From positions 1-63,897 of the forward strand of contig JAJZLS010000067.1 of assembly GCA_021803345.1 (NCBI GenBank): a stretch of 63,897 nucleotides of DNA. The letters are read 5' to 3'. The notes under the pieces were generated by a model. The model did no database searches, had not been told where the DNA came from, and worked only from the letters and a program-made list of their open reading frames with translations. This document shows positions 1 to 63,897 of the stretch, one piece after another. Position 1 is the first letter of the stretch, and each line of letters starts with the position of its first letter. The translations under genes were made by a program, and so were the position numbers. This stretch comes from Actinomycetes bacterium. GTDB taxonomy: Bacteria > Actinomycetota > Acidimicrobiia > Acidimicrobiales > Acidimicrobiaceae.

Positions 1-30
1 GGGTCACAGGACGCAGAGGGACACTGCAGC

Positions 31-47
31 AAAAGCCCATTAGGGCT
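31..47 (-). terminator. Possible weak rho-independent terminator
   Basis: On the minus strand a 5-bp stem (AGCCC/GGGCT) with a TAAT loop is followed by TTT. It could end transcripts running leftward from the epimerase gene. The stem and U-run are both short. Confidence 0.25.
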
Positions 48-74
48 GAGCACAGCGGCCCAGCGAAGCGTCAA

Positions 75-144
75 CTCTCTGAAGGGCTGGTGGCGTGAGC
101 TGCTGGTTCTTCATGAATCCTCTTCCTTTAGGGAGAGGAGAGGT
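75..144 (+). repeat. 70-bp repeat, copy A (IS200/IS605-like right-end relic?)
   Basis: These 70 bases are the exact reverse complement of 8240-8309. They include the hairpin CTCTTCC-TTTA-GGGAGAG (121-138) and run to GAGAGGT, where the group II intron begins. After the intron the sequence resumes with CAAA, as it does next to the intact copy. The hairpin followed by GAGGTCAA resembles right ends of IS200/IS605-family tnpB elements, where the 3' part of the omega RNA lies. That assignment is from memory of the family. No transposase gene is visible. On the opposite strand the repeat begins at the stop codon of the epimerase gene. Confidence 0.8.
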
Positions 145-1982
145 GTGCGCCCAGCATGGGCGCAATCTTGGAGGTGAAAGTCCTCCCGTGAGCTGACCAC
201 AGCGAGCGAAGTGAAACACAACTGCGCAAGGGTGACCGAGCGTGGGAAGGAAGTGTGGAGCGAATCTGTGAGCCGATGGACAAGAACCAGATATGAGGCG
301 TGGCCTATCAGGGCGAGCGGGCACATCGCCGCAAAGCTCTTGTGGTCAAGGAGAAGCTACGTAGATCTGGCGGTTGTACAGAGAAGGACTGCGTTCTTAC
401 CTGGGGAGATCTCGCTTTATGCCTGAAAGGGCAACGACCAAAAAGGTCGGAGTGAGAAGTCAGCAGAGGCCATATTAGCTGAGCAATCAGTGAAGGGCCG
501 AACGAGAAGGAGAGCTGGAAGTTATGACACTTGGAGGTGGGATGCATCAGATGCTCCGGGAAGCCGGGACGGGTCGAGGTAGGAACGGGTGAAGCCTGTA
601 GCTGATACGACCCGTGATGAAACACCTCCGGCGTGGAAACAACAAGAAGGCTTAGGACGGGGGAATCTGTTGGAACAGGTTCTCTCGGGTGAGAACATTG
701 CCAAGGCGTGGAAACGCGTCAAAGCCAATAAAGGAAGTGCTGGGGTCGATGGACTTTCGATCGAGCAAACCTTCGATTACCTAAAAGATCACTGGCCCAA
801 GATTCGCTCTGAGATCAGAAGCGGCACTTATCGGCCTCAGGCCGTACGCCGTGTTGAGATCTCAAAGCCAACAGGTGGCAAGCGTATATTAGGTATTCCA
901 ACGGTAGTTGATCGATTGATCCAACAGGCCCTGCTGCAAGTTCTGCAACCACTGATCGATCCGACATTCTCTGAGTTCAGTTACGGCTTCCGTCCGGGCC
1001 GAAGTGCACATGATGCTGTGCGAAAAGCACATCAGTACCTGCAGGAAGGCTACCAGATAGTTGTCGATATTGACCTGGAGAAGTTCTTCGATACGATAAA
1101 CCATGACATCCTGATGGACCGGCTTGCTAAACGTATTGCCGATAAAGCCATACTACGGCTGATTCGGAGGTACCTGCAAGCAGGAGTCATGATAAATGGG
1201 GTGGTAACGCAACACTCAGAAGGAGCCAACCAAGGCGGACCTCTGTCGCCGCTACTTGCGAATGTGCTGCTCGATGAAGTAGATAAAGAGCTGGAGCGGC
1301 GGGGCCATAAATTCTCCAGATATGGTGATGACTGTAATATCTATGTGCGCAGTCAGAAGGCTGGAGAGCGTGTGCTTCGTTCTCTTAGAAAGCTGTATAC
1401 AAAGCTGCACCTTCGGGTGAATGAGACGAAAACCAAAGTGGGAACAGTCTTTGGCCGTAAATTCTTGGGCTACTGCTTTAGGCGGTGGAAAGGAAATACG
1501 GTGAAGATCGCTGTTGCTCCCAAGGCGCTCGCCACATTCAAGCAGCGTATACGGCTCATCACACGCCGTGTCGGTGGGCGTAGCATGAACCAAGTTGCTG
1601 AAGAACTACGGCAATATCTGCCTGGGTGGAAGGCTTACTTCTCCCTGGCGCAGACGCCCAGCACATTCAGAGATCTGGACTCATGGATACGCCGTCGTCT
1701 CAGGGCGATCCAACTCAAGCACTGGCGACGAGGACCTACTATGTACCACGGCCTACGTCGTCTCGGTGCTACCCATGAGCTGGCCGCTTTGGCGACGGGA
1801 ATAGGCAATCGCTGGTGGCACTGCAGCCGAACGGGTGTCCAGATGGTCCTCACGGTGAAATACTTCGACAGCATAGGCATTCCCAAACTCACATGACCTC
1901 AACTTTTCGAACCGCCCGGTGCGGACCCGCATGCCGGGTGGTGTGGCAGGGGTGCAGCCGTCAGGCTGCCCCCTATGCCGAT
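145..1982 (+). mobile_element. Group II intron, complete, with internal maturase ORF
   Basis: The 5' end GTGCGCCCAGCATGGGCGC (145-163) fits the GUGYG start of bacterial group II introns. Domain V lies near 1911-1943, with pairing arms ACC-CCCGG and CCGGG-GGT and a TGCG/CGCA tip. Domain VI follows (about 1945-1982) with a GCAGCC/GGCTGC stem, an unpaired A in CCTATGCC and the 3' end GAT. The uninterrupted repeat copy at 8240-8309 supplies an empty site: joining 144 to 1983 gives GAGGT-CAAA, and the empty copy reads GAGGT-CAAA. The insertion point directly follows a hairpin. On the minus strand it splits the TGA stop of the epimerase gene, but the intron's last base recreates the codon. Confidence 0.92.
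589..1896 (+). CDS. ltrA: Group II intron reverse transcriptase/maturase
   Basis: A 435-residue intron-encoded protein lying in intron domain IV. The N-terminal two thirds are a reverse transcriptase. Visible motifs are the KPTGGKRILGIPTV block, FSYGFRPGRSAHDAV, DIDLEKFFDTINHD with catalytic Asp, NQGGPLSPLLANVLL and the catalytic YGDD (YADD is the commoner form). The C-terminal maturase X domain (GWKAYFSLAQTPSTFRDLD onward) ends without an HNH endonuclease, as in many bacterial maturases. It would bind its own intron RNA, assist splicing and prime reverse transcription at the target. The start is GTG with AGGAAC upstream. The frame is intact, so the intron may still be mobile. Confidence 0.95.
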   Translation: MKPVADTTRDETPPAWKQQEGLGRGNLLEQVLSGENIAKAWKRVKANKGSAGVDGLSIEQTFDYLKDHWPKIRSEIRSGTYRPQAVRRVEISKPTGGKRILGIPTVVDRLIQQALLQVLQPLIDPTFSEFSYGFRPGRSAHDAVRKAHQYLQEGYQIVVDIDLEKFFDTINHDILMDRLAKRIADKAILRLIRRYLQAGVMINGVVTQHSEGANQGGPLSPLLANVLLDEVDKELERRGHKFSRYGDDCNIYVRSQKAGERVLRSLRKLYTKLHLRVNETKTKVGTVFGRKFLGYCFRRWKGNTVKIAVAPKALATFKQRIRLITRRVGGRSMNQVAEELRQYLPGWKAYFSLAQTPSTFRDLDSWIRRRLRAIQLKHWRRGPTMYHGLRRLGATHELAALATGIGNRWWHCSRTGVQMVLTVKYFDSIGIPKLT

Positions 1983-2905
1983 CAAAATGGTTTTGCGAGC
2001 TTGGCTCCCCATTTACCGGTAAAAGTGTCACCCGGGTTCAACCTGACAAGGTCTTCTCCGCTCTTGAAAGCGTTAGGAGGACAGGTCATTGGTTCAGCCC
2101 CAAGTCCATGTCTTCTCCGACTTGGACTCAGGGTGTCGCCAGTGTACATTTCAATCAGTTTGTAGCTTTCGTCCACCCAAATCTCAGCGCTGTGTCCATC
2201 AGGTCCAAGCAGCTTGATCCAGGCTTTTCCGTCCCGGTCCCTGGCAAGGTCGGTAAAGGGATAGTCAAGAGACTGCTGATTTAGTTTTTTCCCCTCCCGA
2301 AAATCGAACTCGCTACCAAAAACCGGTTCGGAACCGCGTGGAAGCTGACGGGGGTTATCGGTGAGGATCCTTGTGTCGGCATCGAGAGTGACGACGCAGT
2401 CGTCAATGAGACCATTTCCTGGGGAGAGATATGGATGTTGTCCAGCGCCAAAGGGACAGGCCGTCTTTCCCAGATTTTCGGCTTTGATGGCAACGGTCAG
2501 CCCTTCGTCACTAAGGGAGTACGTGACGCTTATTTCGAGGGTGAATGGGTATCCTGATCTGGGGTGGATACGTATTGCCATTGTCAGGTGATTGTCTGTT
2601 TGCTCAATAAGATTCCAGGCCTGCCAGCGAAGAAATCCGTGAATGGCGTTATTTTTTGCAGGTTCAGTTATATCTACCTGGTACTGATTTCCATCAAAGC
2701 TGTACTTTCCATCCTCGAGGCGGTTTGGCCAGGGCATTAGTGGGGTGCCGTGTGCCCCGTCGCACATCGCTTCCACGGGGTAAGATTCGAGCACTTCCCG
2801 TTGGCCAACTCTGTATTCTCTAATCCCTCCTCCAACTTCAACAATGGTTGCGCTCTGATCCTGGAAGTCGATTTGATACTGGTTGCCGGAAGGGTAAATT
2901 GTCAT
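1982..2905 (-). CDS. Aldose 1-epimerase family protein
   Basis: A 307-residue galactose mutarotase-like protein that would interconvert alpha and beta anomers of a sugar in the cytoplasm. Family landmarks are PWPNRLEDGKY (substrate Arg), NAIHGFLRW with the first catalytic His, GAGQHPYLS with the second His, and GLGAEPMTCPPNAF with the catalytic Glu near the C-terminus. The length fits the family, so the C-terminus is probably complete. ATG is preceded by AAAAAGG. The TGA stop sits at the group II intron junction and is preserved by it. It has no obvious operon partner, and the exact sugar cannot be told. Confidence 0.85.
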   Translation of the reverse strand: MTIYPSGNQYQIDFQDQSATIVEVGGGIREYRVGQREVLESYPVEAMCDGAHGTPLMPWPNRLEDGKYSFDGNQYQVDITEPAKNNAIHGFLRWQAWNLIEQTDNHLTMAIRIHPRSGYPFTLEISVTYSLSDEGLTVAIKAENLGKTACPFGAGQHPYLSPGNGLIDDCVVTLDADTRILTDNPRQLPRGSEPVFGSEFDFREGKKLNQQSLDYPFTDLARDRDGKAWIKLLGPDGHSAEIWVDESYKLIEMYTGDTLSPSRRRHGLGAEPMTCPPNAFKSGEDLVRLNPGDTFTGKWGAKLAKPF

Positions 2906-3142
2906 AAATGCCTTTTTATGTTTGCTTTTGTTACATTATTGCAGGTATTAAAGACTTTTGCAGAGCGCAATGGTTTCTTCAAGTTTTTGAAGAAACCTGC
3001 TGAATCTCTGGGTCAGCTTTGTGAATAAGATAAATGGAACTGGCCCAAGCCTTCTTACTGTGTGGGAGAACTGAGTACTGGTCCATATTACAAGTCCTGT
3101 TTCTTCCAAAACTACTCATTAATATCCTGGATACTTCTGAAA

Positions 3143-4681
3143 ATGGATACTAATATCCCTGTTTCTTTCACAGAGCAAAGTATGATTGATACTAAACTCA
3201 GGGGAGGTGAGGACGTGGCTGAGACGCTTTTGTTTGCCAGAGATTACCCGGCAGCGACTCTTTCCCGGATGGTGAAAGAGGGCAGGCTGATTCGCCTTTC
3301 GAGAGGGGTTTATATATCCTCTCATCAGGATCCGTCGATAATGGTGATGCGATATTGGCGGGCAATCGTTGGCTACTTGGTTCCTGGTGGGGTTATCACC
3401 GATCGTTCAGCTGTAACCGGCGGTCTGGTTGACGGCGTACTTTTCCTTGCTCATCGGGGCAAGCCCAAGATAATCAGGCTTCCTTCACTTGAAGTAGTGG
3501 TCCGCTCCGGTTCGAGAGCACAACCAGATGACATACCCCTGCCAGGCGGACTTTATCAGGCCTCAAGGCAGCGGGCATTGCTGGAAAACTCCATCCCAAG
3601 TAGGAGTACGAGGTATCACGTTCGACGCACTTTAGATCAGGGAGAGTTGGACAGTTGGATCGACAAATTGACTTATCTGGAAGGTGCAGAACGGATCAGG
3701 AATTATCAGAAGTCCCTCCGGCAACTTGCGGAAAAACTTGAAATATCGTTTCAAAATGTGGAGCGCCTGGAGGCATCGATATCATCTGCCCTTGGAGACT
3801 CTTTAGTGAAGACAAAGTCTCAAGCGCTGGATGCAAGGCAAAAGGGGATTCCATACGATCCGGACAGAGTAAGGCGCTTTGAGATTCTGACATATGGGTT
3901 GAGCACTGTTGGTGCCAGCCAGAGCCATCCGGCTAAATTCGACGATAGAAGATGGCTCAGTCTTCCTTTCTTTGAAGCTTATTTTTCCAATTATATCGAA
4001 GGCACCGAATTCACAATTGATGAAGCATTGGACGTCGTATATGAGAACAAGATTCCGCCCGGGCGTCCTCAGGATAGCCACGATTTGGCAGGTACTTTCC
4101 AGCTGGTCAGCGACAAAGTGGAAATGTCCAGGATTGCCAGTTCAGATCCTGAGTTCGTGGAGATTCTCCGCCATCGTCACCAGGTTATTATGGGTGGACG
4201 CAGGGATATAAATCCCGGAATGTTCAAGAGGATCCAAAATCGGGTTGGACAATCCCTATTCGTGGCACCTGACCTGGTGGAGGGAACCCTACGGGCAGGA
4301 TATCATCTGCTTGAACAGCTCGAATCACCGTGGTGCAGAGCCGTGATGGTTATGTTTTTGGTGTCGGAGGTTCATCCATTTGATGATGGAAATGGCAGAC
4401 TTGCCAGGATAATGATGAACTCAGAACTTGTGGCTAAAGATGAGGGGCGGATCATCATACCTACGGTATTCCGGGATGATTATATAGGTGCTTTGCGCCG
4501 TCTAACCAGGCAGGATGATCCAAGTGTGCTGATAAAAGTCCTCAGGTTTGCCCATGATTTCACTTTCGCAATTGACTACAGTGATATATCGACTGCAGTG
4601 ACTCAGCTCAGCGAGACAAATGCGTTTGACGAACCGGAAAGCCCTCGAAGGCTGATTTTGCCTAAGGCGGTCTTCGGTTAG
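3143..4681 (+). CDS. AbiEi-like winged-helix domain fused to Fic domain
   Basis: The N-terminal part (about residues 14-160) resembles the type IV antitoxin AbiEi: a winged helix with ATLSRMVKEGRLIRLSRGVY, then a TDRSAVTGG segment. The C-terminal part is a Fic AMP-transferase with a complete core, HPFDDGNGRLAR (His about 411). A class II inhibitory motif SNYIEG (about 282-287) matches (S/T)xxxE(G/N). Fic enzymes usually transfer AMP from ATP to target hydroxyls, and the motif would hold the enzyme in check. Toxin-like activity and DNA-binding autoregulation might be in one chain. The start is uncertain: GTG 3062, ATG 3143 and ATG 3182 are in frame and none has a strong ribosome site. No separate antitoxin gene is adjacent. 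Confidence 0.8.
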   Translation: MDTNIPVSFTEQSMIDTKLRGGEDVAETLLFARDYPAATLSRMVKEGRLIRLSRGVYISSHQDPSIMVMRYWRAIVGYLVPGGVITDRSAVTGGLVDGVLFLAHRGKPKIIRLPSLEVVVRSGSRAQPDDIPLPGGLYQASRQRALLENSIPSRSTRYHVRRTLDQGELDSWIDKLTYLEGAERIRNYQKSLRQLAEKLEISFQNVERLEASISSALGDSLVKTKSQALDARQKGIPYDPDRVRRFEILTYGLSTVGASQSHPAKFDDRRWLSLPFFEAYFSNYIEGTEFTIDEALDVVYENKIPPGRPQDSHDLAGTFQLVSDKVEMSRIASSDPEFVEILRHRHQVIMGGRRDINPGMFKRIQNRVGQSLFVAPDLVEGTLRAGYHLLEQLESPWCRAVMVMFLVSEVHPFDDGNGRLARIMMNSELVAKDEGRIIIPTVFRDDYIGALRRLTRQDDPSVLIKVLRFAHDFTFAIDYSDISTAVTQLSETNAFDEPESPRRLILPKAVFG

Positions 4682-5036
4682 TACATCCGTAGGAGAAGAC
4701 GACGCGAATTCTGAGTCTAGGTCGAATCCGTCAGGTCATGAAGCGGGATAGATGAGTTTCAAAATGCGGTGGATCTGGATAAATAGTCGGGATCTCTTGT
4801 TGTATCAAAATTGCCTGTAGTTAGCTCCATTTCGTTTCGGGTGAAAGTGATTCGCCGGAGTTGGCGGAAATTCATGCTTTTAGCAAGTTTTGTTCATTTT
4901 CCATGCCGAGATGTTTATTGGTAAGAAAGATTTGAATTATTAACATTTCATGTAAGCTTTCTGTGAAAAGGATAAGTAATCCACATTGCTGATTTGGTTT
5001 TAGGGAAGTTAGTTCTGTTGTCAAATACTTTGATTT
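4682..5036. other. Intergenic, no gene recognised
   Basis: AT-rich spacer between the Fic fusion gene and the ABC transporter operon. I see no operator palindrome of the TGGAA-N5-TTCCA type, no RNA gene and no convincing promoter. Confidence 0.5.
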
Positions 5037-5891
5037 ATGGGGTTTCAGTTGGCGCGCTCTGACAATAAATCCGAATTCGTTTCCAACCTGAATAAGGAAA
5101 CTGCTAACCATATAGGTGCCCAGAAGCTGTCAAAAGTTTTTCTTGGTGGCGGTGGTGAAAATGTTCTGGCCCTGAGCGACGTAAATCTTGTGATAGAAGA
5201 AGGAACCTTTGTTTCCCTTATTGGACCTTCCGGTTGTGGGAAGTCCACTTTGCTGCGGATACTTGGAGGGCTGGATACTCCCAGTACCGGCCAGGTTTTT
5301 GGTTGTTCTGACGTGATAACCAGTAGCGGCAGGCCGCTAAAGAGTGCATTCCTGTTTCAGGAGTATGGGCTTTTCCCCTGGCTTAGTGCTATAGATAATG
5401 TGGCTTTTGGTCTAAAGATGGCAAAGGTGCCCAAAGCTGAGCGTATAGAACGCTCAAGGGCCTGGCTTTCAAGGGTTGGACTTTCAGGATTTGAAAAGAC
5501 ATATCCGGAACAACTTTCAGGAGGGATGCGCCAGCGTCTCTCTTTGGCCAGAGCTTTTGTGACAGAGCCCGATGTGGTTTTTATGGATGAACCGCTTGGT
5601 GCGGTAGATCCTCAGACCAGACTGCTTCTTCAAGAGGATCTGATTCGTCTTTGGGAGGAGACCCGAAAGACGGTGCTGTTAGTAACGCACTCATTAGATG
5701 AGGCGTTGCTGCTTGGGGATCGGGTAGTAGTAATGACCGCCAGACCCGGACGGATAAAGCTTGATCTGAAGGTGGATCTGCCAAGGCCCAGGAATGTCGC
5801 TATTACCTCTGAGGTTGGTTTTAGTGAATTGAGGACCATGCTCTGGGACAATCTTCGTGACGAGGTTGAACAGTCTCTGGAGTTTTCCTGA
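5037..5891 (+). CDS. ABC transporter ATPase, SsuB/TauB type
   Basis: A 284-residue nucleotide-binding subunit of a nitrate/sulfonate/taurine-type importer. It has Walker A GPSGCGKST, a Q-loop FLFQEYGLFPW, signature LSGGMRQRLSLARA, Walker B VVFMDEPLGAVD and the H-loop VTHSLDEAL. It should energise the membrane subunit encoded next, and its TGA stop overlaps that ATG by one base. A permease, an FAD-oxidoreductase fragment and a lipoprotein receptor follow in the same direction, so this is one import operon. The sequence cannot tell the substrate. Unlike several other transporters here, no TGGAA-N5-TTCCA palindrome lies upstream. Confidence 0.9.
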   Translation: MGFQLARSDNKSEFVSNLNKETANHIGAQKLSKVFLGGGGENVLALSDVNLVIEEGTFVSLIGPSGCGKSTLLRILGGLDTPSTGQVFGCSDVITSSGRPLKSAFLFQEYGLFPWLSAIDNVAFGLKMAKVPKAERIERSRAWLSRVGLSGFEKTYPEQLSGGMRQRLSLARAFVTEPDVVFMDEPLGAVDPQTRLLLQEDLIRLWEETRKTVLLVTHSLDEALLLGDRVVVMTARPGRIKLDLKVDLPRPRNVAITSEVGFSELRTMLWDNLRDEVEQSLEFS

Positions 5892-6754
5892 TGGCAACCA
5901 CGCCTATGGCAGCAGTTGATGAAAATGGTCAAAGTGAGACTGGTGCCGTCGTGGCTGAGGCGATTTCGAAGCTTCGCAGGAAAGAGCGGGTCCGTCGGCG
6001 AATGGATCTGGTGCTCAGCGTTGGAACCCCAATTGTGCTAATCATTTTGTGGCAAGTCTCTGCAGATGCGCACTTTATTGACCCAAGGATTTTCACTCCA
6101 CCGACTCAGATCATAAGGGCTGCCCGGCAGCTGATTTCAAAGGGCATATTGCAAAAAGACATCGGCTTTACTCTGGCCAGACTGCTTGTTGGTTATGTAA
6201 TAGGGGTTATATCCGGTGTAATTGTAGGTTTGATACTTGGACTGGTAAGACCTCTTCGTTCTGCGTTTTCCCCACTATTTGCTGCACTCTATGCCGTGCC
6301 TCAGATTGCTCTTTTGCCTTTACTTCTTGTAATTTTTGGGATAGGGGAGACTCCCAAGATTTTGACTGTGGTCGCAGTAACTTTCTTTGTGCTGGAGATA
6401 AACGCACTTGCAGCGGTCAGAAATTTCGATCCCCGCCTGATCGAATCCGGTAAAGCATTTGGTGCCCATAAATTCAAATTATTCAGACATGTGATCCTCC
6501 CGGGGTCATTGCCGTCAATCTTTACCGGTCTTAGGGTATCCATAGCGCTTGGTCTGGTAGTGATCACCGCTACCGAGTTCGTTGCTTCTAACAACGGTCT
6601 TGGGTTTCTGGTATGGAACTCCTGGCAGCTGTTTCAGCCCGATCAGATGTACGTGGGTCTTGTTACAATCGCTCTGGTTGGAGTGATCCTTACAGGGATT
6701 ATTGTGCTGATCGAAAGGCTTTCGCTTCCATGGCTGGTAAGGCGGAAGCGATGA
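5891..6754 (+). CDS. ABC transporter permease, SsuC/TauC type
   Basis: A 287-residue inner-membrane subunit of the same importer. After a basic cytoplasmic N-terminus (KLRRKERVRRRMD) come about six hydrophobic segments. An EAA-type loop is visible around RLIESGKAFGAHKFKLFRHVILPGSLP (split by a Pro/Gly pair), the docking site for the ATPase. The frame starts in a TGATG overlap with the ATPase gene and ends in an ATGA overlap with the next small ORF, so all three should be translationally coupled. Confidence 0.9.
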   Translation: MATTPMAAVDENGQSETGAVVAEAISKLRRKERVRRRMDLVLSVGTPIVLIILWQVSADAHFIDPRIFTPPTQIIRAARQLISKGILQKDIGFTLARLLVGYVIGVISGVIVGLILGLVRPLRSAFSPLFAALYAVPQIALLPLLLVIFGIGETPKILTVVAVTFFVLEINALAAVRNFDPRLIESGKAFGAHKFKLFRHVILPGSLPSIFTGLRVSIALGLVVITATEFVASNNGLGFLVWNSWQLFQPDQMYVGLVTIALVGVILTGIIVLIERLSLPWLVRRKR

Positions 6755-7065
6755 AGAACAACAAGTTGAAACACTGCGTGGGGTTCCCCCGTAGTGATGG
6801 CGCCGGTGTCTATGAATCAGTTGGAGGTCCAGACTGGTATGGGATTGCTTACGAGGCTTTGTTCACTGTATCTGTCGAACACCCCAATTTAGTAGGTAGG
6901 AATATTGGCGCAGATGGTGAAGCATATGCCCTGTTTATGGTGGTGGGAACGTCATTTGCGACGGGACAGGCGGCTGGGGTAAGTGCCGCTCTATGGGCTG
7001 AATCTAAAAGTCACGATCCAGAGAAGGTTCACTCGGTTCTAGAAAAGCAAGGAGCTGCACTATAG
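6751..7065 (+). pseudogene. C-terminal fragment of an FAD-dependent oxidoreductase
   Basis: A 104-residue ORF whose second half matches the C-terminal end of FAD-dependent oxidoreductases: GRNIGADGEAY, then GTSFATGQAAGVSAALWAE and an EKQGAAL tail. In that family this end follows some 350 residues carrying the dinucleotide-binding fold, which are absent here. Compared with the usual NLLVAGRNIGAD the text reads NLVGRNIGAD, a two-residue shortening. The ATG overlaps the permease stop (ATGA), so the piece is still coupled to the transporter operon. It is most likely a decayed gene. A retained function as a small subunit cannot be excluded. Confidence 0.65.
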
Positions 7066-7194
7066 GTTTAGACACACTCGGTCAAAATTATAACTTTCTA
7101 GGCCTCTGCCTATGGGTGAATGGTGTTACCAACCCCGAAAACAACCGTTTTTAGTTTCAGATAAATGTTTTGAATAATTTCCAAAGGAGAAAAT

Positions 7195-8235
7195 ATGAAA
7201 TTCCCCCGAAAAGGCCGTACAGCTGCTGCCGTGCTTGCGATTTCGTCGCTGGTTCTGGCAGCTTGCGGTTCAAGTTCAACAAGCTCGACTTCATCAAACA
7301 AATCTGCTTCGGCTACTTCGACGACCTCAAAGACGCTTACTCCGGTGACGGTGGCTTACATACCGCTCTCTCTTTTTGAGCCACTCTTTATTGCGATGCA
7401 CGATGGTTACTTTACCCAGCATGGAATTGCGGTTCACTTGACTGTGGTCCCATCTGGTCAGAGTGCCACCACCCTGGCAGCCACTAATAAGGTTCAGGTG
7501 GTTCTCGGTGGTTTTTCCGCCGGCATGTTCAATGCAATCAACCAGGGACTTGATTTCAAAGTGGTCGGTTCAATGGCTGAAGAGGCTCCAGGCACTCCTG
7601 CCAATGGGCTTGTGGTCGCCAGTTCTCTGGCAAGTAAAGTAACAAATGCAGGTGGGCTTAAGGGTATGAAGATTGCGGTATCCGGAGGTGCGGGTTCAAC
7701 CGGCGCTTACCTGGTGTCTCAGGCACTTGCGCCTTATCACCTGACACTGAAGGATGTGACTCTGGTCAACCTGGCATTTCCGGAAATGGAAAGCGCCTTG
7801 AAGTCGGGTGCAGTCGCAGCTGCATATCCTCCGGCACCGTTTTTGGGTGCAATTATAAAGGACAATGTTGGGAAACTTCTGACCGGAGCTCCTGTTGGTG
7901 TCGCGGCAACCGGTGTCATCTATGGTGGTGCTTTTGCCAAGACCAAGACCGCCCAGGAGTTTTTTGATGCTTTGGTCGAGGCCTCAAAGCAGCTCCAGGG
8001 AAATAACACCGACTCTGCTCTTAACCTGGGGATTGTGGCTGCCGCTACTGGCCAGAAGCTAAGCCTTCTTGAGTCGGAGCCACCAAACGTATTTAGTCCT
8101 GACCTGGCCCCTCCCACCAAGACGCTTCAATCAATGCAGAAGGTCTTTCTGGCTAATCACAACTTGGACTATTCAAGTTTGATTCCAGCGTCTAAATACA
8201 TCGATTCTACGTTTTCAACTAACGCAGGTAAGTAG
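7195..8235 (+). CDS. ABC substrate-binding lipoprotein, SsuA/NMT1 type
   Basis: A 346-residue extracytoplasmic receptor. It has a signal peptide with lipobox LAAC (Cys24), then a Ser/Thr-rich linker and an NMT1/SsuA-like fold. TPVTVAYIPLSLFEPLFIA opens lobe 1, followed by HDGYFTQHGIAVHL and TLAATNKVQVVLGG. It should capture the ligand at the membrane face and hand it to the permease encoded just upstream. The ATG has a strong ribosome site (AAAGGAG, 7 bases upstream). The TAG stop is followed at once by repeat copy B. The ligand is unknown; family members bind sulfonates, nitrate, pyrimidine precursors or aromatic acids. Confidence 0.9.
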   Translation: MKFPRKGRTAAAVLAISSLVLAACGSSSTSSTSSNKSASATSTTSKTLTPVTVAYIPLSLFEPLFIAMHDGYFTQHGIAVHLTVVPSGQSATTLAATNKVQVVLGGFSAGMFNAINQGLDFKVVGSMAEEAPGTPANGLVVASSLASKVTNAGGLKGMKIAVSGGAGSTGAYLVSQALAPYHLTLKDVTLVNLAFPEMESALKSGAVAAAYPPAPFLGAIIKDNVGKLLTGAPVGVAATGVIYGGAFAKTKTAQEFFDALVEASKQLQGNNTDSALNLGIVAAATGQKLSLLESEPPNVFSPDLAPPTKTLQSMQKVFLANHNLDYSSLIPASKYIDSTFSTNAGK

Positions 8236-8239
8236 TTTG

Positions 8240-8309
8240 ACCTCTCCTCTCCCTAAAGGAAGAGGATTCATGAAGAACCAGCAGCTCACGCCACCAGCCC
8301 TTCAGAGAG
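8240..8309 (-). repeat. 70-bp repeat, copy B (uninterrupted)
   Basis: Exact inverted copy of 75-144 without the intron, lying directly after the stop of the upstream lipoprotein gene. The flanking bases TTTGA are shared with the other copy, so identity extends a few bases beyond the 70. It marks the empty target site of the group II intron. A 10-bp direct repeat, GTAAGTAGTT, lies on either side of it (8228-8237 and 8321-8330). Confidence 0.9.
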
Positions 8310-8346
8310 GTAACAAATAAGTAAGTAGTTCAACCAAGTAATAGGT

Positions 8347-8403
8347 GAGGTGGTTGGCGGCTGATTGCTGTCGGCCACCTCGATGACTGACTAGTCATCG
8401 AGG
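8347..8403 (+). promoter_or_regulatory. Two overlapping hairpins sharing one arm
   Basis: GAGGTGG (8347-8353) can pair with CCACCTC (8375-8381). CCTCGATGACT (8378-8388) pairs perfectly with AGTCATCGAGG (8393-8403) over a 4-base loop. The two share CCTC at 8378-8381, so the full stems exclude one another. There is no U-run after the second hairpin. The element lies between the transporter operon and the glutamate dehydrogenase gene. It could be a terminator for the former or a control element for the latter. Confidence 0.5.
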
Positions 8404-8582
8404 CACGTATCTGAGACAGCTATCCTGAAATCAGCAACCGGTTTGGAGACTTCCTGTCGCAGGCGTTATTGCATTTGACAGCGCTTGAAAATTTCTTAGA
8501 AATCCCGTGATTTTGGGAAACGAGCACAACTGGATTTACTAGGTTGGGGTTAGACAACGGTACGTGAAATAGGCAGGAACAC

Positions 8583-11500
8583 ATGGGAGAAGTTTTCGAT
8601 CTGAGTAGATGGGAATCGCAAGTTGCTGGTGAGTTGGGCGTTTGTATTGACTCCAAATACTTTTGCGAATTCCTGGATCAAATTCCGCCAGGTTATCGGG
8701 AAGCGACTGATCCAATATATGCAGCTATAGATGCACAATTTCTGGCTCAGATAGAAAATGTTACTCCGGGAGATTCTGAGGAGCGGTTTATTGGATCTGA
8801 AAAACTTGGAATCTTCTCCGCCATTAGATCTGATGATGTTAACGATCCCCACTATCTAGTCCTTGATTTAAATCCCGGGATTAAGAGGGGGGTCATGAGG
8901 CTAAGGAGATATGGTGGCAGTCTGGCTGAGCTCAGCAGTCTGGTCCATATATTTGACAGTTTTGGACTCTCAGTAGTTGAAGATCTCCAGTGGTCATTTG
9001 GCTCAAAAGCAGAGAAATCTATCCCTTTCCATATCGATGACATCGAATTAAGGTGGGAGCATCAAGAGCGATTCCCACTCGGTCTTGATGGTGGCCGGGA
9101 CGGCACCCGGGTACTTGAGGCGATTGAATCGGTTATTGCTGGCAGCAGTGAGAGGGACCTTCTGAATCGGTTGGTCCTTTCGGCTGAACTGGGTTATCAC
9201 CAGGTGAATCTTCTCAGGGCTTATCGCGACTATAGGTTGCAAATAAGTTCTATTTACAGCCAGTCTCAACTTGATCAGACATTATTTGAATACCCTTTGC
9301 TGGCTCAGTCGCTTGTAGGTTATTTCGAAAGTCGATTTGATCCTGATCACAAGCTTGATTTGAACCAGGCACTCAGCCTCGTTGTAAACAACTTGGAGGG
9401 GGTCTCAAGTTTTGATTCAGACCAAATCCTGCGCGGGTATCTTGAGTTGATCGATTCTACTGTACGGACTAATTACTTTGTTGAAGCTCCGCGTGGTGGG
9501 AAGTCGGCATTGGCACTGAAGTTCGCACCGTCTGCATCTCGGTTGAATATCCTCAAGCATTCTATGCTTGAAACCTTCGTTTATGGGGCAACTGTGCTTG
9601 GAATACATCTTCGGGCTGGTCTGATAGCTAGAGGTGGAATCCGGTGGAGCGAGAGAGTTGAGGATTTTAGGACCGAAATTTATGATCTGGCTCAGGCACA
9701 GGTCAAAAAGAATTCGATAATTATTCCCACTGGGGCCAAGGGCGGGTTCGTGGTGCGAAACAGCGAGCAACCAACAATGACTGAGATCGAGGATGCTTAC
9801 AAGATTTATATAGCAGCGCTGCTGTCAGTGACTGACAACTATCTGGGTGGCGAAGTTATAACACCTCCCAGAGTGGTGGCTTACGATGGCGACGATCACT
9901 ACCTGGTGGTTGCTGCTGATAAGGGAACCGCCACGTTCTCTGATTTGGCCAATGAAATAGCAGTACAAAGCGGTTACTGGCTGGGTGACGCCTTTGCATC
10001 AGGAGGATCCCATGGGTACGATCACAAATCTATGGCAATCACCGCCCGAGGCGCATGGCTGGCGGTAAGCCGGCATTTTGCCAAGCTGGATATGAATTCA
10101 CAGGGTGAGCCGTTCAAAGTGGTCGGAATAGGGGATATGTCGGGAGACATATTCGGTAACGGAATGCTTCAAAGCCGCTCGATAGCGTTAGTTGCCGCAT
10201 TCGATCATCGGCATATCTTTATTGATCCTGAACCAAATCCGGTAGGATCGTACAATGAACGGCTCAGACTGTTCAAATTGGAGAAGTCTTCCTGGGCCGA
10301 CTACAATCCTGAACTTATATCCCCGGGTGGTGGTATATGGTCCAGAAATGCCAAGGAGATTCCCCTTGGGTCCAAACCTCGGTCGATGTTCGGCTTGGCA
10401 GCTGAATCAGCCACTCCATTAGAGGTTATTTCTTCAATCTTGAAGTCCCAGGTAGACCTGATTTGGTTTGGGGGAATAGGTACTTTTATTAAGGCCAGGG
10501 ATGAAAGCAACTCTGAAGTCGGTGACAGCTCGAATGATCTAGTCAGAGTTGATGCGGAGCAGGTCAGGTCCAGGGTTATTGTCGAAGGGGCGAACCTTGG
10601 TATAACTCAGCGTGGTCGTATCAGATATTCCCGCCGAGGGGGAAGGGTCAATACTGATTTCATAGACAATGCCGGCGGCGTGGCAATGTCTGATTATGAA
10701 GTCAACTTGAAGATATTGCTCGGGTTGGCCATTAGTGAGTCACTCCTTGAAGAGTCGGAGAGGGACTGGCTGCTTCAGCAGCTGAGTGGTGAAGCAATGC
10801 TCAAGGTTCTCCGCCGGGTGAATGAAGGCATCGTGGCAATTGACAGATCCGCGTATGTCAACGTCTATGATCTCGACGCGTTTGAAGCATTGATTGAAGA
10901 CTGGGAAGACCAGAGAGGATTTGACCGACAGGCTGATTTTCTGCCAAGTGTTGAAGAGTTCCAGAAGAGGCGGTCGGCTGACGCAGGACTTACCCGGCCC
11001 GAAATAGCGGTACTCCAGGCTTATGCAAAGTCCGGTATTGCTGATTCGATAGTGGATTCTGCGTTCATATTGAACCCTTCTTTGACTGAGCTTGCTCTTG
11101 AATATTTTCCGGTCACTGTCTCCAGCAGATTTGGTCAGTTGATGTCCAGGCACCCGCTCTATCCGCAGCTGATCTCTACCGAATTGGCTGGACTGATTGT
11201 AAATCGGATGGGAATCGTCTGGGCTTACGAAAGATCGCAGGAACTCAACTGTTCCTTGAGCGATATAGCCGCTTCATTTTGGCTCAGTTGCAAAGTTACA
11301 GAAGCGCTTTCATTATGGGATGGAATTGATCAAATCGAGTCTCAGCTGGACCATCAGGCAGAGTCGACAATCTTTCGGTCTGTGGTTGGAATAATTGATT
11401 GTCTCGTAAGAGATTTATCTGGAAAAGACAGAGACGGTTCTTTTGAGCATCTGATCGAGACTCAGAAGTCGTATATAGAAAAGGTCATTGGCTGTCCGGA

Positions 11501-11993
11501 TTTTGTGGCGTCATTAGCGCTACCGAATTCTGACTTGTCCGAAGTACTGCAAGATCAGGCGGTGGGTCTGGCGCTTTCAAACAAATTGTCACTTCTGCAA
11601 TTGGCTCCAAGGGCTATCGAAGCTGGAGAAATTAGTGGCAAGAGCGGGATTGAAATTTCCGATGTGGTCAAATTGATAAGAGAGATTGAGCTGACGGTAG
11701 GCATTGATCAGGTTTTTGAGATCCTGTCAAGCGTAGAAGTTGAGCGCAGATGGATTTCCTGGCAAGTTCGTTCGACTGCTGACGAATTGCGGCAGTTGAG
11801 GCGAAAGCTATGTGAGAAAATTATTTCAACCTATCCAAATACCGACACAGATGAAGCGATTTCGAAGTGGAAATCCGACAACGAAGCAGGAATAGCAAAA
11901 GCGCGGAACTTCACTAAGGAAGCCAGGATCAATCCAGGTCAAGAATTGACCCTGGTCTACTTAATTCAGGCCGAGCTTCGGCGAATGCTTTAG
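8583..11993 (+). CDS. gdh: NAD-specific glutamate dehydrogenase, shortened large type
   Basis: A 1136-residue enzyme for oxidative deamination of L-glutamate to 2-oxoglutarate and ammonium with NAD. The catalytic core begins about residue 330 with ATVLGIHLRAGLIARGG and IRWSERVEDFRTEI. It continues with PTGAKGGFVV (substrate Lys region), the VVGIGDMSGDIFGNGM nucleotide-binding segment and ISPGGGIWSR. Mycobacterial and Streptomyces homologues have about 1600 residues. The shortfall is on the N-terminal side, so this is closer to the intermediate-length class. The frame is open throughout. The gene stands alone on the plus strand, and only a weak AGGAAC precedes the ATG. It would feed amino-acid nitrogen and carbon into the TCA cycle. 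Confidence 0.9.
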   Translation: MGEVFDLSRWESQVAGELGVCIDSKYFCEFLDQIPPGYREATDPIYAAIDAQFLAQIENVTPGDSEERFIGSEKLGIFSAIRSDDVNDPHYLVLDLNPGIKRGVMRLRRYGGSLAELSSLVHIFDSFGLSVVEDLQWSFGSKAEKSIPFHIDDIELRWEHQERFPLGLDGGRDGTRVLEAIESVIAGSSERDLLNRLVLSAELGYHQVNLLRAYRDYRLQISSIYSQSQLDQTLFEYPLLAQSLVGYFESRFDPDHKLDLNQALSLVVNNLEGVSSFDSDQILRGYLELIDSTVRTNYFVEAPRGGKSALALKFAPSASRLNILKHSMLETFVYGATVLGIHLRAGLIARGGIRWSERVEDFRTEIYDLAQAQVKKNSIIIPTGAKGGFVVRNSEQPTMTEIEDAYKIYIAALLSVTDNYLGGEVITPPRVVAYDGDDHYLVVAADKGTATFSDLANEIAVQSGYWLGDAFASGGSHGYDHKSMAITARGAWLAVSRHFAKLDMNSQGEPFKVVGIGDMSGDIFGNGMLQSRSIALVAAFDHRHIFIDPEPNPVGSYNERLRLFKLEKSSWADYNPELISPGGGIWSRNAKEIPLGSKPRSMFGLAAESATPLEVISSILKSQVDLIWFGGIGTFIKARDESNSEVGDSSNDLVRVDAEQVRSRVIVEGANLGITQRGRIRYSRRGGRVNTDFIDNAGGVAMSDYEVNLKILLGLAISESLLEESERDWLLQQLSGEAMLKVLRRVNEGIVAIDRSAYVNVYDLDAFEALIEDWEDQRGFDRQADFLPSVEEFQKRRSADAGLTRPEIAVLQAYAKSGIADSIVDSAFILNPSLTELALEYFPVTVSSRFGQLMSRHPLYPQLISTELAGLIVNRMGIVWAYERSQELNCSLSDIAASFWLSCKVTEALSLWDGIDQIESQLDHQAESTIFRSVVGIIDCLVRDLSGKDRDGSFEHLIETQKSYIEKVIGCPDFVASLALPNSDLSEVLQDQAVGLALSNKLSLLQLAPRAIEAGEISGKSGIEISDVVKLIREIELTVGIDQVFEILSSVEVERRWISWQVRSTADELRQLRRKLCEKIISTYPNTDTDEAISKWKSDNEAGIAKARNFTKEARINPGQELTLVYLIQAELRRML

Positions 11994-12103
11994 AACCACA
12001 CCGTAGGAAACCGGATGATAGTAAGTCCGTAATGCGTCTAGCTTCAGGGTGATTGAAGGATTAGCCGGAGTGAAATTGCAGCAAGTTGTATTTGATCTAA
12101 AAA

Positions 12104-12118
12104 TGGAATGTCTTTCCA
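12104..12118 (+). promoter_or_regulatory. Operator palindrome, regulon site 1
   Basis: TGGAATGTCTTTCCA, with arms TGGAA/TTCCA and a 5-base centre. It matches the recurrent 15-bp palindrome of this window. It lies 7 bp upstream of the -35 box of the deacetylase promoter, a position more typical of activation than repression. Confidence 0.6.
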
Positions 12119-12125
12119 CTTTCTA

Positions 12126-12155
12126 TTGACACGCTAAAGGTCATATAGCTAGAGT
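12126..12155 (+). promoter_or_regulatory. Promoter of the first deacetylase gene
   Basis: TTGACA (12126-12131), an 18-bp spacer and TAGAGT (12150-12155), the actinobacterial housekeeping type TAGRRT. Transcription would start near 12162, about 60 bases before the gene. Confidence 0.6.
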
Positions 12156-12222
12156 GTGCCCTCCAGCCTGGATTTTAATTGCTGGGTTTGTATGTAATTA
12201 AACCTATAGGAGGGTATGAGAA

Positions 12223-13113
12223 ATGGCTAAATGGCCTGATGGGAAGAGCATTGCATTTGGTTTGATGATTCCTTGGGAAGTGTGGCCGCCAGACTTGGGT
12301 ACCCCCAAGTCCAACCAGCGAAGCTCGCAGCATCCTGTTCCTACCGATGCCATCTATCCGAGGGACATGTGGGCAGTGTGGGATCATGAATACGCCGAGG
12401 CTCAGGGACTTAGACGTTTACTAACGATGTTTGATGATTACAATATTCGCGCTACTTTCGTAGCGAATGGTAAGCGGGTCGAAATGAGTCCGGAGCTTGC
12501 CAAATTGGCAAAAGCAGCCGGACACGATATGGGAAGTGAAAATTACGAACATGTCTATCCCATCATGATGACGCAAGAGGAAGAGCGCAAGTCGCTTGAG
12601 AACACAGTCTCGGCATTCAAATCGGTGCTTGGTGCAGCTCCTACTGGATATATTTCTCCGGGTCATCGACCCACGCCAAATACTTTCCCTCTGATATTTG
12701 AGTTGGGATATTCTTGGATGTCAGATTTCCAAGGGGATGACGTACCTTTCCGGGTGGAGGGTTCGGATCGCGATCTAGTTTGTATGCCTTATGCGCACGT
12801 TAGTGACTATCAGACCTATGCGACGGACGGTAGAACTCCCAGGGATATGCTCGAGATGGCCATCGATGAGTTTGACGTGCTAAGAAGGGAAGGATTGCGG
12901 GGAAGCCCCAAGATGATGGGGTTTGCAATTCATCCATTTTTATGCCATGGATTTCGGACAAGGGCAATAGAAAGATTGTTGGACCATGTTCTAGGGTGTC
13001 CCGATGTATGGTTCACTACCCGTACAGAAATTACCGACTGGGTTCGTAAAAACCCTCAGGAATTCGCGACCGTGTCGCTAGACAGCGTGACAAAGATGTT
13101 TCCTGTCACTTGA
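12223..13113 (+). CDS. Polysaccharide-deacetylase-family hydrolase, PuuE-like
   Basis: A 296-residue NodB-fold protein of the branch that includes PuuE allantoinase and related C-N hydrolases, rather than classical chitin deacetylases. It has FDDYNIRATFVANGKR, GHDMGSENYEH with a possible metal His, GYISPGHRPTPNT, and a late FAIHPFLCHGFRTR. There is no signal peptide, so it is cytoplasmic and its substrate is probably a small amide. A paralogue roughly 80 percent identical is encoded convergently at 14992-15882. A ribosome site (AGGAGGGTATGAGAA) precedes the ATG. Operator site 1 and a good promoter lie upstream. The exact substrate is unknown. Confidence 0.8.
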   Translation: MAKWPDGKSIAFGLMIPWEVWPPDLGTPKSNQRSSQHPVPTDAIYPRDMWAVWDHEYAEAQGLRRLLTMFDDYNIRATFVANGKRVEMSPELAKLAKAAGHDMGSENYEHVYPIMMTQEEERKSLENTVSAFKSVLGAAPTGYISPGHRPTPNTFPLIFELGYSWMSDFQGDDVPFRVEGSDRDLVCMPYAHVSDYQTYATDGRTPRDMLEMAIDEFDVLRREGLRGSPKMMGFAIHPFLCHGFRTRAIERLLDHVLGCPDVWFTTRTEITDWVRKNPQEFATVSLDSVTKMFPVT

Positions 13114-13241
13114 TCGGCGGCCAAAACAGTTTCTGAGCCGAGTTTACGACTCCAGGGTAATTGTGAACCTAGTTTATTGCACGCTTACCGGGTGATAACT
13201 CTGGTCGAGAATTGGGCCAATGTGCTTGGGCTTTCTCAATT

Positions 13242-14039
13242 TCAAGCCTCCCATGCAATTGGGCCACCTGAGCGTTGTGCCGCTTCTCCTGGTCCAATCG
13301 CGGGATCCCATTTGTTTGCGATAAATCGACGCGCAGTTATACCGTCGGACTGCCTTGAGGCGAGCCAGACAATTGGTGGACCCATCACCGCGGGAGGTGT
13401 CAACTGGTCGCGGGGGAGATCAGGTAGCTGTGGTATAAAACGGGTATCAGCTTGCCCACCAGGTATCAGAACGTTTACCGTGACTCCAGTACCTTCAAGA
13501 TCCCTTGCCATTACCGCAGCAAACGCTTCATTTCCGGCCTTGCTGGGTCCATAAGGTGCTTGACCGGACCGGGTCATGGTGTCAAGGCCGGTGGTGACGT
13601 TGACGATTCGTCCCCAACCCTGTTTCATCATATGGCCAACCGTAGCCCGTGAGAGAAGAAATGGTGCGATCATATGAAGGTCTACAAAGCGACGCACATC
13701 TGACCCATTCAACTCATAGAAGCGAATAGGGTTTTTGTAACGGTCTCCGGGGCGAATTGTGCTCAGACTTATCCCGGCATTATTTACAACCATATCTACA
13801 TGTCCGAATGAATTCAGGCACTTTTCCACTATTTGTGTGATTCCATTTTCATCGGTAACATCAGCGCAAATGCCTTCTATCAAGCCGTTTGCCTCATGAC
13901 AGATTTCCTGAATTTGATCACGGTCGATATCGACCACGAGAACGCCAGCGCCAGCTTCAACAAGAGCTAAAGCCATTGCGCGGCCGAGCCCGCGCGCACC
14001 TCCGGTAATAATTATTGCCGTACCATCTAAAATTCCCAA
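13242..14039 (-). CDS. Short-chain dehydrogenase/reductase
   Basis: A 265-residue Rossmann-fold oxidoreductase. The cofactor loop is TGGARGLG near the N-terminus; VVDID after beta 2 suggests NAD(H). Then come NNAGIS and the catalytic YGPSK (Tyr-x3-Lys). It should oxidise a hydroxyl or reduce a carbonyl of the imported compound. It is the last gene of the minus-strand operon that starts with the ABC transporter at 18838, separated from the next SDR by about 150 bp. It converges on the plus-strand deacetylase paralogue. Confidence 0.85.
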   Translation of the reverse strand: MGILDGTAIIITGGARGLGRAMALALVEAGAGVLVVDIDRDQIQEICHEANGLIEGICADVTDENGITQIVEKCLNSFGHVDMVVNNAGISLSTIRPGDRYKNPIRFYELNGSDVRRFVDLHMIAPFLLSRATVGHMMKQGWGRIVNVTTGLDTMTRSGQAPYGPSKAGNEAFAAVMARDLEGTGVTVNVLIPGGQADTRFIPQLPDLPRDQLTPPAVMGPPIVWLASRQSDGITARRFIANKWDPAIGPGEAAQRSGGPIAWEA

Positions 14040-14191
14040 GACCTACTCCTTTCTTGTGTTTGAAGTGGCAGGAGCTATGATTGATGTCCGAGGTTGACTA
14101 AGCAACACTTTTGCTGGTCATTAGTGGAAAACAACCCAAGAACAGCCAATCCTAAAATATTGCTATGCTGATTATCACCAAAATTCAGCTT

Positions 14192-14992
14192 TTAGTCGTG
14201 CGGCCCAATGAATGCAAGTTGGCCCCCGTCAACAACAAACGTTGCTCCAGTTACATAAGATGCAGCATTGGATGCTAAAAATACAATCACCCTGGCGATT
14301 TCAAGTGGACTCGCCATTCGGCCGAGAAGCGTCCGCTGCTCGGCTTCTGCTCGGTTGCTTCTTCCTGAGTCGAATGAACTTTGCCTTCTGGGGGTCAAGG
14401 TCGGACCAGGGCAAACACTGTTAGCACGGACTCCAGCAGATCCAACCTCCGTGGCTATTTGACGGGTCAAATTTATTATTCCAGCTTTGGATGAGCAGTA
14501 GCTGGTGTTGTTTTTGACTCCAACCAATCCGTAGGTGGATGCGATGTTTACAAAGCTGCCACGACCGCGTTCAACCAGAGGAAGAAATTCTCGGGTCATT
14601 AGGAATACGCTTGTAAGGTTTGTTGCCATAATGCGATTCCACTGTTCAAGACTGAGTTTCCTTACAGAAGTATTATCGTTGGTTCCTGCAACATTTATTA
14701 CAGCTGTTATCGAATCGTAGCTCCGCTCGATTTCTGCTTTCAGATTTGCGACGTCAGCTTCTGACGATACATCAGCAACGAAAGCTTTGGCATTTTCTCC
14801 GTAGATTGCACTGTTGCTTATATTGGCGAGAATTTCCTCATTAAAATCAACGGCGATGACCGTAGCTCCGAGATCGGTGAGTACTTCGCAGCACGCCTGA
14901 CCTATACCTGCGCCTGCACCGGTCACAATGACCGGTGCTCCATCAAATCGTAGCGCAGCTAAAGTTTCATTGTCTTCTTGTCGAGCGGTCAT
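14192..14992 (-). CDS. Short-chain dehydrogenase/reductase
   Basis: A 266-residue SDR with the TGAGAGIG cofactor loop, VDFN after beta 2 (NAD preference likely), NVAGTN in place of NNAG, and catalytic YCSSK. The C-terminus TFVVDGGQL is typical of classical SDRs. Its ATG overlaps the stop of the deacetylase gene upstream (TGATG), so the pair is coupled and probably acts on consecutive intermediates. It differs clearly from the next SDR downstream, so the two are not a recent duplication. Confidence 0.87.
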   Translation of the reverse strand: MTARQEDNETLAALRFDGAPVIVTGAGAGIGQACCEVLTDLGATVIAVDFNEEILANISNSAIYGENAKAFVADVSSEADVANLKAEIERSYDSITAVINVAGTNDNTSVRKLSLEQWNRIMATNLTSVFLMTREFLPLVERGRGSFVNIASTYGLVGVKNNTSYCSSKAGIINLTRQIATEVGSAGVRANSVCPGPTLTPRRQSSFDSGRSNRAEAEQRTLLGRMASPLEIARVIVFLASNAASYVTGATFVVDGGQLAFIGPHD

Positions 14993-15882
14993 CAGGTTGC
15001 CGGAAACATCTTGGCAACCTGCTCTTTCGAGACCGTTGCGAAGTCATTGGGATTTTCTCTAACCCACTGCGCGATTTCGCTTCGGGTTGCAACCCAGACA
15101 TCTGGACAAGCCGTAATATGGTCAAGCATAAGTTCCAGTACACGAGTCCGAAATCCGTGACAGATGAACGGGTGAATGGCAAACCCCATCATCTTTGGGC
15201 TTCCTCGCAGACCTTCTTTTCGAAGTACATCGAATTCGTCGATGGCCATCTGCAACAGCTCGCGTGGGGTCCTGCCATTCCCTGAGTAAGACTGGTAATC
15301 ACTTACGTGTGCATAAGGCATACAAATGAGATCTCGATCTCCGTCCTGCATTTTGAACGGCACGTCGTCTCCCTGAAAGTCGGCGTGCCAGGAATAACCG
15401 AGGTCAAATACCAAAGGTACGGTATTTGGTGTCGGCCGGTGACCCGGAGAAATATATCCAGTAGGAGCTGCCCCAAGCACCGATTTGAATGCCGAGACTG
15501 TGTTTTCAAGCGACTTGCGCTCTTCCTCCAGCGTCATCATGATCGGATAAGCGTGCTCATAATTTTCGCTACCCATATCATGTCCGGCAGACTGTGCTTC
15601 TTTTGCCAGTTCGGGACTTACCTCCACCCGCTTGCCGTTTGCCACGAAAGTAGTACGCACGTTGTAGTCATCGAACATCGTTAGTAAACGTTTTAGACCC
15701 TGAGCCTCAGCGTATTCATGGTCCCATACTGCCCACATGTCTCGAGCATAGAGAGCGTCTGACGGTACGGGACGCTGTGAACTCCGCTGATGAGATTTAG
15801 GCGTACCAATATCGGCGGGCCAGATCTCCCAGGGGATGATAAGTCCAAATGCTATGCTTTTCCCATCAGGCCATTTAGCCAT
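14992..15882 (-). CDS. Polysaccharide-deacetylase-family hydrolase, PuuE-like (paralogue 2)
   Basis: A 296-residue paralogue of the 12223-13113 product, with the same length, start MAKWPDGKS and landmarks (SENYEH, GYISPGHRPTPNT, FAIHPFICHGFRTR). An in-frame ATG at 15942 would add 20 residues. The shorter start is chosen because it matches the paralogue and has GGTGAAAG just upstream. The gene lies between the receptor lipoprotein gene and the coupled SDR in the ABC operon, so it probably hydrolyses the imported compound. The two copies form an imperfect inverted duplication around the SDR genes. Confidence 0.8.
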   Translation of the reverse strand: MAKWPDGKSIAFGLIIPWEIWPADIGTPKSHQRSSQRPVPSDALYARDMWAVWDHEYAEAQGLKRLLTMFDDYNVRTTFVANGKRVEVSPELAKEAQSAGHDMGSENYEHAYPIMMTLEEERKSLENTVSAFKSVLGAAPTGYISPGHRPTPNTVPLVFDLGYSWHADFQGDDVPFKMQDGDRDLICMPYAHVSDYQSYSGNGRTPRELLQMAIDEFDVLRKEGLRGSPKMMGFAIHPFICHGFRTRVLELMLDHITACPDVWVATRSEIAQWVRENPNDFATVSKEQVAKMFPAT

Positions 15883-15967
15883 TCTTTCACCACTCTTTCT
15901 GTTGATATATGTATGTTTATATTTGCCATCAAATGTTGGCATTGGTACTGCAGGAGATTTGAAGAAC

Positions 15968-17077
15968 CTAACCTAGAGCAGCGGTATTTATATATTGATT
16001 TGTCCAAACAACGCCTTGTTTTGCAGTGCTGCCACTTGGAATTGCACCTGTTTCGACGTTCCACTTAATTGCGTCGTTCCAGTCACTTTGGGTCGCAAGT
16101 CCATTTTTTGGAAACTGAGTTTCTTTTAGACTCGTCGTAAGTTCTGAAGCGGTAAATCCTGGAAATAAAGAGACAAGTACAGGGACGGCCTTGTTGGGAT
16201 GATCCCGCAGAAAGTTGTCAGCCATTGCTACTGCTGTGGCCACCCCCTTTACCACCGATGGATGGGATTTCGCATACGCTCGTGAGGCCAAGACGATGTC
16301 ATACACTTGTGATGCGCCAAGCGGCAGGTTACTAACTCCAACTAGAACTGAGCCCAAACCTTCGGCAGTTAGTTGAGCGGTTGAAGGAGGTGATGCAGCA
16401 AAGGCATCGATCAGCCCTTGTTTTATGGCCGCAGCCTCTGCAGATATACTGGTGAAAGAGATTTTGTGGAAGTTGGAGTAACTAAAGCCGCCATATTTGG
16501 CTGCCAATTTCCATACTGCTTTATCAGATGAGGAAAGTTCTCCAATGGTTGCACCCTTTAGACTGGCAAGCTTGGTGTCTGCACTTGCTGAACTTGGAAC
16601 AGGGTGGCTGGATAACCACTTAGAACTGACAAACATTTGAATAGTGTTACCAATATTGGTAGTGACAACTGATTCCAGAGGAAGACCCTTCGCATTCGCC
16701 AGAACTGCTGCAGTTGATGAGACTCCACTAAATTGGACAGTTCCTGCCGCCAATGCCGAGTCTGCGACACTGCTTCCTTGGACCACCTCGACTTTGGCGT
16801 TTATGCCTTCTTTTTTAAAGAACCCCTCTTTTTGAGCCACACCGACCGGGGCAAGGTCTAAAACATTTACTGCCAATGCGATGGTAGCAGGTGTAAGTGT
16901 TTTGGCACTTGAGCTCGAACTTGCTGAAGTGGTCTTGCTGGTAGATGATGCTGACGAGCTGCTGCTTCCACATGCGCTTAGCGTTAACACCGATAGAGCC
17001 ATGACTAGACTCGCCGCTCGAAAATGGCGTACGGATCTTTTGCGATCCGAAGATAACGAACTGAAATACAATGACAT
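15968..17077 (-). CDS. ABC substrate-binding lipoprotein, SsuA/NMT1 type
   Basis: A 369-residue receptor. A 20-residue charged N-terminus is followed by a hydrophobic core, lipobox LSAC (Cys36) and a long Ser-rich linker. The mature part shows AVNVLDLAPVGVAQKEGFF, KKEGINAKVEVVQG and ALAAGTVQFSGV, all typical of aliphatic sulfonate/NMT1 receptors. It would deliver its ligand to the permease encoded 50 bp upstream. It belongs to the operon 18838 to 13242. Confidence 0.88.
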   Translation of the reverse strand: MSLYFSSLSSDRKRSVRHFRAASLVMALSVLTLSACGSSSSSASSTSKTTSASSSSSAKTLTPATIALAVNVLDLAPVGVAQKEGFFKKEGINAKVEVVQGSSVADSALAAGTVQFSGVSSTAAVLANAKGLPLESVVTTNIGNTIQMFVSSKWLSSHPVPSSASADTKLASLKGATIGELSSSDKAVWKLAAKYGGFSYSNFHKISFTSISAEAAAIKQGLIDAFAASPPSTAQLTAEGLGSVLVGVSNLPLGASQVYDIVLASRAYAKSHPSVVKGVATAVAMADNFLRDHPNKAVPVLVSLFPGFTASELTTSLKETQFPKNGLATQSDWNDAIKWNVETGAIPSGSTAKQGVVWTNQYINTAALG

Positions 17078-17127
17078 TTATATCCCCCTTGGTTGTTTTA
17101 TTTATTGTTTTATTAATCTGCTGGCAC

Positions 17128-17970
17128 TCACTCGTCCTGATAGGTTCTCCATGGCATTACCCATCGCTCAAATAAACTGATGATCCCTGTGCCAACGATG
17201 ATCATCAGAACTAAAATTACAATTCCTGCGAATACACTTGCTGAATCGAAATTTTCGGATGAATTTCGAATGAAATAACCAACGCCTTTGTCTGCAGCTA
17301 TAAATTCTCCGACAATTACGCCAATCATTGCGAATGGAACTGCGGATCTAAGTCCTGTAATCAGAGGCGTGCTAATTTGCGGTAACACAACTTTTCTAAG
17401 TACCACCGACCTTCCTCCACCCATGAGCTTTACCACTTCGACAAGATCATTCGGCATCGAGCGGACACCTAGGTACGAGTTGTAAAACATTACAAAGAAG
17501 ACGGTCATGGAAGCTATAGCCACCTTGGAAGCCAAACCCAGTCCGAACCAGATTAGAAGAAGTGGCGCTAATGCAATTTTAGGTATACCGTTAATTACTG
17601 TTATTAGAGGTTCAAAGGTAGCTCCAGCTACTCTCCAGTAAGCCAGACCGACTCCAAAAATAACTCCAGAAACCACACCTAGTAGGTATCCAAGCGCCAG
17701 TTCTTCGGCAGTAGCACCGATGTTACGCCACATTGTCGCGGTAGAAAGCAGGCTAATCAACTTTTGAACTACATTGGAAGGGCTGCTGATGAGGTAATTC
17801 GGAAATACTCTGTTGTCCGCCAATTGCCAAGCGCCCAATATGACTATTACAGAAACAATTTGTGCGGCGCGAATAGATCTTGATGTTTTAGGCCGCCTTG
17901 GGATTCCGGTTCCCCGGCTCGATGAGCCTCTTCCTATGAGAATGGTTTCGCCGTCAGTCGCAGCTGTCAA
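17128..17970 (-). CDS. ABC transporter permease, SsuC/TauC type
   Basis: A 280-residue membrane subunit with about six hydrophobic segments and the EAA-type loop PNDLVEVVKLMGGGRSVVLR followed by KVVLPQ. The open frame runs up to 18177, deep in the ATPase gene. The start is taken as TTG 17970 because AGGAGG (17978-17983) stands 7 bases before it. That Shine-Dalgarno sequence encodes the last two Arg of the ATPase, whose TGA ends 4 bases before the start. The two genes should therefore be tightly coupled. Confidence 0.85.
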   Translation of the reverse strand: MTAATDGETILIGRGSSSRGTGIPRRPKTSRSIRAAQIVSVIVILGAWQLADNRVFPNYLISSPSNVVQKLISLLSTATMWRNIGATAEELALGYLLGVVSGVIFGVGLAYWRVAGATFEPLITVINGIPKIALAPLLLIWFGLGLASKVAIASMTVFFVMFYNSYLGVRSMPNDLVEVVKLMGGGRSVVLRKVVLPQISTPLITGLRSAVPFAMIGVIVGEFIAADKGVGYFIRNSSENFDSASVFAGIVILVLMIIVGTGIISLFERWVMPWRTYQDE

Positions 17971-17974
17971 GTTG

Positions 17975-18838
17975 TCACCTCCTATTTGATTCTCTGGATT
18001 TCGCCCGAGAGTTGACATTCTCAAATTCAACGTCTTTTGGTTGAAATCTTGTAGAGTCAGGTTTTTCGTCACCGATCTCTGATCTAAATATTTCCCAAAG
18101 TTCCCGGTGAATCTTGGCAAACTCTGGGAGTTCGGCGACGTGAAATACGTCTCTAGGCCTAGATATCGGAACAGCAAGTTCTGCTTTAATCCGCCCCGGT
18201 CTCCGTGTCATAACTACAACACGGTCTGCTAAGGTAAGTGCTTCATTGAGGTCGTGGGTGACAAAGATTACCGTTTTTTGATAATTGCTCCATAAGTCCA
18301 ACAGAATTTGCTGGAGCACAGTTCGGGTAATCGCGTCCACTGCCGCAAACGGTTCGTCCATAAGTACTACTTCAGGGTCGTATACCAAAGTTCGGGCGAT
18401 TGAACACCGCTTCTGCATCCCCCCAGAGAGCTGAGATGGGTAAACTGACTCAAATCCTTCCAATCCGACCAGGCTTATCCATTCTTCAACTCTGGCATCC
18501 CTTTCTTTACGAGGAACGTGGCGTATGTCAAGCGGCAGCCTGATGTTGTCGATCACGGACATCCAGGGGAGTAGCCGAGAGTCCTGTGTCACATATCCAA
18601 CCGCGGTATTGATCCCTTCAACTTGATTTGAGCGAAAATAAATGTTTCCGCTCGAAGGGGGTTTAAGACCTGCCAGAAGACTTAGAAGTGTGCTCTTGCC
18701 GCATCCACTGGGTCCTACTATGGCGCAAAACTCCTTCTCCTCGACGTCAAAGGTGACGTCGCTCAGTGCTTGTACCGTCAGTCCGGTTCGTCGCATCTCA
18801 AAAGTTTGGGAAACGTGTTCAAATCTTACTATAGGCAT
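17975..18838 (-). CDS. ABC transporter ATPase, SsuB/TauB type
   Basis: A 287-residue ATPase with Walker A GPSGCGKST, signature LSGGMQKRCSIART, Walker B VVLMDEPFAAVD and H-loop VTHDLNEAL. It is the first gene of the minus-strand operon ATPase-permease-receptor-deacetylase-SDR-SDR. The proposed promoter lies about 400 bp upstream, with an operator palindrome behind it. The family imports sulfonates, nitrate-like anions or aromatic acids; the ligand here is unknown. Confidence 0.9.
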   Translation of the reverse strand: MPIVRFEHVSQTFEMRRTGLTVQALSDVTFDVEEKEFCAIVGPSGCGKSTLLSLLAGLKPPSSGNIYFRSNQVEGINTAVGYVTQDSRLLPWMSVIDNIRLPLDIRHVPRKERDARVEEWISLVGLEGFESVYPSQLSGGMQKRCSIARTLVYDPEVVLMDEPFAAVDAITRTVLQQILLDLWSNYQKTVIFVTHDLNEALTLADRVVVMTRRPGRIKAELAVPISRPRDVFHVAELPEFAKIHRELWEIFRSEIGDEKPDSTRFQPKDVEFENVNSRAKSRESNRR

Positions 18839-19254
18839 TTTGAACCTTGACTTGTAGATGGGTGGGGCAGCGAAAATGAAGTCTTTGGCGTATTCAAATT
18901 TGACATACCTAAAATTGACAATGCTTGTAATGCGAAACTAATGATCCAGCTTGCCATCAATGATGCTCGGGGATATACACCCGGACAAGGGTAACTTTGC
19001 AACACTGTCGATACTGCAACTTGATATGTAGCAGGTTTGCTCTTTGAGCTGGCTGTACTGGCAAATTGCCCAGCGGGTGGGCTCCAGCTTAAATGGACCA
19101 GACACGAGATTAATTTGTGCCCGTTTGGCACCCGGTCAACACTCTCCAGTATGAACGAAGGTTTGTACAGGTTTGCGCGACATTGCGATATGGAATCCAG
19201 CAGTTTGGAATTTGATCCCTTCAAAATCCCCCCTATTCCAAAAGCTCAATGGTA
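18839..19254 (-). other. Long untranslated leader of the ABC/deacetylase operon
   Basis: About 400 bases between the predicted start of transcription (near 19248) and the ATPase ATG. An ORF from TTG 19224 fills the leader with a GGGGGGA in front, but its 131-residue product looks like translated noncoding DNA. I do not call it a gene. Confidence 0.4.
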
Positions 19255-19283
19255 AATATATTCATATGGTTATGCCATGTCAA
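19255..19283 (-). promoter_or_regulatory. Promoter of the (-) ABC/deacetylase/SDR operon
   Basis: On the minus strand TTGACA (19283-19278), a 17-bp spacer and TATATT (19260-19255), near consensus. Confidence 0.6.
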
Positions 19284-19301
19284 TAGCACCTGGGCTTTTT
19301 G

Positions 19302-19316
19302 TGGAACAATATTCCA
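19302..19316. promoter_or_regulatory. Operator palindrome, regulon site 2
   Basis: TGGAACAATATTCCA. It is centred about 61 bp upstream of the predicted minus-strand transcription start, behind the -35 box. This is an activator-like position. It also lies upstream of the plus-strand redoxin gene. Confidence 0.6.
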
Positions 19317-19499
19317 AAAATGATTACAAAATGGTATGCTTCTAAGGACCAGTACCGGACTGTGATATGCATGTAGGTAAAGAAAGGTTTTTGTCAACAG
19401 CCTTTCTGGAATGTGTTCAAGTCTCGTAAGCTACAGAGGCTTGTCAGAGTGAAACAATGCAATGCTGTGGAATAGCTAAAACGGAGTAAAGAGGTTGTA

Positions 19500-19973
19500 A
19501 TGACGGGACTTGCAAATGGCGCCAAATTTCCGGAGTTGACCATGGACCGGGTGGGAGGCGGCAAGCTCAAAGTTCCAGAGGAAACGCTCGGATCATATGG
19601 GGTCGTTCTGGCATACAGGGGGTCCTGGTGCATGAGATGCAACGAGCAGCTTGCCAGTTATCAGCGTATGTTAGAGGAGTTAAGCAGCGAAGATATCAAG
19701 GTGATCGCATTTTCAACAGATGACCAGGAAAATGCTCGAAAAATGGTTGATGATCATCAACTTGAGTTTCCAGTAGGTTTCGGTGTCGATATGGCCGAGA
19801 CGGCTAAGACGCTGGAAGGATACGTTAATGTTGAGCATCAGTCATTGGAATCGTCGAATTTCCTCCTTCGACCTGATGGCACCATCGAGTTGTCGGTGTA
19901 TGCATCGAGTTCGGTTGGACGACTAACTCCCCAGGACGTTCTGGATATTGTCAGACGGCGAAGAACCCGTTGA
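19500..19973 (+). CDS. Peroxiredoxin-like (AhpC/TSA-fold) protein
   Basis: A 157-residue thioredoxin-fold protein. The segment YRGSWCMRCNEQL carries a C-x2-C pair and resembles the RGxWCPxC motif of the peroxiredoxin-like branch, not the PxxTxxC of classical AhpC. Further landmarks are VIAFSTDDQENA and SNFLLRPDGTI. It probably reduces peroxides or a thiol substrate using the Cys pair. It is encoded alone, opposite the ABC operon, and operator site 2 is nearby. Its link with the catabolic genes is by position only. Confidence 0.75.
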   Translation: MTGLANGAKFPELTMDRVGGGKLKVPEETLGSYGVVLAYRGSWCMRCNEQLASYQRMLEELSSEDIKVIAFSTDDQENARKMVDDHQLEFPVGFGVDMAETAKTLEGYVNVEHQSLESSNFLLRPDGTIELSVYASSSVGRLTPQDVLDIVRRRRTR

Positions 19974-20355
19974 CTAGGCAGTTATGGCTGTGCAGTTGCA
20001 GATTGAAATTGTAACTTGCAAAATGGTGGATCAGGATTCAACTCTTTGCAGTTAACCGGGATCCAAGGGGCACTGATTCAGCTCCCCGTACTAGCCAATC
20101 GGTCCTGTTACTCTGCAGGTTTGGGTGGTTGTCCTATTTTTGCTCACCAGAGGAGGCAGATGTGGCACCATGAAGAGATGGTGTGCAATTTTTAGTTAAG
20201 CGTAAAAGAGCTATCAAAAGTGTCATAATGAAACTTGTTGTGCGGGTAATTGTAATTCAGTTTTGAGCTAGTTTGATTTAGCCCGGCAGTATTAGACCAT
20301 GAGGGCGACATCGGGGGTTACAAGTGGTTCAAAACTAAAGCCAGAAGGAGGGGGC
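19974..20355. other. Intergenic, no gene recognised
   Basis: About 380 bases before the FAD oxidase gene. An ATG at 20299 opens the frame of that gene, but the better start is 20356. No palindrome of the regulon type and no RNA gene are seen. Confidence 0.5.
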
Positions 20356-21792
20356 ATGGGGAATATTTCGCTTGCCTGTGTCGACGGTGGTCGTGTCGAG
20401 GTTGACGATCAGCTACTTGAGAATTTCAGATCGAATTTACGAGGCCGGCTTCTGCGGCCGGGAGATTCAGATTATGACCTAACTCGCAAAATTTGGAATG
20501 GTATGTTCGATAAGCGGCCAGCCCTGATTGTCAGTTGCCGCGGGGTGGCAGACATAATTGCTTCAGTTAATTTTGCCAGAGAAAATAGAGTTCTACTTGC
20601 AGTCCGGGGCGGCGGCCACAACGTAGCAGGTAATGCCTCATGTGATGATGGGTTGATGATAGACCTTTCTTTCATGAAAGGGATTTGGGTTGACAGAGGA
20701 ACAGCAAAAGTGCGGGTCCAGGGGGGCGCCACCTGGGGGGACGTCGACCGGGAGACACAACTGTTCTCCCTTGCCATCCCGGGAGGAGTTGTTTCGACTA
20801 CTGGTGTTGCCGGCCTTACCTTAGGGGGTGGCATGGGCTGGCAAATGCGCAAAAGAGGCCTGAGTATCGACAATCTGATCTCTGTTGAAATAGTAACCGC
20901 GGACGGGGAGTTGAAAGTCGCAAGTGCGGCCGAGAACCCTGACCTATTTTGGGCTGTTAGAGGAGGTGGAGGCAATTTCGGTGTAGTAGCCAGCTTTGAG
21001 TTTCAAGCTCATCCGGTTGGACCTATTGTGACGCTTGCCTGTCCCATGTATCCGGCGGACCTTGGTGAAGTTGCACTGAGAGCATGGCGAGATTTTATGA
21101 CAACTGCGCCCGAGGAATGTGGTGGTTCATTTTTGTTCTGGTCAATTCCAAATAATCCGTTTTTTCCAGAGGAGCATCACGGAAAGCCGATTGCGATTCC
21201 GCTAATTACCCATATAGGCGATTTGGAGTTTGGGGAGAGGTTGTTAGATCCGATTCGACATCTTGGAACTCCTTTGGTGGATCTGAGCGGACCTATTCCG
21301 TGGACCATGATGCAGGCGATGTTTGATCCATTCGTCCAGGCGGGCGCGCTCAATTATTACTGGAAGTCGCTCCATCTTGCCAGTTTAGATAACAACGTAG
21401 TAAGTGAATTAGTGGAGGTGGCTACCACGATACCTTCCAAAAACACCTATCTCGTGGTCCTGCCGCTGGGAGGGGCATTTGCTAGAGTGGCTTCCGACGA
21501 GACAGCTTTTGGCTTGAGAGATATGCCGTTCACTCTGGAGCTGGATTCAATGTGGCCAGATTCCTCTGAAGATGAGCTCAATATCGAGTGGACCAGAAAC
21601 ACCTGGACGTCTTTGCAAACATATTCCACTGGGGCGGCCTATTTGAATTTCCCGGGATTTGGTGAAGATGTGGAAAACCTGGTACGGAATTCAGTGGGCG
21701 CTAATAATTATGAAAGGCTTCGCCAACTGAAAACACTTTATGATCCAACCAACCTGTTTCGAATGAATCTAAACATCAAACCCAGCGCGTGA
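20356..21792 (+). CDS. FAD-linked oxidase with BBE C-terminal domain
   Basis: A 478-residue flavoprotein of the berberine-bridge/PCMH family. The FAD domain shows VRGGGHNVAGN with the His that usually binds FAD covalently, then GVAGLTLGGGMGW and VRGGGGNFGVV. The Cys used for a second covalent link in some members is absent at MGWQMRKRGL. The BBE tail is NYERLRQLKTLYDPTNLF. Such enzymes oxidise alcohols, amines or C-C bonds using O2. The start is ATG 20356, with AGAAGGAGG 4 bases upstream; an in-frame ATG 57 bases earlier lacks this. It precedes the dioxygenase genes by 86 bases. Confidence 0.85.
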   Translation: MGNISLACVDGGRVEVDDQLLENFRSNLRGRLLRPGDSDYDLTRKIWNGMFDKRPALIVSCRGVADIIASVNFARENRVLLAVRGGGHNVAGNASCDDGLMIDLSFMKGIWVDRGTAKVRVQGGATWGDVDRETQLFSLAIPGGVVSTTGVAGLTLGGGMGWQMRKRGLSIDNLISVEIVTADGELKVASAAENPDLFWAVRGGGGNFGVVASFEFQAHPVGPIVTLACPMYPADLGEVALRAWRDFMTTAPEECGGSFLFWSIPNNPFFPEEHHGKPIAIPLITHIGDLEFGERLLDPIRHLGTPLVDLSGPIPWTMMQAMFDPFVQAGALNYYWKSLHLASLDNNVVSELVEVATTIPSKNTYLVVLPLGGAFARVASDETAFGLRDMPFTLELDSMWPDSSEDELNIEWTRNTWTSLQTYSTGAAYLNFPGFGEDVENLVRNSVGANNYERLRQLKTLYDPTNLFRMNLNIKPSA

Positions 21793-21878
21793 GTCCGTCA
21801 TATTGGAAGGCGGCTGGACTGGATTCTTTCCAGAAAGATATCCGGTTCCAGTCAAGGTTGTACTAAAGGGAGTGAAAT

Positions 21879-22706
21879 ATGGCCGAGTTTGTGGGTGCAT
21901 TCGGTGTTCCGCACACGCCGGGATTTCCAGCTCTGGTAGAGCGGGAGGGCCAATCAAGCGAAACAGCACAATTGTACCAGGCCATTTTGGATCAATTATT
22001 AGATCTCAGAGTAGATGTTTTGGTGGTTTTTGACAGTGATCATTTGAACAGTTTCTTTCTCGACAACCTTCCTGCTCTTTGTATTCCGGTGGCGGCTGAT
22101 GCCCGCGGTCCAAATGATTCTGTTCCTTCGTTGCCTGAGCGACTGGTGCGTTTGCAGCCCCAGCTTGGAATGCACATGGTGGATTATTTAACTCGGGGAC
22201 AGTTTGATGTTTCCCGCAGCCATCACCTGAGCCTTGACCATTCGCTCATGGTGCCGCTTCACTTTCTTGACCCCGAAAACAGGTTTCAAGTTCTTCCTAT
22301 CTACATAAACGGACTTGTTCCGCCTCTCATTTCGTCCCTTCGTGCACATTCCCTTGGAGAATGCGTACTAAAGACAATTGCTGAATGGGACTCAGAATCC
22401 CGGGTGGCGATTATTGCCAGTGGTAGTTTCTCCCTTGAAGTTGGCGGTCCGAGAATCAGTGACGATGGGATATCTGGCGTACCGGATCCCGAATGGGTTC
22501 TTCACGTAGCTGACCGTCTAAAGAAGGGCGCGATTAGCAAGTTGATCGATGAGGCTACAACTGAGCGAATGCTGCGGGCCGGCAATGTCGGTGGTGAGCT
22601 TTTGAACTGGATTGCACTGCTCGGGACGGTAGGAGACAAACCTTGCAGGTTCTTGGAACTGCAAACCCAGTTCGGTCATGGATATGCGTCATGGGAGGTT
22701 TTATAA
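21879..22706 (+). CDS. Class III extradiol dioxygenase catalytic subunit, LigB-like
   Basis: A 275-residue protein of the LigB superfamily (protocatechuate 4,5-dioxygenase beta chain). Candidate iron ligands sit in FGVPHTPGFP near the N-terminus and in the VVFDSDHLNSFF region; SLDHSLMVPLHFL is a third family block. Such enzymes cleave catechol-type rings next to the hydroxyls using Fe(II) and O2. The LigA-type partner follows 2 bases after the stop. The gene pair is followed by a zinc dehydrogenase, as expected for a ring-cleavage pathway. The exact aromatic substrate is not evident. Confidence 0.85.
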   Translation: MAEFVGAFGVPHTPGFPALVEREGQSSETAQLYQAILDQLLDLRVDVLVVFDSDHLNSFFLDNLPALCIPVAADARGPNDSVPSLPERLVRLQPQLGMHMVDYLTRGQFDVSRSHHLSLDHSLMVPLHFLDPENRFQVLPIYINGLVPPLISSLRAHSLGECVLKTIAEWDSESRVAIIASGSFSLEVGGPRISDDGISGVPDPEWVLHVADRLKKGAISKLIDEATTERMLRAGNVGGELLNWIALLGTVGDKPCRFLELQTQFGHGYASWEVL

Positions 22707-22708
22707 GT

Positions 22709-22984
22709 TTGAGTACTTACGACGTCAATTTATTTTGTCACAGAATTTCTGTCGATCCAGTATTTCGTAATGCCGTTCTGAATGGTTCCGAAAAGCCTTG
22801 GAATGAAAGTGGACTCGATCCCGTCGAGATTGAGGCACTTCGCAGTGGAGACGTGGGTTTACTTTACCGTCGGGGAGCAGATGCCTTTCTTCTTCATCAG
22901 CTCGCTCGTTTTCAGGTCGAAGGTTTGACTCCTAAACGCTATGCAGCCAGCATGAAATATGGCAGGGTGCTGCCGAGAGACTGA
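22709..22984 (+). CDS. LigA-like small subunit of extradiol dioxygenase
   Basis: A 91-residue helical protein of the LigA type (protocatechuate 4,5-dioxygenase alpha chain): NLFCHRISVDPVFRNAV, then DPVEIEALRSGDVGLLYRRG and a short polar tail. It would cap the LigB active site. TTG 22709 is chosen because GGGAGG lies inside the last LigB codons at a suitable distance. An in-frame ATG at 22691 overlaps LigB and has no ribosome site. Confidence 0.8.
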   Translation: MSTYDVNLFCHRISVDPVFRNAVLNGSEKPWNESGLDPVEIEALRSGDVGLLYRRGADAFLLHQLARFQVEGLTPKRYAASMKYGRVLPRD

Positions 22985-23096
22985 CGGGAGAATTCATTCG
23001 ACTGGTCGGTACGAGTCCCATGATTTTTATTTTTGGTTTTTCAGGATTCAGGTGGGTTACATCGAGGATCATGAGGTTTTTACAGGAGGATTGTAA

Positions 23097-24191
23097 ATGA
23101 CTGAAAAAGCCTACAGCGCGGTGTTAACCGCACCCCGGCATCTCGCGATTTTAGAGTATGACCTACCCGAAATTGCTGATGATGATGGTTTGATCAAGAT
23201 AGAAATGGCCGGAATATGCCATACGGATGTAGAAAGATACAATGGGGCTGTTGTATCGGCACCTTATCCTCTAATTCTGGGCCACGAGATCGTTGGCCGG
23301 GTAGACAGAATCGGAAAGATGGCCGCGCGCCGCTGGGGCGTTGCTGAAGGTGACCGGGTAATAGTGGAGCCGAGAGTCAGGTGCGGTTTCTGTAGCGCCT
23401 GTATCATGGGAAACTATAAATTCTGCCAGAACAGGATAGGTTATGGAACGAGCATGCCGGCAGATCAGTTGCCCCATTTGTGGGGCTCGTACGGTCAATA
23501 CATGTATCTGGCCCCAGGTTCAATTTTGCATCGTGTTTCCGATGCTGTTTCACCCAGGCTAGCCACTTTGATCGGAGTTGCGATCTCAAACGGTATTCAA
23601 TGGGCTGTAGTGCAGGGCGGTGTCAGGTTAGGCGATTCGGTGGTCGTACAAGGTGTTGGACCTATCGGGCTGGCAACTGTGGCGGTTGCCAAAGAGGCTG
23701 GAGCGGGTCCGATTATTGCAACTGGTCTGACAAGCGATAAAGTAGGTTTTGACCTTGCTATTGAATTCGGTGCAGATGCCACGGTAAATGTGGAAGAGGA
23801 AGATCTGGTCGAGACGGTATCTAGATTCACGGATGGCGATTTGGCCGATGTTGTCATAGACGTAACTGGAAGCGGCTCTGCGGTTAGAACATCGATAGAA
23901 ATTGTAAAAAAGGGCGGAACGGTCGTCAATGCCGGGATAACCGGGGATACGACATTAAGTCCGCTTTTGCTTGATCGGGTGCTGTACAAAGAGGTGAGGC
24001 TTCAAGGGGTATTTACATACGATTTTCGGGCGCTGCGTAAGAGCATAAAGCTCGTTGAACGTAATCATTACAGCTTCGAAAAGATCATTACCCATGAGTT
24101 CCCACTTATAAAGGCCGAGGAGGCTCTACAATGTGCCGCAAGAGAGAACCCAGAGATGATTCCTATCAAAGTTGCAATAGTTCCAAATTGA
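23097..24191 (+). CDS. Zinc-dependent medium-chain alcohol dehydrogenase
   Basis: A 364-residue MDR-family enzyme. Catalytic zinc ligands are in AGICHTDVE (Cys41) and LGHEIVGRV. The structural zinc loop CGFCSACIMGNYKFC is complete. The cofactor loop VQGVGPIGLA opens the Rossmann domain. It would oxidise an alcohol to an aldehyde or ketone with NAD(P). ATG has a strong ribosome site (AGGAGG). It lies about 110 bp after the LigA-like gene on the same strand and is the probable last gene of the FAD oxidase-dioxygenase group. It faces the next gene convergently. Confidence 0.9.
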   Translation: MTEKAYSAVLTAPRHLAILEYDLPEIADDDGLIKIEMAGICHTDVERYNGAVVSAPYPLILGHEIVGRVDRIGKMAARRWGVAEGDRVIVEPRVRCGFCSACIMGNYKFCQNRIGYGTSMPADQLPHLWGSYGQYMYLAPGSILHRVSDAVSPRLATLIGVAISNGIQWAVVQGGVRLGDSVVVQGVGPIGLATVAVAKEAGAGPIIATGLTSDKVGFDLAIEFGADATVNVEEEDLVETVSRFTDGDLADVVIDVTGSGSAVRTSIEIVKKGGTVVNAGITGDTTLSPLLLDRVLYKEVRLQGVFTYDFRALRKSIKLVERNHYSFEKIITHEFPLIKAEEALQCAARENPEMIPIKVAIVPN

Positions 24192-24304
24192 TTCTTTTTA
24201 TTACGGGCACGACAGGTCCCTTTGGCCGTGTATACGACTGGGTCGTGGATGGAGCTGAGACAAGTTTGTGCAGTCATAAGGTTGTGCTGGTAGCTACGCG
24301 TGTT

Positions 24305-25060
24305 TCAAAGAAGCGTGAGCAGCTTGCCATAGCCCTCGATTGGATTGTTGACTTTGAGAGTTTTGAGGGCCCACCAGATAAAAAGCCCATTAGCGGTTAT
24401 AGCTGGGCGCCTGCATCTGTTTTCTAGGGCATCAGTTAGCCTAATGTCACCTATACGCCCACAAGGAATATACACTGCGTCAGCTTTTGGATTAGCGCTT
24501 ACTAATTCATATGCCATATCCGCGAAGACCCCGTTTTTTAGCAGTGCGTAGTCTTTTTGTTTCATTTTCCCAGCCCCAACTGATCCAAGAACTTCGATTC
24601 CGGCTTCGCCCAGCACCTCGGCGATTCTGTCAGTGGTTGGAGTATCGAAAGGGGTGCAGAGAACAATCCGGGTAGCATTTATTTCTGCGAGCGCCAGAAG
24701 GGCGGCATTCAGGTCAGTGATTGAAGGTAGGCCTGAAACGGATGTGATTTGCGTTTTTAACCTGCGGTCAGCTTCGATTCCCCCTTCTAGCACTAAAGGG
24801 ATCCCAGCTGAAAATACGATATCCGCCCCAGTGTCTGCTAGTTGTTTGGCGGCGGTTTCGATACCTTTTAGAGCAAGTTCAACATCGTTGGAGGAGATTT
24901 TTGATACCGCCAGGGTGGCAATAATCAGCCCGATATCGTCAGGAACGGCTTGGTAAAAGTCTTTCGCTGCCCGTTCGCAAGTCGATGGAGCTATAAGACC
25001 CACCCTGCCTCTTTCTCCAAATACTTGATCTGGAATTGGTGTGCTGTCAGTTTGGTTCAT
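24305..25060 (-). CDS. Asp/Glu racemase-superfamily protein (maleate isomerase / arylmalonate decarboxylase-like)
   Basis: A 251-residue protein with RVGLIAPSTCERAA at the start and YIPCGRIGDI near the end. The second carries the conserved C-terminal half Cys. The first-half Cys of racemases and maleate isomerases would fall in IVFSAGIPLVLEGG, where Ser-Ala-Gly stand instead. Arylmalonate decarboxylase has the same one-Cys pattern, so decarboxylation is as plausible as isomerisation. The gene is divergent from the Rbs-Hyu operon, with more than 700 bp between, and convergent with the alcohol dehydrogenase. Confidence 0.75.
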   Translation of the reverse strand: MNQTDSTPIPDQVFGERGRVGLIAPSTCERAAKDFYQAVPDDIGLIIATLAVSKISSNDVELALKGIETAAKQLADTGADIVFSAGIPLVLEGGIEADRRLKTQITSVSGLPSITDLNAALLALAEINATRIVLCTPFDTPTTDRIAEVLGEAGIEVLGSVGAGKMKQKDYALLKNGVFADMAYELVSANPKADAVYIPCGRIGDIRLTDALENRCRRPAITANGLFIWWALKTLKVNNPIEGYGKLLTLL

Positions 25061-25361
25061 TTTTTGTCCTTATCTGTATTGTGCAGTTCTTGGAAGTTTG
25101 CTCCGTTGATCTCTGAGACTAACTTCATGGTCCTTTTACCCCTTTTATTTGTTTTGGATTTAACTAAATGAAAATCAATGATCAATGAATTTCACACAAA
25201 ACTACGTGATGGCTTAGCAGGCGGCTTTGGGTAGATTTTCAGCTGATTGGTGTTAGGCACCAAATCCTAAAATGCATCGCTTGATTATTGAGTATCCATA
25301 GCAGTCCCCAATCTGGCCACATAGAAATTCGAGATCTTCAGCAGAAAACACCAGGTATGGC

Positions 25362-25390
25362 TTGACTCAGTATCAACTGAAGAGTATACA
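25362..25390 (+). promoter_or_regulatory. Promoter of the Rbs-Hyu operon
   Basis: TTGACT (25362-25367), 17-bp spacer, TATACA (25385-25390), immediately followed by the operator. Transcripts would have a leader of about 480 bases before the receptor gene. Confidence 0.65.
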
Positions 25391-25405
25391 TGGAACATTG
25401 TTCCA
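25391..25405 (+). promoter_or_regulatory. Operator palindrome, regulon site 3
   Basis: TGGAACATTGTTCCA, a perfect 7+1+7 palindrome directly downstream of the -10 box. It covers the expected start of transcription, a classical repressor position. Confidence 0.75.
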
Positions 25406-25805
25406 TTATTGTTTGGGGTGAGAGGCCAGAGTATAAAGTTATAAAGACCTGAAGTCCAGTAAAGCCATTTTTGTCTCACGCAGATTAAGAGAGCCTACTG
25501 GAAATGATCTTTTTGTCTGGAGAGTTAAGTCGTTTATTCAAATTTGATTGGGTGATTTCAGGATAAGAAACAGCAGTCAGTGCGATTAGCAAATTGGTAA
25601 CTTGACAACAAAACATAGTTGAAGATGTTGTACATCTAAGCAATATTTAGAATAGGACCAGTCATAGTTTAGGCTTCTAAATTTCGAGGTTTCATTGCAG
25701 AAGATGTAATTGAGGTGAATTTATTAGAGCGCTAGATGTCCGGGTTTACTTTAGAAGGAGTGTCATAAGGAATCGATTATTTATCTAGCACAGCGGAGGG
25801 GGAAA
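25406..25805 (+). other. Long leader of the Rbs-Hyu operon
   Basis: About 400 bases between the operator and the small leader ORF. A ten-codon ORF (from ATG 25735) ends just before it. No protein gene or known riboswitch is recognised. The leader may hold a structured element. Confidence 0.35.
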
Positions 25806-25889
25806 ATGAATAGCCAGGATGGCAAGATGAACACAGCAATTGAAATAGTCAGTTGCATGAGGCAATCAAACGGGGGAGTCATTGAATGA
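25806..25889 (+). CDS. 27-residue leader ORF coupled to receptor gene
   Basis: A short ORF, MNSQDGKMNTAIEIVSCMRQ followed by seven more residues. It has a strong Shine-Dalgarno sequence (GCGGAGGGGG, about 4 bases before ATG). Its TGA overlaps the ATG of the following lipoprotein gene (ATGA). The receptor's own ribosome site (GGGGGAG) lies inside it. It may be a translational coupling peptide that sets receptor synthesis. I know no homologue. Confidence 0.5.
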   Translation: MNSQDGKMNTAIEIVSCMRQSNGGVIE

Positions 25890-27076
25890 AACTAATCAGC
25901 AGGGTGGGATATAGAAAAAGAGTACCGCTGGTGACAATGTTAGTAGCGGGAGCCACGTTGCTTGCAGCTTGTGGCAGTTCATCGAGTGCTTCAAGTAAGG
26001 CAACAACCACGGTGCCTTCCAGCTCAACCTCTGCTTCCAACTCAAGTGCAAATACATCGGGATTGTCTGCAAAACTAAAGGCCTTGGAAGCGATTCCTGC
26101 TTTCAAGAATCCTGGGCCGGCAATTAGTGCTGGGAAACTATCAGGTAAAACAGTGGTGATGATAGATGGGGATCCCGCAGCTGGACCAGTAATTCAGGCA
26201 GCCAATGGCGTTATTGCCGCAGCCAAGGTTGCTGGACTCAACTTGAAGGTCTTGAATGGTCAAAACGCCAGCACTTCAACGTATATTCAGTTACTCGATC
26301 AAGCCATAGCTGCCAAGCCAATGGCAATAATTACACTTGCGGTTGCACCGGCTCTGGTAAAGCCTCAGCTTCAGGCGGCCAAATCTGCAGGGATCCCAGT
26401 GGTTGTGGGGCTTCAGCAGTGGCATGCCAACCCTTCACGTCCTGACTATTTCGGATTTGTAACTCAACCAGGTTCTTTAGAAGGACTTGTGATGGCTGAA
26501 CAGATCGCAGTAACTGGACCTAAGAATGCACAGATCGGCTTTATAACTTCGAATGTTATAAATCTTTCGCTACAGATCTATAACTCATTTAAATCAGGGC
26601 TTGCAAAGTACTGCCCTGGATGCAAGGTTGTTGATGTACAGAATGTGGACCCATCCAACTGGGTGAGTTCATTGAGTTCGACTGCAAGTTCAATATTGGC
26701 TGCGCATCCAAACCTCAATTACCTAATCCCTGTATTCGATGGAATGACACCGTTTATAGTATCTGCCCTCGGTAGCGCCGGAGGGGGCCATAAGGTGAAA
26801 GTTATAACCACTCAGACAAGCATAGGAGCATCGCTGAAAGAGGTCCAAAATGGCACATTCACATCGGATGTTGGTTCATCAGCGACATGGGAAGGTTGGG
26901 CTATGATAGACCAGGCTTTACGGGCAGGGCTGAATCTGCCACCTGAGTCAAATACAACGATTCCGGTGAGGCTGCTAAATTCATCTGATCTAACTGGGGA
27001 AAATATTAACAGTGATGCCTCAATCTTTGGCACCAGCTATGTTCAGGGCTTCAAGAAGCTGTGGGGTCTTGGTTAA
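25886..27076 (+). CDS. Sugar-type ABC receptor lipoprotein (RbsB-like)
   Basis: A 396-residue type I periplasmic-binding-fold lipoprotein. Lipobox LAAC (Cys29) is followed by a Ser/Thr-rich linker. The fold landmarks are GKTVVMIDGDPAAG, LLDQAIAAKPMAIITLAV and AAKSAGIPVVV, as in RbsB and relatives. It would pass its ligand to the RbsC-type permease whose ATG overlaps its stop (TAATG). The family is best known for sugars, but the downstream HyuAB genes suggest a different ligand, such as a ketone, hydantoin or heterocycle. That is inference. Confidence 0.88.
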   Translation: MKLISRVGYRKRVPLVTMLVAGATLLAACGSSSSASSKATTTVPSSSTSASNSSANTSGLSAKLKALEAIPAFKNPGPAISAGKLSGKTVVMIDGDPAAGPVIQAANGVIAAAKVAGLNLKVLNGQNASTSTYIQLLDQAIAAKPMAIITLAVAPALVKPQLQAAKSAGIPVVVGLQQWHANPSRPDYFGFVTQPGSLEGLVMAEQIAVTGPKNAQIGFITSNVINLSLQIYNSFKSGLAKYCPGCKVVDVQNVDPSNWVSSLSSTASSILAAHPNLNYLIPVFDGMTPFIVSALGSAGGGHKVKVITTQTSIGASLKEVQNGTFTSDVGSSATWEGWAMIDQALRAGLNLPPESNTTIPVRLLNSSDLTGENINSDASIFGTSYVQGFKKLWGLG

Positions 27077-28176
27077 TGCCAGATCAGTCTGATTCATCGA
27101 ATCGAGAAGCCAATTCTAATCTCAGTCCGACAAGAGTGGCTGAGCCAAATGATTCGATATCAACTGAAGGAGGTGCTGGGCAGGTAACATCTACTCAGCA
27201 CCTCCCCGAAACCGTTGGTTCAAGCAACCTTCGTACGTTCATCAAGCGATATTTTGTTGTACTTCTGTTACCGGCCCTGATCATACTTTTTGCGATTCTT
27301 GCTCCATCAACTTTTTTTACCGCTTATAACTTTGAAACTATATTGACCACCAATGCAGTTCTTATAATCCTGGCAATCGGTGAGACTGCAGTACTAGTTA
27401 CCGGGGAATTCGACTTCAGTTTTGGCGGGACGTTGGGACTTTCAGCTGCGGTTGTAGTTATGCTGATCACTAACCTAAAGATGCCAACTTTAGAGGCTGT
27501 ATTTATATCACTTTTGGCTGCCCTTCTGGTGGGAGTGGTAAATGCTTATTTTGTAGTTAAGCTAAAGGTGAAGTCTTTTATAGTTACCCTTGGAATGGGT
27601 ACATTGACGACTGGAATTGGGCTTGGAATTACCGGATCTCAGACGATTTCAAATCCTTCTAAATTTCTTTCCACTGTAATGACAAAGAGAATTGTCGGCG
27701 TTGGGCTTCCATTTTTTTATGGCTTGATTTTGGTGGCTATTATTTGGTTTTTGCTTGAGTACGTAAAGACCGGAAGGAACATGTACTTTTCTGGCGAAGG
27801 GCGAAAAGCTGCCTTTTTGGCGGGAATACATGTAAATAAGATACGGGCTGGAGTTCTGATCTTTTCGGCTTTTACTGCATGGTTGGCAGGCATGGTAATG
27901 CTTGGTCAGACTACAGCGGTAGATGCAACCTATGGGGGGCCGTATCTTCTGCCTGTTTTTGCTGCGGTGTTCTTGGGCTTTACCACTATCAGATCCGGAA
28001 GATTTAATGCTCTCGGAACGCTGGTGGGAGTATTGGTGCTGGCGGTGGGTAGTACAGGACTTGAGATACTTTCAGTCGCATCCTGGATTACGCAAGTCTT
28101 TGATGGTGGCGTACTGATCGTAGCAGTCGGCCTCGCTAACGTCTTAGGCGGGGAAAGGATAGATAGTTGGCTATGA
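27076..28176 (+). CDS. ABC permease, RbsC family
   Basis: A 366-residue branched-chain/sugar-type permease. After a polar N-terminal region of about 60 residues come eight or more hydrophobic segments. Family marks are ETAVLVTGEFDFSFGGTLGL, VNAYFVVKLKVKSFIVTLG and GRNMYFSGEGRKAAFLAGI. The last corresponds to the conserved cytoplasmic coupling loop. The ATG at 27076 overlaps the receptor stop and is preferred over a GTG 15 bases earlier. It is coupled to the ATPase through ATGA. Confidence 0.88.
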   Translation: MPDQSDSSNREANSNLSPTRVAEPNDSISTEGGAGQVTSTQHLPETVGSSNLRTFIKRYFVVLLLPALIILFAILAPSTFFTAYNFETILTTNAVLIILAIGETAVLVTGEFDFSFGGTLGLSAAVVVMLITNLKMPTLEAVFISLLAALLVGVVNAYFVVKLKVKSFIVTLGMGTLTTGIGLGITGSQTISNPSKFLSTVMTKRIVGVGLPFFYGLILVAIIWFLLEYVKTGRNMYFSGEGRKAAFLAGIHVNKIRAGVLIFSAFTAWLAGMVMLGQTTAVDATYGGPYLLPVFAAVFLGFTTIRSGRFNALGTLVGVLVLAVGSTGLEILSVASWITQVFDGGVLIVAVGLANVLGGERIDSWL

Positions 28177-29756
28177 ACCAGAGTCATAGCGAAACTACTC
28201 AGCCAAATGCCCTAGAGGTAAGTCACCTTACAATGAGATTTGGACCCGTTACCGCTCTTGATGATGTATCGATTTCAATAAATCCAGGCGAGATCCACGG
28301 CATAGTTGGCCACAATGGCTCGGGTAAATCAACACTGGTTGAAATCCTGGCTGGGACTTATGCACCCACTAATGGAGCCCTTTCGCTTTTCGGTTCACCC
28401 ACCCCATTTCCAGCTCAATCGAGAGACAGTTCAAGGTTTCCTGTGGCTGTGGTACACCAGGATGTGGGGCTAGTCGGTTCGATGTCAGTTGTGGATAACT
28501 TCAGGGTGAATCGCTTTACAACTACGGCCTTTGGCACCCTCAACTGGCGAAGTGAGAAAAGGCTGACTCGGCAGCGACTGGAAAGCCTGGGTCTAGAGAT
28601 TGATCCTGATATCTTGGTTGAACGGCTGAGCGTTGCAGACCAGGTTCTAATAGCAGTAGCCAGAGCGTTATTAGACCTTGAGGAGATACGTAAACGGTCT
28701 GAAGGTAAGGATCAGGAAATTTTGATCCTGGATGAGCCTACCTCAAGCCTACCTTCTGGAACAGTAGATTCGTTTTTATCGACTATTTCTGAAATCAATC
28801 GCAACTTTTCTACCACCGTAATTATCATCAGTCACAATCCGCGGGAGATTATGTCTTTGAGTCATCGTTTTACTGCGCTCAAGAACGGGAAAGTGGTAGG
28901 AACCTACATCACTGGGCAGGTGGACTACACAGAACTTGCCGAACTCATGGCTGGTCAGGAGATAAAGCACAATGCCGATAAGAGGGTTGAATTTTCTAGC
29001 CGGTCAGAGAAGGGAGGAAGGGAAGTCCTCAAGGTTGAGAATCTAATAGCACAGCGGATCAAGGGTGTTGATTTTACTATCAATACAGGCGAAGTTGTGG
29101 GTATTACTGGACTTCTAGGTTCTGGACATGAGGATATCCCCTATATATTGTGTGGTTCTTCACCTAAAGAGGGTGGAAGCATTTATTTTCTAGGCAACAA
29201 GATGGAAAAGCTGAGTCCTCAGCGGTTTCGCCAGATGGGTGGGATGCTGCTTCCTGGGGATAGAAAGCTTACCAGTGGAGTCCCTCTAGCCACGGTTAGA
29301 GAGAACATGACTATGGGATATCTTGATCCGTATCTAAAAGGTAGGGTTCTTTCTAAAAAATCCGAGCATCGAAGTGTTTCTAACATGTTGGAGCGACTTA
29401 GGATACGGCCAAAGGATCCGGATCGGACTTTAGCCACGTTCAGTGGAGGCCAGCAACAGAAGATACTGGTGGCCAGGTGCATACTCAGATCGGCACCTCT
29501 GGTGATTATCGATGAACCTTCCACTGGTATAGACGTTGGAGCTCGAGACGAGATACACGCCACCTTGAGGGAAATGGCCAAAGACGATACTGCCGTGGTT
29601 GTAGTTTCGAGCCAGTACGAGGAGTTGCCTATGGTCTGTGACAGGGTGCTGGTATTTCAGAATGGAATAATTTCCGGTGAATTAACTGGTGATCAAGTGA
29701 GCGAAGAAGCAATATTGAAGCTTTGTTATATGGATATTGAGAGCAAGGTTTCCTAG
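28173..29756 (+). CDS. Dual-domain ABC ATPase, RbsA/MglA family
   Basis: A 527-residue protein with two nucleotide-binding domains, the normal form for Rbs-type importers. Domain 1 has Walker A GHNGSGKST, and its signature is diverged around VERLSVADQVLIAVARAL. Walker B LILDEPTSSLP follows. Domain 2 lacks a normal Walker A (VVGITGLLGSGHED), as is usual in this family. It has signature FSGGQQQKILVARC and Walker B LVIIDEPSTGID. The start is ATG 28173 in an ATGA overlap with the permease. Confidence 0.9.
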   Translation: MNQSHSETTQPNALEVSHLTMRFGPVTALDDVSISINPGEIHGIVGHNGSGKSTLVEILAGTYAPTNGALSLFGSPTPFPAQSRDSSRFPVAVVHQDVGLVGSMSVVDNFRVNRFTTTAFGTLNWRSEKRLTRQRLESLGLEIDPDILVERLSVADQVLIAVARALLDLEEIRKRSEGKDQEILILDEPTSSLPSGTVDSFLSTISEINRNFSTTVIIISHNPREIMSLSHRFTALKNGKVVGTYITGQVDYTELAELMAGQEIKHNADKRVEFSSRSEKGGREVLKVENLIAQRIKGVDFTINTGEVVGITGLLGSGHEDIPYILCGSSPKEGGSIYFLGNKMEKLSPQRFRQMGGMLLPGDRKLTSGVPLATVRENMTMGYLDPYLKGRVLSKKSEHRSVSNMLERLRIRPKDPDRTLATFSGGQQQKILVARCILRSAPLVIIDEPSTGIDVGARDEIHATLREMAKDDTAVVVVSSQYEELPMVCDRVLVFQNGIISGELTGDQVSEEAILKLCYMDIESKVS

Positions 29757-29854
29757 ATTTCACTCGAGTGTAACCGAGGTTCTCAAGCAGTGGCAGCAAA
29801 ACCGTCTTTGGCTAACTAAAGCGATGGCTTTGCATCGATTTGAGAGGCATTGGG

Positions 29855-31978
29855 TTGGCAAATCAATTTATCGTCGCAACCGATACCGGAGGAACATTTG
29901 TAGATGCTGTCATATGGGATCACAGCGGCAAGGCCTTTATAGGCAAGTCAGCTTCCACCACAGATAATCCACCGGAAGGTGTTTTGAGGGCTATCGAAGT
30001 AGCTGCTCGAAGCGGGGGCTTTACCTTAGAAGAAGTTCTCAGAAGTGCCACGATGCTCAATAATGGCACCACGGTAACCACAAACGCAATGATAGAGAGA
30101 AAGGGTGCTGCAACTGGTCTTTTAACTACCATGGGCTTCGAGGATACTCTGGCTATTAAAAGAGTAATAGGACGCACAATTGGTCTCGATGAAGCTCAGC
30201 TCTATGACTATAAAAATGCTGATCCTCCGTCGCCAATCGTACCCTTGGAGCGAGTCAGGGGAGTGATTGAGAGAATCGATTCCCGTGGCGACGTGGTGGT
30301 ACCGCTAAATGAAGCCAGTCTTACCCAATCACTTTTAGAGCTGGTGGAAAACGGCACTGAAGTGCTGGCGATCTGTTTTTTGTGGTCGTTTTTGAATCCG
30401 TCTCACGAAAAGCGTGCTGCTGAGATAGCTAAGAGTCTATATCCAGACCTTTTTGTGGTTACTTCAAGTGAGCTGGTGCCCGTTATCAGAGAATATGAAA
30501 GGGCGAACACCACTGTCATCAATGCTTATCTGGGACCCGTATTTAAACAGTACGCAGAAGGGATAAGGGACCAGATTGCAGTTGCCGGTTATCCAAATGA
30601 ACCACTTATTATGCAGTCGATAGGAGGTCTGGCACCTGCTAAGGAAATCGAACTAACTCCAATTAATACCCTTTTTTCTGGTCCTGTGGGTGGCGTAATA
30701 GCTAGTCAAAAAATGGGGCAGTCTTTAGGTGAGTTGAACTTGATCACCACTGATATGGGTGGCACCAGTTTTGATGTGGGGATAATTCTCAACGGCAGCC
30801 CTCTGGTTGCACCGCAGACGGTAATCGAACGTCAGCTGGTGGCTATACCTACCGTCGAGGTGGTAACTGTCGGAGCAGGTGGTGGAAGCGCTGCGTTTGT
30901 GAGCGAACTTGGAACCCTGAGTGTTGGACCCCAGAGTATGGGATCACAGCCAGGCCCCGTCTGTTATGGAAGGGGTGGGAAGACACCTACGGTAACTGAT
31001 GCCGATGTGATTTTGGGATACATCGACTCCGAACATTTTTTGGGTGGCGCTATGTCGATATCCCGTGAACTGGCTATTGAGGCAGTTGAGAACCAAATCG
31101 CAGGCCCGATGGGGATTTCAGTGGAAGAAGCTGCGGCGGGCATTTATCAAATTGTTAACGCACATATGGCAGATTTAATCAGGAGAGTTACAGTTGAGAG
31201 GGGTTATGATCCCCGGGATTTCTCACTGGTGGCGTTTGGAGGTTGTGGTCCCACCCACTGTACTGCTTATGGTCCTGACGTTGGTGTGGCCCAGGTGATC
31301 ATTCCAGTTGAAGCCACTGTATTTTCGGCTGTCGGCATTGGTCAATCCGAATTTCGCCACAGCCTGGTCCATTCTTTGCCTCATGAAATACGGAAGATAG
31401 ATGGCAGCCTGGCGCTCGATTTTTTGGACGAGATGAATGAGGTTTTGGACTCTATGCAGCAAAAATGCCGGTCCCTTATCGATGACGACGGGGGCGACCC
31501 AGGTTTGGCGCGTCTTGTGATTAGTGCTGATATGCGCTATCACAATCAGATCCATGAACTTAATATTTCGATGCCAGGAGACTTGCCTCTAAATGAAGGC
31601 GTAATTAGCGATTTGGTTGACTCATTCGAGAAGCAGTACGACTTCCGCTATGGAAGCGGCGCAAGCTCACCCAGTTCGAGGATTGAGCTCATAAATGTCA
31701 GGGTTGATTCCAGCGCTCCAACTCAAGTGAAGGCTTTAACTGGAGCTGATAAGAGAATGCCGGGTGACTACAAAAGAGCATTTCTTGGAATAAAGGAAAT
31801 CTTTCGGTTGTCGTCGCGGAACTTTGAGCCTGCTCCACTATACAAGGCAGAACTTCTCGGTGTGGGCGACGTGGTTCTGGGGCCTGCTCTGATTGTCTCT
31901 TACGGAATGACCATTCCGCTTCACGATGGTCAAACCCTCGCAGTTGAAGAAGGTGGACAGTTTGTTGTCAGGTATTGA
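29855..31978 (+). CDS. HyuA-type subunit (hydantoinase A / acetone-acetophenone carboxylase-like), copy 1
   Basis: A 707-residue ATP-binding subunit of the hydantoinase/oxoprolinase/carboxylase family. It shows the actin-type phosphate loop ATDTGGTFVDAV, LNNGTTVTTNAMIERKGA, DMGGTSFDVGI and VTVERGYDPRDFSLVAFGG. The partner HyuB follows after 30 bases. These pairs use ATP to activate a carbonyl, either for ring opening or for carboxylation. The start is TTG 29855, with GAGAGG 7 bases before; TTG 29840 is also in frame. The N-terminal loop has Thr-Gly-Gly instead of the Ile-Gly-Gly of the other two copies here. Confidence 0.88.
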   Translation: MANQFIVATDTGGTFVDAVIWDHSGKAFIGKSASTTDNPPEGVLRAIEVAARSGGFTLEEVLRSATMLNNGTTVTTNAMIERKGAATGLLTTMGFEDTLAIKRVIGRTIGLDEAQLYDYKNADPPSPIVPLERVRGVIERIDSRGDVVVPLNEASLTQSLLELVENGTEVLAICFLWSFLNPSHEKRAAEIAKSLYPDLFVVTSSELVPVIREYERANTTVINAYLGPVFKQYAEGIRDQIAVAGYPNEPLIMQSIGGLAPAKEIELTPINTLFSGPVGGVIASQKMGQSLGELNLITTDMGGTSFDVGIILNGSPLVAPQTVIERQLVAIPTVEVVTVGAGGGSAAFVSELGTLSVGPQSMGSQPGPVCYGRGGKTPTVTDADVILGYIDSEHFLGGAMSISRELAIEAVENQIAGPMGISVEEAAAGIYQIVNAHMADLIRRVTVERGYDPRDFSLVAFGGCGPTHCTAYGPDVGVAQVIIPVEATVFSAVGIGQSEFRHSLVHSLPHEIRKIDGSLALDFLDEMNEVLDSMQQKCRSLIDDDGGDPGLARLVISADMRYHNQIHELNISMPGDLPLNEGVISDLVDSFEKQYDFRYGSGASSPSSRIELINVRVDSSAPTQVKALTGADKRMPGDYKRAFLGIKEIFRLSSRNFEPAPLYKAELLGVGDVVLGPALIVSYGMTIPLHDGQTLAVEEGGQFVVRY

Positions 31979-32008
31979 ATCGATGCGAAGTCAAAGAATG
32001 GAGAAGCC

Positions 32009-34222
32009 ATGGCTCTAGAGGTAACGAGGGAGTTCAAGGCTCGAAACGATCCAATAACTTTCGAGGTTCTGAGGCATCGTCTTTGGCAGATAAACGACGA
32101 ACAGGGAAAGACGATAATCCATGTCTCTGGATCTCCTGTCGCCACCGAAGCCAATGATTTCAATGTAGCGCTTTTGAACGCAAGTGGGGAAGTTGTAATC
32201 ATTGGTCCCTATATAACTGCCCACGTAAGCGCTATTGCTCTCATCGTTCAAAATGCGATGTCGCTGCTTGGAATGGAGAATATTTCCCCAGGAGACATGT
32301 ACCTCACCAATGATCCCTGGTTGGGTGCCGCTCATCAAAACGATGTTTGCATAATTCAACCTATATTCTGGCAGGAGACTTTAGTAGCATGGACGGCTTC
32401 GGTAATTCATCAGGTGGATGTTGGTGGTCCAAAACCAGGTAGTTGGAATCCACTGGCGCGGTCGGTGTTTGACGAAGCTCCCAGGTATCGCATGCTGAAG
32501 ATTGTCCGAGAAGGAAAGGTCCAGCCGGAAGTTGCCGCCACGTACTTGACTAATTCGAGGCTTCCGGATCTGGTAGAACTTGATATGCGGGCCCAAATTG
32601 CTTCAGCGAACGTAGTCAGGAAAAGGTTGTTTGAACTTATTGAAAAGTATGGTTTTGAAATTCTGCAAAATGCTCTTGAGGATACTCTGGACTACGCGGA
32701 GATACTGTTTCGTAGAAGGCTCGACCAACTTTCTGACGGTGAGGCCTATGGAGAAGCTCATATCGATCATGATGGATTGCAGGAGGAGCTATACACGGTT
32801 CGCTGCAAGGCTATCAAGCACGCTGATCACCTTCTACTTGATTTCAGCGGCACAAGCCGCCAAGCGCCAGGTTTTATAAATACCACTTATCCTGGTGCGT
32901 TAGCAGGTGCATTTTCTGCAGTATTTCCATACCTGTGTCCTGACATACCCTGGAATGCTGGAGTTCTGCGTGTTATCGATGTCAAGGTGGACAAAGATAC
33001 GGTGCATCATGCAAGCTTTCCGAGTCCGGTTGGGTTCGGTGTGGTACATGCTAATCACTGCACGACTGATGCCACAGCAGAGGCGTTGGGCAAATTACTT
33101 GCTCATAGCTCTGAACATTATTCGGAGGCTATGGCAGGGTGGTCGGGGTCACCTTTTGTGTACAACATATTTGGCAAAGATGACAGTGATCAGATGTTTG
33201 CCACGATGCTGATTTCTTCTGACCTTCAAGGTTGTGGTGCGCGTGCATTTGGAGACGGATTTGACGTCGGGGGAAAACTCACAGCACCGCAGGCAAGCAC
33301 ACCTAATATTGAAACGGTTGAAGCGCACTATCCAATTTTGTATCTCTATCGGAGACGAACTCCAGACTCCGGAGGTGCAGGCAAATGGAGAGGTGGGGTT
33401 TCAGGAGAAGTGGCGTTTACCCTTCATCATGCTAGTGAGATGGATACCACTCCTAATACCTGGGCTGTGAGTATTTCTGCTACGCCAGGCCTGGTGGGAG
33501 GATATCCAGGGGCAGGGTCAACCGTTTTACTAATGAAGAACTCTGATATTTCTCAAATGTGGACACGTGGAATACTGCCACAGGATTTTTCGGAACTTAG
33601 CGGAGAGCTTGAAGTGCTGCCAGCAAAATGCCAGTTCACCATGAAGAGTGGTGATGTCTTCGGTGCGGTTCCAACAGGCGGGGGAGGATATGGGGATCCA
33701 ATTCTGAGAGATCCAGAGCTGGTGCTACGCGATATCCAGCAACGCCTGGTGACAATTAGCTGGGCATCTGAGATTTACGGCGTGGCGATAAATTCGCGGG
33801 GTGAAATAGATTATCAGGCCACTGAAAACCTACGCAATACGATCAGGCTGTGGCGGCAACAGGAGGGTGAGACGCCCAGACTTAAATTTGAAACACCTCA
33901 TCGTCTTGCGTCAAATGACATAGGTACCCATTTTGGAGCGATGCTGAAAGCTGACGGGTTTCTTTACTGCGGTCATTGCCTGGGCGCGTTGGCCGAAGAG
34001 AACGCGAAAATCAAAGGATACCTGTTGCGACGGCGCAGACCACTGGCAAGTGCCAATCCCTGGATCGGGCGAAGGAAGGGTCATGACAAGTTGGACTTTC
34101 AAATCTGGGAATACCTATGTCCAGAGTGCGGTGGGCTTATATCCGTTGAACAACGTCATCGCAACGATAGCGAGGATCGGGAGGATTTTCTTGCCAGTGA
34201 TGGTCGCACACGAAATACTTAG
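32009..34222 (+). CDS. HyuB-type subunit with fused C-terminal zinc ribbon, copy 1
   Basis: A 737-residue partner of HyuA. Family blocks are DPITFEVLRHRLW, VSGSPVATEANDFNV, MYLTNDPWLGAAHQND and GGGGYGDP. The last 100 residues are not part of ordinary HyuB. They hold YCGHC and, later, LCPECGG: two Cys-x2-Cys knuckles that should bind zinc. Acetone and acetophenone carboxylases have a separate small zinc-binding subunit, and this tail looks like such a unit fused on. A carboxylase function is therefore favoured. GGAGAAGCC precedes the ATG. Confidence 0.85.
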   Translation: MALEVTREFKARNDPITFEVLRHRLWQINDEQGKTIIHVSGSPVATEANDFNVALLNASGEVVIIGPYITAHVSAIALIVQNAMSLLGMENISPGDMYLTNDPWLGAAHQNDVCIIQPIFWQETLVAWTASVIHQVDVGGPKPGSWNPLARSVFDEAPRYRMLKIVREGKVQPEVAATYLTNSRLPDLVELDMRAQIASANVVRKRLFELIEKYGFEILQNALEDTLDYAEILFRRRLDQLSDGEAYGEAHIDHDGLQEELYTVRCKAIKHADHLLLDFSGTSRQAPGFINTTYPGALAGAFSAVFPYLCPDIPWNAGVLRVIDVKVDKDTVHHASFPSPVGFGVVHANHCTTDATAEALGKLLAHSSEHYSEAMAGWSGSPFVYNIFGKDDSDQMFATMLISSDLQGCGARAFGDGFDVGGKLTAPQASTPNIETVEAHYPILYLYRRRTPDSGGAGKWRGGVSGEVAFTLHHASEMDTTPNTWAVSISATPGLVGGYPGAGSTVLLMKNSDISQMWTRGILPQDFSELSGELEVLPAKCQFTMKSGDVFGAVPTGGGGYGDPILRDPELVLRDIQQRLVTISWASEIYGVAINSRGEIDYQATENLRNTIRLWRQQEGETPRLKFETPHRLASNDIGTHFGAMLKADGFLYCGHCLGALAEENAKIKGYLLRRRRPLASANPWIGRRKGHDKLDFQIWEYLCPECGGLISVEQRHRNDSEDREDFLASDGRTRNT

Positions 34223-34290
34223 GCAACGCTCCAGGTGGACTAAGCGGATTACTGGGTGAGAATTCAAGTTTTGAGGGGGAAGGTTAATAA

Positions 34291-36387
34291 ATGGATCGCA
34301 TAGGAGTTGACATTGGTGGAACCTTTACCGATGTGGTCTGGATTGATTCAAATGGGAGCGTCCGCTTCGATAAGTCATTTTCAACCCCTGGGGTTCTTTA
34401 CGAAGGTGTTCTGGAAGGGATAAAGTACCTGTCTTCGGAGGAAGATGCCTTCGAAGATCGGCTTAAAGACGTGGAGCGCTTTGCGCACGGCACAACTGTG
34501 TCAACTAATGCGCTTATCGAGCGCAAAGGTGCCAAGGTTGGCCTTTTGACTACAGCAGGCTTTGAGGACACATTGCTAATTGGGCGGGCCACTCTTTCAA
34601 GGACTGGCGGTCTGCCGATTAATCAGGCAATGGATTTCACATTTACGCAGGCACCGTCACCACTTGTCGACAGGAGTCTTATCCGGGGTATCGATGAGCG
34701 GGTAACTCTGAGCGGAGAAGTGTTGATTAGCCCCACTCCAGACAGGATCAGGCAAGAAGTGCTGTATTTATTGGAGTGTGGGATTGAGAGTCTTGCGGTT
34801 GTGTTTTTGTGGTCATTTCGCAACTCTGCCCATGAATTGTTGGTACGAGAAATAACGAATGAGATCGCTCCTGCTCTTCCGATAAGCCTTTCCTCGGAGA
34901 TAGCTCCTCACATTGGTGAGTTTGAAAGGATGGTTTCAACAGTTGCCAACGCGTATGTTGCGCCCCTTTCAAATCAATATTTGAGCGAACTTGGAGAGCA
35001 CCTCAGGCTTCAGGGATTCGCACACACTCTCCATGTAATGACAGCAACTGGAGGGAGTATCTTGCCTTCTGAAGTTGACAACAAGGCAGTATCGCTTATT
35101 AATTCCGGACCCGTTGGCGGGCTTATAGCTGCTCGATATTTGGGGGAAGGCCTTGGATGGAAGAATCTGATCACGGCCGACATGGGTGGCACAAGTTTTG
35201 ACGTCGGTGTGATCGTTAACGATAAATTTGAGATCGAGGAGAATCCGTTTTTAGCTCACGGCCTTCCTTCAAAACTGCCTGCAGTAAAGATTGTGACAAT
35301 AGGTGCGGGAGGCGGTAGCGTTGCTTGGACTGACGGTCACAGATTGTATGTAGGTCCCGAGAGTGCTGGTTCGGATCCGGGGCCAGCTTGTTACTCGAGG
35401 GGTGGGCAGCGCCCAACCGTAACCGATGCCCTGGTGACATTGGGGATACTCCATCCAAAGCGTTTTTTTGCCGGACGGCGCGAGCTGGACTCCGAAGCAG
35501 CGTTAAACAGCATTAAAACTTTTATTGCGGCACCTTTGGGGCTTGATCCATATGATGCTGCGGATGGTATCTATAAAGTGGTGACTGCGAAGATGGCAGA
35601 CCTGATTAGGAAAGCCTCAATCGAGCAGGGAAATGATCCGCGCACTTTCAATTTGTGCGCTTTTGGAGGAGCAGCAGGGTCTCACGCCGCTCTATTAATG
35701 GAACAGCTTGGAATTTCTTCCGTGATCATACCCTATGCAGCTTCGGTGTTTTCCGCGATGGGGATTTCTCTATCGGATATTTTGTACAGTGCTGGCAAGG
35801 CTTTTCCTCTTGCAGTTGAGCCAACTGAATCTTTTTCCTTTGAGGTTGCTGGCACCTTTAGAGAGCTAATCAGCCAGGTGGAGGCCAGTATTTCCGCTTC
35901 GGGGATTGAGCGTGAGAAATTTATATTTAGTTTTGAGCTTGATATTCGCTATAAGGGCCAAATCAACTCTGTAACAGTTCAATGGGATCGACCCACTTTA
36001 AAGCAAGATCAGATCCCATTAGTAAAGGAAGCATTTGAGAAAGTATATGAACGTCGCTTTGGAGTAGGCAGTACTCACAAATCTGCTCCACTCGAACTAA
36101 TAGGGGTGCGCCTGTATGCGATATCGCCGCTGGTGAGACCGGAATTAAGCCCGGTTCCGTCTCCAGCCGAGTGGTCTGAGAATGAAACCAGACTTGTCTA
36201 CTCTAAAGACAAGGGTTGGTATCCGATAACCGTAGTGCCCTTTAATAAAATGCCTTCCGAATTAGAACTTGCGGGTCCAGCTGTTATTGAGCGCGGTGAT
36301 ACAACAATTTGGATTCCTCCAAATTTCGCGGCAGTACGTGATAGATACGCAAATGTAATTATTAGTTGCAAGAAGGATCCAAAATGA
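34291..36387 (+). CDS. HyuA-type subunit, copy 2
   Basis: A 698-residue protein with GVDIGGTFTDVVWID at the N-terminus, FAHGTTVSTNALIERKGA, DMGGTSFDVGVI and IEQGNDPRTFNLCAFGGAA. It is clearly distinct from copy 1, so the tandem pairs probably serve different substrates or form a hetero-complex; acetophenone carboxylase contains two alpha-type chains. The ATG has GAGGGGGAAGG in front. Its TGA overlaps the ATG of the next HyuB. Confidence 0.88.
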   Translation: MDRIGVDIGGTFTDVVWIDSNGSVRFDKSFSTPGVLYEGVLEGIKYLSSEEDAFEDRLKDVERFAHGTTVSTNALIERKGAKVGLLTTAGFEDTLLIGRATLSRTGGLPINQAMDFTFTQAPSPLVDRSLIRGIDERVTLSGEVLISPTPDRIRQEVLYLLECGIESLAVVFLWSFRNSAHELLVREITNEIAPALPISLSSEIAPHIGEFERMVSTVANAYVAPLSNQYLSELGEHLRLQGFAHTLHVMTATGGSILPSEVDNKAVSLINSGPVGGLIAARYLGEGLGWKNLITADMGGTSFDVGVIVNDKFEIEENPFLAHGLPSKLPAVKIVTIGAGGGSVAWTDGHRLYVGPESAGSDPGPACYSRGGQRPTVTDALVTLGILHPKRFFAGRRELDSEAALNSIKTFIAAPLGLDPYDAADGIYKVVTAKMADLIRKASIEQGNDPRTFNLCAFGGAAGSHAALLMEQLGISSVIIPYAASVFSAMGISLSDILYSAGKAFPLAVEPTESFSFEVAGTFRELISQVEASISASGIEREKFIFSFELDIRYKGQINSVTVQWDRPTLKQDQIPLVKEAFEKVYERRFGVGSTHKSAPLELIGVRLYAISPLVRPELSPVPSPAEWSENETRLVYSKDKGWYPITVVPFNKMPSELELAGPAVIERGDTTIWIPPNFAAVRDRYANVIISCKKDPK

Positions 36388-38516
36388 AGATAGATCCAAT
36401 AACTTTTGAGGTGTTAAAGCATCGTCTGTGGCAGATAAATGATGAACAGGCAACTGCTATTAAAACAATCTCAGCCTCTCCGATAGTCGTCGAAGGTAAT
36501 GATTTTAATGTTGGTCTGTTTACTTCAGATGGCCGACTGGTGACATCAGGATTTGGCTCCACTGTGCACGTTGGAACAATGGGTACAGCAATCGAAGGGA
36601 TCATATCCCAAGCTGGGCCAATTGGCGAGGGCGATATTTGGATGACAAATGATCCGTTTATCGGGGCGCTTCATCAAAATGACGTGGTGGTTGCCAGTCC
36701 GGTGTACGTCGCAGGGGCTATGGTTCTATGGACAGCTAATGTGCTGCATCATCCTGATGTAGGCGGTATCGACGAGGGCAGTTTTTGTATCAACGCCCGT
36801 AATTTGTATCAGGAGCCTCCCAGGTATCTGCTGAAAATTGTCGACCGGGGCGAGTGGAGCCAAAGTGTGGAGCGAACTTTCGTCACCAACTCCCGGCTCC
36901 CTGACCAGGTGGCACTGGACCTGCGAGCTCAGGTTGCGTCGATCAACGTTGCACAGGCCAGGCTGGTAGACCTTATTGAAGATGTTGGATGGCCAACAGT
37001 TGAGTCAGTCATGAGCCAGTCGATTGAGGTGGCGGAAGCACAGCTCAGGGATCGGCTGCTGGCAATTCCAGACGGAATTTTTACTGGAATAGCCTATATG
37101 GATGGTGACCGGGTTGGCTCGGAGCGGTTGTCAAAGGTTACTGTGACTTTGACTAAGGAGCGGGACCATTTGTATTTTGATTACACCGGCAGTGATCAGC
37201 AGCTGGACGCGGCGGTAAATTGCACCGAAGCGGCCTGTTGGGCCGGAACCGCGGTCCCAATCTATTCTTTTCTTTATGGCGGTGAGATCGACTGGAATGA
37301 TTCACTGAGAAAATGCATGAGCGTTACAGCTCCACTTGGCACGGTTGTGAACGCGCGATTTCCTGCTCCGGTAAGCATCTCGACAGTGGGATTTCGTTGG
37401 TTAGTGACCGTTGCGGCGTGTCAGGCGGTTGCAAAGATGCTGGCTGGCTCGCCTAAATATAAGGACCGGGCCAATATGTCCTGGAACGTTTCGAGCCACT
37501 GTATCAATATCTTTGGAGAGCAAAACGGAAAACGCGTGGGGGCACTTCTTTCTGATCACAGGGCAGGTGGGGCAGCCGGAAGGCCGTTTGCCGATGGTCA
37601 CAGCTTTGCGGGAAACGTCACCTCTTTTTCTGCAAGCCTTGGCAATATCGAAGACACCGAGTGGAAACTACCTGTTATTTACCTTTTTAGACGTCAGCTG
37701 CCTGATTCAGGCGGGGCCGGCCGATGGCGAGGCGGGCTTACTGCTGAATCGGCACTAATGCCCTATGGCGTGGAATCGCTGGTGTATAAGGTCACCAACA
37801 CCGCTGGGACTGATCAAACAAACGCGCTTGGTCTATGGGGAGGATTTCCGGGAGCAGGTTCACAAACGTCAATTGTTCGTAACAGCTCGATAGCCGAATG
37901 CATTGCAGATGGACGGGCTTTGGCTGAAATTTCCAATTGGGGTGGAGAATTAGTCCATCTTCCCTCCAAAGCCGATGGGACACTTTACATGGGGGATATT
38001 TTGCGTTTTTATCCCCCTGGTGGAGGTGGTTGGGGGGACCCACTTGATAGGGAAGAGGAATTGGTACTAAAAGATTTCAAGAATGGTGTGGTCACATCAG
38101 AGTTTGCCGGCAAACTTTATGGGGTTGTTCTAACAAAATCAGGTGACATCGACCTGGATATGACCAAAGAACTGAGAGATTCCATGCGGCGGGAACGGCA
38201 ACAGTTCAAAGTGGTTTCCTGGCCGCTCTTGGACCGGTACAACATGTTGGAAAATTCTGATGATTTGGTGGTCACTCCGATTGGAGCCTATGGAGAGATC
38301 AATCGGGCTGGGCAGCTCAGATGTCGCAAGTGTGGAACGATCTGGTTTGGTAGCGGCGCGGTCGGAGTTCGTCAGTCTATTGGTCCGCTTTCTCTTGCAG
38401 GACCATGGAGAGCCCTCAGATGGAATGGTGATAGCCAGCGGTTCTCACTTTCGACGCTGATTTGTCCTACCTGCAGCACGATTATTCACGTGGGGGAGGA
38501 GCTAAAACGCGAGTGA
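36384..38516 (+). CDS. HyuB-type subunit with fused C-terminal zinc ribbon, copy 2
   Basis: A 710-residue HyuB. It shows DPITFEVLKHRLWQIND, ASPIVVEGNDFNVGL, WMTNDPFIGALHQNDV, DSGGAGRWRGG and PPGGGGWGDP. The C-terminal addition carries CRKCGT and ICPTCST, again two Cys-x2-Cys pairs. The start is ATG 36384, with AAGAAGGA before it and an ATGA overlap with HyuA copy 2. A TTG 18 bases earlier is possible but poorer. Confidence 0.85.
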   Translation: MKIDPITFEVLKHRLWQINDEQATAIKTISASPIVVEGNDFNVGLFTSDGRLVTSGFGSTVHVGTMGTAIEGIISQAGPIGEGDIWMTNDPFIGALHQNDVVVASPVYVAGAMVLWTANVLHHPDVGGIDEGSFCINARNLYQEPPRYLLKIVDRGEWSQSVERTFVTNSRLPDQVALDLRAQVASINVAQARLVDLIEDVGWPTVESVMSQSIEVAEAQLRDRLLAIPDGIFTGIAYMDGDRVGSERLSKVTVTLTKERDHLYFDYTGSDQQLDAAVNCTEAACWAGTAVPIYSFLYGGEIDWNDSLRKCMSVTAPLGTVVNARFPAPVSISTVGFRWLVTVAACQAVAKMLAGSPKYKDRANMSWNVSSHCINIFGEQNGKRVGALLSDHRAGGAAGRPFADGHSFAGNVTSFSASLGNIEDTEWKLPVIYLFRRQLPDSGGAGRWRGGLTAESALMPYGVESLVYKVTNTAGTDQTNALGLWGGFPGAGSQTSIVRNSSIAECIADGRALAEISNWGGELVHLPSKADGTLYMGDILRFYPPGGGGWGDPLDREEELVLKDFKNGVVTSEFAGKLYGVVLTKSGDIDLDMTKELRDSMRRERQQFKVVSWPLLDRYNMLENSDDLVVTPIGAYGEINRAGQLRCRKCGTIWFGSGAVGVRQSIGPLSLAGPWRALRWNGDSQRFSLSTLICPTCSTIIHVGEELKRE

Positions 38517-38583
38517 GCCGATCGGTTTAAATTCAGAAAAATCTGTGATTGTATGGCAATAAATTAGAAAGGAAAGTTACAAT

Positions 38584-39333
38584 ATGCGCCTTCAAGATAA
38601 GGTTGTGGTTATAACTGGAGCTGGTCGCAATATAGGGGAGGCGACAGCTTATTTGTGCGCCAAAGAGGGCGCTCGTGTGGTAATTGTAGATAACGATCAG
38701 GGACGTGCTGGCCGAGTGGCAGACAATATCAACAAAGATACTCCCAATGTCGCAATGACTAAAGCGGTAGACGTATCTTCCACCAGTGCAGTCAAAAAAA
38801 TGGTAGATGAGATCGTCAGCGAATGGGGAGGTATCGACGTACTGGTCAATAATGTTGCGATCTCAGATCACTCTACCATTGTGGATCTAAAAGAGGAGGA
38901 GTGGGACAGGGTTATAGATGTATCCCTAAAAAGCGTTTTCAATTGTGGGCAGGCGGTTAGCCGCCAGATGATCCAGCAGGGTAGAGGGGGATGCATAGTC
39001 AATCTAGGGTCAACCTCTGGGCATCGGGGGCGATCAAATGCCACTGCATATACTGCCGCCAAGGCAGGAATTTTGAACCTAACTCGATCAATGGCGATTC
39101 AACTTTCGCAGTATAAGATCCGAGTGAATTCAATAACTCCAAACCGGGTTGGTTCACCGGTTGGCATGGACGAAGAAAGAACCGATAGCGACGTATCTAA
39201 CTTAATTGGCCGCCATGGAGTCCCAAGTGATGTAGCCAAGGCAATCGTGTTCATGATCAGTGATGATGCCAGTTTCATAACGGCAGCTGATCTCTTAGTT
39301 GATGGCGGAGCATTTGCGATGAGCGAGCCGTAA
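38584..39333 (+). CDS. Short-chain dehydrogenase/reductase
   Basis: A 249-residue SDR and the last gene of the Rbs-Hyu operon. It has cofactor loop TGAGRNIG, IVDND after beta 2 (NAD), NNVAIS in place of NNAG, and catalytic YTAAK. The tail LLVDGGAF is typical. It could make the ketone that the neighbouring carboxylase-like complex uses, by oxidising the imported alcohol. That order of steps is inferred from position. The ribosome site is AAAGGAAAG. Confidence 0.87.
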   Translation: MRLQDKVVVITGAGRNIGEATAYLCAKEGARVVIVDNDQGRAGRVADNINKDTPNVAMTKAVDVSSTSAVKKMVDEIVSEWGGIDVLVNNVAISDHSTIVDLKEEEWDRVIDVSLKSVFNCGQAVSRQMIQQGRGGCIVNLGSTSGHRGRSNATAYTAAKAGILNLTRSMAIQLSQYKIRVNSITPNRVGSPVGMDEERTDSDVSNLIGRHGVPSDVAKAIVFMISDDASFITAADLLVDGGAFAMSEP

Positions 39334-39597
39334 TTTTGGAATTGGATTGCGTTGCTGTTTTATTGGAGTTGGTGTTAAGTCATAACGAGAAATGAATTAA
39401 GCGATAGCTGCAGGCTGGAACTAAATTATGTTAATTGGCAAGAAGCGCTCTCAAAACGACTGATGGAATGTTTCCCTTTTATTAGCAAATTGGTTAGTAA
39501 AGGGTTGTTGATATCGTTTATATCACGAGGGTGGTGGGATGGCAGTAATGCTTTATTCCTCAAGACCGGGATAATTCAAAGTTAGAAGATAAATAGA
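39334..39597. other. Spacer between convergent genes, with one palindrome
   Basis: The SDR gene and the iclR-type gene converge here. The only notable structure is TGATAT-N5-ATATCA (39509-39525). I see no GC-rich terminator. Confidence 0.4.
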
Positions 39598-40401
39598 TCA
39601 GGCCTGAGGTACAGAATAGGTCTGGACTTCTTCTAAAATCACTTTTGCCAATTGCTCCAGAGTTTCATTGCTAGGGAAGCGTGATATAGGACCGCTCACC
39701 CCTAATGCAGCAACAAGTTCGCCATTTAGGCCAAATATTGGAACTGCAGCTCCGGCTGTCTGCTCAGAACGTCCACCACGGTTGATTGCGTATCCTTGGC
39801 GAGCAATTTTTTCAGTCTCTTCAAACAATTCTTTGGGATCGGTGATGGTAAAAGGTGTGAGTTCCGGAAGTGGAAGGTCTCCAGAGACTAGAGCGTTTTG
39901 GAACTGTGATGAGTAGGTCAGAAAGATCTTTCCTACCGAAGTGGCGTGGATGGGTAATAATGAACCGACATTGGCCCGCACCCCGATCGATTGCGGGCTG
40001 TCGATAACATCCACGTCCATAATTTGTGAGTGAACTGCTACTGCTAAATGTATTGTTTCCTGAGTTGTTGAGCTGAGTCGCTCCATGACTGGTCTGAGAC
40101 TTCGCCGAACGTCATACTGTCGAACCATATCACTAAGGAGTTCAAGCAGTGCCCGACCTAGCGTATATTCCGAGGTTTCGGGAACTTGGGCTACAAATTC
40201 TTGCTCGGCTAGGGATGTCAGAAGTCTATGTACAGTGCTTACTGCAAGATCCATTTGCGAGGCAAGAGCGTGAACACCTAGCGGTTTGCCCGCGCGCCCT
40301 AATTCCCTCAGGATCTCCATTGAGTTAACGACGGCGTTTACTTTTCTTCCCTTGGTTGGTTCTTTGATTCTTCCGGTAGTTTTATTCAAAGTTTGTTCCA
40401 T
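39598..40401 (-). CDS. IclR-family transcriptional regulator
   Basis: A 267-residue regulator. The N-terminal winged helix (about 20-85) has NAVVNSMEILRELG and recognition helix LAVSTVHRLLTSLAEQEFV. The C-terminal effector domain shows HATSVGKIFL and YAINRGGRSEQTAGAAVPIF. It normally binds a catabolic intermediate and controls nearby operons. It starts 73 bases after the DUF35 gene on the same strand, so it is probably the last gene of the operon from 47604. It is the best candidate to bind the seven TGGAA-N5-TTCCA palindromes. The ribosome site is GGAGG. Confidence 0.9.
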   Translation of the reverse strand: MEQTLNKTTGRIKEPTKGRKVNAVVNSMEILRELGRAGKPLGVHALASQMDLAVSTVHRLLTSLAEQEFVAQVPETSEYTLGRALLELLSDMVRQYDVRRSLRPVMERLSSTTQETIHLAVAVHSQIMDVDVIDSPQSIGVRANVGSLLPIHATSVGKIFLTYSSQFQNALVSGDLPLPELTPFTITDPKELFEETEKIARQGYAINRGGRSEQTAGAAVPIFGLNGELVAALGVSGPISRFPSNETLEQLAKVILEEVQTYSVPQA

Positions 40402-40474
40402 CTCAAGCCTCCATCCTATAGGTAGACGTAGGTGGACCCGTATTTATCGTGAAACCCGAAACTAAAAGCGTAAA

Positions 40475-40879
40475 TCAATCTAATTTAGGTGTAAAAGCTG
40501 GGATCAACCATGCCCCTGCTTGTTCCCAGCTGAGTATCATCGGTGTATTTACCGACAGCAGCGTCAAATCCTCGCAAATCAGGTGTGCAAGTATTCGTAC
40601 TCCCTCCTTGAGGTGGACAACTCCTACTGCGTAAGGTGGTTCGAACGACGGGTGGTATTGTCGTTTGAAAATAACGAAGCTATGCAGAGATCCTAATCCA
40701 TGTGATTGTTCCCAGTTCCACTCTTTGCTCCAGCATTCAGGACAATATGACGAAGGGGGAAACCAGTGCAAACCGCACTGTGAGCACCGGGGCAGTAGCA
40801 GCTTGCTTTGTTTACATCCTTCCCAAAATGGTAATGATTCCGGGGAAGGTTTTGGTTCAGGTCGCAAGACTTGGTTCAT
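40475..40879 (-). CDS. DUF35 protein: zinc ribbon plus OB fold
   Basis: A 134-residue member of the DUF35 family. An N-terminal helix precedes a rubredoxin-like ribbon, CSQCGLHWFPPSSYCPEC (two Cys-x2-Cys pairs), and an OB-fold with YAVGVVHLKEGVRILAHL. Such proteins pair with thiolase-fold partners, for example ChsH2 with the aldolase Ltp2. The partner gene ends 3 bases upstream. It probably binds CoA ester substrates or stabilises the partner. Confidence 0.87.
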   Translation of the reverse strand: MNQVLRPEPKPSPESLPFWEGCKQSKLLLPRCSQCGLHWFPPSSYCPECWSKEWNWEQSHGLGSLHSFVIFKRQYHPSFEPPYAVGVVHLKEGVRILAHLICEDLTLLSVNTPMILSWEQAGAWLIPAFTPKLD

Positions 40880-40882
40880 TTC

Positions 40883-42067
40883 CTAATCTGCCCTTTGTAA
40901 AATTAGAGAGCTGTGGCAGACCGTGTTGCCGCCATGTCCGCTCACTAACGCCCATTCGGCATTTTCAACTTGGCGTGGTGGCCGGTAGCTGCCTCTGAGC
41001 TGGCGTACCGCCTCCAGGATTTGAAGCATACCTTCCACGTGACCTTCGGACAACTGCCCTCCTGAAGTATTGCACGGTAAGCTGCTCCCCAGTTTAATTG
41101 CGCCTGAGGCTACAAAATCTCCCCCTTCTCCCTTGGTGCAGAAACCGTAATCCTCGAGTTGTGTCAGAACCATATAGGTAAAGCAGTCGTAGATTTGTGC
41201 GGTATCTATATGTTTTGCTGTGATCCCTGCCATTGAATATGCTTTCGCTCCGCTTTGAATTGCAGCAGTGTCTACCATATGCTCATCATAAAACCATCCG
41301 CGCAGGTTATTGAAGGTTCCGAAACCGGATATCAGCACCGGTTTTTGCGCGAGGGAGCGGGCTTTCTCCGCCGAACAGACCACTACAGCTCCCGCTCCGT
41401 CGGTGACCAGGCTGCAGTCATATACGTTAAACGGTTCTACAATTGGCCGGCCGGAGTGATACTTATCAATCGTCAACGGCTGCTTCATCTGAGCGGTCGG
41501 ATTGAGAAGGGCATGCTCTCTGAATGTTGTTGCTATCGCTCCGAAATGGTCTTTTGTGGTTCCATAAAGTGACATGTGCCGAGTGGCACCTAGAGCATGC
41601 ATTGCAACTGCTCCAAACATGCCTACTTCGGCATTGAATTCTGATCGTTCCTGTTCCGGAGGAACCAGGGGAACACCCATCCTGGCCTCTGCATCCCGAT
41701 GCGTTCTTGACCAGCTATCTCGTCCATATCCGCATAACACAACCTCGCATAACCCTGCGTCGATTGCCATTACGGCAAGAATTATCGAGAGGATTTGGCT
41801 GGCTCCGCCATTATCCAAGGTGGTGCTGAAATGGGCATCAATGCCCAAAAGCTCCCCCATTCGTTGATGGTGGGCGTAGATATCGTCGGGTCCTCGGCAA
41901 ATTATTCCATCTATATCACTTTTAGTGATTCCGGCATCGGCTGTTGCATTATGCATTGCCTGGTTTAGCAGACCCAAAGAGCTTGAGCCGGGCACCTGAC
42001 CTATGTCACTCTGGCCAACACCCACAATAGCGTATTTGCCTGCAAGGGACCGATTTGGATTAGGCAT
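40883..42067 (-). CDS. Ltp/SCP2-type thiolase-fold enzyme lacking the nucleophilic Cys
   Basis: A 394-residue thiolase-superfamily protein of the lipid-transfer-protein branch: YAIVGVGQSDIG, then DNGGASQILS where thiolases have their acylated Cys (here Gly, about residue 88). It also has VYDCSLVTDGAGAVV, YDCFTYMVLTQLEDYGFC and NTSGGQLSEGHVEG. The missing Cys and the adjacent DUF35 gene point to an Ltp2-like retro-aldolase or another C-C lyase rather than a true thiolase. ATG 42067 overlaps the CoA-transferase gene by 8 bases and has GGAGG upstream. A longer in-frame start at 42121 is less likely. Confidence 0.85.
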   Translation of the reverse strand: MPNPNRSLAGKYAIVGVGQSDIGQVPGSSSLGLLNQAMHNATADAGITKSDIDGIICRGPDDIYAHHQRMGELLGIDAHFSTTLDNGGASQILSIILAVMAIDAGLCEVVLCGYGRDSWSRTHRDAEARMGVPLVPPEQERSEFNAEVGMFGAVAMHALGATRHMSLYGTTKDHFGAIATTFREHALLNPTAQMKQPLTIDKYHSGRPIVEPFNVYDCSLVTDGAGAVVVCSAEKARSLAQKPVLISGFGTFNNLRGWFYDEHMVDTAAIQSGAKAYSMAGITAKHIDTAQIYDCFTYMVLTQLEDYGFCTKGEGGDFVASGAIKLGSSLPCNTSGGQLSEGHVEGMLQILEAVRQLRGSYRPPRQVENAEWALVSGHGGNTVCHSSLILQRAD

Positions 42068-43265
42068 AGTCGGAGATGCCTCCACTTTTCCCAAAAGCTC
42101 CCTCTGATTTATATTGGTCAATCATCTGCTGCGGTAGTCCCAATTCTTTCAGTACTTCAATGGTGTGTTCCCCAAGCATTGGCGGAGCCGCAGTAACTTG
42201 AAGGGGTGTGTTTGCTAATGAAAATCCTGCTGCCACACCCTCAAGGTCTCCGCGAACCGGGTGACGGTAATCGAGTTTGAGCTCCAGATGCTGTACTTGT
42301 GGATCAGCAAATGCATCGGCCAAAGTATTTAGCGGTGCTGCCGGTACATCGTTGCGATTTAGCTGGGCTAACCAGTGTTCCCGCGGTTTAGTGGCAAAGA
42401 TAGATTTTAACTCTTTATCTAGCTCGGAATAGTTTCTCTGCCGGTCTGCACGAGTCTTGAATCTTTCATCGGCTAACCATTCTGAATGCCCAACAACTCT
42501 TGCCAGACCTTCCCAGAATTTTGCCGGGGAGGAAAGATGTATCACGAACGGAAGTCCATCGGATCCTTTGAAAGCGTACACTTGGGCTTGGTGAACCCTG
42601 GTCTCCCTAAGAGGTGCTTTTCGGGAATGAAAGTAGTGTTGGGCATTCTCGCCCATGATATGAATGGTTGCCTGCAGTAATGATGTGCTTACCAGCTGCC
42701 CTTCACCAGTTAGCGATCTAGCGGCGATACCTGCAAGTACTGCGCAGCAGGCGTACAGTCCAGTGATGTGATCTGAGAGAGAAATTCCCATAGGCTCTGG
42801 ATTCTCTATGTTGGTAAGAAGACTAAGAAGTCCACTAATTGCTTGGCCAACAGTATCGTAACCAGGTCGATCGGCATAGGGGCCATCTTCACCGAATCCG
42901 GTGATGGAACAATAGATAGCTTTAGAATTTCGTTTATGAACTAACTCGAATCCGAACCCCATTTTTTCAGCAATTCCTGGCCGATGATTTTCAATGACCA
43001 CGTCGCAAGTGTCTATAAGTTTTAGGAGCAGCTCCTGCCCGGCTTTTTCCCGTAAATCGAGAGTTACACTTTTTTTATTCCGGTTTAGCGCGCAGAATGT
43101 TGGGCTGTACTGATCGTCGCCCCATCCACGAAACGGGTCTCCGTGGATGGGATCCTCTACCTTGATAACTTCAGCTCCGAGGTCACCGAGCAGTGCTCCT
43201 GCAAAAGGGCCCGTCACGTAACTTGCAATTTCGATAACTCTAATTCCGGCTAGTGCTCCCGGCAT
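42060..43265 (-). CDS. Family III CoA-transferase (CaiB/BaiF type), catalytic Asp replaced
   Basis: A 401-residue protein with the family opening GIRVIEIASYVTGPFAG, LGDLGAEVIKVEDP, NRNKKSVTLDLR and GYDTVGQAISG. In active members GQxVDVSLLEA carries the catalytic Asp. Here the text reads GQLVSTSLLQA, with Ser193 in its place. The DNA codon is AGC, so this is not an obvious single-base slip. The protein may use another residue, may be inactive, or may only bind CoA. It lies 16 bases after HyuB copy 3, with GGAGA before the ATG. Confidence 0.87.
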   Translation of the reverse strand: MPGALAGIRVIEIASYVTGPFAGALLGDLGAEVIKVEDPIHGDPFRGWGDDQYSPTFCALNRNKKSVTLDLREKAGQELLLKLIDTCDVVIENHRPGIAEKMGFGFELVHKRNSKAIYCSITGFGEDGPYADRPGYDTVGQAISGLLSLLTNIENPEPMGISLSDHITGLYACCAVLAGIAARSLTGEGQLVSTSLLQATIHIMGENAQHYFHSRKAPLRETRVHQAQVYAFKGSDGLPFVIHLSSPAKFWEGLARVVGHSEWLADERFKTRADRQRNYSELDKELKSIFATKPREHWLAQLNRNDVPAAPLNTLADAFADPQVQHLELKLDYRHPVRGDLEGVAAGFSLANTPLQVTAAPPMLGEHTIEVLKELGLPQQMIDQYKSEGAFGKSGGISDYA

Positions 43266-43281
43266 TTATTTTCTCCGTACT

Positions 43282-45486
43282 TTATGGAAGTTGGATTTTA
43301 ATGTCCCACCACTGGCGGTCTCCTCCAAGTTGTGGACAGTACACGTCCACCTGCAGTTGAGCACCGCAGTTGGGGCAGAAGTAATAGACGTACTCCCCAA
43401 TGAACTTATCGCCAGACGGTAGTGGGAATTCAGCTACCGCGTCCAGAGGCTCGACTACGCTGAGCGCAAAGCTTTTATAGTTTTGATTTGCTGGTCCCAT
43501 TTCATGTTTGCACTGCCTGCAGCGCCAAAGGGCTTTACCCTGGTTGTCAACTATTTCGAGTTCAGCATGCGGTTTCAGGATAACCACCGAGTCGTTTGAG
43601 GTGTCCGCAACTTCACTGGAGAGCTTTCCACTAATTCGGGCTTCTCGGCGGGCTTGCCGCATCGCGGCTGTAGCTTCGGGATCGATCTTATTATTCTCGT
43701 CGACTACCGCAGCAAAGAATTTCTCTGCTGCCCAGCGATTGTAAATGCCGGCATCCAGATCTTGTTGGAGTCGATCGAGGCTCCTTTCAATCGGATCGCC
43801 AAAACCGCCTCCACCCTGGGTAAAGTCCGTAATAAGTCCCCATTCTGGGACCTTTGCATGAGGTCCGGAATCAGTTCGTTCAATGGCTTCGCCCCAATTT
43901 TCATCCATGATTTGAGATGGGGATGTCGGGTATTGCCCTTTGCTCATCCGACTTTTTACGTCCTCCGGGTCAGTGCGAAATACAGCCCGGAATCCGCCGC
44001 TTCCGGCTGGGAACCCTCCAAATAAACCGAATCCGCCGTTGGGAATACCCGCATATGGTCTGAAGTCGACGCTTAGATCCTGGGTGCCGTAGGCCATATA
44101 TACCCTATGTGTGCCATCACCCCCTCTAAAGGCACCGTAACCACATCCATTGGGGTTGTGATTTCTAGTGAGATAGAGGAACGGGTATTGAAGTTCAATC
44201 CACTCGACATCGCTAATGCCACCTGAAGGGATATTTGCGTGACCCCCGCTATCAACTCCATCCCTAAGCGGTGAAGCTCCAAACCCTCCGCCATGAATAT
44301 CGTACAGTCCCTGTGCGACGGGAATGCCCTGACGAGTGTGGCCGCCGTAGAAATATCCCGGTCCGCCTTCGTACCATAGGCCTTGCCACCCGGCGTTTAT
44401 GTCTTCGAAGCGACCTCCGGCATAGAGCATCTTGGATAAACATTCACTTACCGCCGACACCAGAATCTGACCTACCCTGGGAGCGCCTCCGCAGGCAGCT
44501 GGGAATTTGCAATTCAGCAGGGTACCTTCCGGTATGTTTACCTTAACCGGAACCATTTTTCCATCGCTCCAGGGAACGTCCCAAAATAAGGCGTTGGTTA
44601 GAGCGATTGTTACGTGTGCAAGGCTGCTCGGCAAGGTTGAGTTTTGATCGTCATTGAGTTGTGGACTTGTTCCTGTAAAATCGAATTCAAGGCTGTCGCC
44701 AGACTTGGTCATTTCACAAATTATCTGGTACGGCTCAGGCTTGCGCATGCCTGAAGCGAACATTCTCGACCGCCAAGTGCCATCAGGTAACGATTTCAGC
44801 TTTGCCCGTGCCATCCGCTCCGCATCATCAATGACTTTTTGGCTGGCGAGTTCCACAAATTCCACTCCGAATTTGTCAACCAGTTCCAGGAAGCGCTGAG
44901 CGCTGACGTTGTTTCCGGCAATTCGGGATCTGAGATCGAGCTCAACGTAATAGGGATCTCGGCACTGCTCGACCAAGGTACGGCAAACATCGTTTCTAAA
45001 CTGGCCCGCTTCAACGATTTTCAGGCCCAGAATTCTAAGGCCCTCATGAAATATCTCGGTGGCTGCCCCCCGCATAACACCTCCGGTGTCAGCCGTATGT
45101 GAACTGCTTGCTGTCCACGCGATTAGGCGACCATCGTAAAAGATCGGTTTTATCACCATTTGATCGTAGGTGTGCGACCCGGCGACATAGGGATCATTAT
45201 TAAAAATCTGGTCCCCGTCATTGAATCCTGGGTCTGTACCGAACCATTCCACGATTTTTTTAATTGCATCGGAAGTTGCGGCTGCAAAGCGGAGGTGCCC
45301 TGAACATGCAAGGATCATTCGCCCGGCTGGGTCATAGAACGACTGCATGCACTCGCCGCCCTGGACCACAATTGGAGAGGCGGAGACTCTCTGCAGAGCT
45401 ATTCGTCCTTCTTCACCTACTGCCCAAAGACGGTGCATGAAAATCTCGTATTTAATTGGGTCGATGGTGTCTAGTACTGAATCCAT
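43282..45486 (-). CDS. HyuB-type subunit with fused C-terminal zinc ribbon, copy 3
   Basis: A 734-residue HyuB: DPIKYEIFMHRLWAVGEEGR, IFNNDPYVAGSHTYDQMV, then GGFGASPLRDGVDSGGH and TQGGGGFGDP. The C-terminal extension has WRCRQCKHE and YFCPNCGAQ, i.e. two Cys-x2-Cys pairs after a DNQGK turn. It forms a pair with HyuA copy 3 (28 bases upstream) and is followed by CoA-transferase, Ltp and DUF35 genes. That context suits a ketone carboxylase feeding CoA-dependent cleavage. The ribosome site is AAGGAG. Confidence 0.85.
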   Translation of the reverse strand: MDSVLDTIDPIKYEIFMHRLWAVGEEGRIALQRVSASPIVVQGGECMQSFYDPAGRMILACSGHLRFAAATSDAIKKIVEWFGTDPGFNDGDQIFNNDPYVAGSHTYDQMVIKPIFYDGRLIAWTASSSHTADTGGVMRGAATEIFHEGLRILGLKIVEAGQFRNDVCRTLVEQCRDPYYVELDLRSRIAGNNVSAQRFLELVDKFGVEFVELASQKVIDDAERMARAKLKSLPDGTWRSRMFASGMRKPEPYQIICEMTKSGDSLEFDFTGTSPQLNDDQNSTLPSSLAHVTIALTNALFWDVPWSDGKMVPVKVNIPEGTLLNCKFPAACGGAPRVGQILVSAVSECLSKMLYAGGRFEDINAGWQGLWYEGGPGYFYGGHTRQGIPVAQGLYDIHGGGFGASPLRDGVDSGGHANIPSGGISDVEWIELQYPFLYLTRNHNPNGCGYGAFRGGDGTHRVYMAYGTQDLSVDFRPYAGIPNGGFGLFGGFPAGSGGFRAVFRTDPEDVKSRMSKGQYPTSPSQIMDENWGEAIERTDSGPHAKVPEWGLITDFTQGGGGFGDPIERSLDRLQQDLDAGIYNRWAAEKFFAAVVDENNKIDPEATAAMRQARREARISGKLSSEVADTSNDSVVILKPHAELEIVDNQGKALWRCRQCKHEMGPANQNYKSFALSVVEPLDAVAEFPLPSGDKFIGEYVYYFCPNCGAQLQVDVYCPQLGGDRQWWDIKIQLP

Positions 45487-45513
45487 TAAAATCTCCTTGG
45501 TGAAAGTCCTTGA

Positions 45514-47604
45514 TTAGTTGGAAATATGCAGCACGAGATTGCCGTATTGGTCAAATATTCCTGTTGATCCCGGCGGGATAAGAACCGTGGTGAATGCGGC
45601 TTCCACTATGCTTACCGGGTCTATTTGCTGACCTGGAAGCACCTGGTCCCAGTCATACACTTGCGCCAAATGCCAATCGCCCTGTAGGAAAATCTTCCTC
45701 TCTCCCTTGGCCGTCAGAGTTCTCGAGGAATCGGTCTCTTGTGGCTTGAGACTTGCCTTAGGTACTGGCCCTATTGCGTCCACTCGAATTGCGCCAAGTT
45801 CGGTTCCCGCCTCTTCATTCCCTGCACCTTTCCCATACAGTGTCTGGTATCTTTCAGCAAACACTTTTTGAATATCTGTCATCTCGGTTTCACCAAATCG
45901 AGCCCAGGGTACTTCAATCTCGACACCTATCATTTGACGGCGGAATCTAAGTGTCATATAGCGCTTCAAAGTTATTTGCGATCGGGAGAAGTTTTCTTGC
46001 TCCATCACCGCTAAAAGCTCGTTTTCAAGTTCGTCGAGAGAACTATTGATAAGTTCAGGATCAGTTGGCAATGAGTAATGGCAGGTCATCATTTTGGTGT
46101 GAACGACGTCCGCCATGGCGATCCCAAAGGCCGAAAATACTGGTGAGGTTGGAAAAACAACGATTGTATGTATGCCTAAATCTCGAGCGAATCCCACTGC
46201 ATGTATTGCGGCAGCGCCGCCAAAGGCATATAGCACGAAATCTCCGGGCAGGTACCCGCTTCGGATAACCTGACGGCGAATCAGGTCAGCCATTTTCCCA
46301 TTGATTATCTGGTGTATACCAGCGGCAACTTCTAATTCGTCCAGGTTGAGAACTGAAGCCACTTTTTGCAACGCTTCGGATGCTTTTTCGGGATGCAGCG
46401 GGTGTGCCCCACCCAGGAAATACTCTGGGTCCAGAATTCTTAAGGCGACGTTGGCGTCAGTGACGGTTGGTTGATTACCACCCTGTCCATACGATGCGGG
46501 ACCCGGGTCGGCGCCAGCGCTTGCCGGACCGACGATAAGTCTTCCAAGCTGAGGATCCGCATGAGCGATTGTCCCGCCTCCGGCTCCGATAGATTCGATT
46601 TCGATTATCGGTTGCAAAATTCGAAAGCGGTCAAACACAGGTTCCGTGGCATAACGCCAGTAACCGTTTGAGTAAAGTCCCACGTCGAAGCTGGTTCCCC
46701 CCATATCAGCGGTGATAACTTGGGAATGGCCAAGAAGCTGGGCCATCTGAGAAGTTGCAAGCATTCCTCCAGCCGGCCCAGATTGCAAGGTTGCAACTGG
46801 GGCACATTGCTCGGGACTTGCTAAGCCCCCATTACCCTGCATCAGCAGGAATATTCCCCCAAACCCCGCCTGGCGCAATTGCTGCTCAAGGTGGGAAAGG
46901 TACTGCTTGACCTTTGGTCCGACAAAACAGTCAGCTAATACAGTATTCATGCGGGCATACTCGCCGGCTACTCGAGCTAAGCGGTGGCTGTAAGAACTGT
47001 AGATTCGTTCTCCATAGGCACTTTCGACGTAGTCAAGTACCTTTTGCTCGTGTTCGGGATTTGCCCACGAGTTCAGCAAGCAGACTGCGAGGGCCTCCAC
47101 TTTATGGATTTCGATCAGTTCGTCAACTGCAGTGTTAATTGCCTCGGTGCTGAGAGGAATTACTGGATTTCCCTCAGCATCCATTCGTTCAGGTACTCCC
47201 TTGATCAGATGACGATCGACTAACGGAGTGGGTTTACTCAGAAACATCACGTGGCGAATTTCCTCTTCGGAAAGTCCATCAACACGGCCAATCGCCCGCA
47301 TTATGTAGGGCGTGTCTTCGAAGCCCTTGGTTGTGACTAAACCGACTTTCGCGCCGTCCCTGGTCAGCAGTGCGTTGGTGGCGATAGTGCTTCCGTGGGT
47401 GATTCTCTGAGTATCTCCGAGAAGATTCGAAAGTGGCTCTGAGATTATCTCAGCTGCGCGTTTCAACGCATCCATGACTCCATTTGCGGGATCGGATGGG
47501 GTTGTGGGGGCCTTGCTCATGTACACCGTGCCAGAGTTGCCGACTAGTGCCACATCAGTGAAAGTACCGCCAATATCAACACCGATAATCCATTTATCCC
47601 TCAT
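45514..47604 (-). CDS. HyuA-type subunit, copy 3
   Basis: A 696-residue protein: MRDKWIIGVDIGGTFTDVAL, ITHGSTIATNALLTRDGA, DMGGTSFDVGLY and IRSGYLPGDFVLYAFGG. It is the first gene of the minus-strand operon that ends with the IclR gene. The ATG at 47604 is chosen over 47661 because GGGGGAT stands 5 bases before it. The longer start would also place the operator and -10 box inside the coding region. Confidence 0.88.
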   Translation of the reverse strand: MRDKWIIGVDIGGTFTDVALVGNSGTVYMSKAPTTPSDPANGVMDALKRAAEIISEPLSNLLGDTQRITHGSTIATNALLTRDGAKVGLVTTKGFEDTPYIMRAIGRVDGLSEEEIRHVMFLSKPTPLVDRHLIKGVPERMDAEGNPVIPLSTEAINTAVDELIEIHKVEALAVCLLNSWANPEHEQKVLDYVESAYGERIYSSYSHRLARVAGEYARMNTVLADCFVGPKVKQYLSHLEQQLRQAGFGGIFLLMQGNGGLASPEQCAPVATLQSGPAGGMLATSQMAQLLGHSQVITADMGGTSFDVGLYSNGYWRYATEPVFDRFRILQPIIEIESIGAGGGTIAHADPQLGRLIVGPASAGADPGPASYGQGGNQPTVTDANVALRILDPEYFLGGAHPLHPEKASEALQKVASVLNLDELEVAAGIHQIINGKMADLIRRQVIRSGYLPGDFVLYAFGGAAAIHAVGFARDLGIHTIVVFPTSPVFSAFGIAMADVVHTKMMTCHYSLPTDPELINSSLDELENELLAVMEQENFSRSQITLKRYMTLRFRRQMIGVEIEVPWARFGETEMTDIQKVFAERYQTLYGKGAGNEEAGTELGAIRVDAIGPVPKASLKPQETDSSRTLTAKGERKIFLQGDWHLAQVYDWDQVLPGQQIDPVSIVEAAFTTVLIPPGSTGIFDQYGNLVLHISN

Positions 47605-47617
47605 GTATCCCCCTTTT

Positions 47618-47632
47618 CGGAACAATGTTCCA
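47618..47632 (-). promoter_or_regulatory. Operator palindrome, regulon site 4
   Basis: CGGAACAATGTTCCA, abutting the -10 box on its downstream side and ending 13 bases before the HyuA copy 3 start codon. Binding here would block transcription start of the operon that also seems to contain the iclR-type gene. Confidence 0.75.
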
Positions 47633-47661
47633 TTTATACTCTTATGACACAGATTCGTCAA
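47633..47661 (-). promoter_or_regulatory. Promoter of the Hyu-CoA-transferase-Ltp-IclR operon
   Basis: On the minus strand TTGACG (47661-47656), a 17-bp spacer and TATAAA (47638-47633). Confidence 0.7.
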
Positions 47662-47996
47662 GAAAAAGGCGAGTTATTTTTGCGGTTAAAATTTGTGCGG
47701 TTTCCGTGAAGGTTGCAAGATTGCTCTGCCAAAAGGGGATAGAGTGGCTGTCACCCCAAAAAGTTACAGAGGTTTCTGGGATTTTCAGTGTTCGTTATGG
47801 GAGTTAGAATCCCGCAGTGAGCTCGATGACGTTTTGGGAAGATGCTCCATATTCGAAAAGCGGAGATTCAAGATTCGGTAACTTATCCGAAAACAAATAT
47901 TCTTTGAAGTCTTGGTAGAGGGTAGGTTGAAACCTGGCCCCGGGGTGTCATGGGAAATGCTTGCAAGTAATGCGTCAACGATGCAGAGTCATGTCA
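47662..47996. other. Intergenic, no gene recognised
   Basis: About 330 bases between the hyuA promoter and the end of the hydrolase gene. No stem with U-run and no coding pattern is seen. Confidence 0.45.
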
Positions 47997-49181
47997 TCAG
48001 TCCTGGGTTCGCAAGATCTGCCAGTCTGTCAATGGCTGTGCCTTGTACGGCCCAAGAGATCCTTTTCCGATCAGAAGCTCTGCACTTTCAAATGGTTTTC
48101 CCTGGATTCTGTCGGATATCCAATCCGCTGCCAAGTCTGTTCCGTTCATGCCAATCAGAGAAGCAACGCCCTCGCTACCGTGAAACGCGTCTTCGAGTAC
48201 AACAAGTTGTTTAGGGCCACCAAGGTTATTCTGGTAAAGGTCCCTGGCTTCACCGATACTTGTGAGTGGATCGAATTCGCCGATGCACACGAGCGTTGGA
48301 CAGCTCACCTTGACCGAACTCATCAACTGGTCTGTTCGGATAAAATCATCCAGGTCATCATCGTCGAGGCCAGTCATGTACTTGAGGACTTTGTGAAATC
48401 TGGGTGGTGCAGAGTAAATAAGTGGCCCAAGATCTCCGAATGCTGCATGGAGCAATGCTACTGCTTTGATGCGGTCATCATTTGAAGCCAGTTCTAAAGC
48501 CCACCGCGTTCCTAAACTGGATCCAATTACCCAGGCGTCATCTCCCGCCCAAAGACCCTGTTGGCTGAGATCGTTTAGGACCGTTTTCAGGGCAGTAAGG
48601 TAGTTGCCTTTTTTGAGACGAATTCCTTGTAGTGTTCTGGCTTCTCCCTGGCCGGGTCCATCGACCGCCAGGACTTGGAACCCGCGGGAAATAAATGGTT
48701 CTGCGAGCGGTCCAATTGATGAAGTTTCTTTCGTGCCGTCCATTCCTGGAATATATATCAGCAGCGGGTCGCTTTCGGAGCGGCTGTGAAAGAGGGCCGG
48801 CAATGTTTTACCCTCAAATGGAATGTTCAGACGCTGAATTTTATGTTCAGCCAGGCCGATGACAGCGTCCATGCAGCTTTGCGCCTCTGCCATGAGATGT
48901 CTTTTTAGTGCTGTATCAGAAAAGATATTGTGCTGAGCTTCAATCAGGTTGCGTATTGCTAGTTCATAGATCTTGAGTGCCGTTTTGCGATGCCCTGATT
49001 TGCTTGCTGATTGCGCTAACTCTTTTTGTCGGATCCCTTCGATACCTAAAATTTTAGGTATCATCATTTCAGATTTCACAGATCCCGGATAACGGCGGCG
49101 TCCGCTTTCTGCATTCACCGATATTCCACTGGTTCGGACAAGCCAGTCCTGTACCCATTGTTGTTCGAAGTCGCGCTCCAT
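47997..49181 (-). CDS. Alpha/beta hydrolase with helical cap (C-C hydrolase type)
   Basis: A 394-residue serine-type hydrolase. A helical N-terminal region of about 130 residues precedes the core. The nucleophile elbow is VIGSSLGTRWAL, the acid lies in CIGEFDPLT and the His in EDAFHGSEG. The LIYIPGMDGTKE oxyanion region and the overall build resemble 2,6-dihydroxypseudooxynicotine hydrolase and its relatives, which cut a C-C bond. The start is ATG 49181 with AAGGAGAAG in front; the frame is open 54 bases further upstream. It follows the orphan receptor gene by 69 bases and shares its regulated promoter. Confidence 0.82.
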   Translation of the reverse strand: MERDFEQQWVQDWLVRTSGISVNAESGRRRYPGSVKSEMMIPKILGIEGIRQKELAQSASKSGHRKTALKIYELAIRNLIEAQHNIFSDTALKRHLMAEAQSCMDAVIGLAEHKIQRLNIPFEGKTLPALFHSRSESDPLLIYIPGMDGTKETSSIGPLAEPFISRGFQVLAVDGPGQGEARTLQGIRLKKGNYLTALKTVLNDLSQQGLWAGDDAWVIGSSLGTRWALELASNDDRIKAVALLHAAFGDLGPLIYSAPPRFHKVLKYMTGLDDDDLDDFIRTDQLMSSVKVSCPTLVCIGEFDPLTSIGEARDLYQNNLGGPKQLVVLEDAFHGSEGVASLIGMNGTDLAADWISDRIQGKPFESAELLIGKGSLGPYKAQPLTDWQILRTQD

Positions 49182-49250
49182 GTAAATCTTCTCCTTGTAT
49201 TTTCTACGGATTGCTACCCAAGTTGAGTTCAGCAACTTCTTTCGAATGCG

Positions 49251-50513
49251 TCATTTAGCGACGGTTGTACCGTCTTTACCGGAGACAATGGAAAATGATT
49301 TTCCATTCCACTGGCCTATCCAGACGTCGCTTCCACTTGTTCCCACATGATTTTGTGCGCTGATATTGTAAAGACCGAACGATTCAGGGACGTTCTTTAC
49401 CTTTGTTTGAAGGTAATTTTTCAGCTGAGGTGCAGTGGCTTTAACACCGAGGGCTTTTAATGCCCGTACCATGATCATGAATGCATCTACCGGAAGGCCC
49501 CAGCCAGTATTTGGTTGACCTCCAGCTGCCGTGACTATTTTGTCAAAGACCGAAAGATAAGACTGAAGTGGGGTTGGCAGCGACGACGGAGAAAAATAGA
49601 GTGGCCCAAGTGGGAGGTATAAGTGTGTCGGGAGAATAGATGATAAGGCAGTTAGTTCCGATTGCAATGCATTCCCTGAAGTCGCGAAAGTGGGTATATT
49701 TGACATTCCAAGCGACGACATAGCCCGAAGAACTGTACCGAATGGAGTCCCGGTAGTTGATATAAAGATTGCCTGAGGGTTCGTTGCTTTGATAGCCGAC
49801 ATCTGCGGTACAACGTTTAGAGCTGTGGGATCGTAAGTCTGATGTGAGATCACGGTTACACCGCTGCCACTTGGGCTTTTTAGCGCAGCTTCCAGCTCGT
49901 TATATCCGTCGAGGCCACTGGCATCTGACGAGTTTATGATTGCGATGCGGTTATACCCGCTTACCTTCATGAAATTGACTATAGATCCCTCAAGATATTT
50001 CGTCGAAATTCCTGCCGCAAATACGTAACTATGTGGCTTGGGATTTGCCACTGGAGACAGGTCGTATATCACCGGTCCTGTCGAACCGGCCAGTGCATCT
50101 ACAGCATTGTCAACTGGGCTTATGCTTCCATTGAGCAGAAAAGGAACCCCAGAATGGATTAGATTTGTTGCCTGGGATACAGCGGTAGCCGGGTTGCTTT
50201 GATTATTTACGATATCTAGAGTTATCGGGTGACCGTCAATCCCCCCAGAGTGATTGACGTATGCAGCAAAGGCGGTTAGTGCATGGCTAGCAATACTCCC
50301 GAGCGTAGCTCCTGGACCGGTAAGTGACAATATTGCGTGTACCACATATGGCGATTGTGACGAAGCTGCTGTCGTAGTGGATGTACTTGCCGCTGGCTTT
50401 GCTGCAGAGCTTGACGTACCACAGCCCGCCAGAATCAAAGCACAAGCGAGAAAGGCGATTTTCAGCTTACGTCCCGACCAATATTCCCCCGAACGCCATA
50501 GTCGCAATGACAT
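49251..50513 (-). CDS. LivK-type ABC receptor lipoprotein (orphan)
   Basis: A 420-residue type I periplasmic-binding protein of the branched-chain amino acid/amide class. Lipobox LAGC (Cys31) is followed by an Ala/Ser/Thr linker. Fold blocks are VVHAILSLTGPGATLGS, FAAYVNHSGGIDGHPITL and DNAVDALAGSTGPVIYDL. No Liv-type permease or ATPase gene is near, so it must share a transporter encoded elsewhere or act as a sensor. The ATG at 50513 is chosen for the AGGGGGGG before it; an in-frame start at 50618 would hide the signal peptide. Confidence 0.87.
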   Translation of the reverse strand: MSLRLWRSGEYWSGRKLKIAFLACALILAGCGTSSSAAKPAASTSTTTAASSQSPYVVHAILSLTGPGATLGSIASHALTAFAAYVNHSGGIDGHPITLDIVNNQSNPATAVSQATNLIHSGVPFLLNGSISPVDNAVDALAGSTGPVIYDLSPVANPKPHSYVFAAGISTKYLEGSIVNFMKVSGYNRIAIINSSDASGLDGYNELEAALKSPSGSGVTVISHQTYDPTALNVVPQMSAIKATNPQAIFISTTGTPFGTVLRAMSSLGMSNIPTFATSGNALQSELTALSSILPTHLYLPLGPLYFSPSSLPTPLQSYLSVFDKIVTAAGGQPNTGWGLPVDAFMIMVRALKALGVKATAPQLKNYLQTKVKNVPESFGLYNISAQNHVGTSGSDVWIGQWNGKSFSIVSGKDGTTVAK

Positions 50514-50663
50514 ATTGGCACCCCCCCCTAAATATGGCAGTGTTAAAACAGCCATGTAGTGTTGAGAAAATCTAGACGATTCCAGCAACGACTCAATGGC
50601 TTGGTGACGAATTGTCACTTGTCCAAAAATCTCTGTTCTTCGAACGCCGATTACCAGGAGTTA

Positions 50664-50678
50664 TGGAACAATGTTCCA
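50664..50678 (-). promoter_or_regulatory. Operator palindrome, regulon site 5
   Basis: TGGAACAATGTTCCA, a perfect palindrome at the downstream edge of the -10 box of the LivK-hydrolase promoter. Confidence 0.75.
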
Positions 50679-50706
50679 TTTTACTATAGTGTCTTATAGC
50701 AGTCAA
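50678..50706 (-). promoter_or_regulatory. Promoter of the LivK-hydrolase operon
   Basis: On the minus strand TTGACT (50706-50701), a 17-bp spacer and TAAAAT (50683-50678). The last base is shared with the operator. Confidence 0.6.
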
Positions 50707-50986
50707 TGGGGATGAGTCATTTCTGCAGATAAAAGTAAGGTATTTGAGCCGCTCTTTTATCGATCGGGGTTCCCCTGGGATGCCAGCTTTAATATTCATC
50801 CATGTGATGAAATTAAACAACTGATATGCAGGTATTAAGTAGCTATTTCAGGAATTCTGGATTGACAAAATGACTGCAATAATTGTCCCAATGGAAACTT
50901 GACACGGCAAGATATGATTTAGGTGTGATGATCTAAGCTTTGGATAGCTGATGCGGCCTTCGTTTTGATGGCGGAATGCTGGGCAA
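50707..50986. other. Divergent spacer before the M24 gene
   Basis: Two TTGACA boxes (50862-50867 and 50899-50904) point toward the plus-strand M24 gene. Neither has a clear -10 at the right distance. No operator palindrome serves this direction. Confidence 0.35.
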
Positions 50987-52141
50987 ATGGAATATCCATG
51001 TTTTTCTGATGATGAATTCTATCGACGCCACCAAGAGGTGCGCGCGCGAATGGCTGCCAACAATGTGGAAGTTTTAGTGATGTTCGGCTCAGGAAGGAGT
51101 CCCAATATTCACTATCTCAGCAACTGGCTATCAACTCGGGAAGCACATTTGATATTTCCTGCAGTTGGAGAGGGGACATTATTCATTCAGCTTTCTAACC
51201 ACGTTGAGACGGCTGCGCGTATGGCGATCCTGAACGATGTTCGATTTGGTGGGAGAAGCGCGAGCGGTCTTCCGTCATCAATCGAACGAGTGACAGAGGA
51301 ACTTATCGCCCGTGGCTACGGCGAAACCCGCATAGGGATTGTTGGACCGCTTCCTTTCCAGCAATACAGCTATTTGCGCGATCACATGGAGCATGCAGAC
51401 TTCGTTGAATTTACACATGTTCTGAATCAGCTACGTCAGCGCAAGAGTGCGGAAGAGATCGAGAGGATTAGAGAAGCTTCAGAGCTTGCCGACCTCTCAA
51501 TAGTGGCACTCAAGGAGCAACTGCGGCCTGGTCTTACAGGTTACGACATTGTCAAGATTCTGGAAGATTCCTACCTTTCTAAGGGCGGAACCAACGGAAT
51601 CCACTATTTTCTCTGCACAGCGATGTCGGATCCAAATATCTGTATTCCCAGCCAGTATCCAACCAGTCGTACTGTCGAGCTCGGAGATGTTTGCGTGCTC
51701 GAGATTAGCGTAGATCTCTTCGGCTATTCAGGTCAGGTGTTGCGAACTTTTGTGGTTGGAGAAGGACCCTCACCATTGTATGCCGAGCTGTTTGAAGTAG
51801 CACGGGATACGTTCGAAGGGATTCGAGCGGTGCTTCGAGCTGGAGCGACGGTAGCAGACGTTGTAGCGGTGAGTGATGTTATCGATTCGAGAGGGTTTAG
51901 CTTGGGGGATGATCTTCTTCACGGAGCCGGCCAGCTGCCGCCCATAGTTCGAACACGCCAGACATCATCCGGACAAAACGAAGGCTTTCGTTTTGAAGAG
52001 GATATGTGTGTTGTGATACAGCCTAATGTAATTAATAAAGAGCGAACTGCCGGTGTCCAGTACGGTGAGATGGTGCACATTACTGGAGCCGGTAATCGGC
52101 GCCTCCATGCCGCTGAAGAGGGCTTGCTTGTTTGCCCATAG
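50987..52141 (+). CDS. M24-fold (creatinase/prolidase-like) protein with lost metal ligands, copy 1
   Basis: A 384-residue pita-bread protein. The creatinase N-domain (IHYLSNWLSTREAHLIF) is followed by the M24 domain from about residue 155. The five metal ligands of peptidases are mostly gone. The Asp pair is replaced in VLEISVDLFGYSGQVLRTF (Glu and Gln). The first Glu is Gln in VVIQPNVI and the second is lost in GVQYGEMVHIT. The active His region LLHGAGQLPP remains. This pattern suits a metal-free C-N hydrolase such as creatinase. It precedes the amidohydrolase gene by about 220 bp. Confidence 0.8.
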   Translation: MEYPCFSDDEFYRRHQEVRARMAANNVEVLVMFGSGRSPNIHYLSNWLSTREAHLIFPAVGEGTLFIQLSNHVETAARMAILNDVRFGGRSASGLPSSIERVTEELIARGYGETRIGIVGPLPFQQYSYLRDHMEHADFVEFTHVLNQLRQRKSAEEIERIREASELADLSIVALKEQLRPGLTGYDIVKILEDSYLSKGGTNGIHYFLCTAMSDPNICIPSQYPTSRTVELGDVCVLEISVDLFGYSGQVLRTFVVGEGPSPLYAELFEVARDTFEGIRAVLRAGATVADVVAVSDVIDSRGFSLGDDLLHGAGQLPPIVRTRQTSSGQNEGFRFEEDMCVVIQPNVINKERTAGVQYGEMVHITGAGNRRLHAAEEGLLVCP

Positions 52142-52363
52142 AAGTACTTTACATTAACCCGGCATTTATCGCCGTGGCAAATGCGTAGTTGTGGCAAATG
52201 ATAAGACTGCATCAGTTGTTAGCCATATCAGAGCTACTCGATTCGGCGACTGGCTCTGTGGCATGGTAGTAACAGGCAAAATCCCAGGTGAATATGATAT
52301 GCTATCGAGCAGTTAAACAATCCAGCCTGGTTCTCGCTTAGCTTCGATCGTTGAGGAGGATTT

Positions 52364-53389
52364 ATGTCAAATACAGGCGGAGAGAGTATTTTTGGACGCG
52401 CAATTGACGTGCACGGACATATGATTCCTCAGCAGCTATTTGAGGAAAATCACAATCGTCTGGAAAGCGCAGGTGTAAGTGTCGAGAAATCCCCCACGGG
52501 GGAGACCTTCCTATTAAATGGCGATCACAGGCTCGGTCCTATACAGGCTGGAATGTCATCGGTATCCAAAAGACTCGAGTGGATGGACGAACGGGGGATT
52601 TTCAATCAGTGGGTCTCTCCTGGAACAGGTTTGTTTACCTGGACGAGTTTTGATGAATCCCAAGCTCGAATATGGTACGAGCTGGTCAATAGCTCCATTT
52701 TAGAAGCAGCAAAGTCTTCGAATGGGAGATTGAGTCCATTGGTAGCGCTCTACCTTGGCGATCCTGAGCGGGCTGCGGCTGAGTTGAAGAATATGGTCAA
52801 TGATAATAAGTTAACTGGAGTATTTCTTAGTACACATCCATTGGAATGCGGGTCACTTGCTGACCCACCATTGTGGCCATTCTGGTCGGCAGTTGAAAGA
52901 CTCGGAGTGCCAGTTATGCTGCATCCACCAACTAATGGTCCATCTTGTCAGATAACTCCAGTGGTTTTACAAAATATAACCGGAAGGCTCATAGATACCA
53001 CATCGATAGCGGCCGAGATGTTGTTGAACGACTTCTTCTCAAGGTTTCCAAATGTCAAGATCATTCTGGTTCACGGTGGCGGAATGTTGCCCTATCAGAT
53101 ATTTCGTATGGATGGGCTCAATAGGGCTGGGCTAGTTCCGCAATCAATAGGTGGCAGAGCGTTCACCGACGATATAAGGAATTTCTATTATGACACAGTG
53201 GCCCTTGACTCAATCAGTTTGGAGTTCCTGTTGAAAAGAGTAGGAGCGGGAAAGGTGCTTTTGGGGAGTGACGCGCCATTTACTATTGCAGATCCGGATC
53301 CCGTTGGGCGGGTCTTGGCAGCTGAAATCACCTATGCCGACCAGGAAGATATCTGTTGTAATAATGCATCCCGTCTAGCACTCCACTGA
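52364..53389 (+). CDS. Amidohydrolase-2 family (ACMSD-like) decarboxylase/hydrolase
   Basis: A 341-residue TIM-barrel metalloenzyme. It has IDVHGHMIP (His-x-His metal site), VMLHPP, IILVHGGGMLPYQ and LLGSDAPF with the metal-binding Asp. The ACMSD branch holds zinc-dependent nonoxidative decarboxylases of aromatic or ring-cleavage acids, and some hydrolases. It would be cytoplasmic. GAGGAGG precedes the ATG by 4 bases. Its neighbours suggest a step after ring cleavage or carboxylation, but the substrate is not determined. Confidence 0.85.
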   Translation: MSNTGGESIFGRAIDVHGHMIPQQLFEENHNRLESAGVSVEKSPTGETFLLNGDHRLGPIQAGMSSVSKRLEWMDERGIFNQWVSPGTGLFTWTSFDESQARIWYELVNSSILEAAKSSNGRLSPLVALYLGDPERAAAELKNMVNDNKLTGVFLSTHPLECGSLADPPLWPFWSAVERLGVPVMLHPPTNGPSCQITPVVLQNITGRLIDTTSIAAEMLLNDFFSRFPNVKIILVHGGGMLPYQIFRMDGLNRAGLVPQSIGGRAFTDDIRNFYYDTVALDSISLEFLLKRVGAGKVLLGSDAPFTIADPDPVGRVLAAEITYADQEDICCNNASRLALH

Positions 53390-53799
53390 ACACGCTATGA
53401 TCAGAATGTCAGTCAGCTTTCCAACTCTGACCAAAATGAACAATTATGTTCTTTCGAATCGGAAGTTGTAGATTTTTCTCATGTGATAACTCTGCTTGTG
53501 ATTTTTGTCATTATTGACAATAGAGGAGACCTCCTTGTCTAACTGGTCGGCAAAGATCTCAGTTAGAGCAACTAATGCCTCTTGCTCCCCAAGTAACCGA
53601 GTAGATCCAAGATCAAATTCGTGATTGAGGCAAAAGTAATGCAAGTTCGTACTTGAACAAACTCAAATGACCAACGTTAATCCAGTCACTTAGCTTTGCG
53701 TGTGAGAAGTTGAAGAGCCATTACCCAAGATAACGGTCTGTATTTTATTATCTGATGAAGCCCAGATAGATGATTATTGGCCAGTGAAGGATAATTCCA
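53390..53799. other. Intergenic, possible gene remnant on minus strand
   Basis: A minus-strand frame from TTG 53644 to 53444 encodes 66 residues with a protein-like stretch (LLGEQEALVALTEIFADQLD) but no ribosome site. It may be the remains of a decayed gene. Nothing else is recognised. Confidence 0.3.
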
Positions 53800-53828
53800 T
53801 TGACATAGCCACTGATAAGATATAAGCT
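53800..53828 (+). promoter_or_regulatory. Promoter of the third SsuABC-type operon
   Basis: TTGACA (53800-53805) with TAAGCT (53823-53828) at 17 bp. TATAAG at 53821-53826 is an alternative with a 15-bp spacer. Confidence 0.5.
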
Positions 53829-53841
53829 CATCATGCAAAAG

Positions 53842-53856
53842 TGGAATGATGTTCCA
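53842..53856 (+). promoter_or_regulatory. Operator palindrome, regulon site 6
   Basis: TGGAATGATGTTCCA, with arms TGGAA/TTCCA, centred about 14 bp downstream of the predicted start of transcription. Confidence 0.65.
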
Positions 53857-53920
53857 TCATGCGCTGCCTGACTGCCGGTGGGGGGAGCGCTTGACTCATT
53901 CGGGGGATGAGGATTGAATC

Positions 53921-54793
53921 GTGGATGACGTAAAGCTAGCGGCAGGGGATGATGTCCGGGGTTATAACAATCCTGAGAGGCGAGATTTACATCCTAACGC
54001 GACCCGAAGAAACGCCAACTCCAAGACCTCTTTGAGCAGAATGTCATCCCTGACAATATCGACTTTAGCAATAGTGGTCGGCATCGTCCTGTGGCAGATT
54101 ATTGGTCAGTTTTTTGTAGGAAATTCTCTTTTTTTGGCAACTCCTTTACAGACTCTAAACGGGGTCAGGGAGATGTGGGACTCGGGTGCACTACAAGAGG
54201 ATTTGATTGTTAGTGGTGAAGAATTTATATTTGGATTTTTAATTGGATCCATTGCTGGGATTCTGATTGGCGCGTTTATCGCCAAAAATCGCATAGCCAA
54301 GAGAATCTTTACCCCGTATATCTCTGGATTTTATGCCACACCAATAATTGCTCTAGCTCCAATAGTGATTCTCTGGTTTGGACTAGGTGTATGGTCGAAA
54401 GTCGTTGTGGTAATAAGCCTGGTTATTTTTCCTCAAATAATAAGTACTGAGGCGGGAATCAGAACCACAGATGAGACCTTGAGAGAGGTGGCCCGTTCTT
54501 ACGGCGCTTCTTCTGTGGAGGTATTTCGGAAAGTTGAAATGTGGTGGAGCCTTCCTTATATTCTCGCTGGGCTTAGGTTAGGGGTGGGACGAGCTCTAAT
54601 CGGGGTGGTAGTGGGGGAGTTATTCGGTGCTAAAGCTGGCTTAGGTTTTGCAATCAATAACGCCCAGGCTGAATTTAATATGCCTGAACTCTTTGCAGGC
54701 GTAGCGATCTTCGCGGTTTCGGGAATTGTATTTACCTATCTTCTTACGGTACTCGAAAGAGCTATAACTCCATGGGTGACTAACAGACTTTGA
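53921..54793 (+). CDS. ABC transporter permease, SsuC/TauC type
   Basis: A 290-residue membrane subunit. A polar N-terminus of about 45 residues is followed by roughly six hydrophobic segments. The EAA-type loop is DETLREVARSYGASSVEVFR followed by KVEMWWSLP. It starts with GTG after GGATGAGGA and is the first gene of the operon permease-ATPase-receptor-M24-SDR. The gene order differs from the other two Ssu-type sets in the window, so they are not simple copies of one another. Confidence 0.88.
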   Translation: MDDVKLAAGDDVRGYNNPERRDLHPNATRRNANSKTSLSRMSSLTISTLAIVVGIVLWQIIGQFFVGNSLFLATPLQTLNGVREMWDSGALQEDLIVSGEEFIFGFLIGSIAGILIGAFIAKNRIAKRIFTPYISGFYATPIIALAPIVILWFGLGVWSKVVVVISLVIFPQIISTEAGIRTTDETLREVARSYGASSVEVFRKVEMWWSLPYILAGLRLGVGRALIGVVVGELFGAKAGLGFAINNAQAEFNMPELFAGVAIFAVSGIVFTYLLTVLERAITPWVTNRL

Positions 54794-54815
54794 AAAAATG
54801 AGAAAGCATGCTTAG

Positions 54816-55580
54816 GTGAAGAACGTATCTGTAGAGTACATAACCAAATTTTTTGGCGAGATCCAAGTTTTGTCGGATGTCAGTTTCGTTGCCCAGGAAG
54901 GACAATTCGTAACCATCGTTGGTCCGAGTGGATGTGGGAAAACAACCTTACTGAGGATAATTGACGGTCTTGAAAACCCCGATTATGGCCAAGTCAGAAT
55001 TGGGGAAAGAATTGTATCAGGCCCGGCAAAAGAATGTGCTTTCGTATTTCAGGCTGACTCCCTGATGCCGTGGCGTACTGTCTATGACAACGCGAAGCTG
55101 GGCATGGAGTTACGGGGGTTGGATATCCAGGAATACAAGGATCGCCTAATGGAACTTTTGCGTCTTGTGGGGTTGGCTGGTTTTGAGAATCACTATCCCA
55201 GGCAACTGTCAGGGGGAATGCGACAAAGGGTGAATCTAGCTCGTGCACTTGCAGTTGATCCGGATGTCCTACTTATGGATGAGCCTTTTGCTGCACTTGA
55301 TGCGCAGACTAGAGAGATCATGCAGACTGAGTTGCTCAGAATCTGGTCTACTCAGCGAAAGACTGTTGTTTTTATTACTCACCAATTAGACGAGGCAGTA
55401 TATCTGGCTGATCGTGTACTGGTAATGGGCAGAAAGCCTGGGGTTATCGCTGATGACATCGATATACCGTTCGACCGGCCTAGGGAATTGTCCCTCAAGC
55501 GAACTGAAGATTTTGGGAAATTGGTGGAAAGGATCTGGGGAACCATTGAAGGAGCTATTCGAGAAACAGGGGGAATTTAA
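54816..55580 (+). CDS. ABC transporter ATPase, SsuB/TauB type
   Basis: A 254-residue ATPase with Walker A GPSGCGKTT, Q-loop VFQADSLMPW, signature LSGGMRQRVNLARA, Walker B VLLMDEPFAALD and H-loop ITHQLDEAV. It begins with GTG 22 bases after the permease stop. It powers the importer of this operon. Confidence 0.9.
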   Translation: MKNVSVEYITKFFGEIQVLSDVSFVAQEGQFVTIVGPSGCGKTTLLRIIDGLENPDYGQVRIGERIVSGPAKECAFVFQADSLMPWRTVYDNAKLGMELRGLDIQEYKDRLMELLRLVGLAGFENHYPRQLSGGMRQRVNLARALAVDPDVLLMDEPFAALDAQTREIMQTELLRIWSTQRKTVVFITHQLDEAVYLADRVLVMGRKPGVIADDIDIPFDRPRELSLKRTEDFGKLVERIWGTIEGAIRETGGI

Positions 55581-55668
55581 GTCTTCAGATGGCTTTCTCA
55601 GGCTTGTGAAAAACGTTCACGAGCAAAGGACGGGCTCTTGAAGCCTAGTTTCTAGAAAGGGGATAATT

Positions 55669-56748
55669 GTGACGTCTAGTTTTTTTGGGGGGAAACGTCG
55701 CAGGACGCTTCCGGTATCAGTCGCAAGCCTTATGGTTCTTGGTGTATTGCTTGCAGCATGCGGAAGCAGCTCTTCAAGCAGTAGCACAACCACCACTGCC
55801 GCAAGTTCAAGCACAACTAGCAGCGCTGCTGCTCCAAATTATGGGACAGTAACTTTCTCGCAAGTCGGACCTGATGCCGGCAAATGGCCAATCTATGCAG
55901 CAATTTCAGAAGGTTTCTTCAAGAAAGAGGGTATTTCGATATCTATTTCCACGAGTGGTAGCAGTCCAGGGGGAGTTCAAGCTGTGCTTGCTCATTCAGT
56001 GGATATCGCTGAAGTCGGTGATACTGATGCAATTTCTGCTGCAGCCGGTGGCGGATCTATATCGCTTGTGGCGGGAGAGGAAAATGCGCCGCCCTATGTA
56101 ATTAATGTCCCAAAGAGCATCACTTCTATTGCACAGCTGAAGGGCAAGACAGTTTCGGTTGCCGCACCCACCAACATCACCAAGCTATATTGGAACGCAA
56201 TTGCACAGGCCAACGGGCTTAGTCCAACAGCAGTTACCTACCAGTACTCGCCAACGACCGGTGACAGGTTTGCCGCTCTCAAAGGCGGTGTAGTGCAGGC
56301 CGCAATTTTGCTTCCGCCGTTCAGTTTTGAAGCTGAAGCAGCGGGATTCCCGGCTATTGCATCAGCAGCCAAGTATCTGCCGCTTCCATTTACTGCGCTT
56401 GCAGCAAGTCCAAGTTGGATTAGTAGCAACAGTAATAAGTTTCAAGCATTCCTAAAGGGATACCTCATGGGGATCAAGTGGCTGTACGATCCGGCAAATA
56501 AGGCGGCTGCAATAGCACTGCTTGAAAAGGAAACCAATGCCACTGCATCGGCATCGACTCAATCTTACGACTTCTTCGTCAATCAGTTGAAAGCTTTTCC
56601 AACCAATGGGCAACTCCCGACATCGGAAATGGCTAAGGAAGCTCAGGCCATGGTTGGCCTGGGTGCGTTCAAAAAAGCGCCTCCTACGAGCAGTTTCATG
56701 ACAAACACTTATATCAAGAAGGCAGCTGCGTCATTGGGATTGAGTTAA
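55669..56748 (+). CDS. ABC substrate-binding lipoprotein, SsuA/NMT1 type
   Basis: A 359-residue receptor with three Arg before the hydrophobic core, lipobox LAAC (Cys31) and a Ser/Thr linker. The mature fold has PIYAAISEGFFKKEGISISI, then VLAHSVDIAEVGDTDAIS and LKGKTVSVAAPTNITKLYW. GTG start with GAAAGGGG in front. A large stem-loop follows the stop codon and may stabilise the upstream message, so that the receptor is made in excess. Confidence 0.88.
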   Translation: MTSSFFGGKRRRTLPVSVASLMVLGVLLAACGSSSSSSSTTTTAASSSTTSSAAAPNYGTVTFSQVGPDAGKWPIYAAISEGFFKKEGISISISTSGSSPGGVQAVLAHSVDIAEVGDTDAISAAAGGGSISLVAGEENAPPYVINVPKSITSIAQLKGKTVSVAAPTNITKLYWNAIAQANGLSPTAVTYQYSPTTGDRFAALKGGVVQAAILLPPFSFEAEAAGFPAIASAAKYLPLPFTALAASPSWISSNSNKFQAFLKGYLMGIKWLYDPANKAAAIALLEKETNATASASTQSYDFFVNQLKAFPTNGQLPTSEMAKEAQAMVGLGAFKKAPPTSSFMTNTYIKKAAASLGLS

Positions 56749-56752
56749 TTCT

Positions 56753-56844
56753 CTGGCATCCTTGCCACTCGGGAACAGCGAGTGAGTGGCTCGTTGCAGT
56801 TTGCCCCTCCCAACAAGGTGAATATGGGTGGCAAGGATAGCCAG
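56753..56844 (+). promoter_or_regulatory. Large stem-loop after the receptor gene
   Basis: CTGGCATCCTTGCCAC (56753-56768) pairs with 56828-56844 along all 16 bases with one bulged base. Inside, CACTCG (56766-56771) can form a smaller hairpin with CGAGTG (56779-56784). There is no U-run, so an mRNA-stabilising or processing element is more likely than a terminator. Confidence 0.6.
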
Positions 56845-56892
56845 ACACGTGGTTTTAATCTCCTGAAAACCTAAATGAAAGAGAGGTTATTA

Positions 56893-58131
56893 ATGAAATA
56901 TTCAGAGCAACTGCGTTACGGTGCGAATATTGCCGACTGGCGTCAGGGAATTGACGTCGAGCGTCTTCGCAGGGAACGGCAAGAGAAAGCGCGCAAAGGG
57001 TTACGCGACCATGGGGTAGCTGCATTTTTGGCTACCAGGTCCGACAACACCAGATACCTCGTTGGTCTGCGTGGCCCAGAATTTCAGCCGGCTTTATGGT
57101 ACACCTTGTTTCCAGCTGAGAGCGAGCCGATTGTTTTCCATCATGCTGGCTGGTTGCCGATATACCCCCAGGAGGCTCCATGGGTAAAAGAGTGGCGGCT
57201 GGCTCGGGCTTGGCTTAGTCGCGGGCCGGGTGAGGAGGCATCCAGGTTAGAAGCTGAGCGATTTGCCAGGGAAGTGAAACAGGAATTGGTGGCCAAAGGT
57301 ATTGAGAACGAGAAACTGGCTCTTTTAGGTTTTGATGGACTGGCTCAGCAAGCGTTGAGAGATGTCGGGGTAACTGTAGTAGATGGCTGGCCAATCATGC
57401 TTGATATTACAAAAACTAAAACAGTAGACGAGATAAGTTGCCTAAAGATGGCATTCGATGCAACAGACGCTGGTTGGTATCGGACTCAGGAATTGCTCAA
57501 GCCGGGCTCAATCGATGTGGACGTATCGGCCGAGGCAATGCTGGCGGCACACAAGGCCGGGGCAGAGGAAACCCCAGCTGGTCACCTAAGAAGTGGCATA
57601 ATATCATTTGACAGGGCATTTGCAGGAACTGGACGGATTATCAACTATGGAGATCTGGTGTACGGGTCTTATTGCCAGGTCAAGTACATGGGCTATAACA
57701 CCTGCTACTACCGGACTTTTTCGGTAGGCAAGGAACCGGATGCCAAGGTAAAGTCTTGGTACAGCGAGCTGGTTGACAGGTTAAATAACGTGATAGAGGC
57801 GATCAAGCCAGGGGGATCCACTGCGGAAGCCGCAGCTCATTTTGCACCCGCTTCAAAATGGGGTTACAAGGAAGAGGCGGAGCTGTTGACGTTGGAAATT
57901 GGGCATGGGATTGGTCTTTACAACTACGGCTATCCCATAGTCAACAGGCAATGGTCGCTTGATCACCCCCAGGAGTTCGAAGTTGGAATGACTTTGGCAG
58001 TAGAAGGTCGCGAAGGTGTGCCAGGTGAAGGTGGCGTCCGATTAGAAGATGCCGTAGTAATTACAGAAAATGGAGCCGAGTTGCTTGACCGTTGGCCTAG
58101 GGACGAGATTCTGGTATCTCCTCGTGGTTAG
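56893..58131 (+). CDS. M24-fold (aminopeptidase P/creatinase-like) protein with lost Asp ligands, copy 2
   Basis: A 412-residue pita-bread protein. The N-domain has FLATRSDNTRYLVGLRGPEF. In the M24 domain the metal-binding Asp pair is absent: the block LVYGSYCQVKYMGYNTCYYR has Ser and Thr/Cys in their places. His stays in EIGHGIGLYNYG, and both Glu stay in LAVEGREG and GVRLEDAVVIT. Other M24 non-peptidases are creatinase and the DMSP lyase DddP, so a lyase or C-N hydrolase acting on the imported compound is plausible. ATG 56893 is preferred for GAGAGG just before it; ATG 56875 is also in frame. Confidence 0.8.
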   Translation: MKYSEQLRYGANIADWRQGIDVERLRRERQEKARKGLRDHGVAAFLATRSDNTRYLVGLRGPEFQPALWYTLFPAESEPIVFHHAGWLPIYPQEAPWVKEWRLARAWLSRGPGEEASRLEAERFAREVKQELVAKGIENEKLALLGFDGLAQQALRDVGVTVVDGWPIMLDITKTKTVDEISCLKMAFDATDAGWYRTQELLKPGSIDVDVSAEAMLAAHKAGAEETPAGHLRSGIISFDRAFAGTGRIINYGDLVYGSYCQVKYMGYNTCYYRTFSVGKEPDAKVKSWYSELVDRLNNVIEAIKPGGSTAEAAAHFAPASKWGYKEEAELLTLEIGHGIGLYNYGYPIVNRQWSLDHPQEFEVGMTLAVEGREGVPGEGGVRLEDAVVITENGAELLDRWPRDEILVSPRG

Positions 58132-58147
58132 GCGAGGAGAGGAAGCA

Positions 58148-58921
58148 ATGGATGCTGAGATGATCACCGATCCAGAACCGCTTGATGTTTCCCTTGCTGG
58201 GAAGGTCGCCTTTGTAGCTGGTGGAGCAGGGGCTATTGGATCGGCAATAGCCCGTTCACTTTCACTCAGGGGAGCCAAGATTGTCATAGCAGACGTTTCT
58301 CCTCAGTTGGATGAAGTCTGGAAAAAAATAGAGAATGAAACGGGTTTTGGTGGCCAAGCATTAAGAGTAGATCTGACACAGGAAGCTGAAATCGAATCGG
58401 CTTTCGAAAAAACCGTTAGTGAATTTGGACAACTCGACATTATGGTTCACGCTGCTGGAATCTATCATCGCAAACCATTGCTTGAATTGACTTCCGATGA
58501 GTGGGATTTAACTCAAAACATCAATATGCGTAGTTTTTTTCTCTGCACCAAATACGCGGTAAGTAAAATGATGACTACGGGGGATGGGCGGATTATCGGG
58601 ATAACATCTGGAATGGGAGTCGCCGGGAAGCCTCGCAGCGCCGCCTATTGCGCATCGAAAGCAGCAATGATCGTTTTTGCTCAGTCGGTTGCTCTGGAAC
58701 TTGCAAGGACTTCAATAACGATTAATCTGATCGGACCAGGTATCACTGATACCCCCTTGATGCGTAATGCCAATACCGAGGACGAAATTCAGGCTTCGTT
58801 GTCGCGCGATGGTCGCCCTTTGGGTTCTCCGGAGAACGTTGTCGGCCCGGTACTTTATCTCCTCAGCGAGACCACAAAATCGGTAACCGGAACCACCGTT
58901 TGGATGCGGTCACCAATTTAG
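58148..58921 (+). CDS. Short-chain dehydrogenase/reductase
   Basis: A 257-residue SDR with cofactor loop AGGAGAIG, IADVS after beta 2 (NAD preference), HAAGIY and catalytic YCASK. The start is ATG 58148, with GGAGAGGAAG in front; the open frame begins 78 bases earlier inside the M24 gene. It is the last clear enzyme of the operon that starts at 53921 and probably oxidises the product of the M24 enzyme. Confidence 0.86.
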   Translation: MDAEMITDPEPLDVSLAGKVAFVAGGAGAIGSAIARSLSLRGAKIVIADVSPQLDEVWKKIENETGFGGQALRVDLTQEAEIESAFEKTVSEFGQLDIMVHAAGIYHRKPLLELTSDEWDLTQNINMRSFFLCTKYAVSKMMTTGDGRIIGITSGMGVAGKPRSAAYCASKAAMIVFAQSVALELARTSITINLIGPGITDTPLMRNANTEDEIQASLSRDGRPLGSPENVVGPVLYLLSETTKSVTGTTVWMRSPI

Positions 58922-58934
58922 ATCAGGTCCTCAG

Positions 58935-59099
58935 ATGGGTTTGAAAGTTGGCGAGGAAGATATGTTACAAAGGTATTCGAATGGCCTATTTGAAGATTGG
59001 ACTGCGTGGCAGGATAGTGACGAACCAGGAGTTTTTGAAAAGTTTAAATCGGCCACCCAAATCCCCCAAGGCGGGCCTTGCCTTATGCAGTCAATATGA
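58935..59099 (+). CDS. Small hypothetical ORF, 54 residues
   Basis: ATG 58935 opens 13 bases after the SDR stop. The product begins MGLKVGEEDMLQRYSNGLFE and ends GGPCLMQSI. The composition is protein-like (acidic, Trp-rich middle: DWTAWQDSDEPGVFEKF), and the position suggests a last operon gene or a gene cut short by the inverted repeats at its end. No homologue is recognised and the ribosome site is weak. Confidence 0.4.
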   Translation: MGLKVGEEDMLQRYSNGLFEDWTAWQDSDEPGVFEKFKSATQIPQGGPCLMQSI

Positions 59100-59172
59100 C
59101 GCTTTCTAAATTGGCTAGCAGTAGCAGTATAGGCAAGGCCCGCATCCTCTAATTGCAGAATTTGAGGATGCG
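59071..59172. repeat. Two linked hairpins sharing bases
   Basis: GCGGGCCTTGCC (59071-59082) is perfectly complementary to GGCAAGGCCCGC (59132-59143), with 49 bases between. CGCATCCTC (59141-59149) pairs with GAGGATGCG (59164-59172). The two stems overlap by CGC. This may be a transcription end for the operon, a structured RNA or the remnant of a small mobile element. Confidence 0.55.
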
Positions 59173-59481
59173 GAGCCAAACCCGACATTAGGCCTATGGT
59201 CCAGGTATCAAAAGGAAACAAGCATCAATTTAAGTATAACTAGGAAGCGGAATTCGAAGATTTGAGCCCGACTAGAACCTGACCTGCTGTTTTTGTTTAC
59301 AGTCAGCACGGTTTAGTTGTGAACTTGTGACCATGTGGATCAGAAGTTTCAAGGTTGGGTCGTCTGAAATAAGTGACTGGTCACCCTATGGGATGAGCTC
59401 GAATATGTTAGGTAATTTCTGCGTAATGGCAGGCATTCATGTACCCGTCAATCAATCCTCATGAATGTCTGCCAAATAACG
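59173..59481. other. Intergenic, no gene recognised
   Basis: AT-rich spacer between the hairpin cluster and the end of the cupin gene. No coding pattern or regulatory palindrome is seen. Confidence 0.45.
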
Positions 59482-60033
59482 CTAGATATTCTTGCCGATT
59501 TGTTTGAGTTCTTCAAGGAAGGTTCCGGGTCGATACTCATGGTTGAACGTCGGCTCGTCTCCTTTATAAGTTATGTTCATTTCTCCCAAGTATTCCTGTA
59601 TTGGGAGCGGCTTGATAGCTATTACCATTCCGGGTTCATCCGAGGTTACAAAATGCTGATGCCATGCTCCTGCGGGGATGTACATCGTGTCGCCAGGTTC
59701 CCAATCTATTCTTTCCTCGTCGATAAAACTGTGTCCCCGTCCTCGTAAGACAATGATGATTGCTTCGTTGTGCTTGTGGGTAACGGAATGCGTATTTGGC
59801 GGATAGATATGCCAGTCGACCTCAATAATACGGTTATCAAATCCAAGGTCTTGTGAGACCATTCCTCCAAGCCAGGTTCCGTTTTTCTCTTCATAATCAA
59901 GGGTAATTTCGGAACCTTTAATAAACCGTCGCCCTTGCTTGCGGCGCAACTGGTCTGCTTCACGCCTTTCTTTACGTTTCTGGAAGAGCGTTGACTTTCC
60001 TTCCATCCAGCTTTCATTTCCTTCAGTTACCAT
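59482..60033 (-). CDS. Cupin-domain protein
   Basis: A 183-residue single-domain cupin. A basic N-terminal helix rich in Lys, Arg and Glu is followed by the barrel, with motif 1 HKHNEAIIIVLRGRGHS and motif 2 PAGAWHQH. The two His of motif 1, the Glu and the last His can bind a metal. Such proteins may be dioxygenases, isomerases or sensors. ATG 60033 is chosen for AAAGGAG upstream; an in-frame start at 60051 lacks it. Its expected promoter, with an operator palindrome, lies about 540 bp upstream. Confidence 0.8.
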   Translation of the reverse strand: MVTEGNESWMEGKSTLFQKRKERREADQLRRKQGRRFIKGSEITLDYEEKNGTWLGGMVSQDLGFDNRIIEVDWHIYPPNTHSVTHKHNEAIIIVLRGRGHSFIDEERIDWEPGDTMYIPAGAWHQHFVTSDEPGMVIAIKPLPIQEYLGEMNITYKGDEPTFNHEYRPGTFLEELKQIGKNI

Positions 60034-60559
60034 CGGTGGCTCCTTTCCCAAGGCCTATTTTTTGAGTTGACATTTGTTGTAGGGCAGTCGTGTTGTAGGA
60101 CAGCGGTTGGGTTTTAGCTTCAGTTTGTTGGCCTCGGACTCCCTTGCAGTTGCGATTGCGGTCAACCGATGTGGACCGGCGGTTCGGCCGGTCAGTCCTA
60201 CTTGTTAGTGGTTTCACCAGATTTGTCTCGAGTTTCAAGAGTCGTGACTTCTATTTTCATCTAAAGTTGAACAATTTGTTCAAAGAGTATTCACAGTCCG
60301 CCCAAATCCCACCATATTACAATTTTGGATGGCTTGAGATCCAGACCGTGGAGCTGCGAGCTATGTTGGGACTCGATCGGCTGCCACAATAGGTCAAAAT
60401 AAAGGCGTGGTTGAGTCGATTTTTGCTGAAAAGATGCAGTGAAGTTTCAGAGAGGATCTGTGAAGAATTTTGGCCAGTGTTAGAAATCGATTCTTGGTTT
60501 ACATCAGCGAGGTCTGTAAGACAACTAGTGTTCAATCGTTAGCCACCTAAAGTTTTAGT
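60034..60559 (-). other. Long leader of the cupin gene, with a GC hairpin
   Basis: About 500 bases between the operator and the cupin. GACCGGC (60174-60180) pairs with GCCGGTC (60187-60193) over a 6-base loop. A TTG-started 72-residue frame (60535-60317) lacks protein character, and I do not call it. Confidence 0.4.
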
Positions 60560-60574
60560 CGGAACAATGTTCCA
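60560..60574 (-). promoter_or_regulatory. Operator palindrome, regulon site 7
   Basis: CGGAACAATGTTCCA, the same 15 bases as site 4, again abutting the downstream side of a TATAAA box. Confidence 0.75.
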
Positions 60575-60603
60575 TTTATACTCCCAGTACTCACTATAGT
60601 CAA
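60575..60603 (-). promoter_or_regulatory. Promoter directed at the cupin gene
   Basis: On the minus strand TTGACT (60603-60598), a 17-bp spacer and TATAAA (60580-60575), the same geometry as the HyuA copy 3 promoter. Confidence 0.65.
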
Positions 60604-60884
60604 GCTTGAGCGGACAATATCGCTCCACTTTCAGCCCAGAAGTAGGGAAAGAATTAAGAATCGTATTTAAACAACCTATTGAATTCAGAAAGTGAGTTTT
60701 GTGAGACAGGCTAAGGATTGGTTTTGCACCCGCAACTTATCACGATTTAGAAAACTGGAATTCAACTGCCACTGAGCAGGCTGAGTCTTTAACCTAGAGT
60801 AAACGCAATCCACATTTACAATTTTTAGTAGCTAAGCAGAAACATTCTAGAAAACAGAATTCAATCTCTGGAAATTGGCGGCTG

Positions 60885-62300
60885 CTAGGTAGCGCAGCAC
60901 GAGAGTTCTGAAACATTCCTTGTGAAAGACAGCGCGGCAAGCTTTAGGGCTTCACCCATGGTCAGATAGGGACTCCATGTATTTGCCAGTTTTTGTACCG
61001 TGAATCCAGCTTCAAGAGCATAAATGCCTGCCAGGATAACTTCTCCTGCTCCTTCTGCCAGGACATGGATGCCCAGTATCCTGTCACTTTTTGCATCAGC
61101 AACGATTTTTACCAGTCCCCGGGTATCTCTCTCGACGATTGCGCGGGGAACCTGGCTAAGTGGCAATACCCGGCAGTCACAGTCAAACCCGGCATCTTGA
61201 GCCTGCTGGTCGGTCAGCCCTACGGAAGCAATTGCCGGTGAGGTGAAGGTGACTCGGGGCATTGCTGAGTAATCGATAGTTCTTTCAGCGTTATAAAAAG
61301 CATTTTCTATGACAGTATTGCCCTGAAGTCCGGCCAGGTATACGAACTGTACCATTCCTGTAACGTCTCCAGCCGCCCAAATTCTCGAATTAGTGCTGCG
61401 AAGATATTGATCGACAATCACCTCACCTTTTGCTCCAGTTGCCACCCCGACTCCTTCGAGTCCAAGCCCGGAGGTGTTCGGTCGTCTGCCTGTAGCGATT
61501 AGGATTTCTTCGGCGTCAACTGTAAGAGTCCGCCCGTCGGTTTGCTCTATTGAGAGAGATCTCAGACCTGGCAGCCGCTTTACGTTTGAAATGGTTGCCG
61601 ATGTGAGTACCGCCATCCCCCTTTGCTCAAATACAACTTGGAGCTGTTGTGAAATCTCTGGTTCCTCAAATGGCGCAATTCGCTCCAGCGTTTCAACGAT
61701 GGTAACTTTGGTACCTAGATCTGCGAATAACTGAGCCATTTCAAGTCCAATTGCATTGCCACCAATCACCACCAGCGAGTTCGGAAGCTTATCGATTTCA
61801 ATTGCAGCTGCTGAAGTCAGGTATCCAGTCTCTTCAAGTCCAGGAATCTGAGGGATAAAGGGTGAAGCGCCAGTCGCAATCAAGTAGTGCTTAGCAGTTA
61901 GTGTGACATCGCCAACTGCTATTTTTGGTCCTGGGATAAATCTTGCCGTGCCTGTAAGTATTTCGATTCTGTGTTTAGCGGCGAGCGAGGTGTATTTTTC
62001 AAATTGTAAATCATCCACAATTTCCTGTTTGCCATTGAAAAGGGACGTGATGTCCGGATCAAGCGCACTGGTTATGATCCCAGGGAATTTGTTTTCAAGG
62101 GAAAATCCTCTTTGTTTTGCTGCAGCAAGGAGAGCCTTGGATGGAATACAGCCAAAGTTGACGCACGTTCCTCCTACTTTAGACTTCTCAATCATCCCTA
62201 CCGATTGCCCCGCTCTTCTGGCGGCTATTGCCGCTGCAAAGGAGGCACTTCCGGAGCCAATTATCAGCAGATCGTACTGGTTGCTGCCATCTGCGTTCAT
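60885..62300 (-). CDS. merA: Mercuric reductase
   Basis: A 471-residue FAD/NAD(P) disulfide reductase that should reduce Hg(II) to volatile Hg(0) in the cytoplasm. It has FAD loop LLIIGSGSASFAAA and redox-active Cys46 and Cys51 in GGTCVNFGCIPSK. The NAD(P) loop is VVIGGNAIGLEMAQ. The C-terminus SELSCCAT carries the vicinal Cys pair (468, 469) that marks MerA among its relatives. It lacks the N-terminal HMA domain. ATG 62300 lies 4 bases after the regulator stop, so the genes form an operon. The frame is open to 62453, but that part overlaps the regulator. Confidence 0.93.
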   Translation of the reverse strand: MNADGSNQYDLLIIGSGSASFAAAIAARRAGQSVGMIEKSKVGGTCVNFGCIPSKALLAAAKQRGFSLENKFPGIITSALDPDITSLFNGKQEIVDDLQFEKYTSLAAKHRIEILTGTARFIPGPKIAVGDVTLTAKHYLIATGASPFIPQIPGLEETGYLTSAAAIEIDKLPNSLVVIGGNAIGLEMAQLFADLGTKVTIVETLERIAPFEEPEISQQLQVVFEQRGMAVLTSATISNVKRLPGLRSLSIEQTDGRTLTVDAEEILIATGRRPNTSGLGLEGVGVATGAKGEVIVDQYLRSTNSRIWAAGDVTGMVQFVYLAGLQGNTVIENAFYNAERTIDYSAMPRVTFTSPAIASVGLTDQQAQDAGFDCDCRVLPLSQVPRAIVERDTRGLVKIVADAKSDRILGIHVLAEGAGEVILAGIYALEAGFTVQKLANTWSPYLTMGEALKLAALSFTRNVSELSCCAT

Positions 62301-62304
62301 TTCA

Positions 62305-62652
62305 CTAAATCCAATCCGGTCCGATCCTAGTACAGCTTGCCAAGTGTTGTTCCCGAACCGAAGACAGCTGTTTTGCCAGTGCAAGGAGGTGTTCAATTGA
62401 AGGGTCGTTGAGGCTGTATTCAACCTGACGTCCGATTTTCTTTGCTTGGACAAATTCGCACCATCTTAGGCATGCCAGATGAGTAGAGATCCTTGCCTGT
62501 GAAAGTCCAATCTGTTCGACTATTTCGCTAACGTTTTTGGGTCCCGTAGTCAGAAGGGAAATAATGCGGATTCTGGTTGGATCACCCAGCACCTTGAAAA
62601 ACCTTGCAGTAGCTCTGTCGATGGATTCTGACGTTTCGGCGGTTCTTGGCAT
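62305..62652 (-). CDS. ArsR/SmtB-family metal sensor, CmtR-like
   Basis: A 115-residue winged-helix repressor. KVLGDPTRIRIISLL and the recognition helix LSQARISTHLACLRWC are typical. Cys61 and Cys65 (Cys-x3-Cys) sit where CmtR has its Cd/Pb ligands, and a C-terminal Cys107 could be the third ligand. With merA just downstream, this is the likely mercury-responsive regulator, as ArsR-type MerR proteins of actinobacteria are. The probable promoter leaves no leader before its ATG. Confidence 0.88.
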   Translation of the reverse strand: MPRTAETSESIDRATARFFKVLGDPTRIRIISLLTTGPKNVSEIVEQIGLSQARISTHLACLRWCEFVQAKKIGRQVEYSLNDPSIEHLLALAKQLSSVREQHLASCTRIGPDWI

Positions 62653-62658
62653 AGATTC

Positions 62659-62688
62659 ATTATATATGGAAAACCGGATATATCCTAA
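62659..62688 (-). promoter_or_regulatory. Leaderless promoter and operator of the mer operon
   Basis: On the minus strand TATAAT (62664-62659) ends 6 bases before the ATG, so the transcript should begin at or next to the start codon. The palindrome GGATATATCC (62676-62685) and a second ATATAT form an operator-like repeat between -35 and -10. Confidence 0.55.
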
Positions 62689-62952
62689 TACTTTTGGGGA
62701 TCAGGATTTTAGGCAGGAGTGATGGTCGATAAATCACAGTGTTTGGCTCGAACCGAAACATGTACGGAGTGAAGCAATCGGTCTGAAGCTACATCAGACT
62801 TTTAGCGCAAGGTTGGCCTTTTTGCGTAGTAACACAGACCTAAAGCTATTGTGCCCAGTGAGTTTCTGTCTGGCTCTTTCAGAAGAGACGTGGTTGTTCT
62901 TTACATCTGAAGAGGGCGGGCAAGTTTGCGCGAAATATCTAAATTTAGGAAT
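62689..62952. other. Intergenic, no gene recognised
   Basis: About 260 bases between the mer promoter and the end of the PIN-domain remnant. No coding pattern or structure stands out. Confidence 0.45.
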
Positions 62953-63358
62953 TTACAATAGCGGAATGTCAAGATGGATTGCCACCTCGCGTATCTTTTT
63001 ATCTTGGGTTGATAAAGGATAGCCCATTCGTAGCGCCAGATCGATATAGGCGCAATCATAGGCTGTAAGTCCGACAGATCGTCCCCGCATTAGTAATGAA
63101 GATATCTTTCCTGGCCACTCGATATTTTGTACCCGTATCGGCAATTCGGTCAGTGTTTCAAGGAACGCTTCGGCTTGGACGGCAGTCAGCCTGTTCCTTC
63201 TCTCGGCAACAAGTTGAATGTTAATGACTTCAAAGGGCCAAATTGCAGGCACCCAAGCGTCTTCAAACTGCAAACGCTCTAATATTTGGTCAGTATTGAA
63301 GTATCTTCGTCAGCAAAACTCCAGGCCATGCTCACTGAGTATCTACTATAAAAGTCAC
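62953..63358 (-). pseudogene. VapC-type PIN toxin broken by frameshifts
   Basis: The long open part (TTG 63273 to 62953, 106 residues) has the PIN core: WVPAIWPFEVINIQLVAERR, TAYDCAYIDLALRMGYPLST and QDKKIREVA. It lacks the N-terminal catalytic Asp. That piece is present just upstream in other frames. GTG 63358 starts VTFIVDT, the second frame gives MAWSFADED, and the third gives YFNTDQILERLQFEDAW. Two frameshifts therefore separate the Asp from the rest. The GTG overlaps the antitoxin stop (TAGTG), as in intact pairs. Confidence 0.8.
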
Positions 63359-63597
63359 TACCGTCGGTCCTCTTCGATGAGTTCCTGAAGCGATTCACCA
63401 TTTAGGTGCACGGTTTCTCGTAGGCTCCTCAGATGTTCGATAACTTCCTTGGTGGGAGTCTGACGTACTTCTACGTAGGGGGACAAAATTGCGACAGGTG
63501 TGCCATGTCGAGAGATCGTTATGGTCTGGCCATCTTTTACTTGATCTAAAAGATCAGAAAAATGAGTTTTGGCTTCGGAAGCTCCAACCGTTTTCAT
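63358..63597 (-). CDS. Phd/YefM-type antitoxin
   Basis: A 79-residue antitoxin with the Phd N-terminal fold: MKTVGASEAKTHFSDLLDQV, then KDGQTITISRHGTPVAIL. A charged C-terminal tail (ELIEEDRR) would wrap the toxin. It normally represses its own promoter and neutralises the PIN RNase. The toxin partner is broken here, so this gene may be a relic or may act against other toxins. It has an intact frame and starts at ATG 63597. Confidence 0.88.
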   Translation of the reverse strand: MKTVGASEAKTHFSDLLDQVKDGQTITISRHGTPVAILSPYVEVRQTPTKEVIEHLRSLRETVHLNGESLQELIEEDRR

Positions 63598-63897
63598 GGT
63601 ATCTTTTCTTCAACTGGTCTAGGACTAGTCTAAACTCTCCGACTATAACCTGGGTTTGCGTCAACATTTAATATCTTCCGTTTTTCTAGTTGTTCGAGAG
63701 GTTCGGTATGATTCGTTTCAATCTGTGATGCCGATTTTTTCGTGTGATACCAAGTGGCATCTATGACCTTCGAAACTTCGGGTAACTTTAGTTTCAGCCA
63801 CACCTTCATTTATCAGGTTGTCTCCTACTGAGCATTTTTTGATTACCTGCTCTCGGCTATTTTTCTCTTCATTTGTTGGTAACTTCGATTTGTCAAT
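63598..63897. other. Right-edge spacer, no gene recognised
   Basis: It should contain the antitoxin promoter. The GTCTAGGACTAGTC stretch near 63618 is a plausible autoregulatory palindrome. No coding pattern is seen to the end of the window. Confidence 0.4.

Follow-up and report, generated by a model that had tools for sequence, protein, structure and literature searches.

A predicted local IclR-family regulon of transport and catabolic operons in an Acidimicrobiia-type actinobacterium

The window, meaning the whole stretch of 63,897 nucleotides (64 kb) analysed here, carries a group of transport and catabolic genes. On the reverse strand, positions 13242 to 18838 encode an ABC ATPase, a permease, an NMT1-type binding protein, a PuuE-like deacetylase and two SDRs. 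The forward strand from 25886 to 39333 encodes an ABC transporter (binding protein, permease and double ATPase), two hyuA/hyuB pairs and an SDR. A leftward operon follows, in which genes for HyuA, HyuB, a CoA-transferase III, a thiolase and an OB/zinc-ribbon protein (40475 to 47604) lie in conserved order before a gene for an IclR-family regulator (39598 to 40401, reverse strand). Further right lie an alpha/beta hydrolase and an ABC substrate-binding protein of the Peripla_BP_6 type (47997 to 50618, reverse strand), then an ABC permease, an ATPase, an NMT1/SsuA-type binding protein, an M24 family protein and an SDR (53921 to 58921, forward strand), and a cupin protein (59482 to 60051, reverse strand). 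The cluster holds three hyuA/hyuB pairs, two at 29840-38516 on the forward strand and one at 43282-47604 on the reverse strand. A group II intron reverse transcriptase/maturase gene lies close to the contig's left end (589-1896, forward strand), and 3062-4681 on the forward strand encodes a Fic/DOC domain protein with a short AbiEi-like match.

The hyuA/hyuB products matched acetophenone and acetone carboxylases, caprolactamase and 5-oxoprolinase, with likeness to the carboxylases and caprolactamase over most of their length, and all NCBIfam matches fell below the equivalog cut-offs. Assignment of the iclR-operon HyuA as acetophenone carboxylase or caprolactamase was rejected (370.5 bits against a cut-off of 1500, and 474.8 bits against 1000), and HyuB reached 234.8 of 1500 bits. 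At its end, the HyuB of this operon carries a domain like acetone carboxylase gamma. Because of this domain and the presence of CoA-transferase and thiolase genes in the operon, we favour a pathway in which an imported ketone would undergo ATP-driven carboxylation to a beta-keto acid, followed by CoA transfer and thiolysis. Alternatively, the pathway would open a lactam or cyclic imide.

A sequence-only reading of this DNA had proposed seven copies of one 15-bp palindrome, spread over about 48 kb and each standing in an intergenic region beside a good promoter. All seven sequences were present at their positions, and all seven lay outside the 44 ORFs taken as genes (84% of the window); the site at 47618 is intergenic only with the hyuA start at the ATG at 47604, as the longest ORF call (45514-47661, TTG start) would contain it. 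Six sites, from 19302 to 60574, share the stricter pattern YGGAAYNNNRTTCCR, and these mark the starts of the operons in a 41-kb group. The seventh, at 12104 (TGGAATGTCTTTCCA), has a single good half and fails YGGAAYNNNRTTCCR. Since four of the five exact TGGAAYNNNNTTCCA sites in the genome that fail the refined pattern lie outside the window, the 12104 site was indistinguishable from background and was dropped. It precedes a TTGACA by 8 nt, which differs from the spacing at 19302 by roughly one turn of the helix and keeps a small doubt about its membership. A LexA-type box, GAAC-N4-GTTC, was considered and set aside; the palindromes have N3 spacing.

The refined pattern was strongly enriched in the window. 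Allowing up to one mismatch, TGGAANNNNNTTCCA matched the window 11 times, where 100 shuffles averaged 3.24 matches and never exceeded 7. YGGAAYNNNRTTCCR matched it 6 times; in 300 first-order Markov sequences of the window's dinucleotide composition the average was 0.06 and the highest count 2. In the genome searched (2,649,445 bases, 2.65 Mb, in 90 contigs), YGGAAYNNNRTTCCR had 8 matches, 6 of them in this contig, and its reversed control pattern had 2. From the rate outside the window, 0.05 matches would be expected within it (Poisson P for at least 6, 2e-11). The two outside copies, C29:68017 and C69:36158, were rejected as operators; both lie within ORFs, one of 743 aa and the other of 540 aa, which we take to be argS, and a good promoter was absent at the fixed positions. 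A looser search for the core GGAACANTGTTCC with one mismatch was less clean, yielding 9 sites in the genome (C21:32858, C52:13592 and C57:7148 among them) versus 6 for the reversed control, and the regulon claim therefore depends on the strict form.

The retained operators occupy three positions relative to predicted promoters. The operator at 25391..25405 (TGGAACATTGTTCCA) follows a rightward TTGACT-N17-TATACA promoter (25362..25390, forward strand) and covers the predicted transcription start of the 25886-39333 unit. On the reverse strand, CGGAACAATGTTCCA at 47618..47632 adjoins a TTGACG-N17-TATAAA promoter (47633..47661) and covers the predicted start of the hyuA-to-iclR operon, and the same sequence at 60560..60574 adjoins TTGACT-N17-TATAAA (60575..60603) and covers the predicted start of a unit that reads leftward in the direction of the cupin gene, about 500 nt off. 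At 50664..50678 (TGGAACAATGTTCCA), which precedes the hydrolase and substrate-binding protein genes, the leftward -10 box of a TTGACT-N17-TAAAAT promoter (50678..50706, reverse strand) ends at the operator edge. At these four sites, TTGAC[TG]-N17-TA boxes are followed after 0 to 1 nt by the 13-bp core, which, with the -10 box placed at -12 to -7, falls at about -6 to +8; the four operators therefore cover the transcription start. Only 12 TTGAC-N18-TA strings exist in the window on both strands, and 4 of the 12 end at operators.

The promoters of the other two sites share the TTGAC-N18-TA form by sequence. The core of the operator at 53842..53856 (TGGAATGATGTTCCA) lies 14 nt behind the -10 box of a forward TTGACA-N17-TAAGCT promoter (53800..53828), upstream of the permease operon. 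For the operator at 19302..19316 (TGGAACAATATTCCA), a TTGACA-N17-TATATT promoter (19255..19283, reverse strand) lies 19 nt beyond the operator core and points leftward to the 13242-18838 genes; relative to this promoter, the operator is centred near -61. A good promoter thus accompanies all six retained sites, as had been proposed, except that at 19302 it lies downstream of the site. The six operators mark units of ABC transporters and catabolic enzymes and, at 60560, of a cupin protein. This gene content agrees with the proposed single physiological program.

The product of 39598-40401 belongs to the IclR family, with matches to PF01614 (E 5.7e-35, 120.9 bits, cut-off 24) and PF09339 (E 5.9e-11, 42.4 bits, cut-off 22). 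By NCBIfam cut-offs it is an ortholog of none of the named members compared: it scored 92.2 bits against a cut-off of 380 for the E. coli IclR ortholog model (NF008601), 130 of 350 for BhcR, 108.8 of 275 for KdgR, 78.1 of 406 for AllR and 111.2 of 284.75 for PcaR/PcaU/PobR. Of the 11 IclR-family genes in the genome, it alone lies on a contig that has one of the eight refined sites. No refined site was found in the fetched flanks (about 1.5 kb per side or less) of any of the 11, the window's gene included because its operator lies 7 kb upstream; the flanks do not tell the genes apart. Pfam scans of the submitted window ORFs (a few ORFs were covered by NCBIfam only) detected no other transcription factor.

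To place these observations among relatives, 10 genomes of the genus were compared, the window's included. An ortholog of the window iclR was found in 7 of the 10 (75-100% identity), and the best matches in the other three reached 29-31%. The exact core GGAACANTGTTCC was present in all seven genomes with the ortholog (18 places) and in none of the three without it (Fisher P 0.008, among related genomes, with one G004 set near-identical to the window's). The reversed control of the core was found 0 times in all ten. The three genomes without the ortholog are 96% (G003), 85% (G006) and 69% (G008) complete, and the core places in G002 and G005, two each, include sites at contig ends. Four of the five core sites of G004 lie in the near-identical set, beside a second version of the module at 77%, and this genome may be a mixed bin. 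The M24 gene of the module followed the same pattern, with 82-86% identity in the five ortholog-bearing genomes searched (G004 left out) and at best about 28% in the three without, from which this marker indicates that the entire module is missing; co-occurrence therefore concerns the whole module, and iclR is not singled out. The proposed link between the regulon and IclR survives as a prediction, as the gene shares its contig with the sites and its ortholog tracks the exact core.

The architecture of the iclR operon was conserved. The order hyuA-hyuB-CoA transferase-thiolase-OB-iclR, preceded by an operator, was complete in G000, G001, G004 (two copies) and G007; in G002, G005 and G009 contig ends cut the operon, and the visible parts agree. 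In the window, iclR stands last in the operon under the 47618 site, and the suggestion of autoregulation stands. In the record of G004:C88 (L130), hyuA was matched as two pieces with a 2-nt overlap (13454-15599), which suggests a frameshift in the record. When the seven hyuA promoters were aligned, 19 unbroken columns were invariant through the operator, as were TTGAC and the greater part of the -10 box, whereas the remaining upstream DNA had diverged; the 47618 operator itself is invariant in the 7 genus genomes. The recognition helix is likewise invariant across the seven IclR sequences. Our own alignment reading against 1mkm gives its residues as L52, A53, V54, T56 and H58, none of which is a predictive one; Suvorova and Gelfand (2021, PMC8222616) give Glu29, Lys33 and Leu35 as the specificity residues of IclR-family group 2. 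For this helix, contact predictions based on the literature are uninformative.

Promoter geometry was also maintained at the other operators. In six of six versions of the permease operon (G000, G001, G002, the second copy of G004, G007 and G009; the G005 contig begins inside the operon), the spacing from the -10 box to the operator is 14 nt, and the operator centres vary. The 19302-type ABC unit recurs in G009 with a site near -60, another operator sequence and the same boxes at 18 nt. At G001:C130 and G004:C245, a TTGACA-N17-TATGCT promoter is followed after 12 nt by an operator core; the former site precedes a gene resembling the Amdase of the window (23% identity) and the latter an SDR (35% to one of the window's SDRs). 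G001:C33 (L128, 11592-11837) holds a second copy of the hyuA promoter-operator before an ABC transporter operon, with a stretch resembling the start of hyuA (49% over 41 residues), and this promoter-operator seems to have been copied.

This form of palindrome does not belong to the window's IclR alone. YGGAAYNNNRTTCCR was present in 44 of 61 genomes; among the matches listed, the exact core occurred outside the genus in G023, G027, G031 and G036, all without the ortholog. G012, of the same family and another genus, had 20 YGGAAYNNNRTTCCR sites on many contigs, mostly TGGAATCATGTTCCA or its complement, which represent either another regulon or a repeated element. Nine outside loci were fetched, seven by an IclR match and a palindrome on one contig and two (G027 and G031) for TGGAACAATGTTCCG; they are a chosen set, with the same-contig pairs G012:C42, G018:C75, G052:C107, G001:C175 and more left out. 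In four of the nine (G055 with two sites, G017, G023 and G036:C135, the last judged by the coordinates of the IclR match and palindrome), the palindrome lies about 150 nt or less before an IclR-family gene, and in three (G018, G028 and G036:C313) it lies about 7.4 kb before an IclR-family gene adjoining an ABC transporter. No homologs of window genes were found in the fetched loci of G027 and G031. At G055:C12 (L230), two GGAAY-N3-RTTCC palindromes, at 6927 and 6989 and 62 nt apart, stand directly before an IclR-family gene whose product is 30% identical to the window's.

The operators resemble a published motif. Suvorova and Gelfand (2021, PMC8222616) give the group 2 IclR-family consensus as TGRAACAN1-2TGTTYCA, which the window operator TGGAACA-N-TGTTCCA fits: 25391 and 50664 match it in full, 47618 and 60560 match except for the outer C, and 19302 and 53842 deviate in one half. 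According to the same paper, an IclR-family protein as a rule controls, besides its own gene, one or two operons next to it, and the window system is likewise predicted to control the operon of the regulator together with transport and catabolic operons nearby. It differs in having more units than this rule gives, three promoter positions and an Acidimicrobiia-type lineage. The sequence-only reading had drawn a parallel to E. coli IclR, the repressor of the acetate operon, which has the protein family and GGAA/TTCC arms in common with the window system. However, the window arms are TGGAACA rather than TGGAAAT and the gene content differs, and the GGAACA/TGTTCC arms fit the group 2 consensus better than the TGGAAATNATTTCCA of E. 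coli IclR. No published description of this regulon was recognised among the matches listed in literature searches.

The sites, their near-confinement to one contig, their promoter geometry, their conservation and their co-occurrence with the gene are direct observations, and from them we infer binding by the 39598-40401 protein, repression, an inducer and a pathway. It is highly probable that this IclR-family protein binds the six operators and controls the units, and that a metabolite releases it for their joint expression. A dimer would bind each 15-bp site. At 25391, 47618, 50664 and 60560 the bound protein would cover the transcription start and exclude RNA polymerase; at 53842 it would sit at about +9 to +21 and block there; and at 19302, near -61, its effect may be activation or something else. 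The protein would be released by a metabolite of the imported compound, so that transporters, hydantoinase/carboxylase-type enzymes, CoA-transferase, thiolase and IclR itself would be made together. A more detailed proposal, that the three fixed positions (at the start, 14 nt past the -10 box, or around -61) reflect repression of most units and activation of the 19302 unit, with a promoter-operator cassette copied from operon to operon during rearrangement of the cluster, is possible but doubtful.

The regulon might be real and yet be read by another protein, either one of the ten other IclR-family members or one from a different family whose gene lies elsewhere. The number of IclR-family genes in the genome speaks for this, as do similar palindromes that other genera have 50-150 nt upstream of distant IclR-family genes, which indicate that several members may read the form. 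We consider it unlikely, since only the window's IclR gene lies on a contig with any refined site, its ortholog agrees with exact-core presence in 10 of 10 genus genomes, and the Pfam scans of submitted window ORFs gave no second transcription factor. That the palindromes are RNA hairpins or transcript ends instead of DNA operators is very improbable: GGAAC-N3-GTTCC can fold and a terminator-like scan flagged two sites, but each class has its own position (the start, roughly +9 to +21, or around -61), and a hairpin would therefore not be wholly transcribed in most units. Chance is probably the true explanation for 12104, and the excess of one-mismatch cores is small; for the six retained sites, it is scarcely credible given their count in the window against random sequence, the scarcity of the refined form genome-wide, the fixed promoter geometry and the conservation in relatives.

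Collectively, the best reading is a local, autoregulated regulon of ABC transporters and hydantoinase/carboxylase-type catabolism in an Acidimicrobiia-type actinobacterium, controlled by the IclR-family protein of 39598-40401. Because its operator is that of the group 2 IclR-family consensus, and control of the own gene with adjacent operons is typical according to PMC8222616, it would be a large but ordinary local regulon and a new example of a well-known form of bacterial gene control. The analysis proposes a regulator, operators and target operons for a little-studied actinobacterial lineage. If the operons run as drawn, about 25 transport and catabolic genes would be joined in one program whose substrate can be sought, and the operators would serve as a simple reporter in the search for the inducer of hydantoinase/carboxylase-type pathways.
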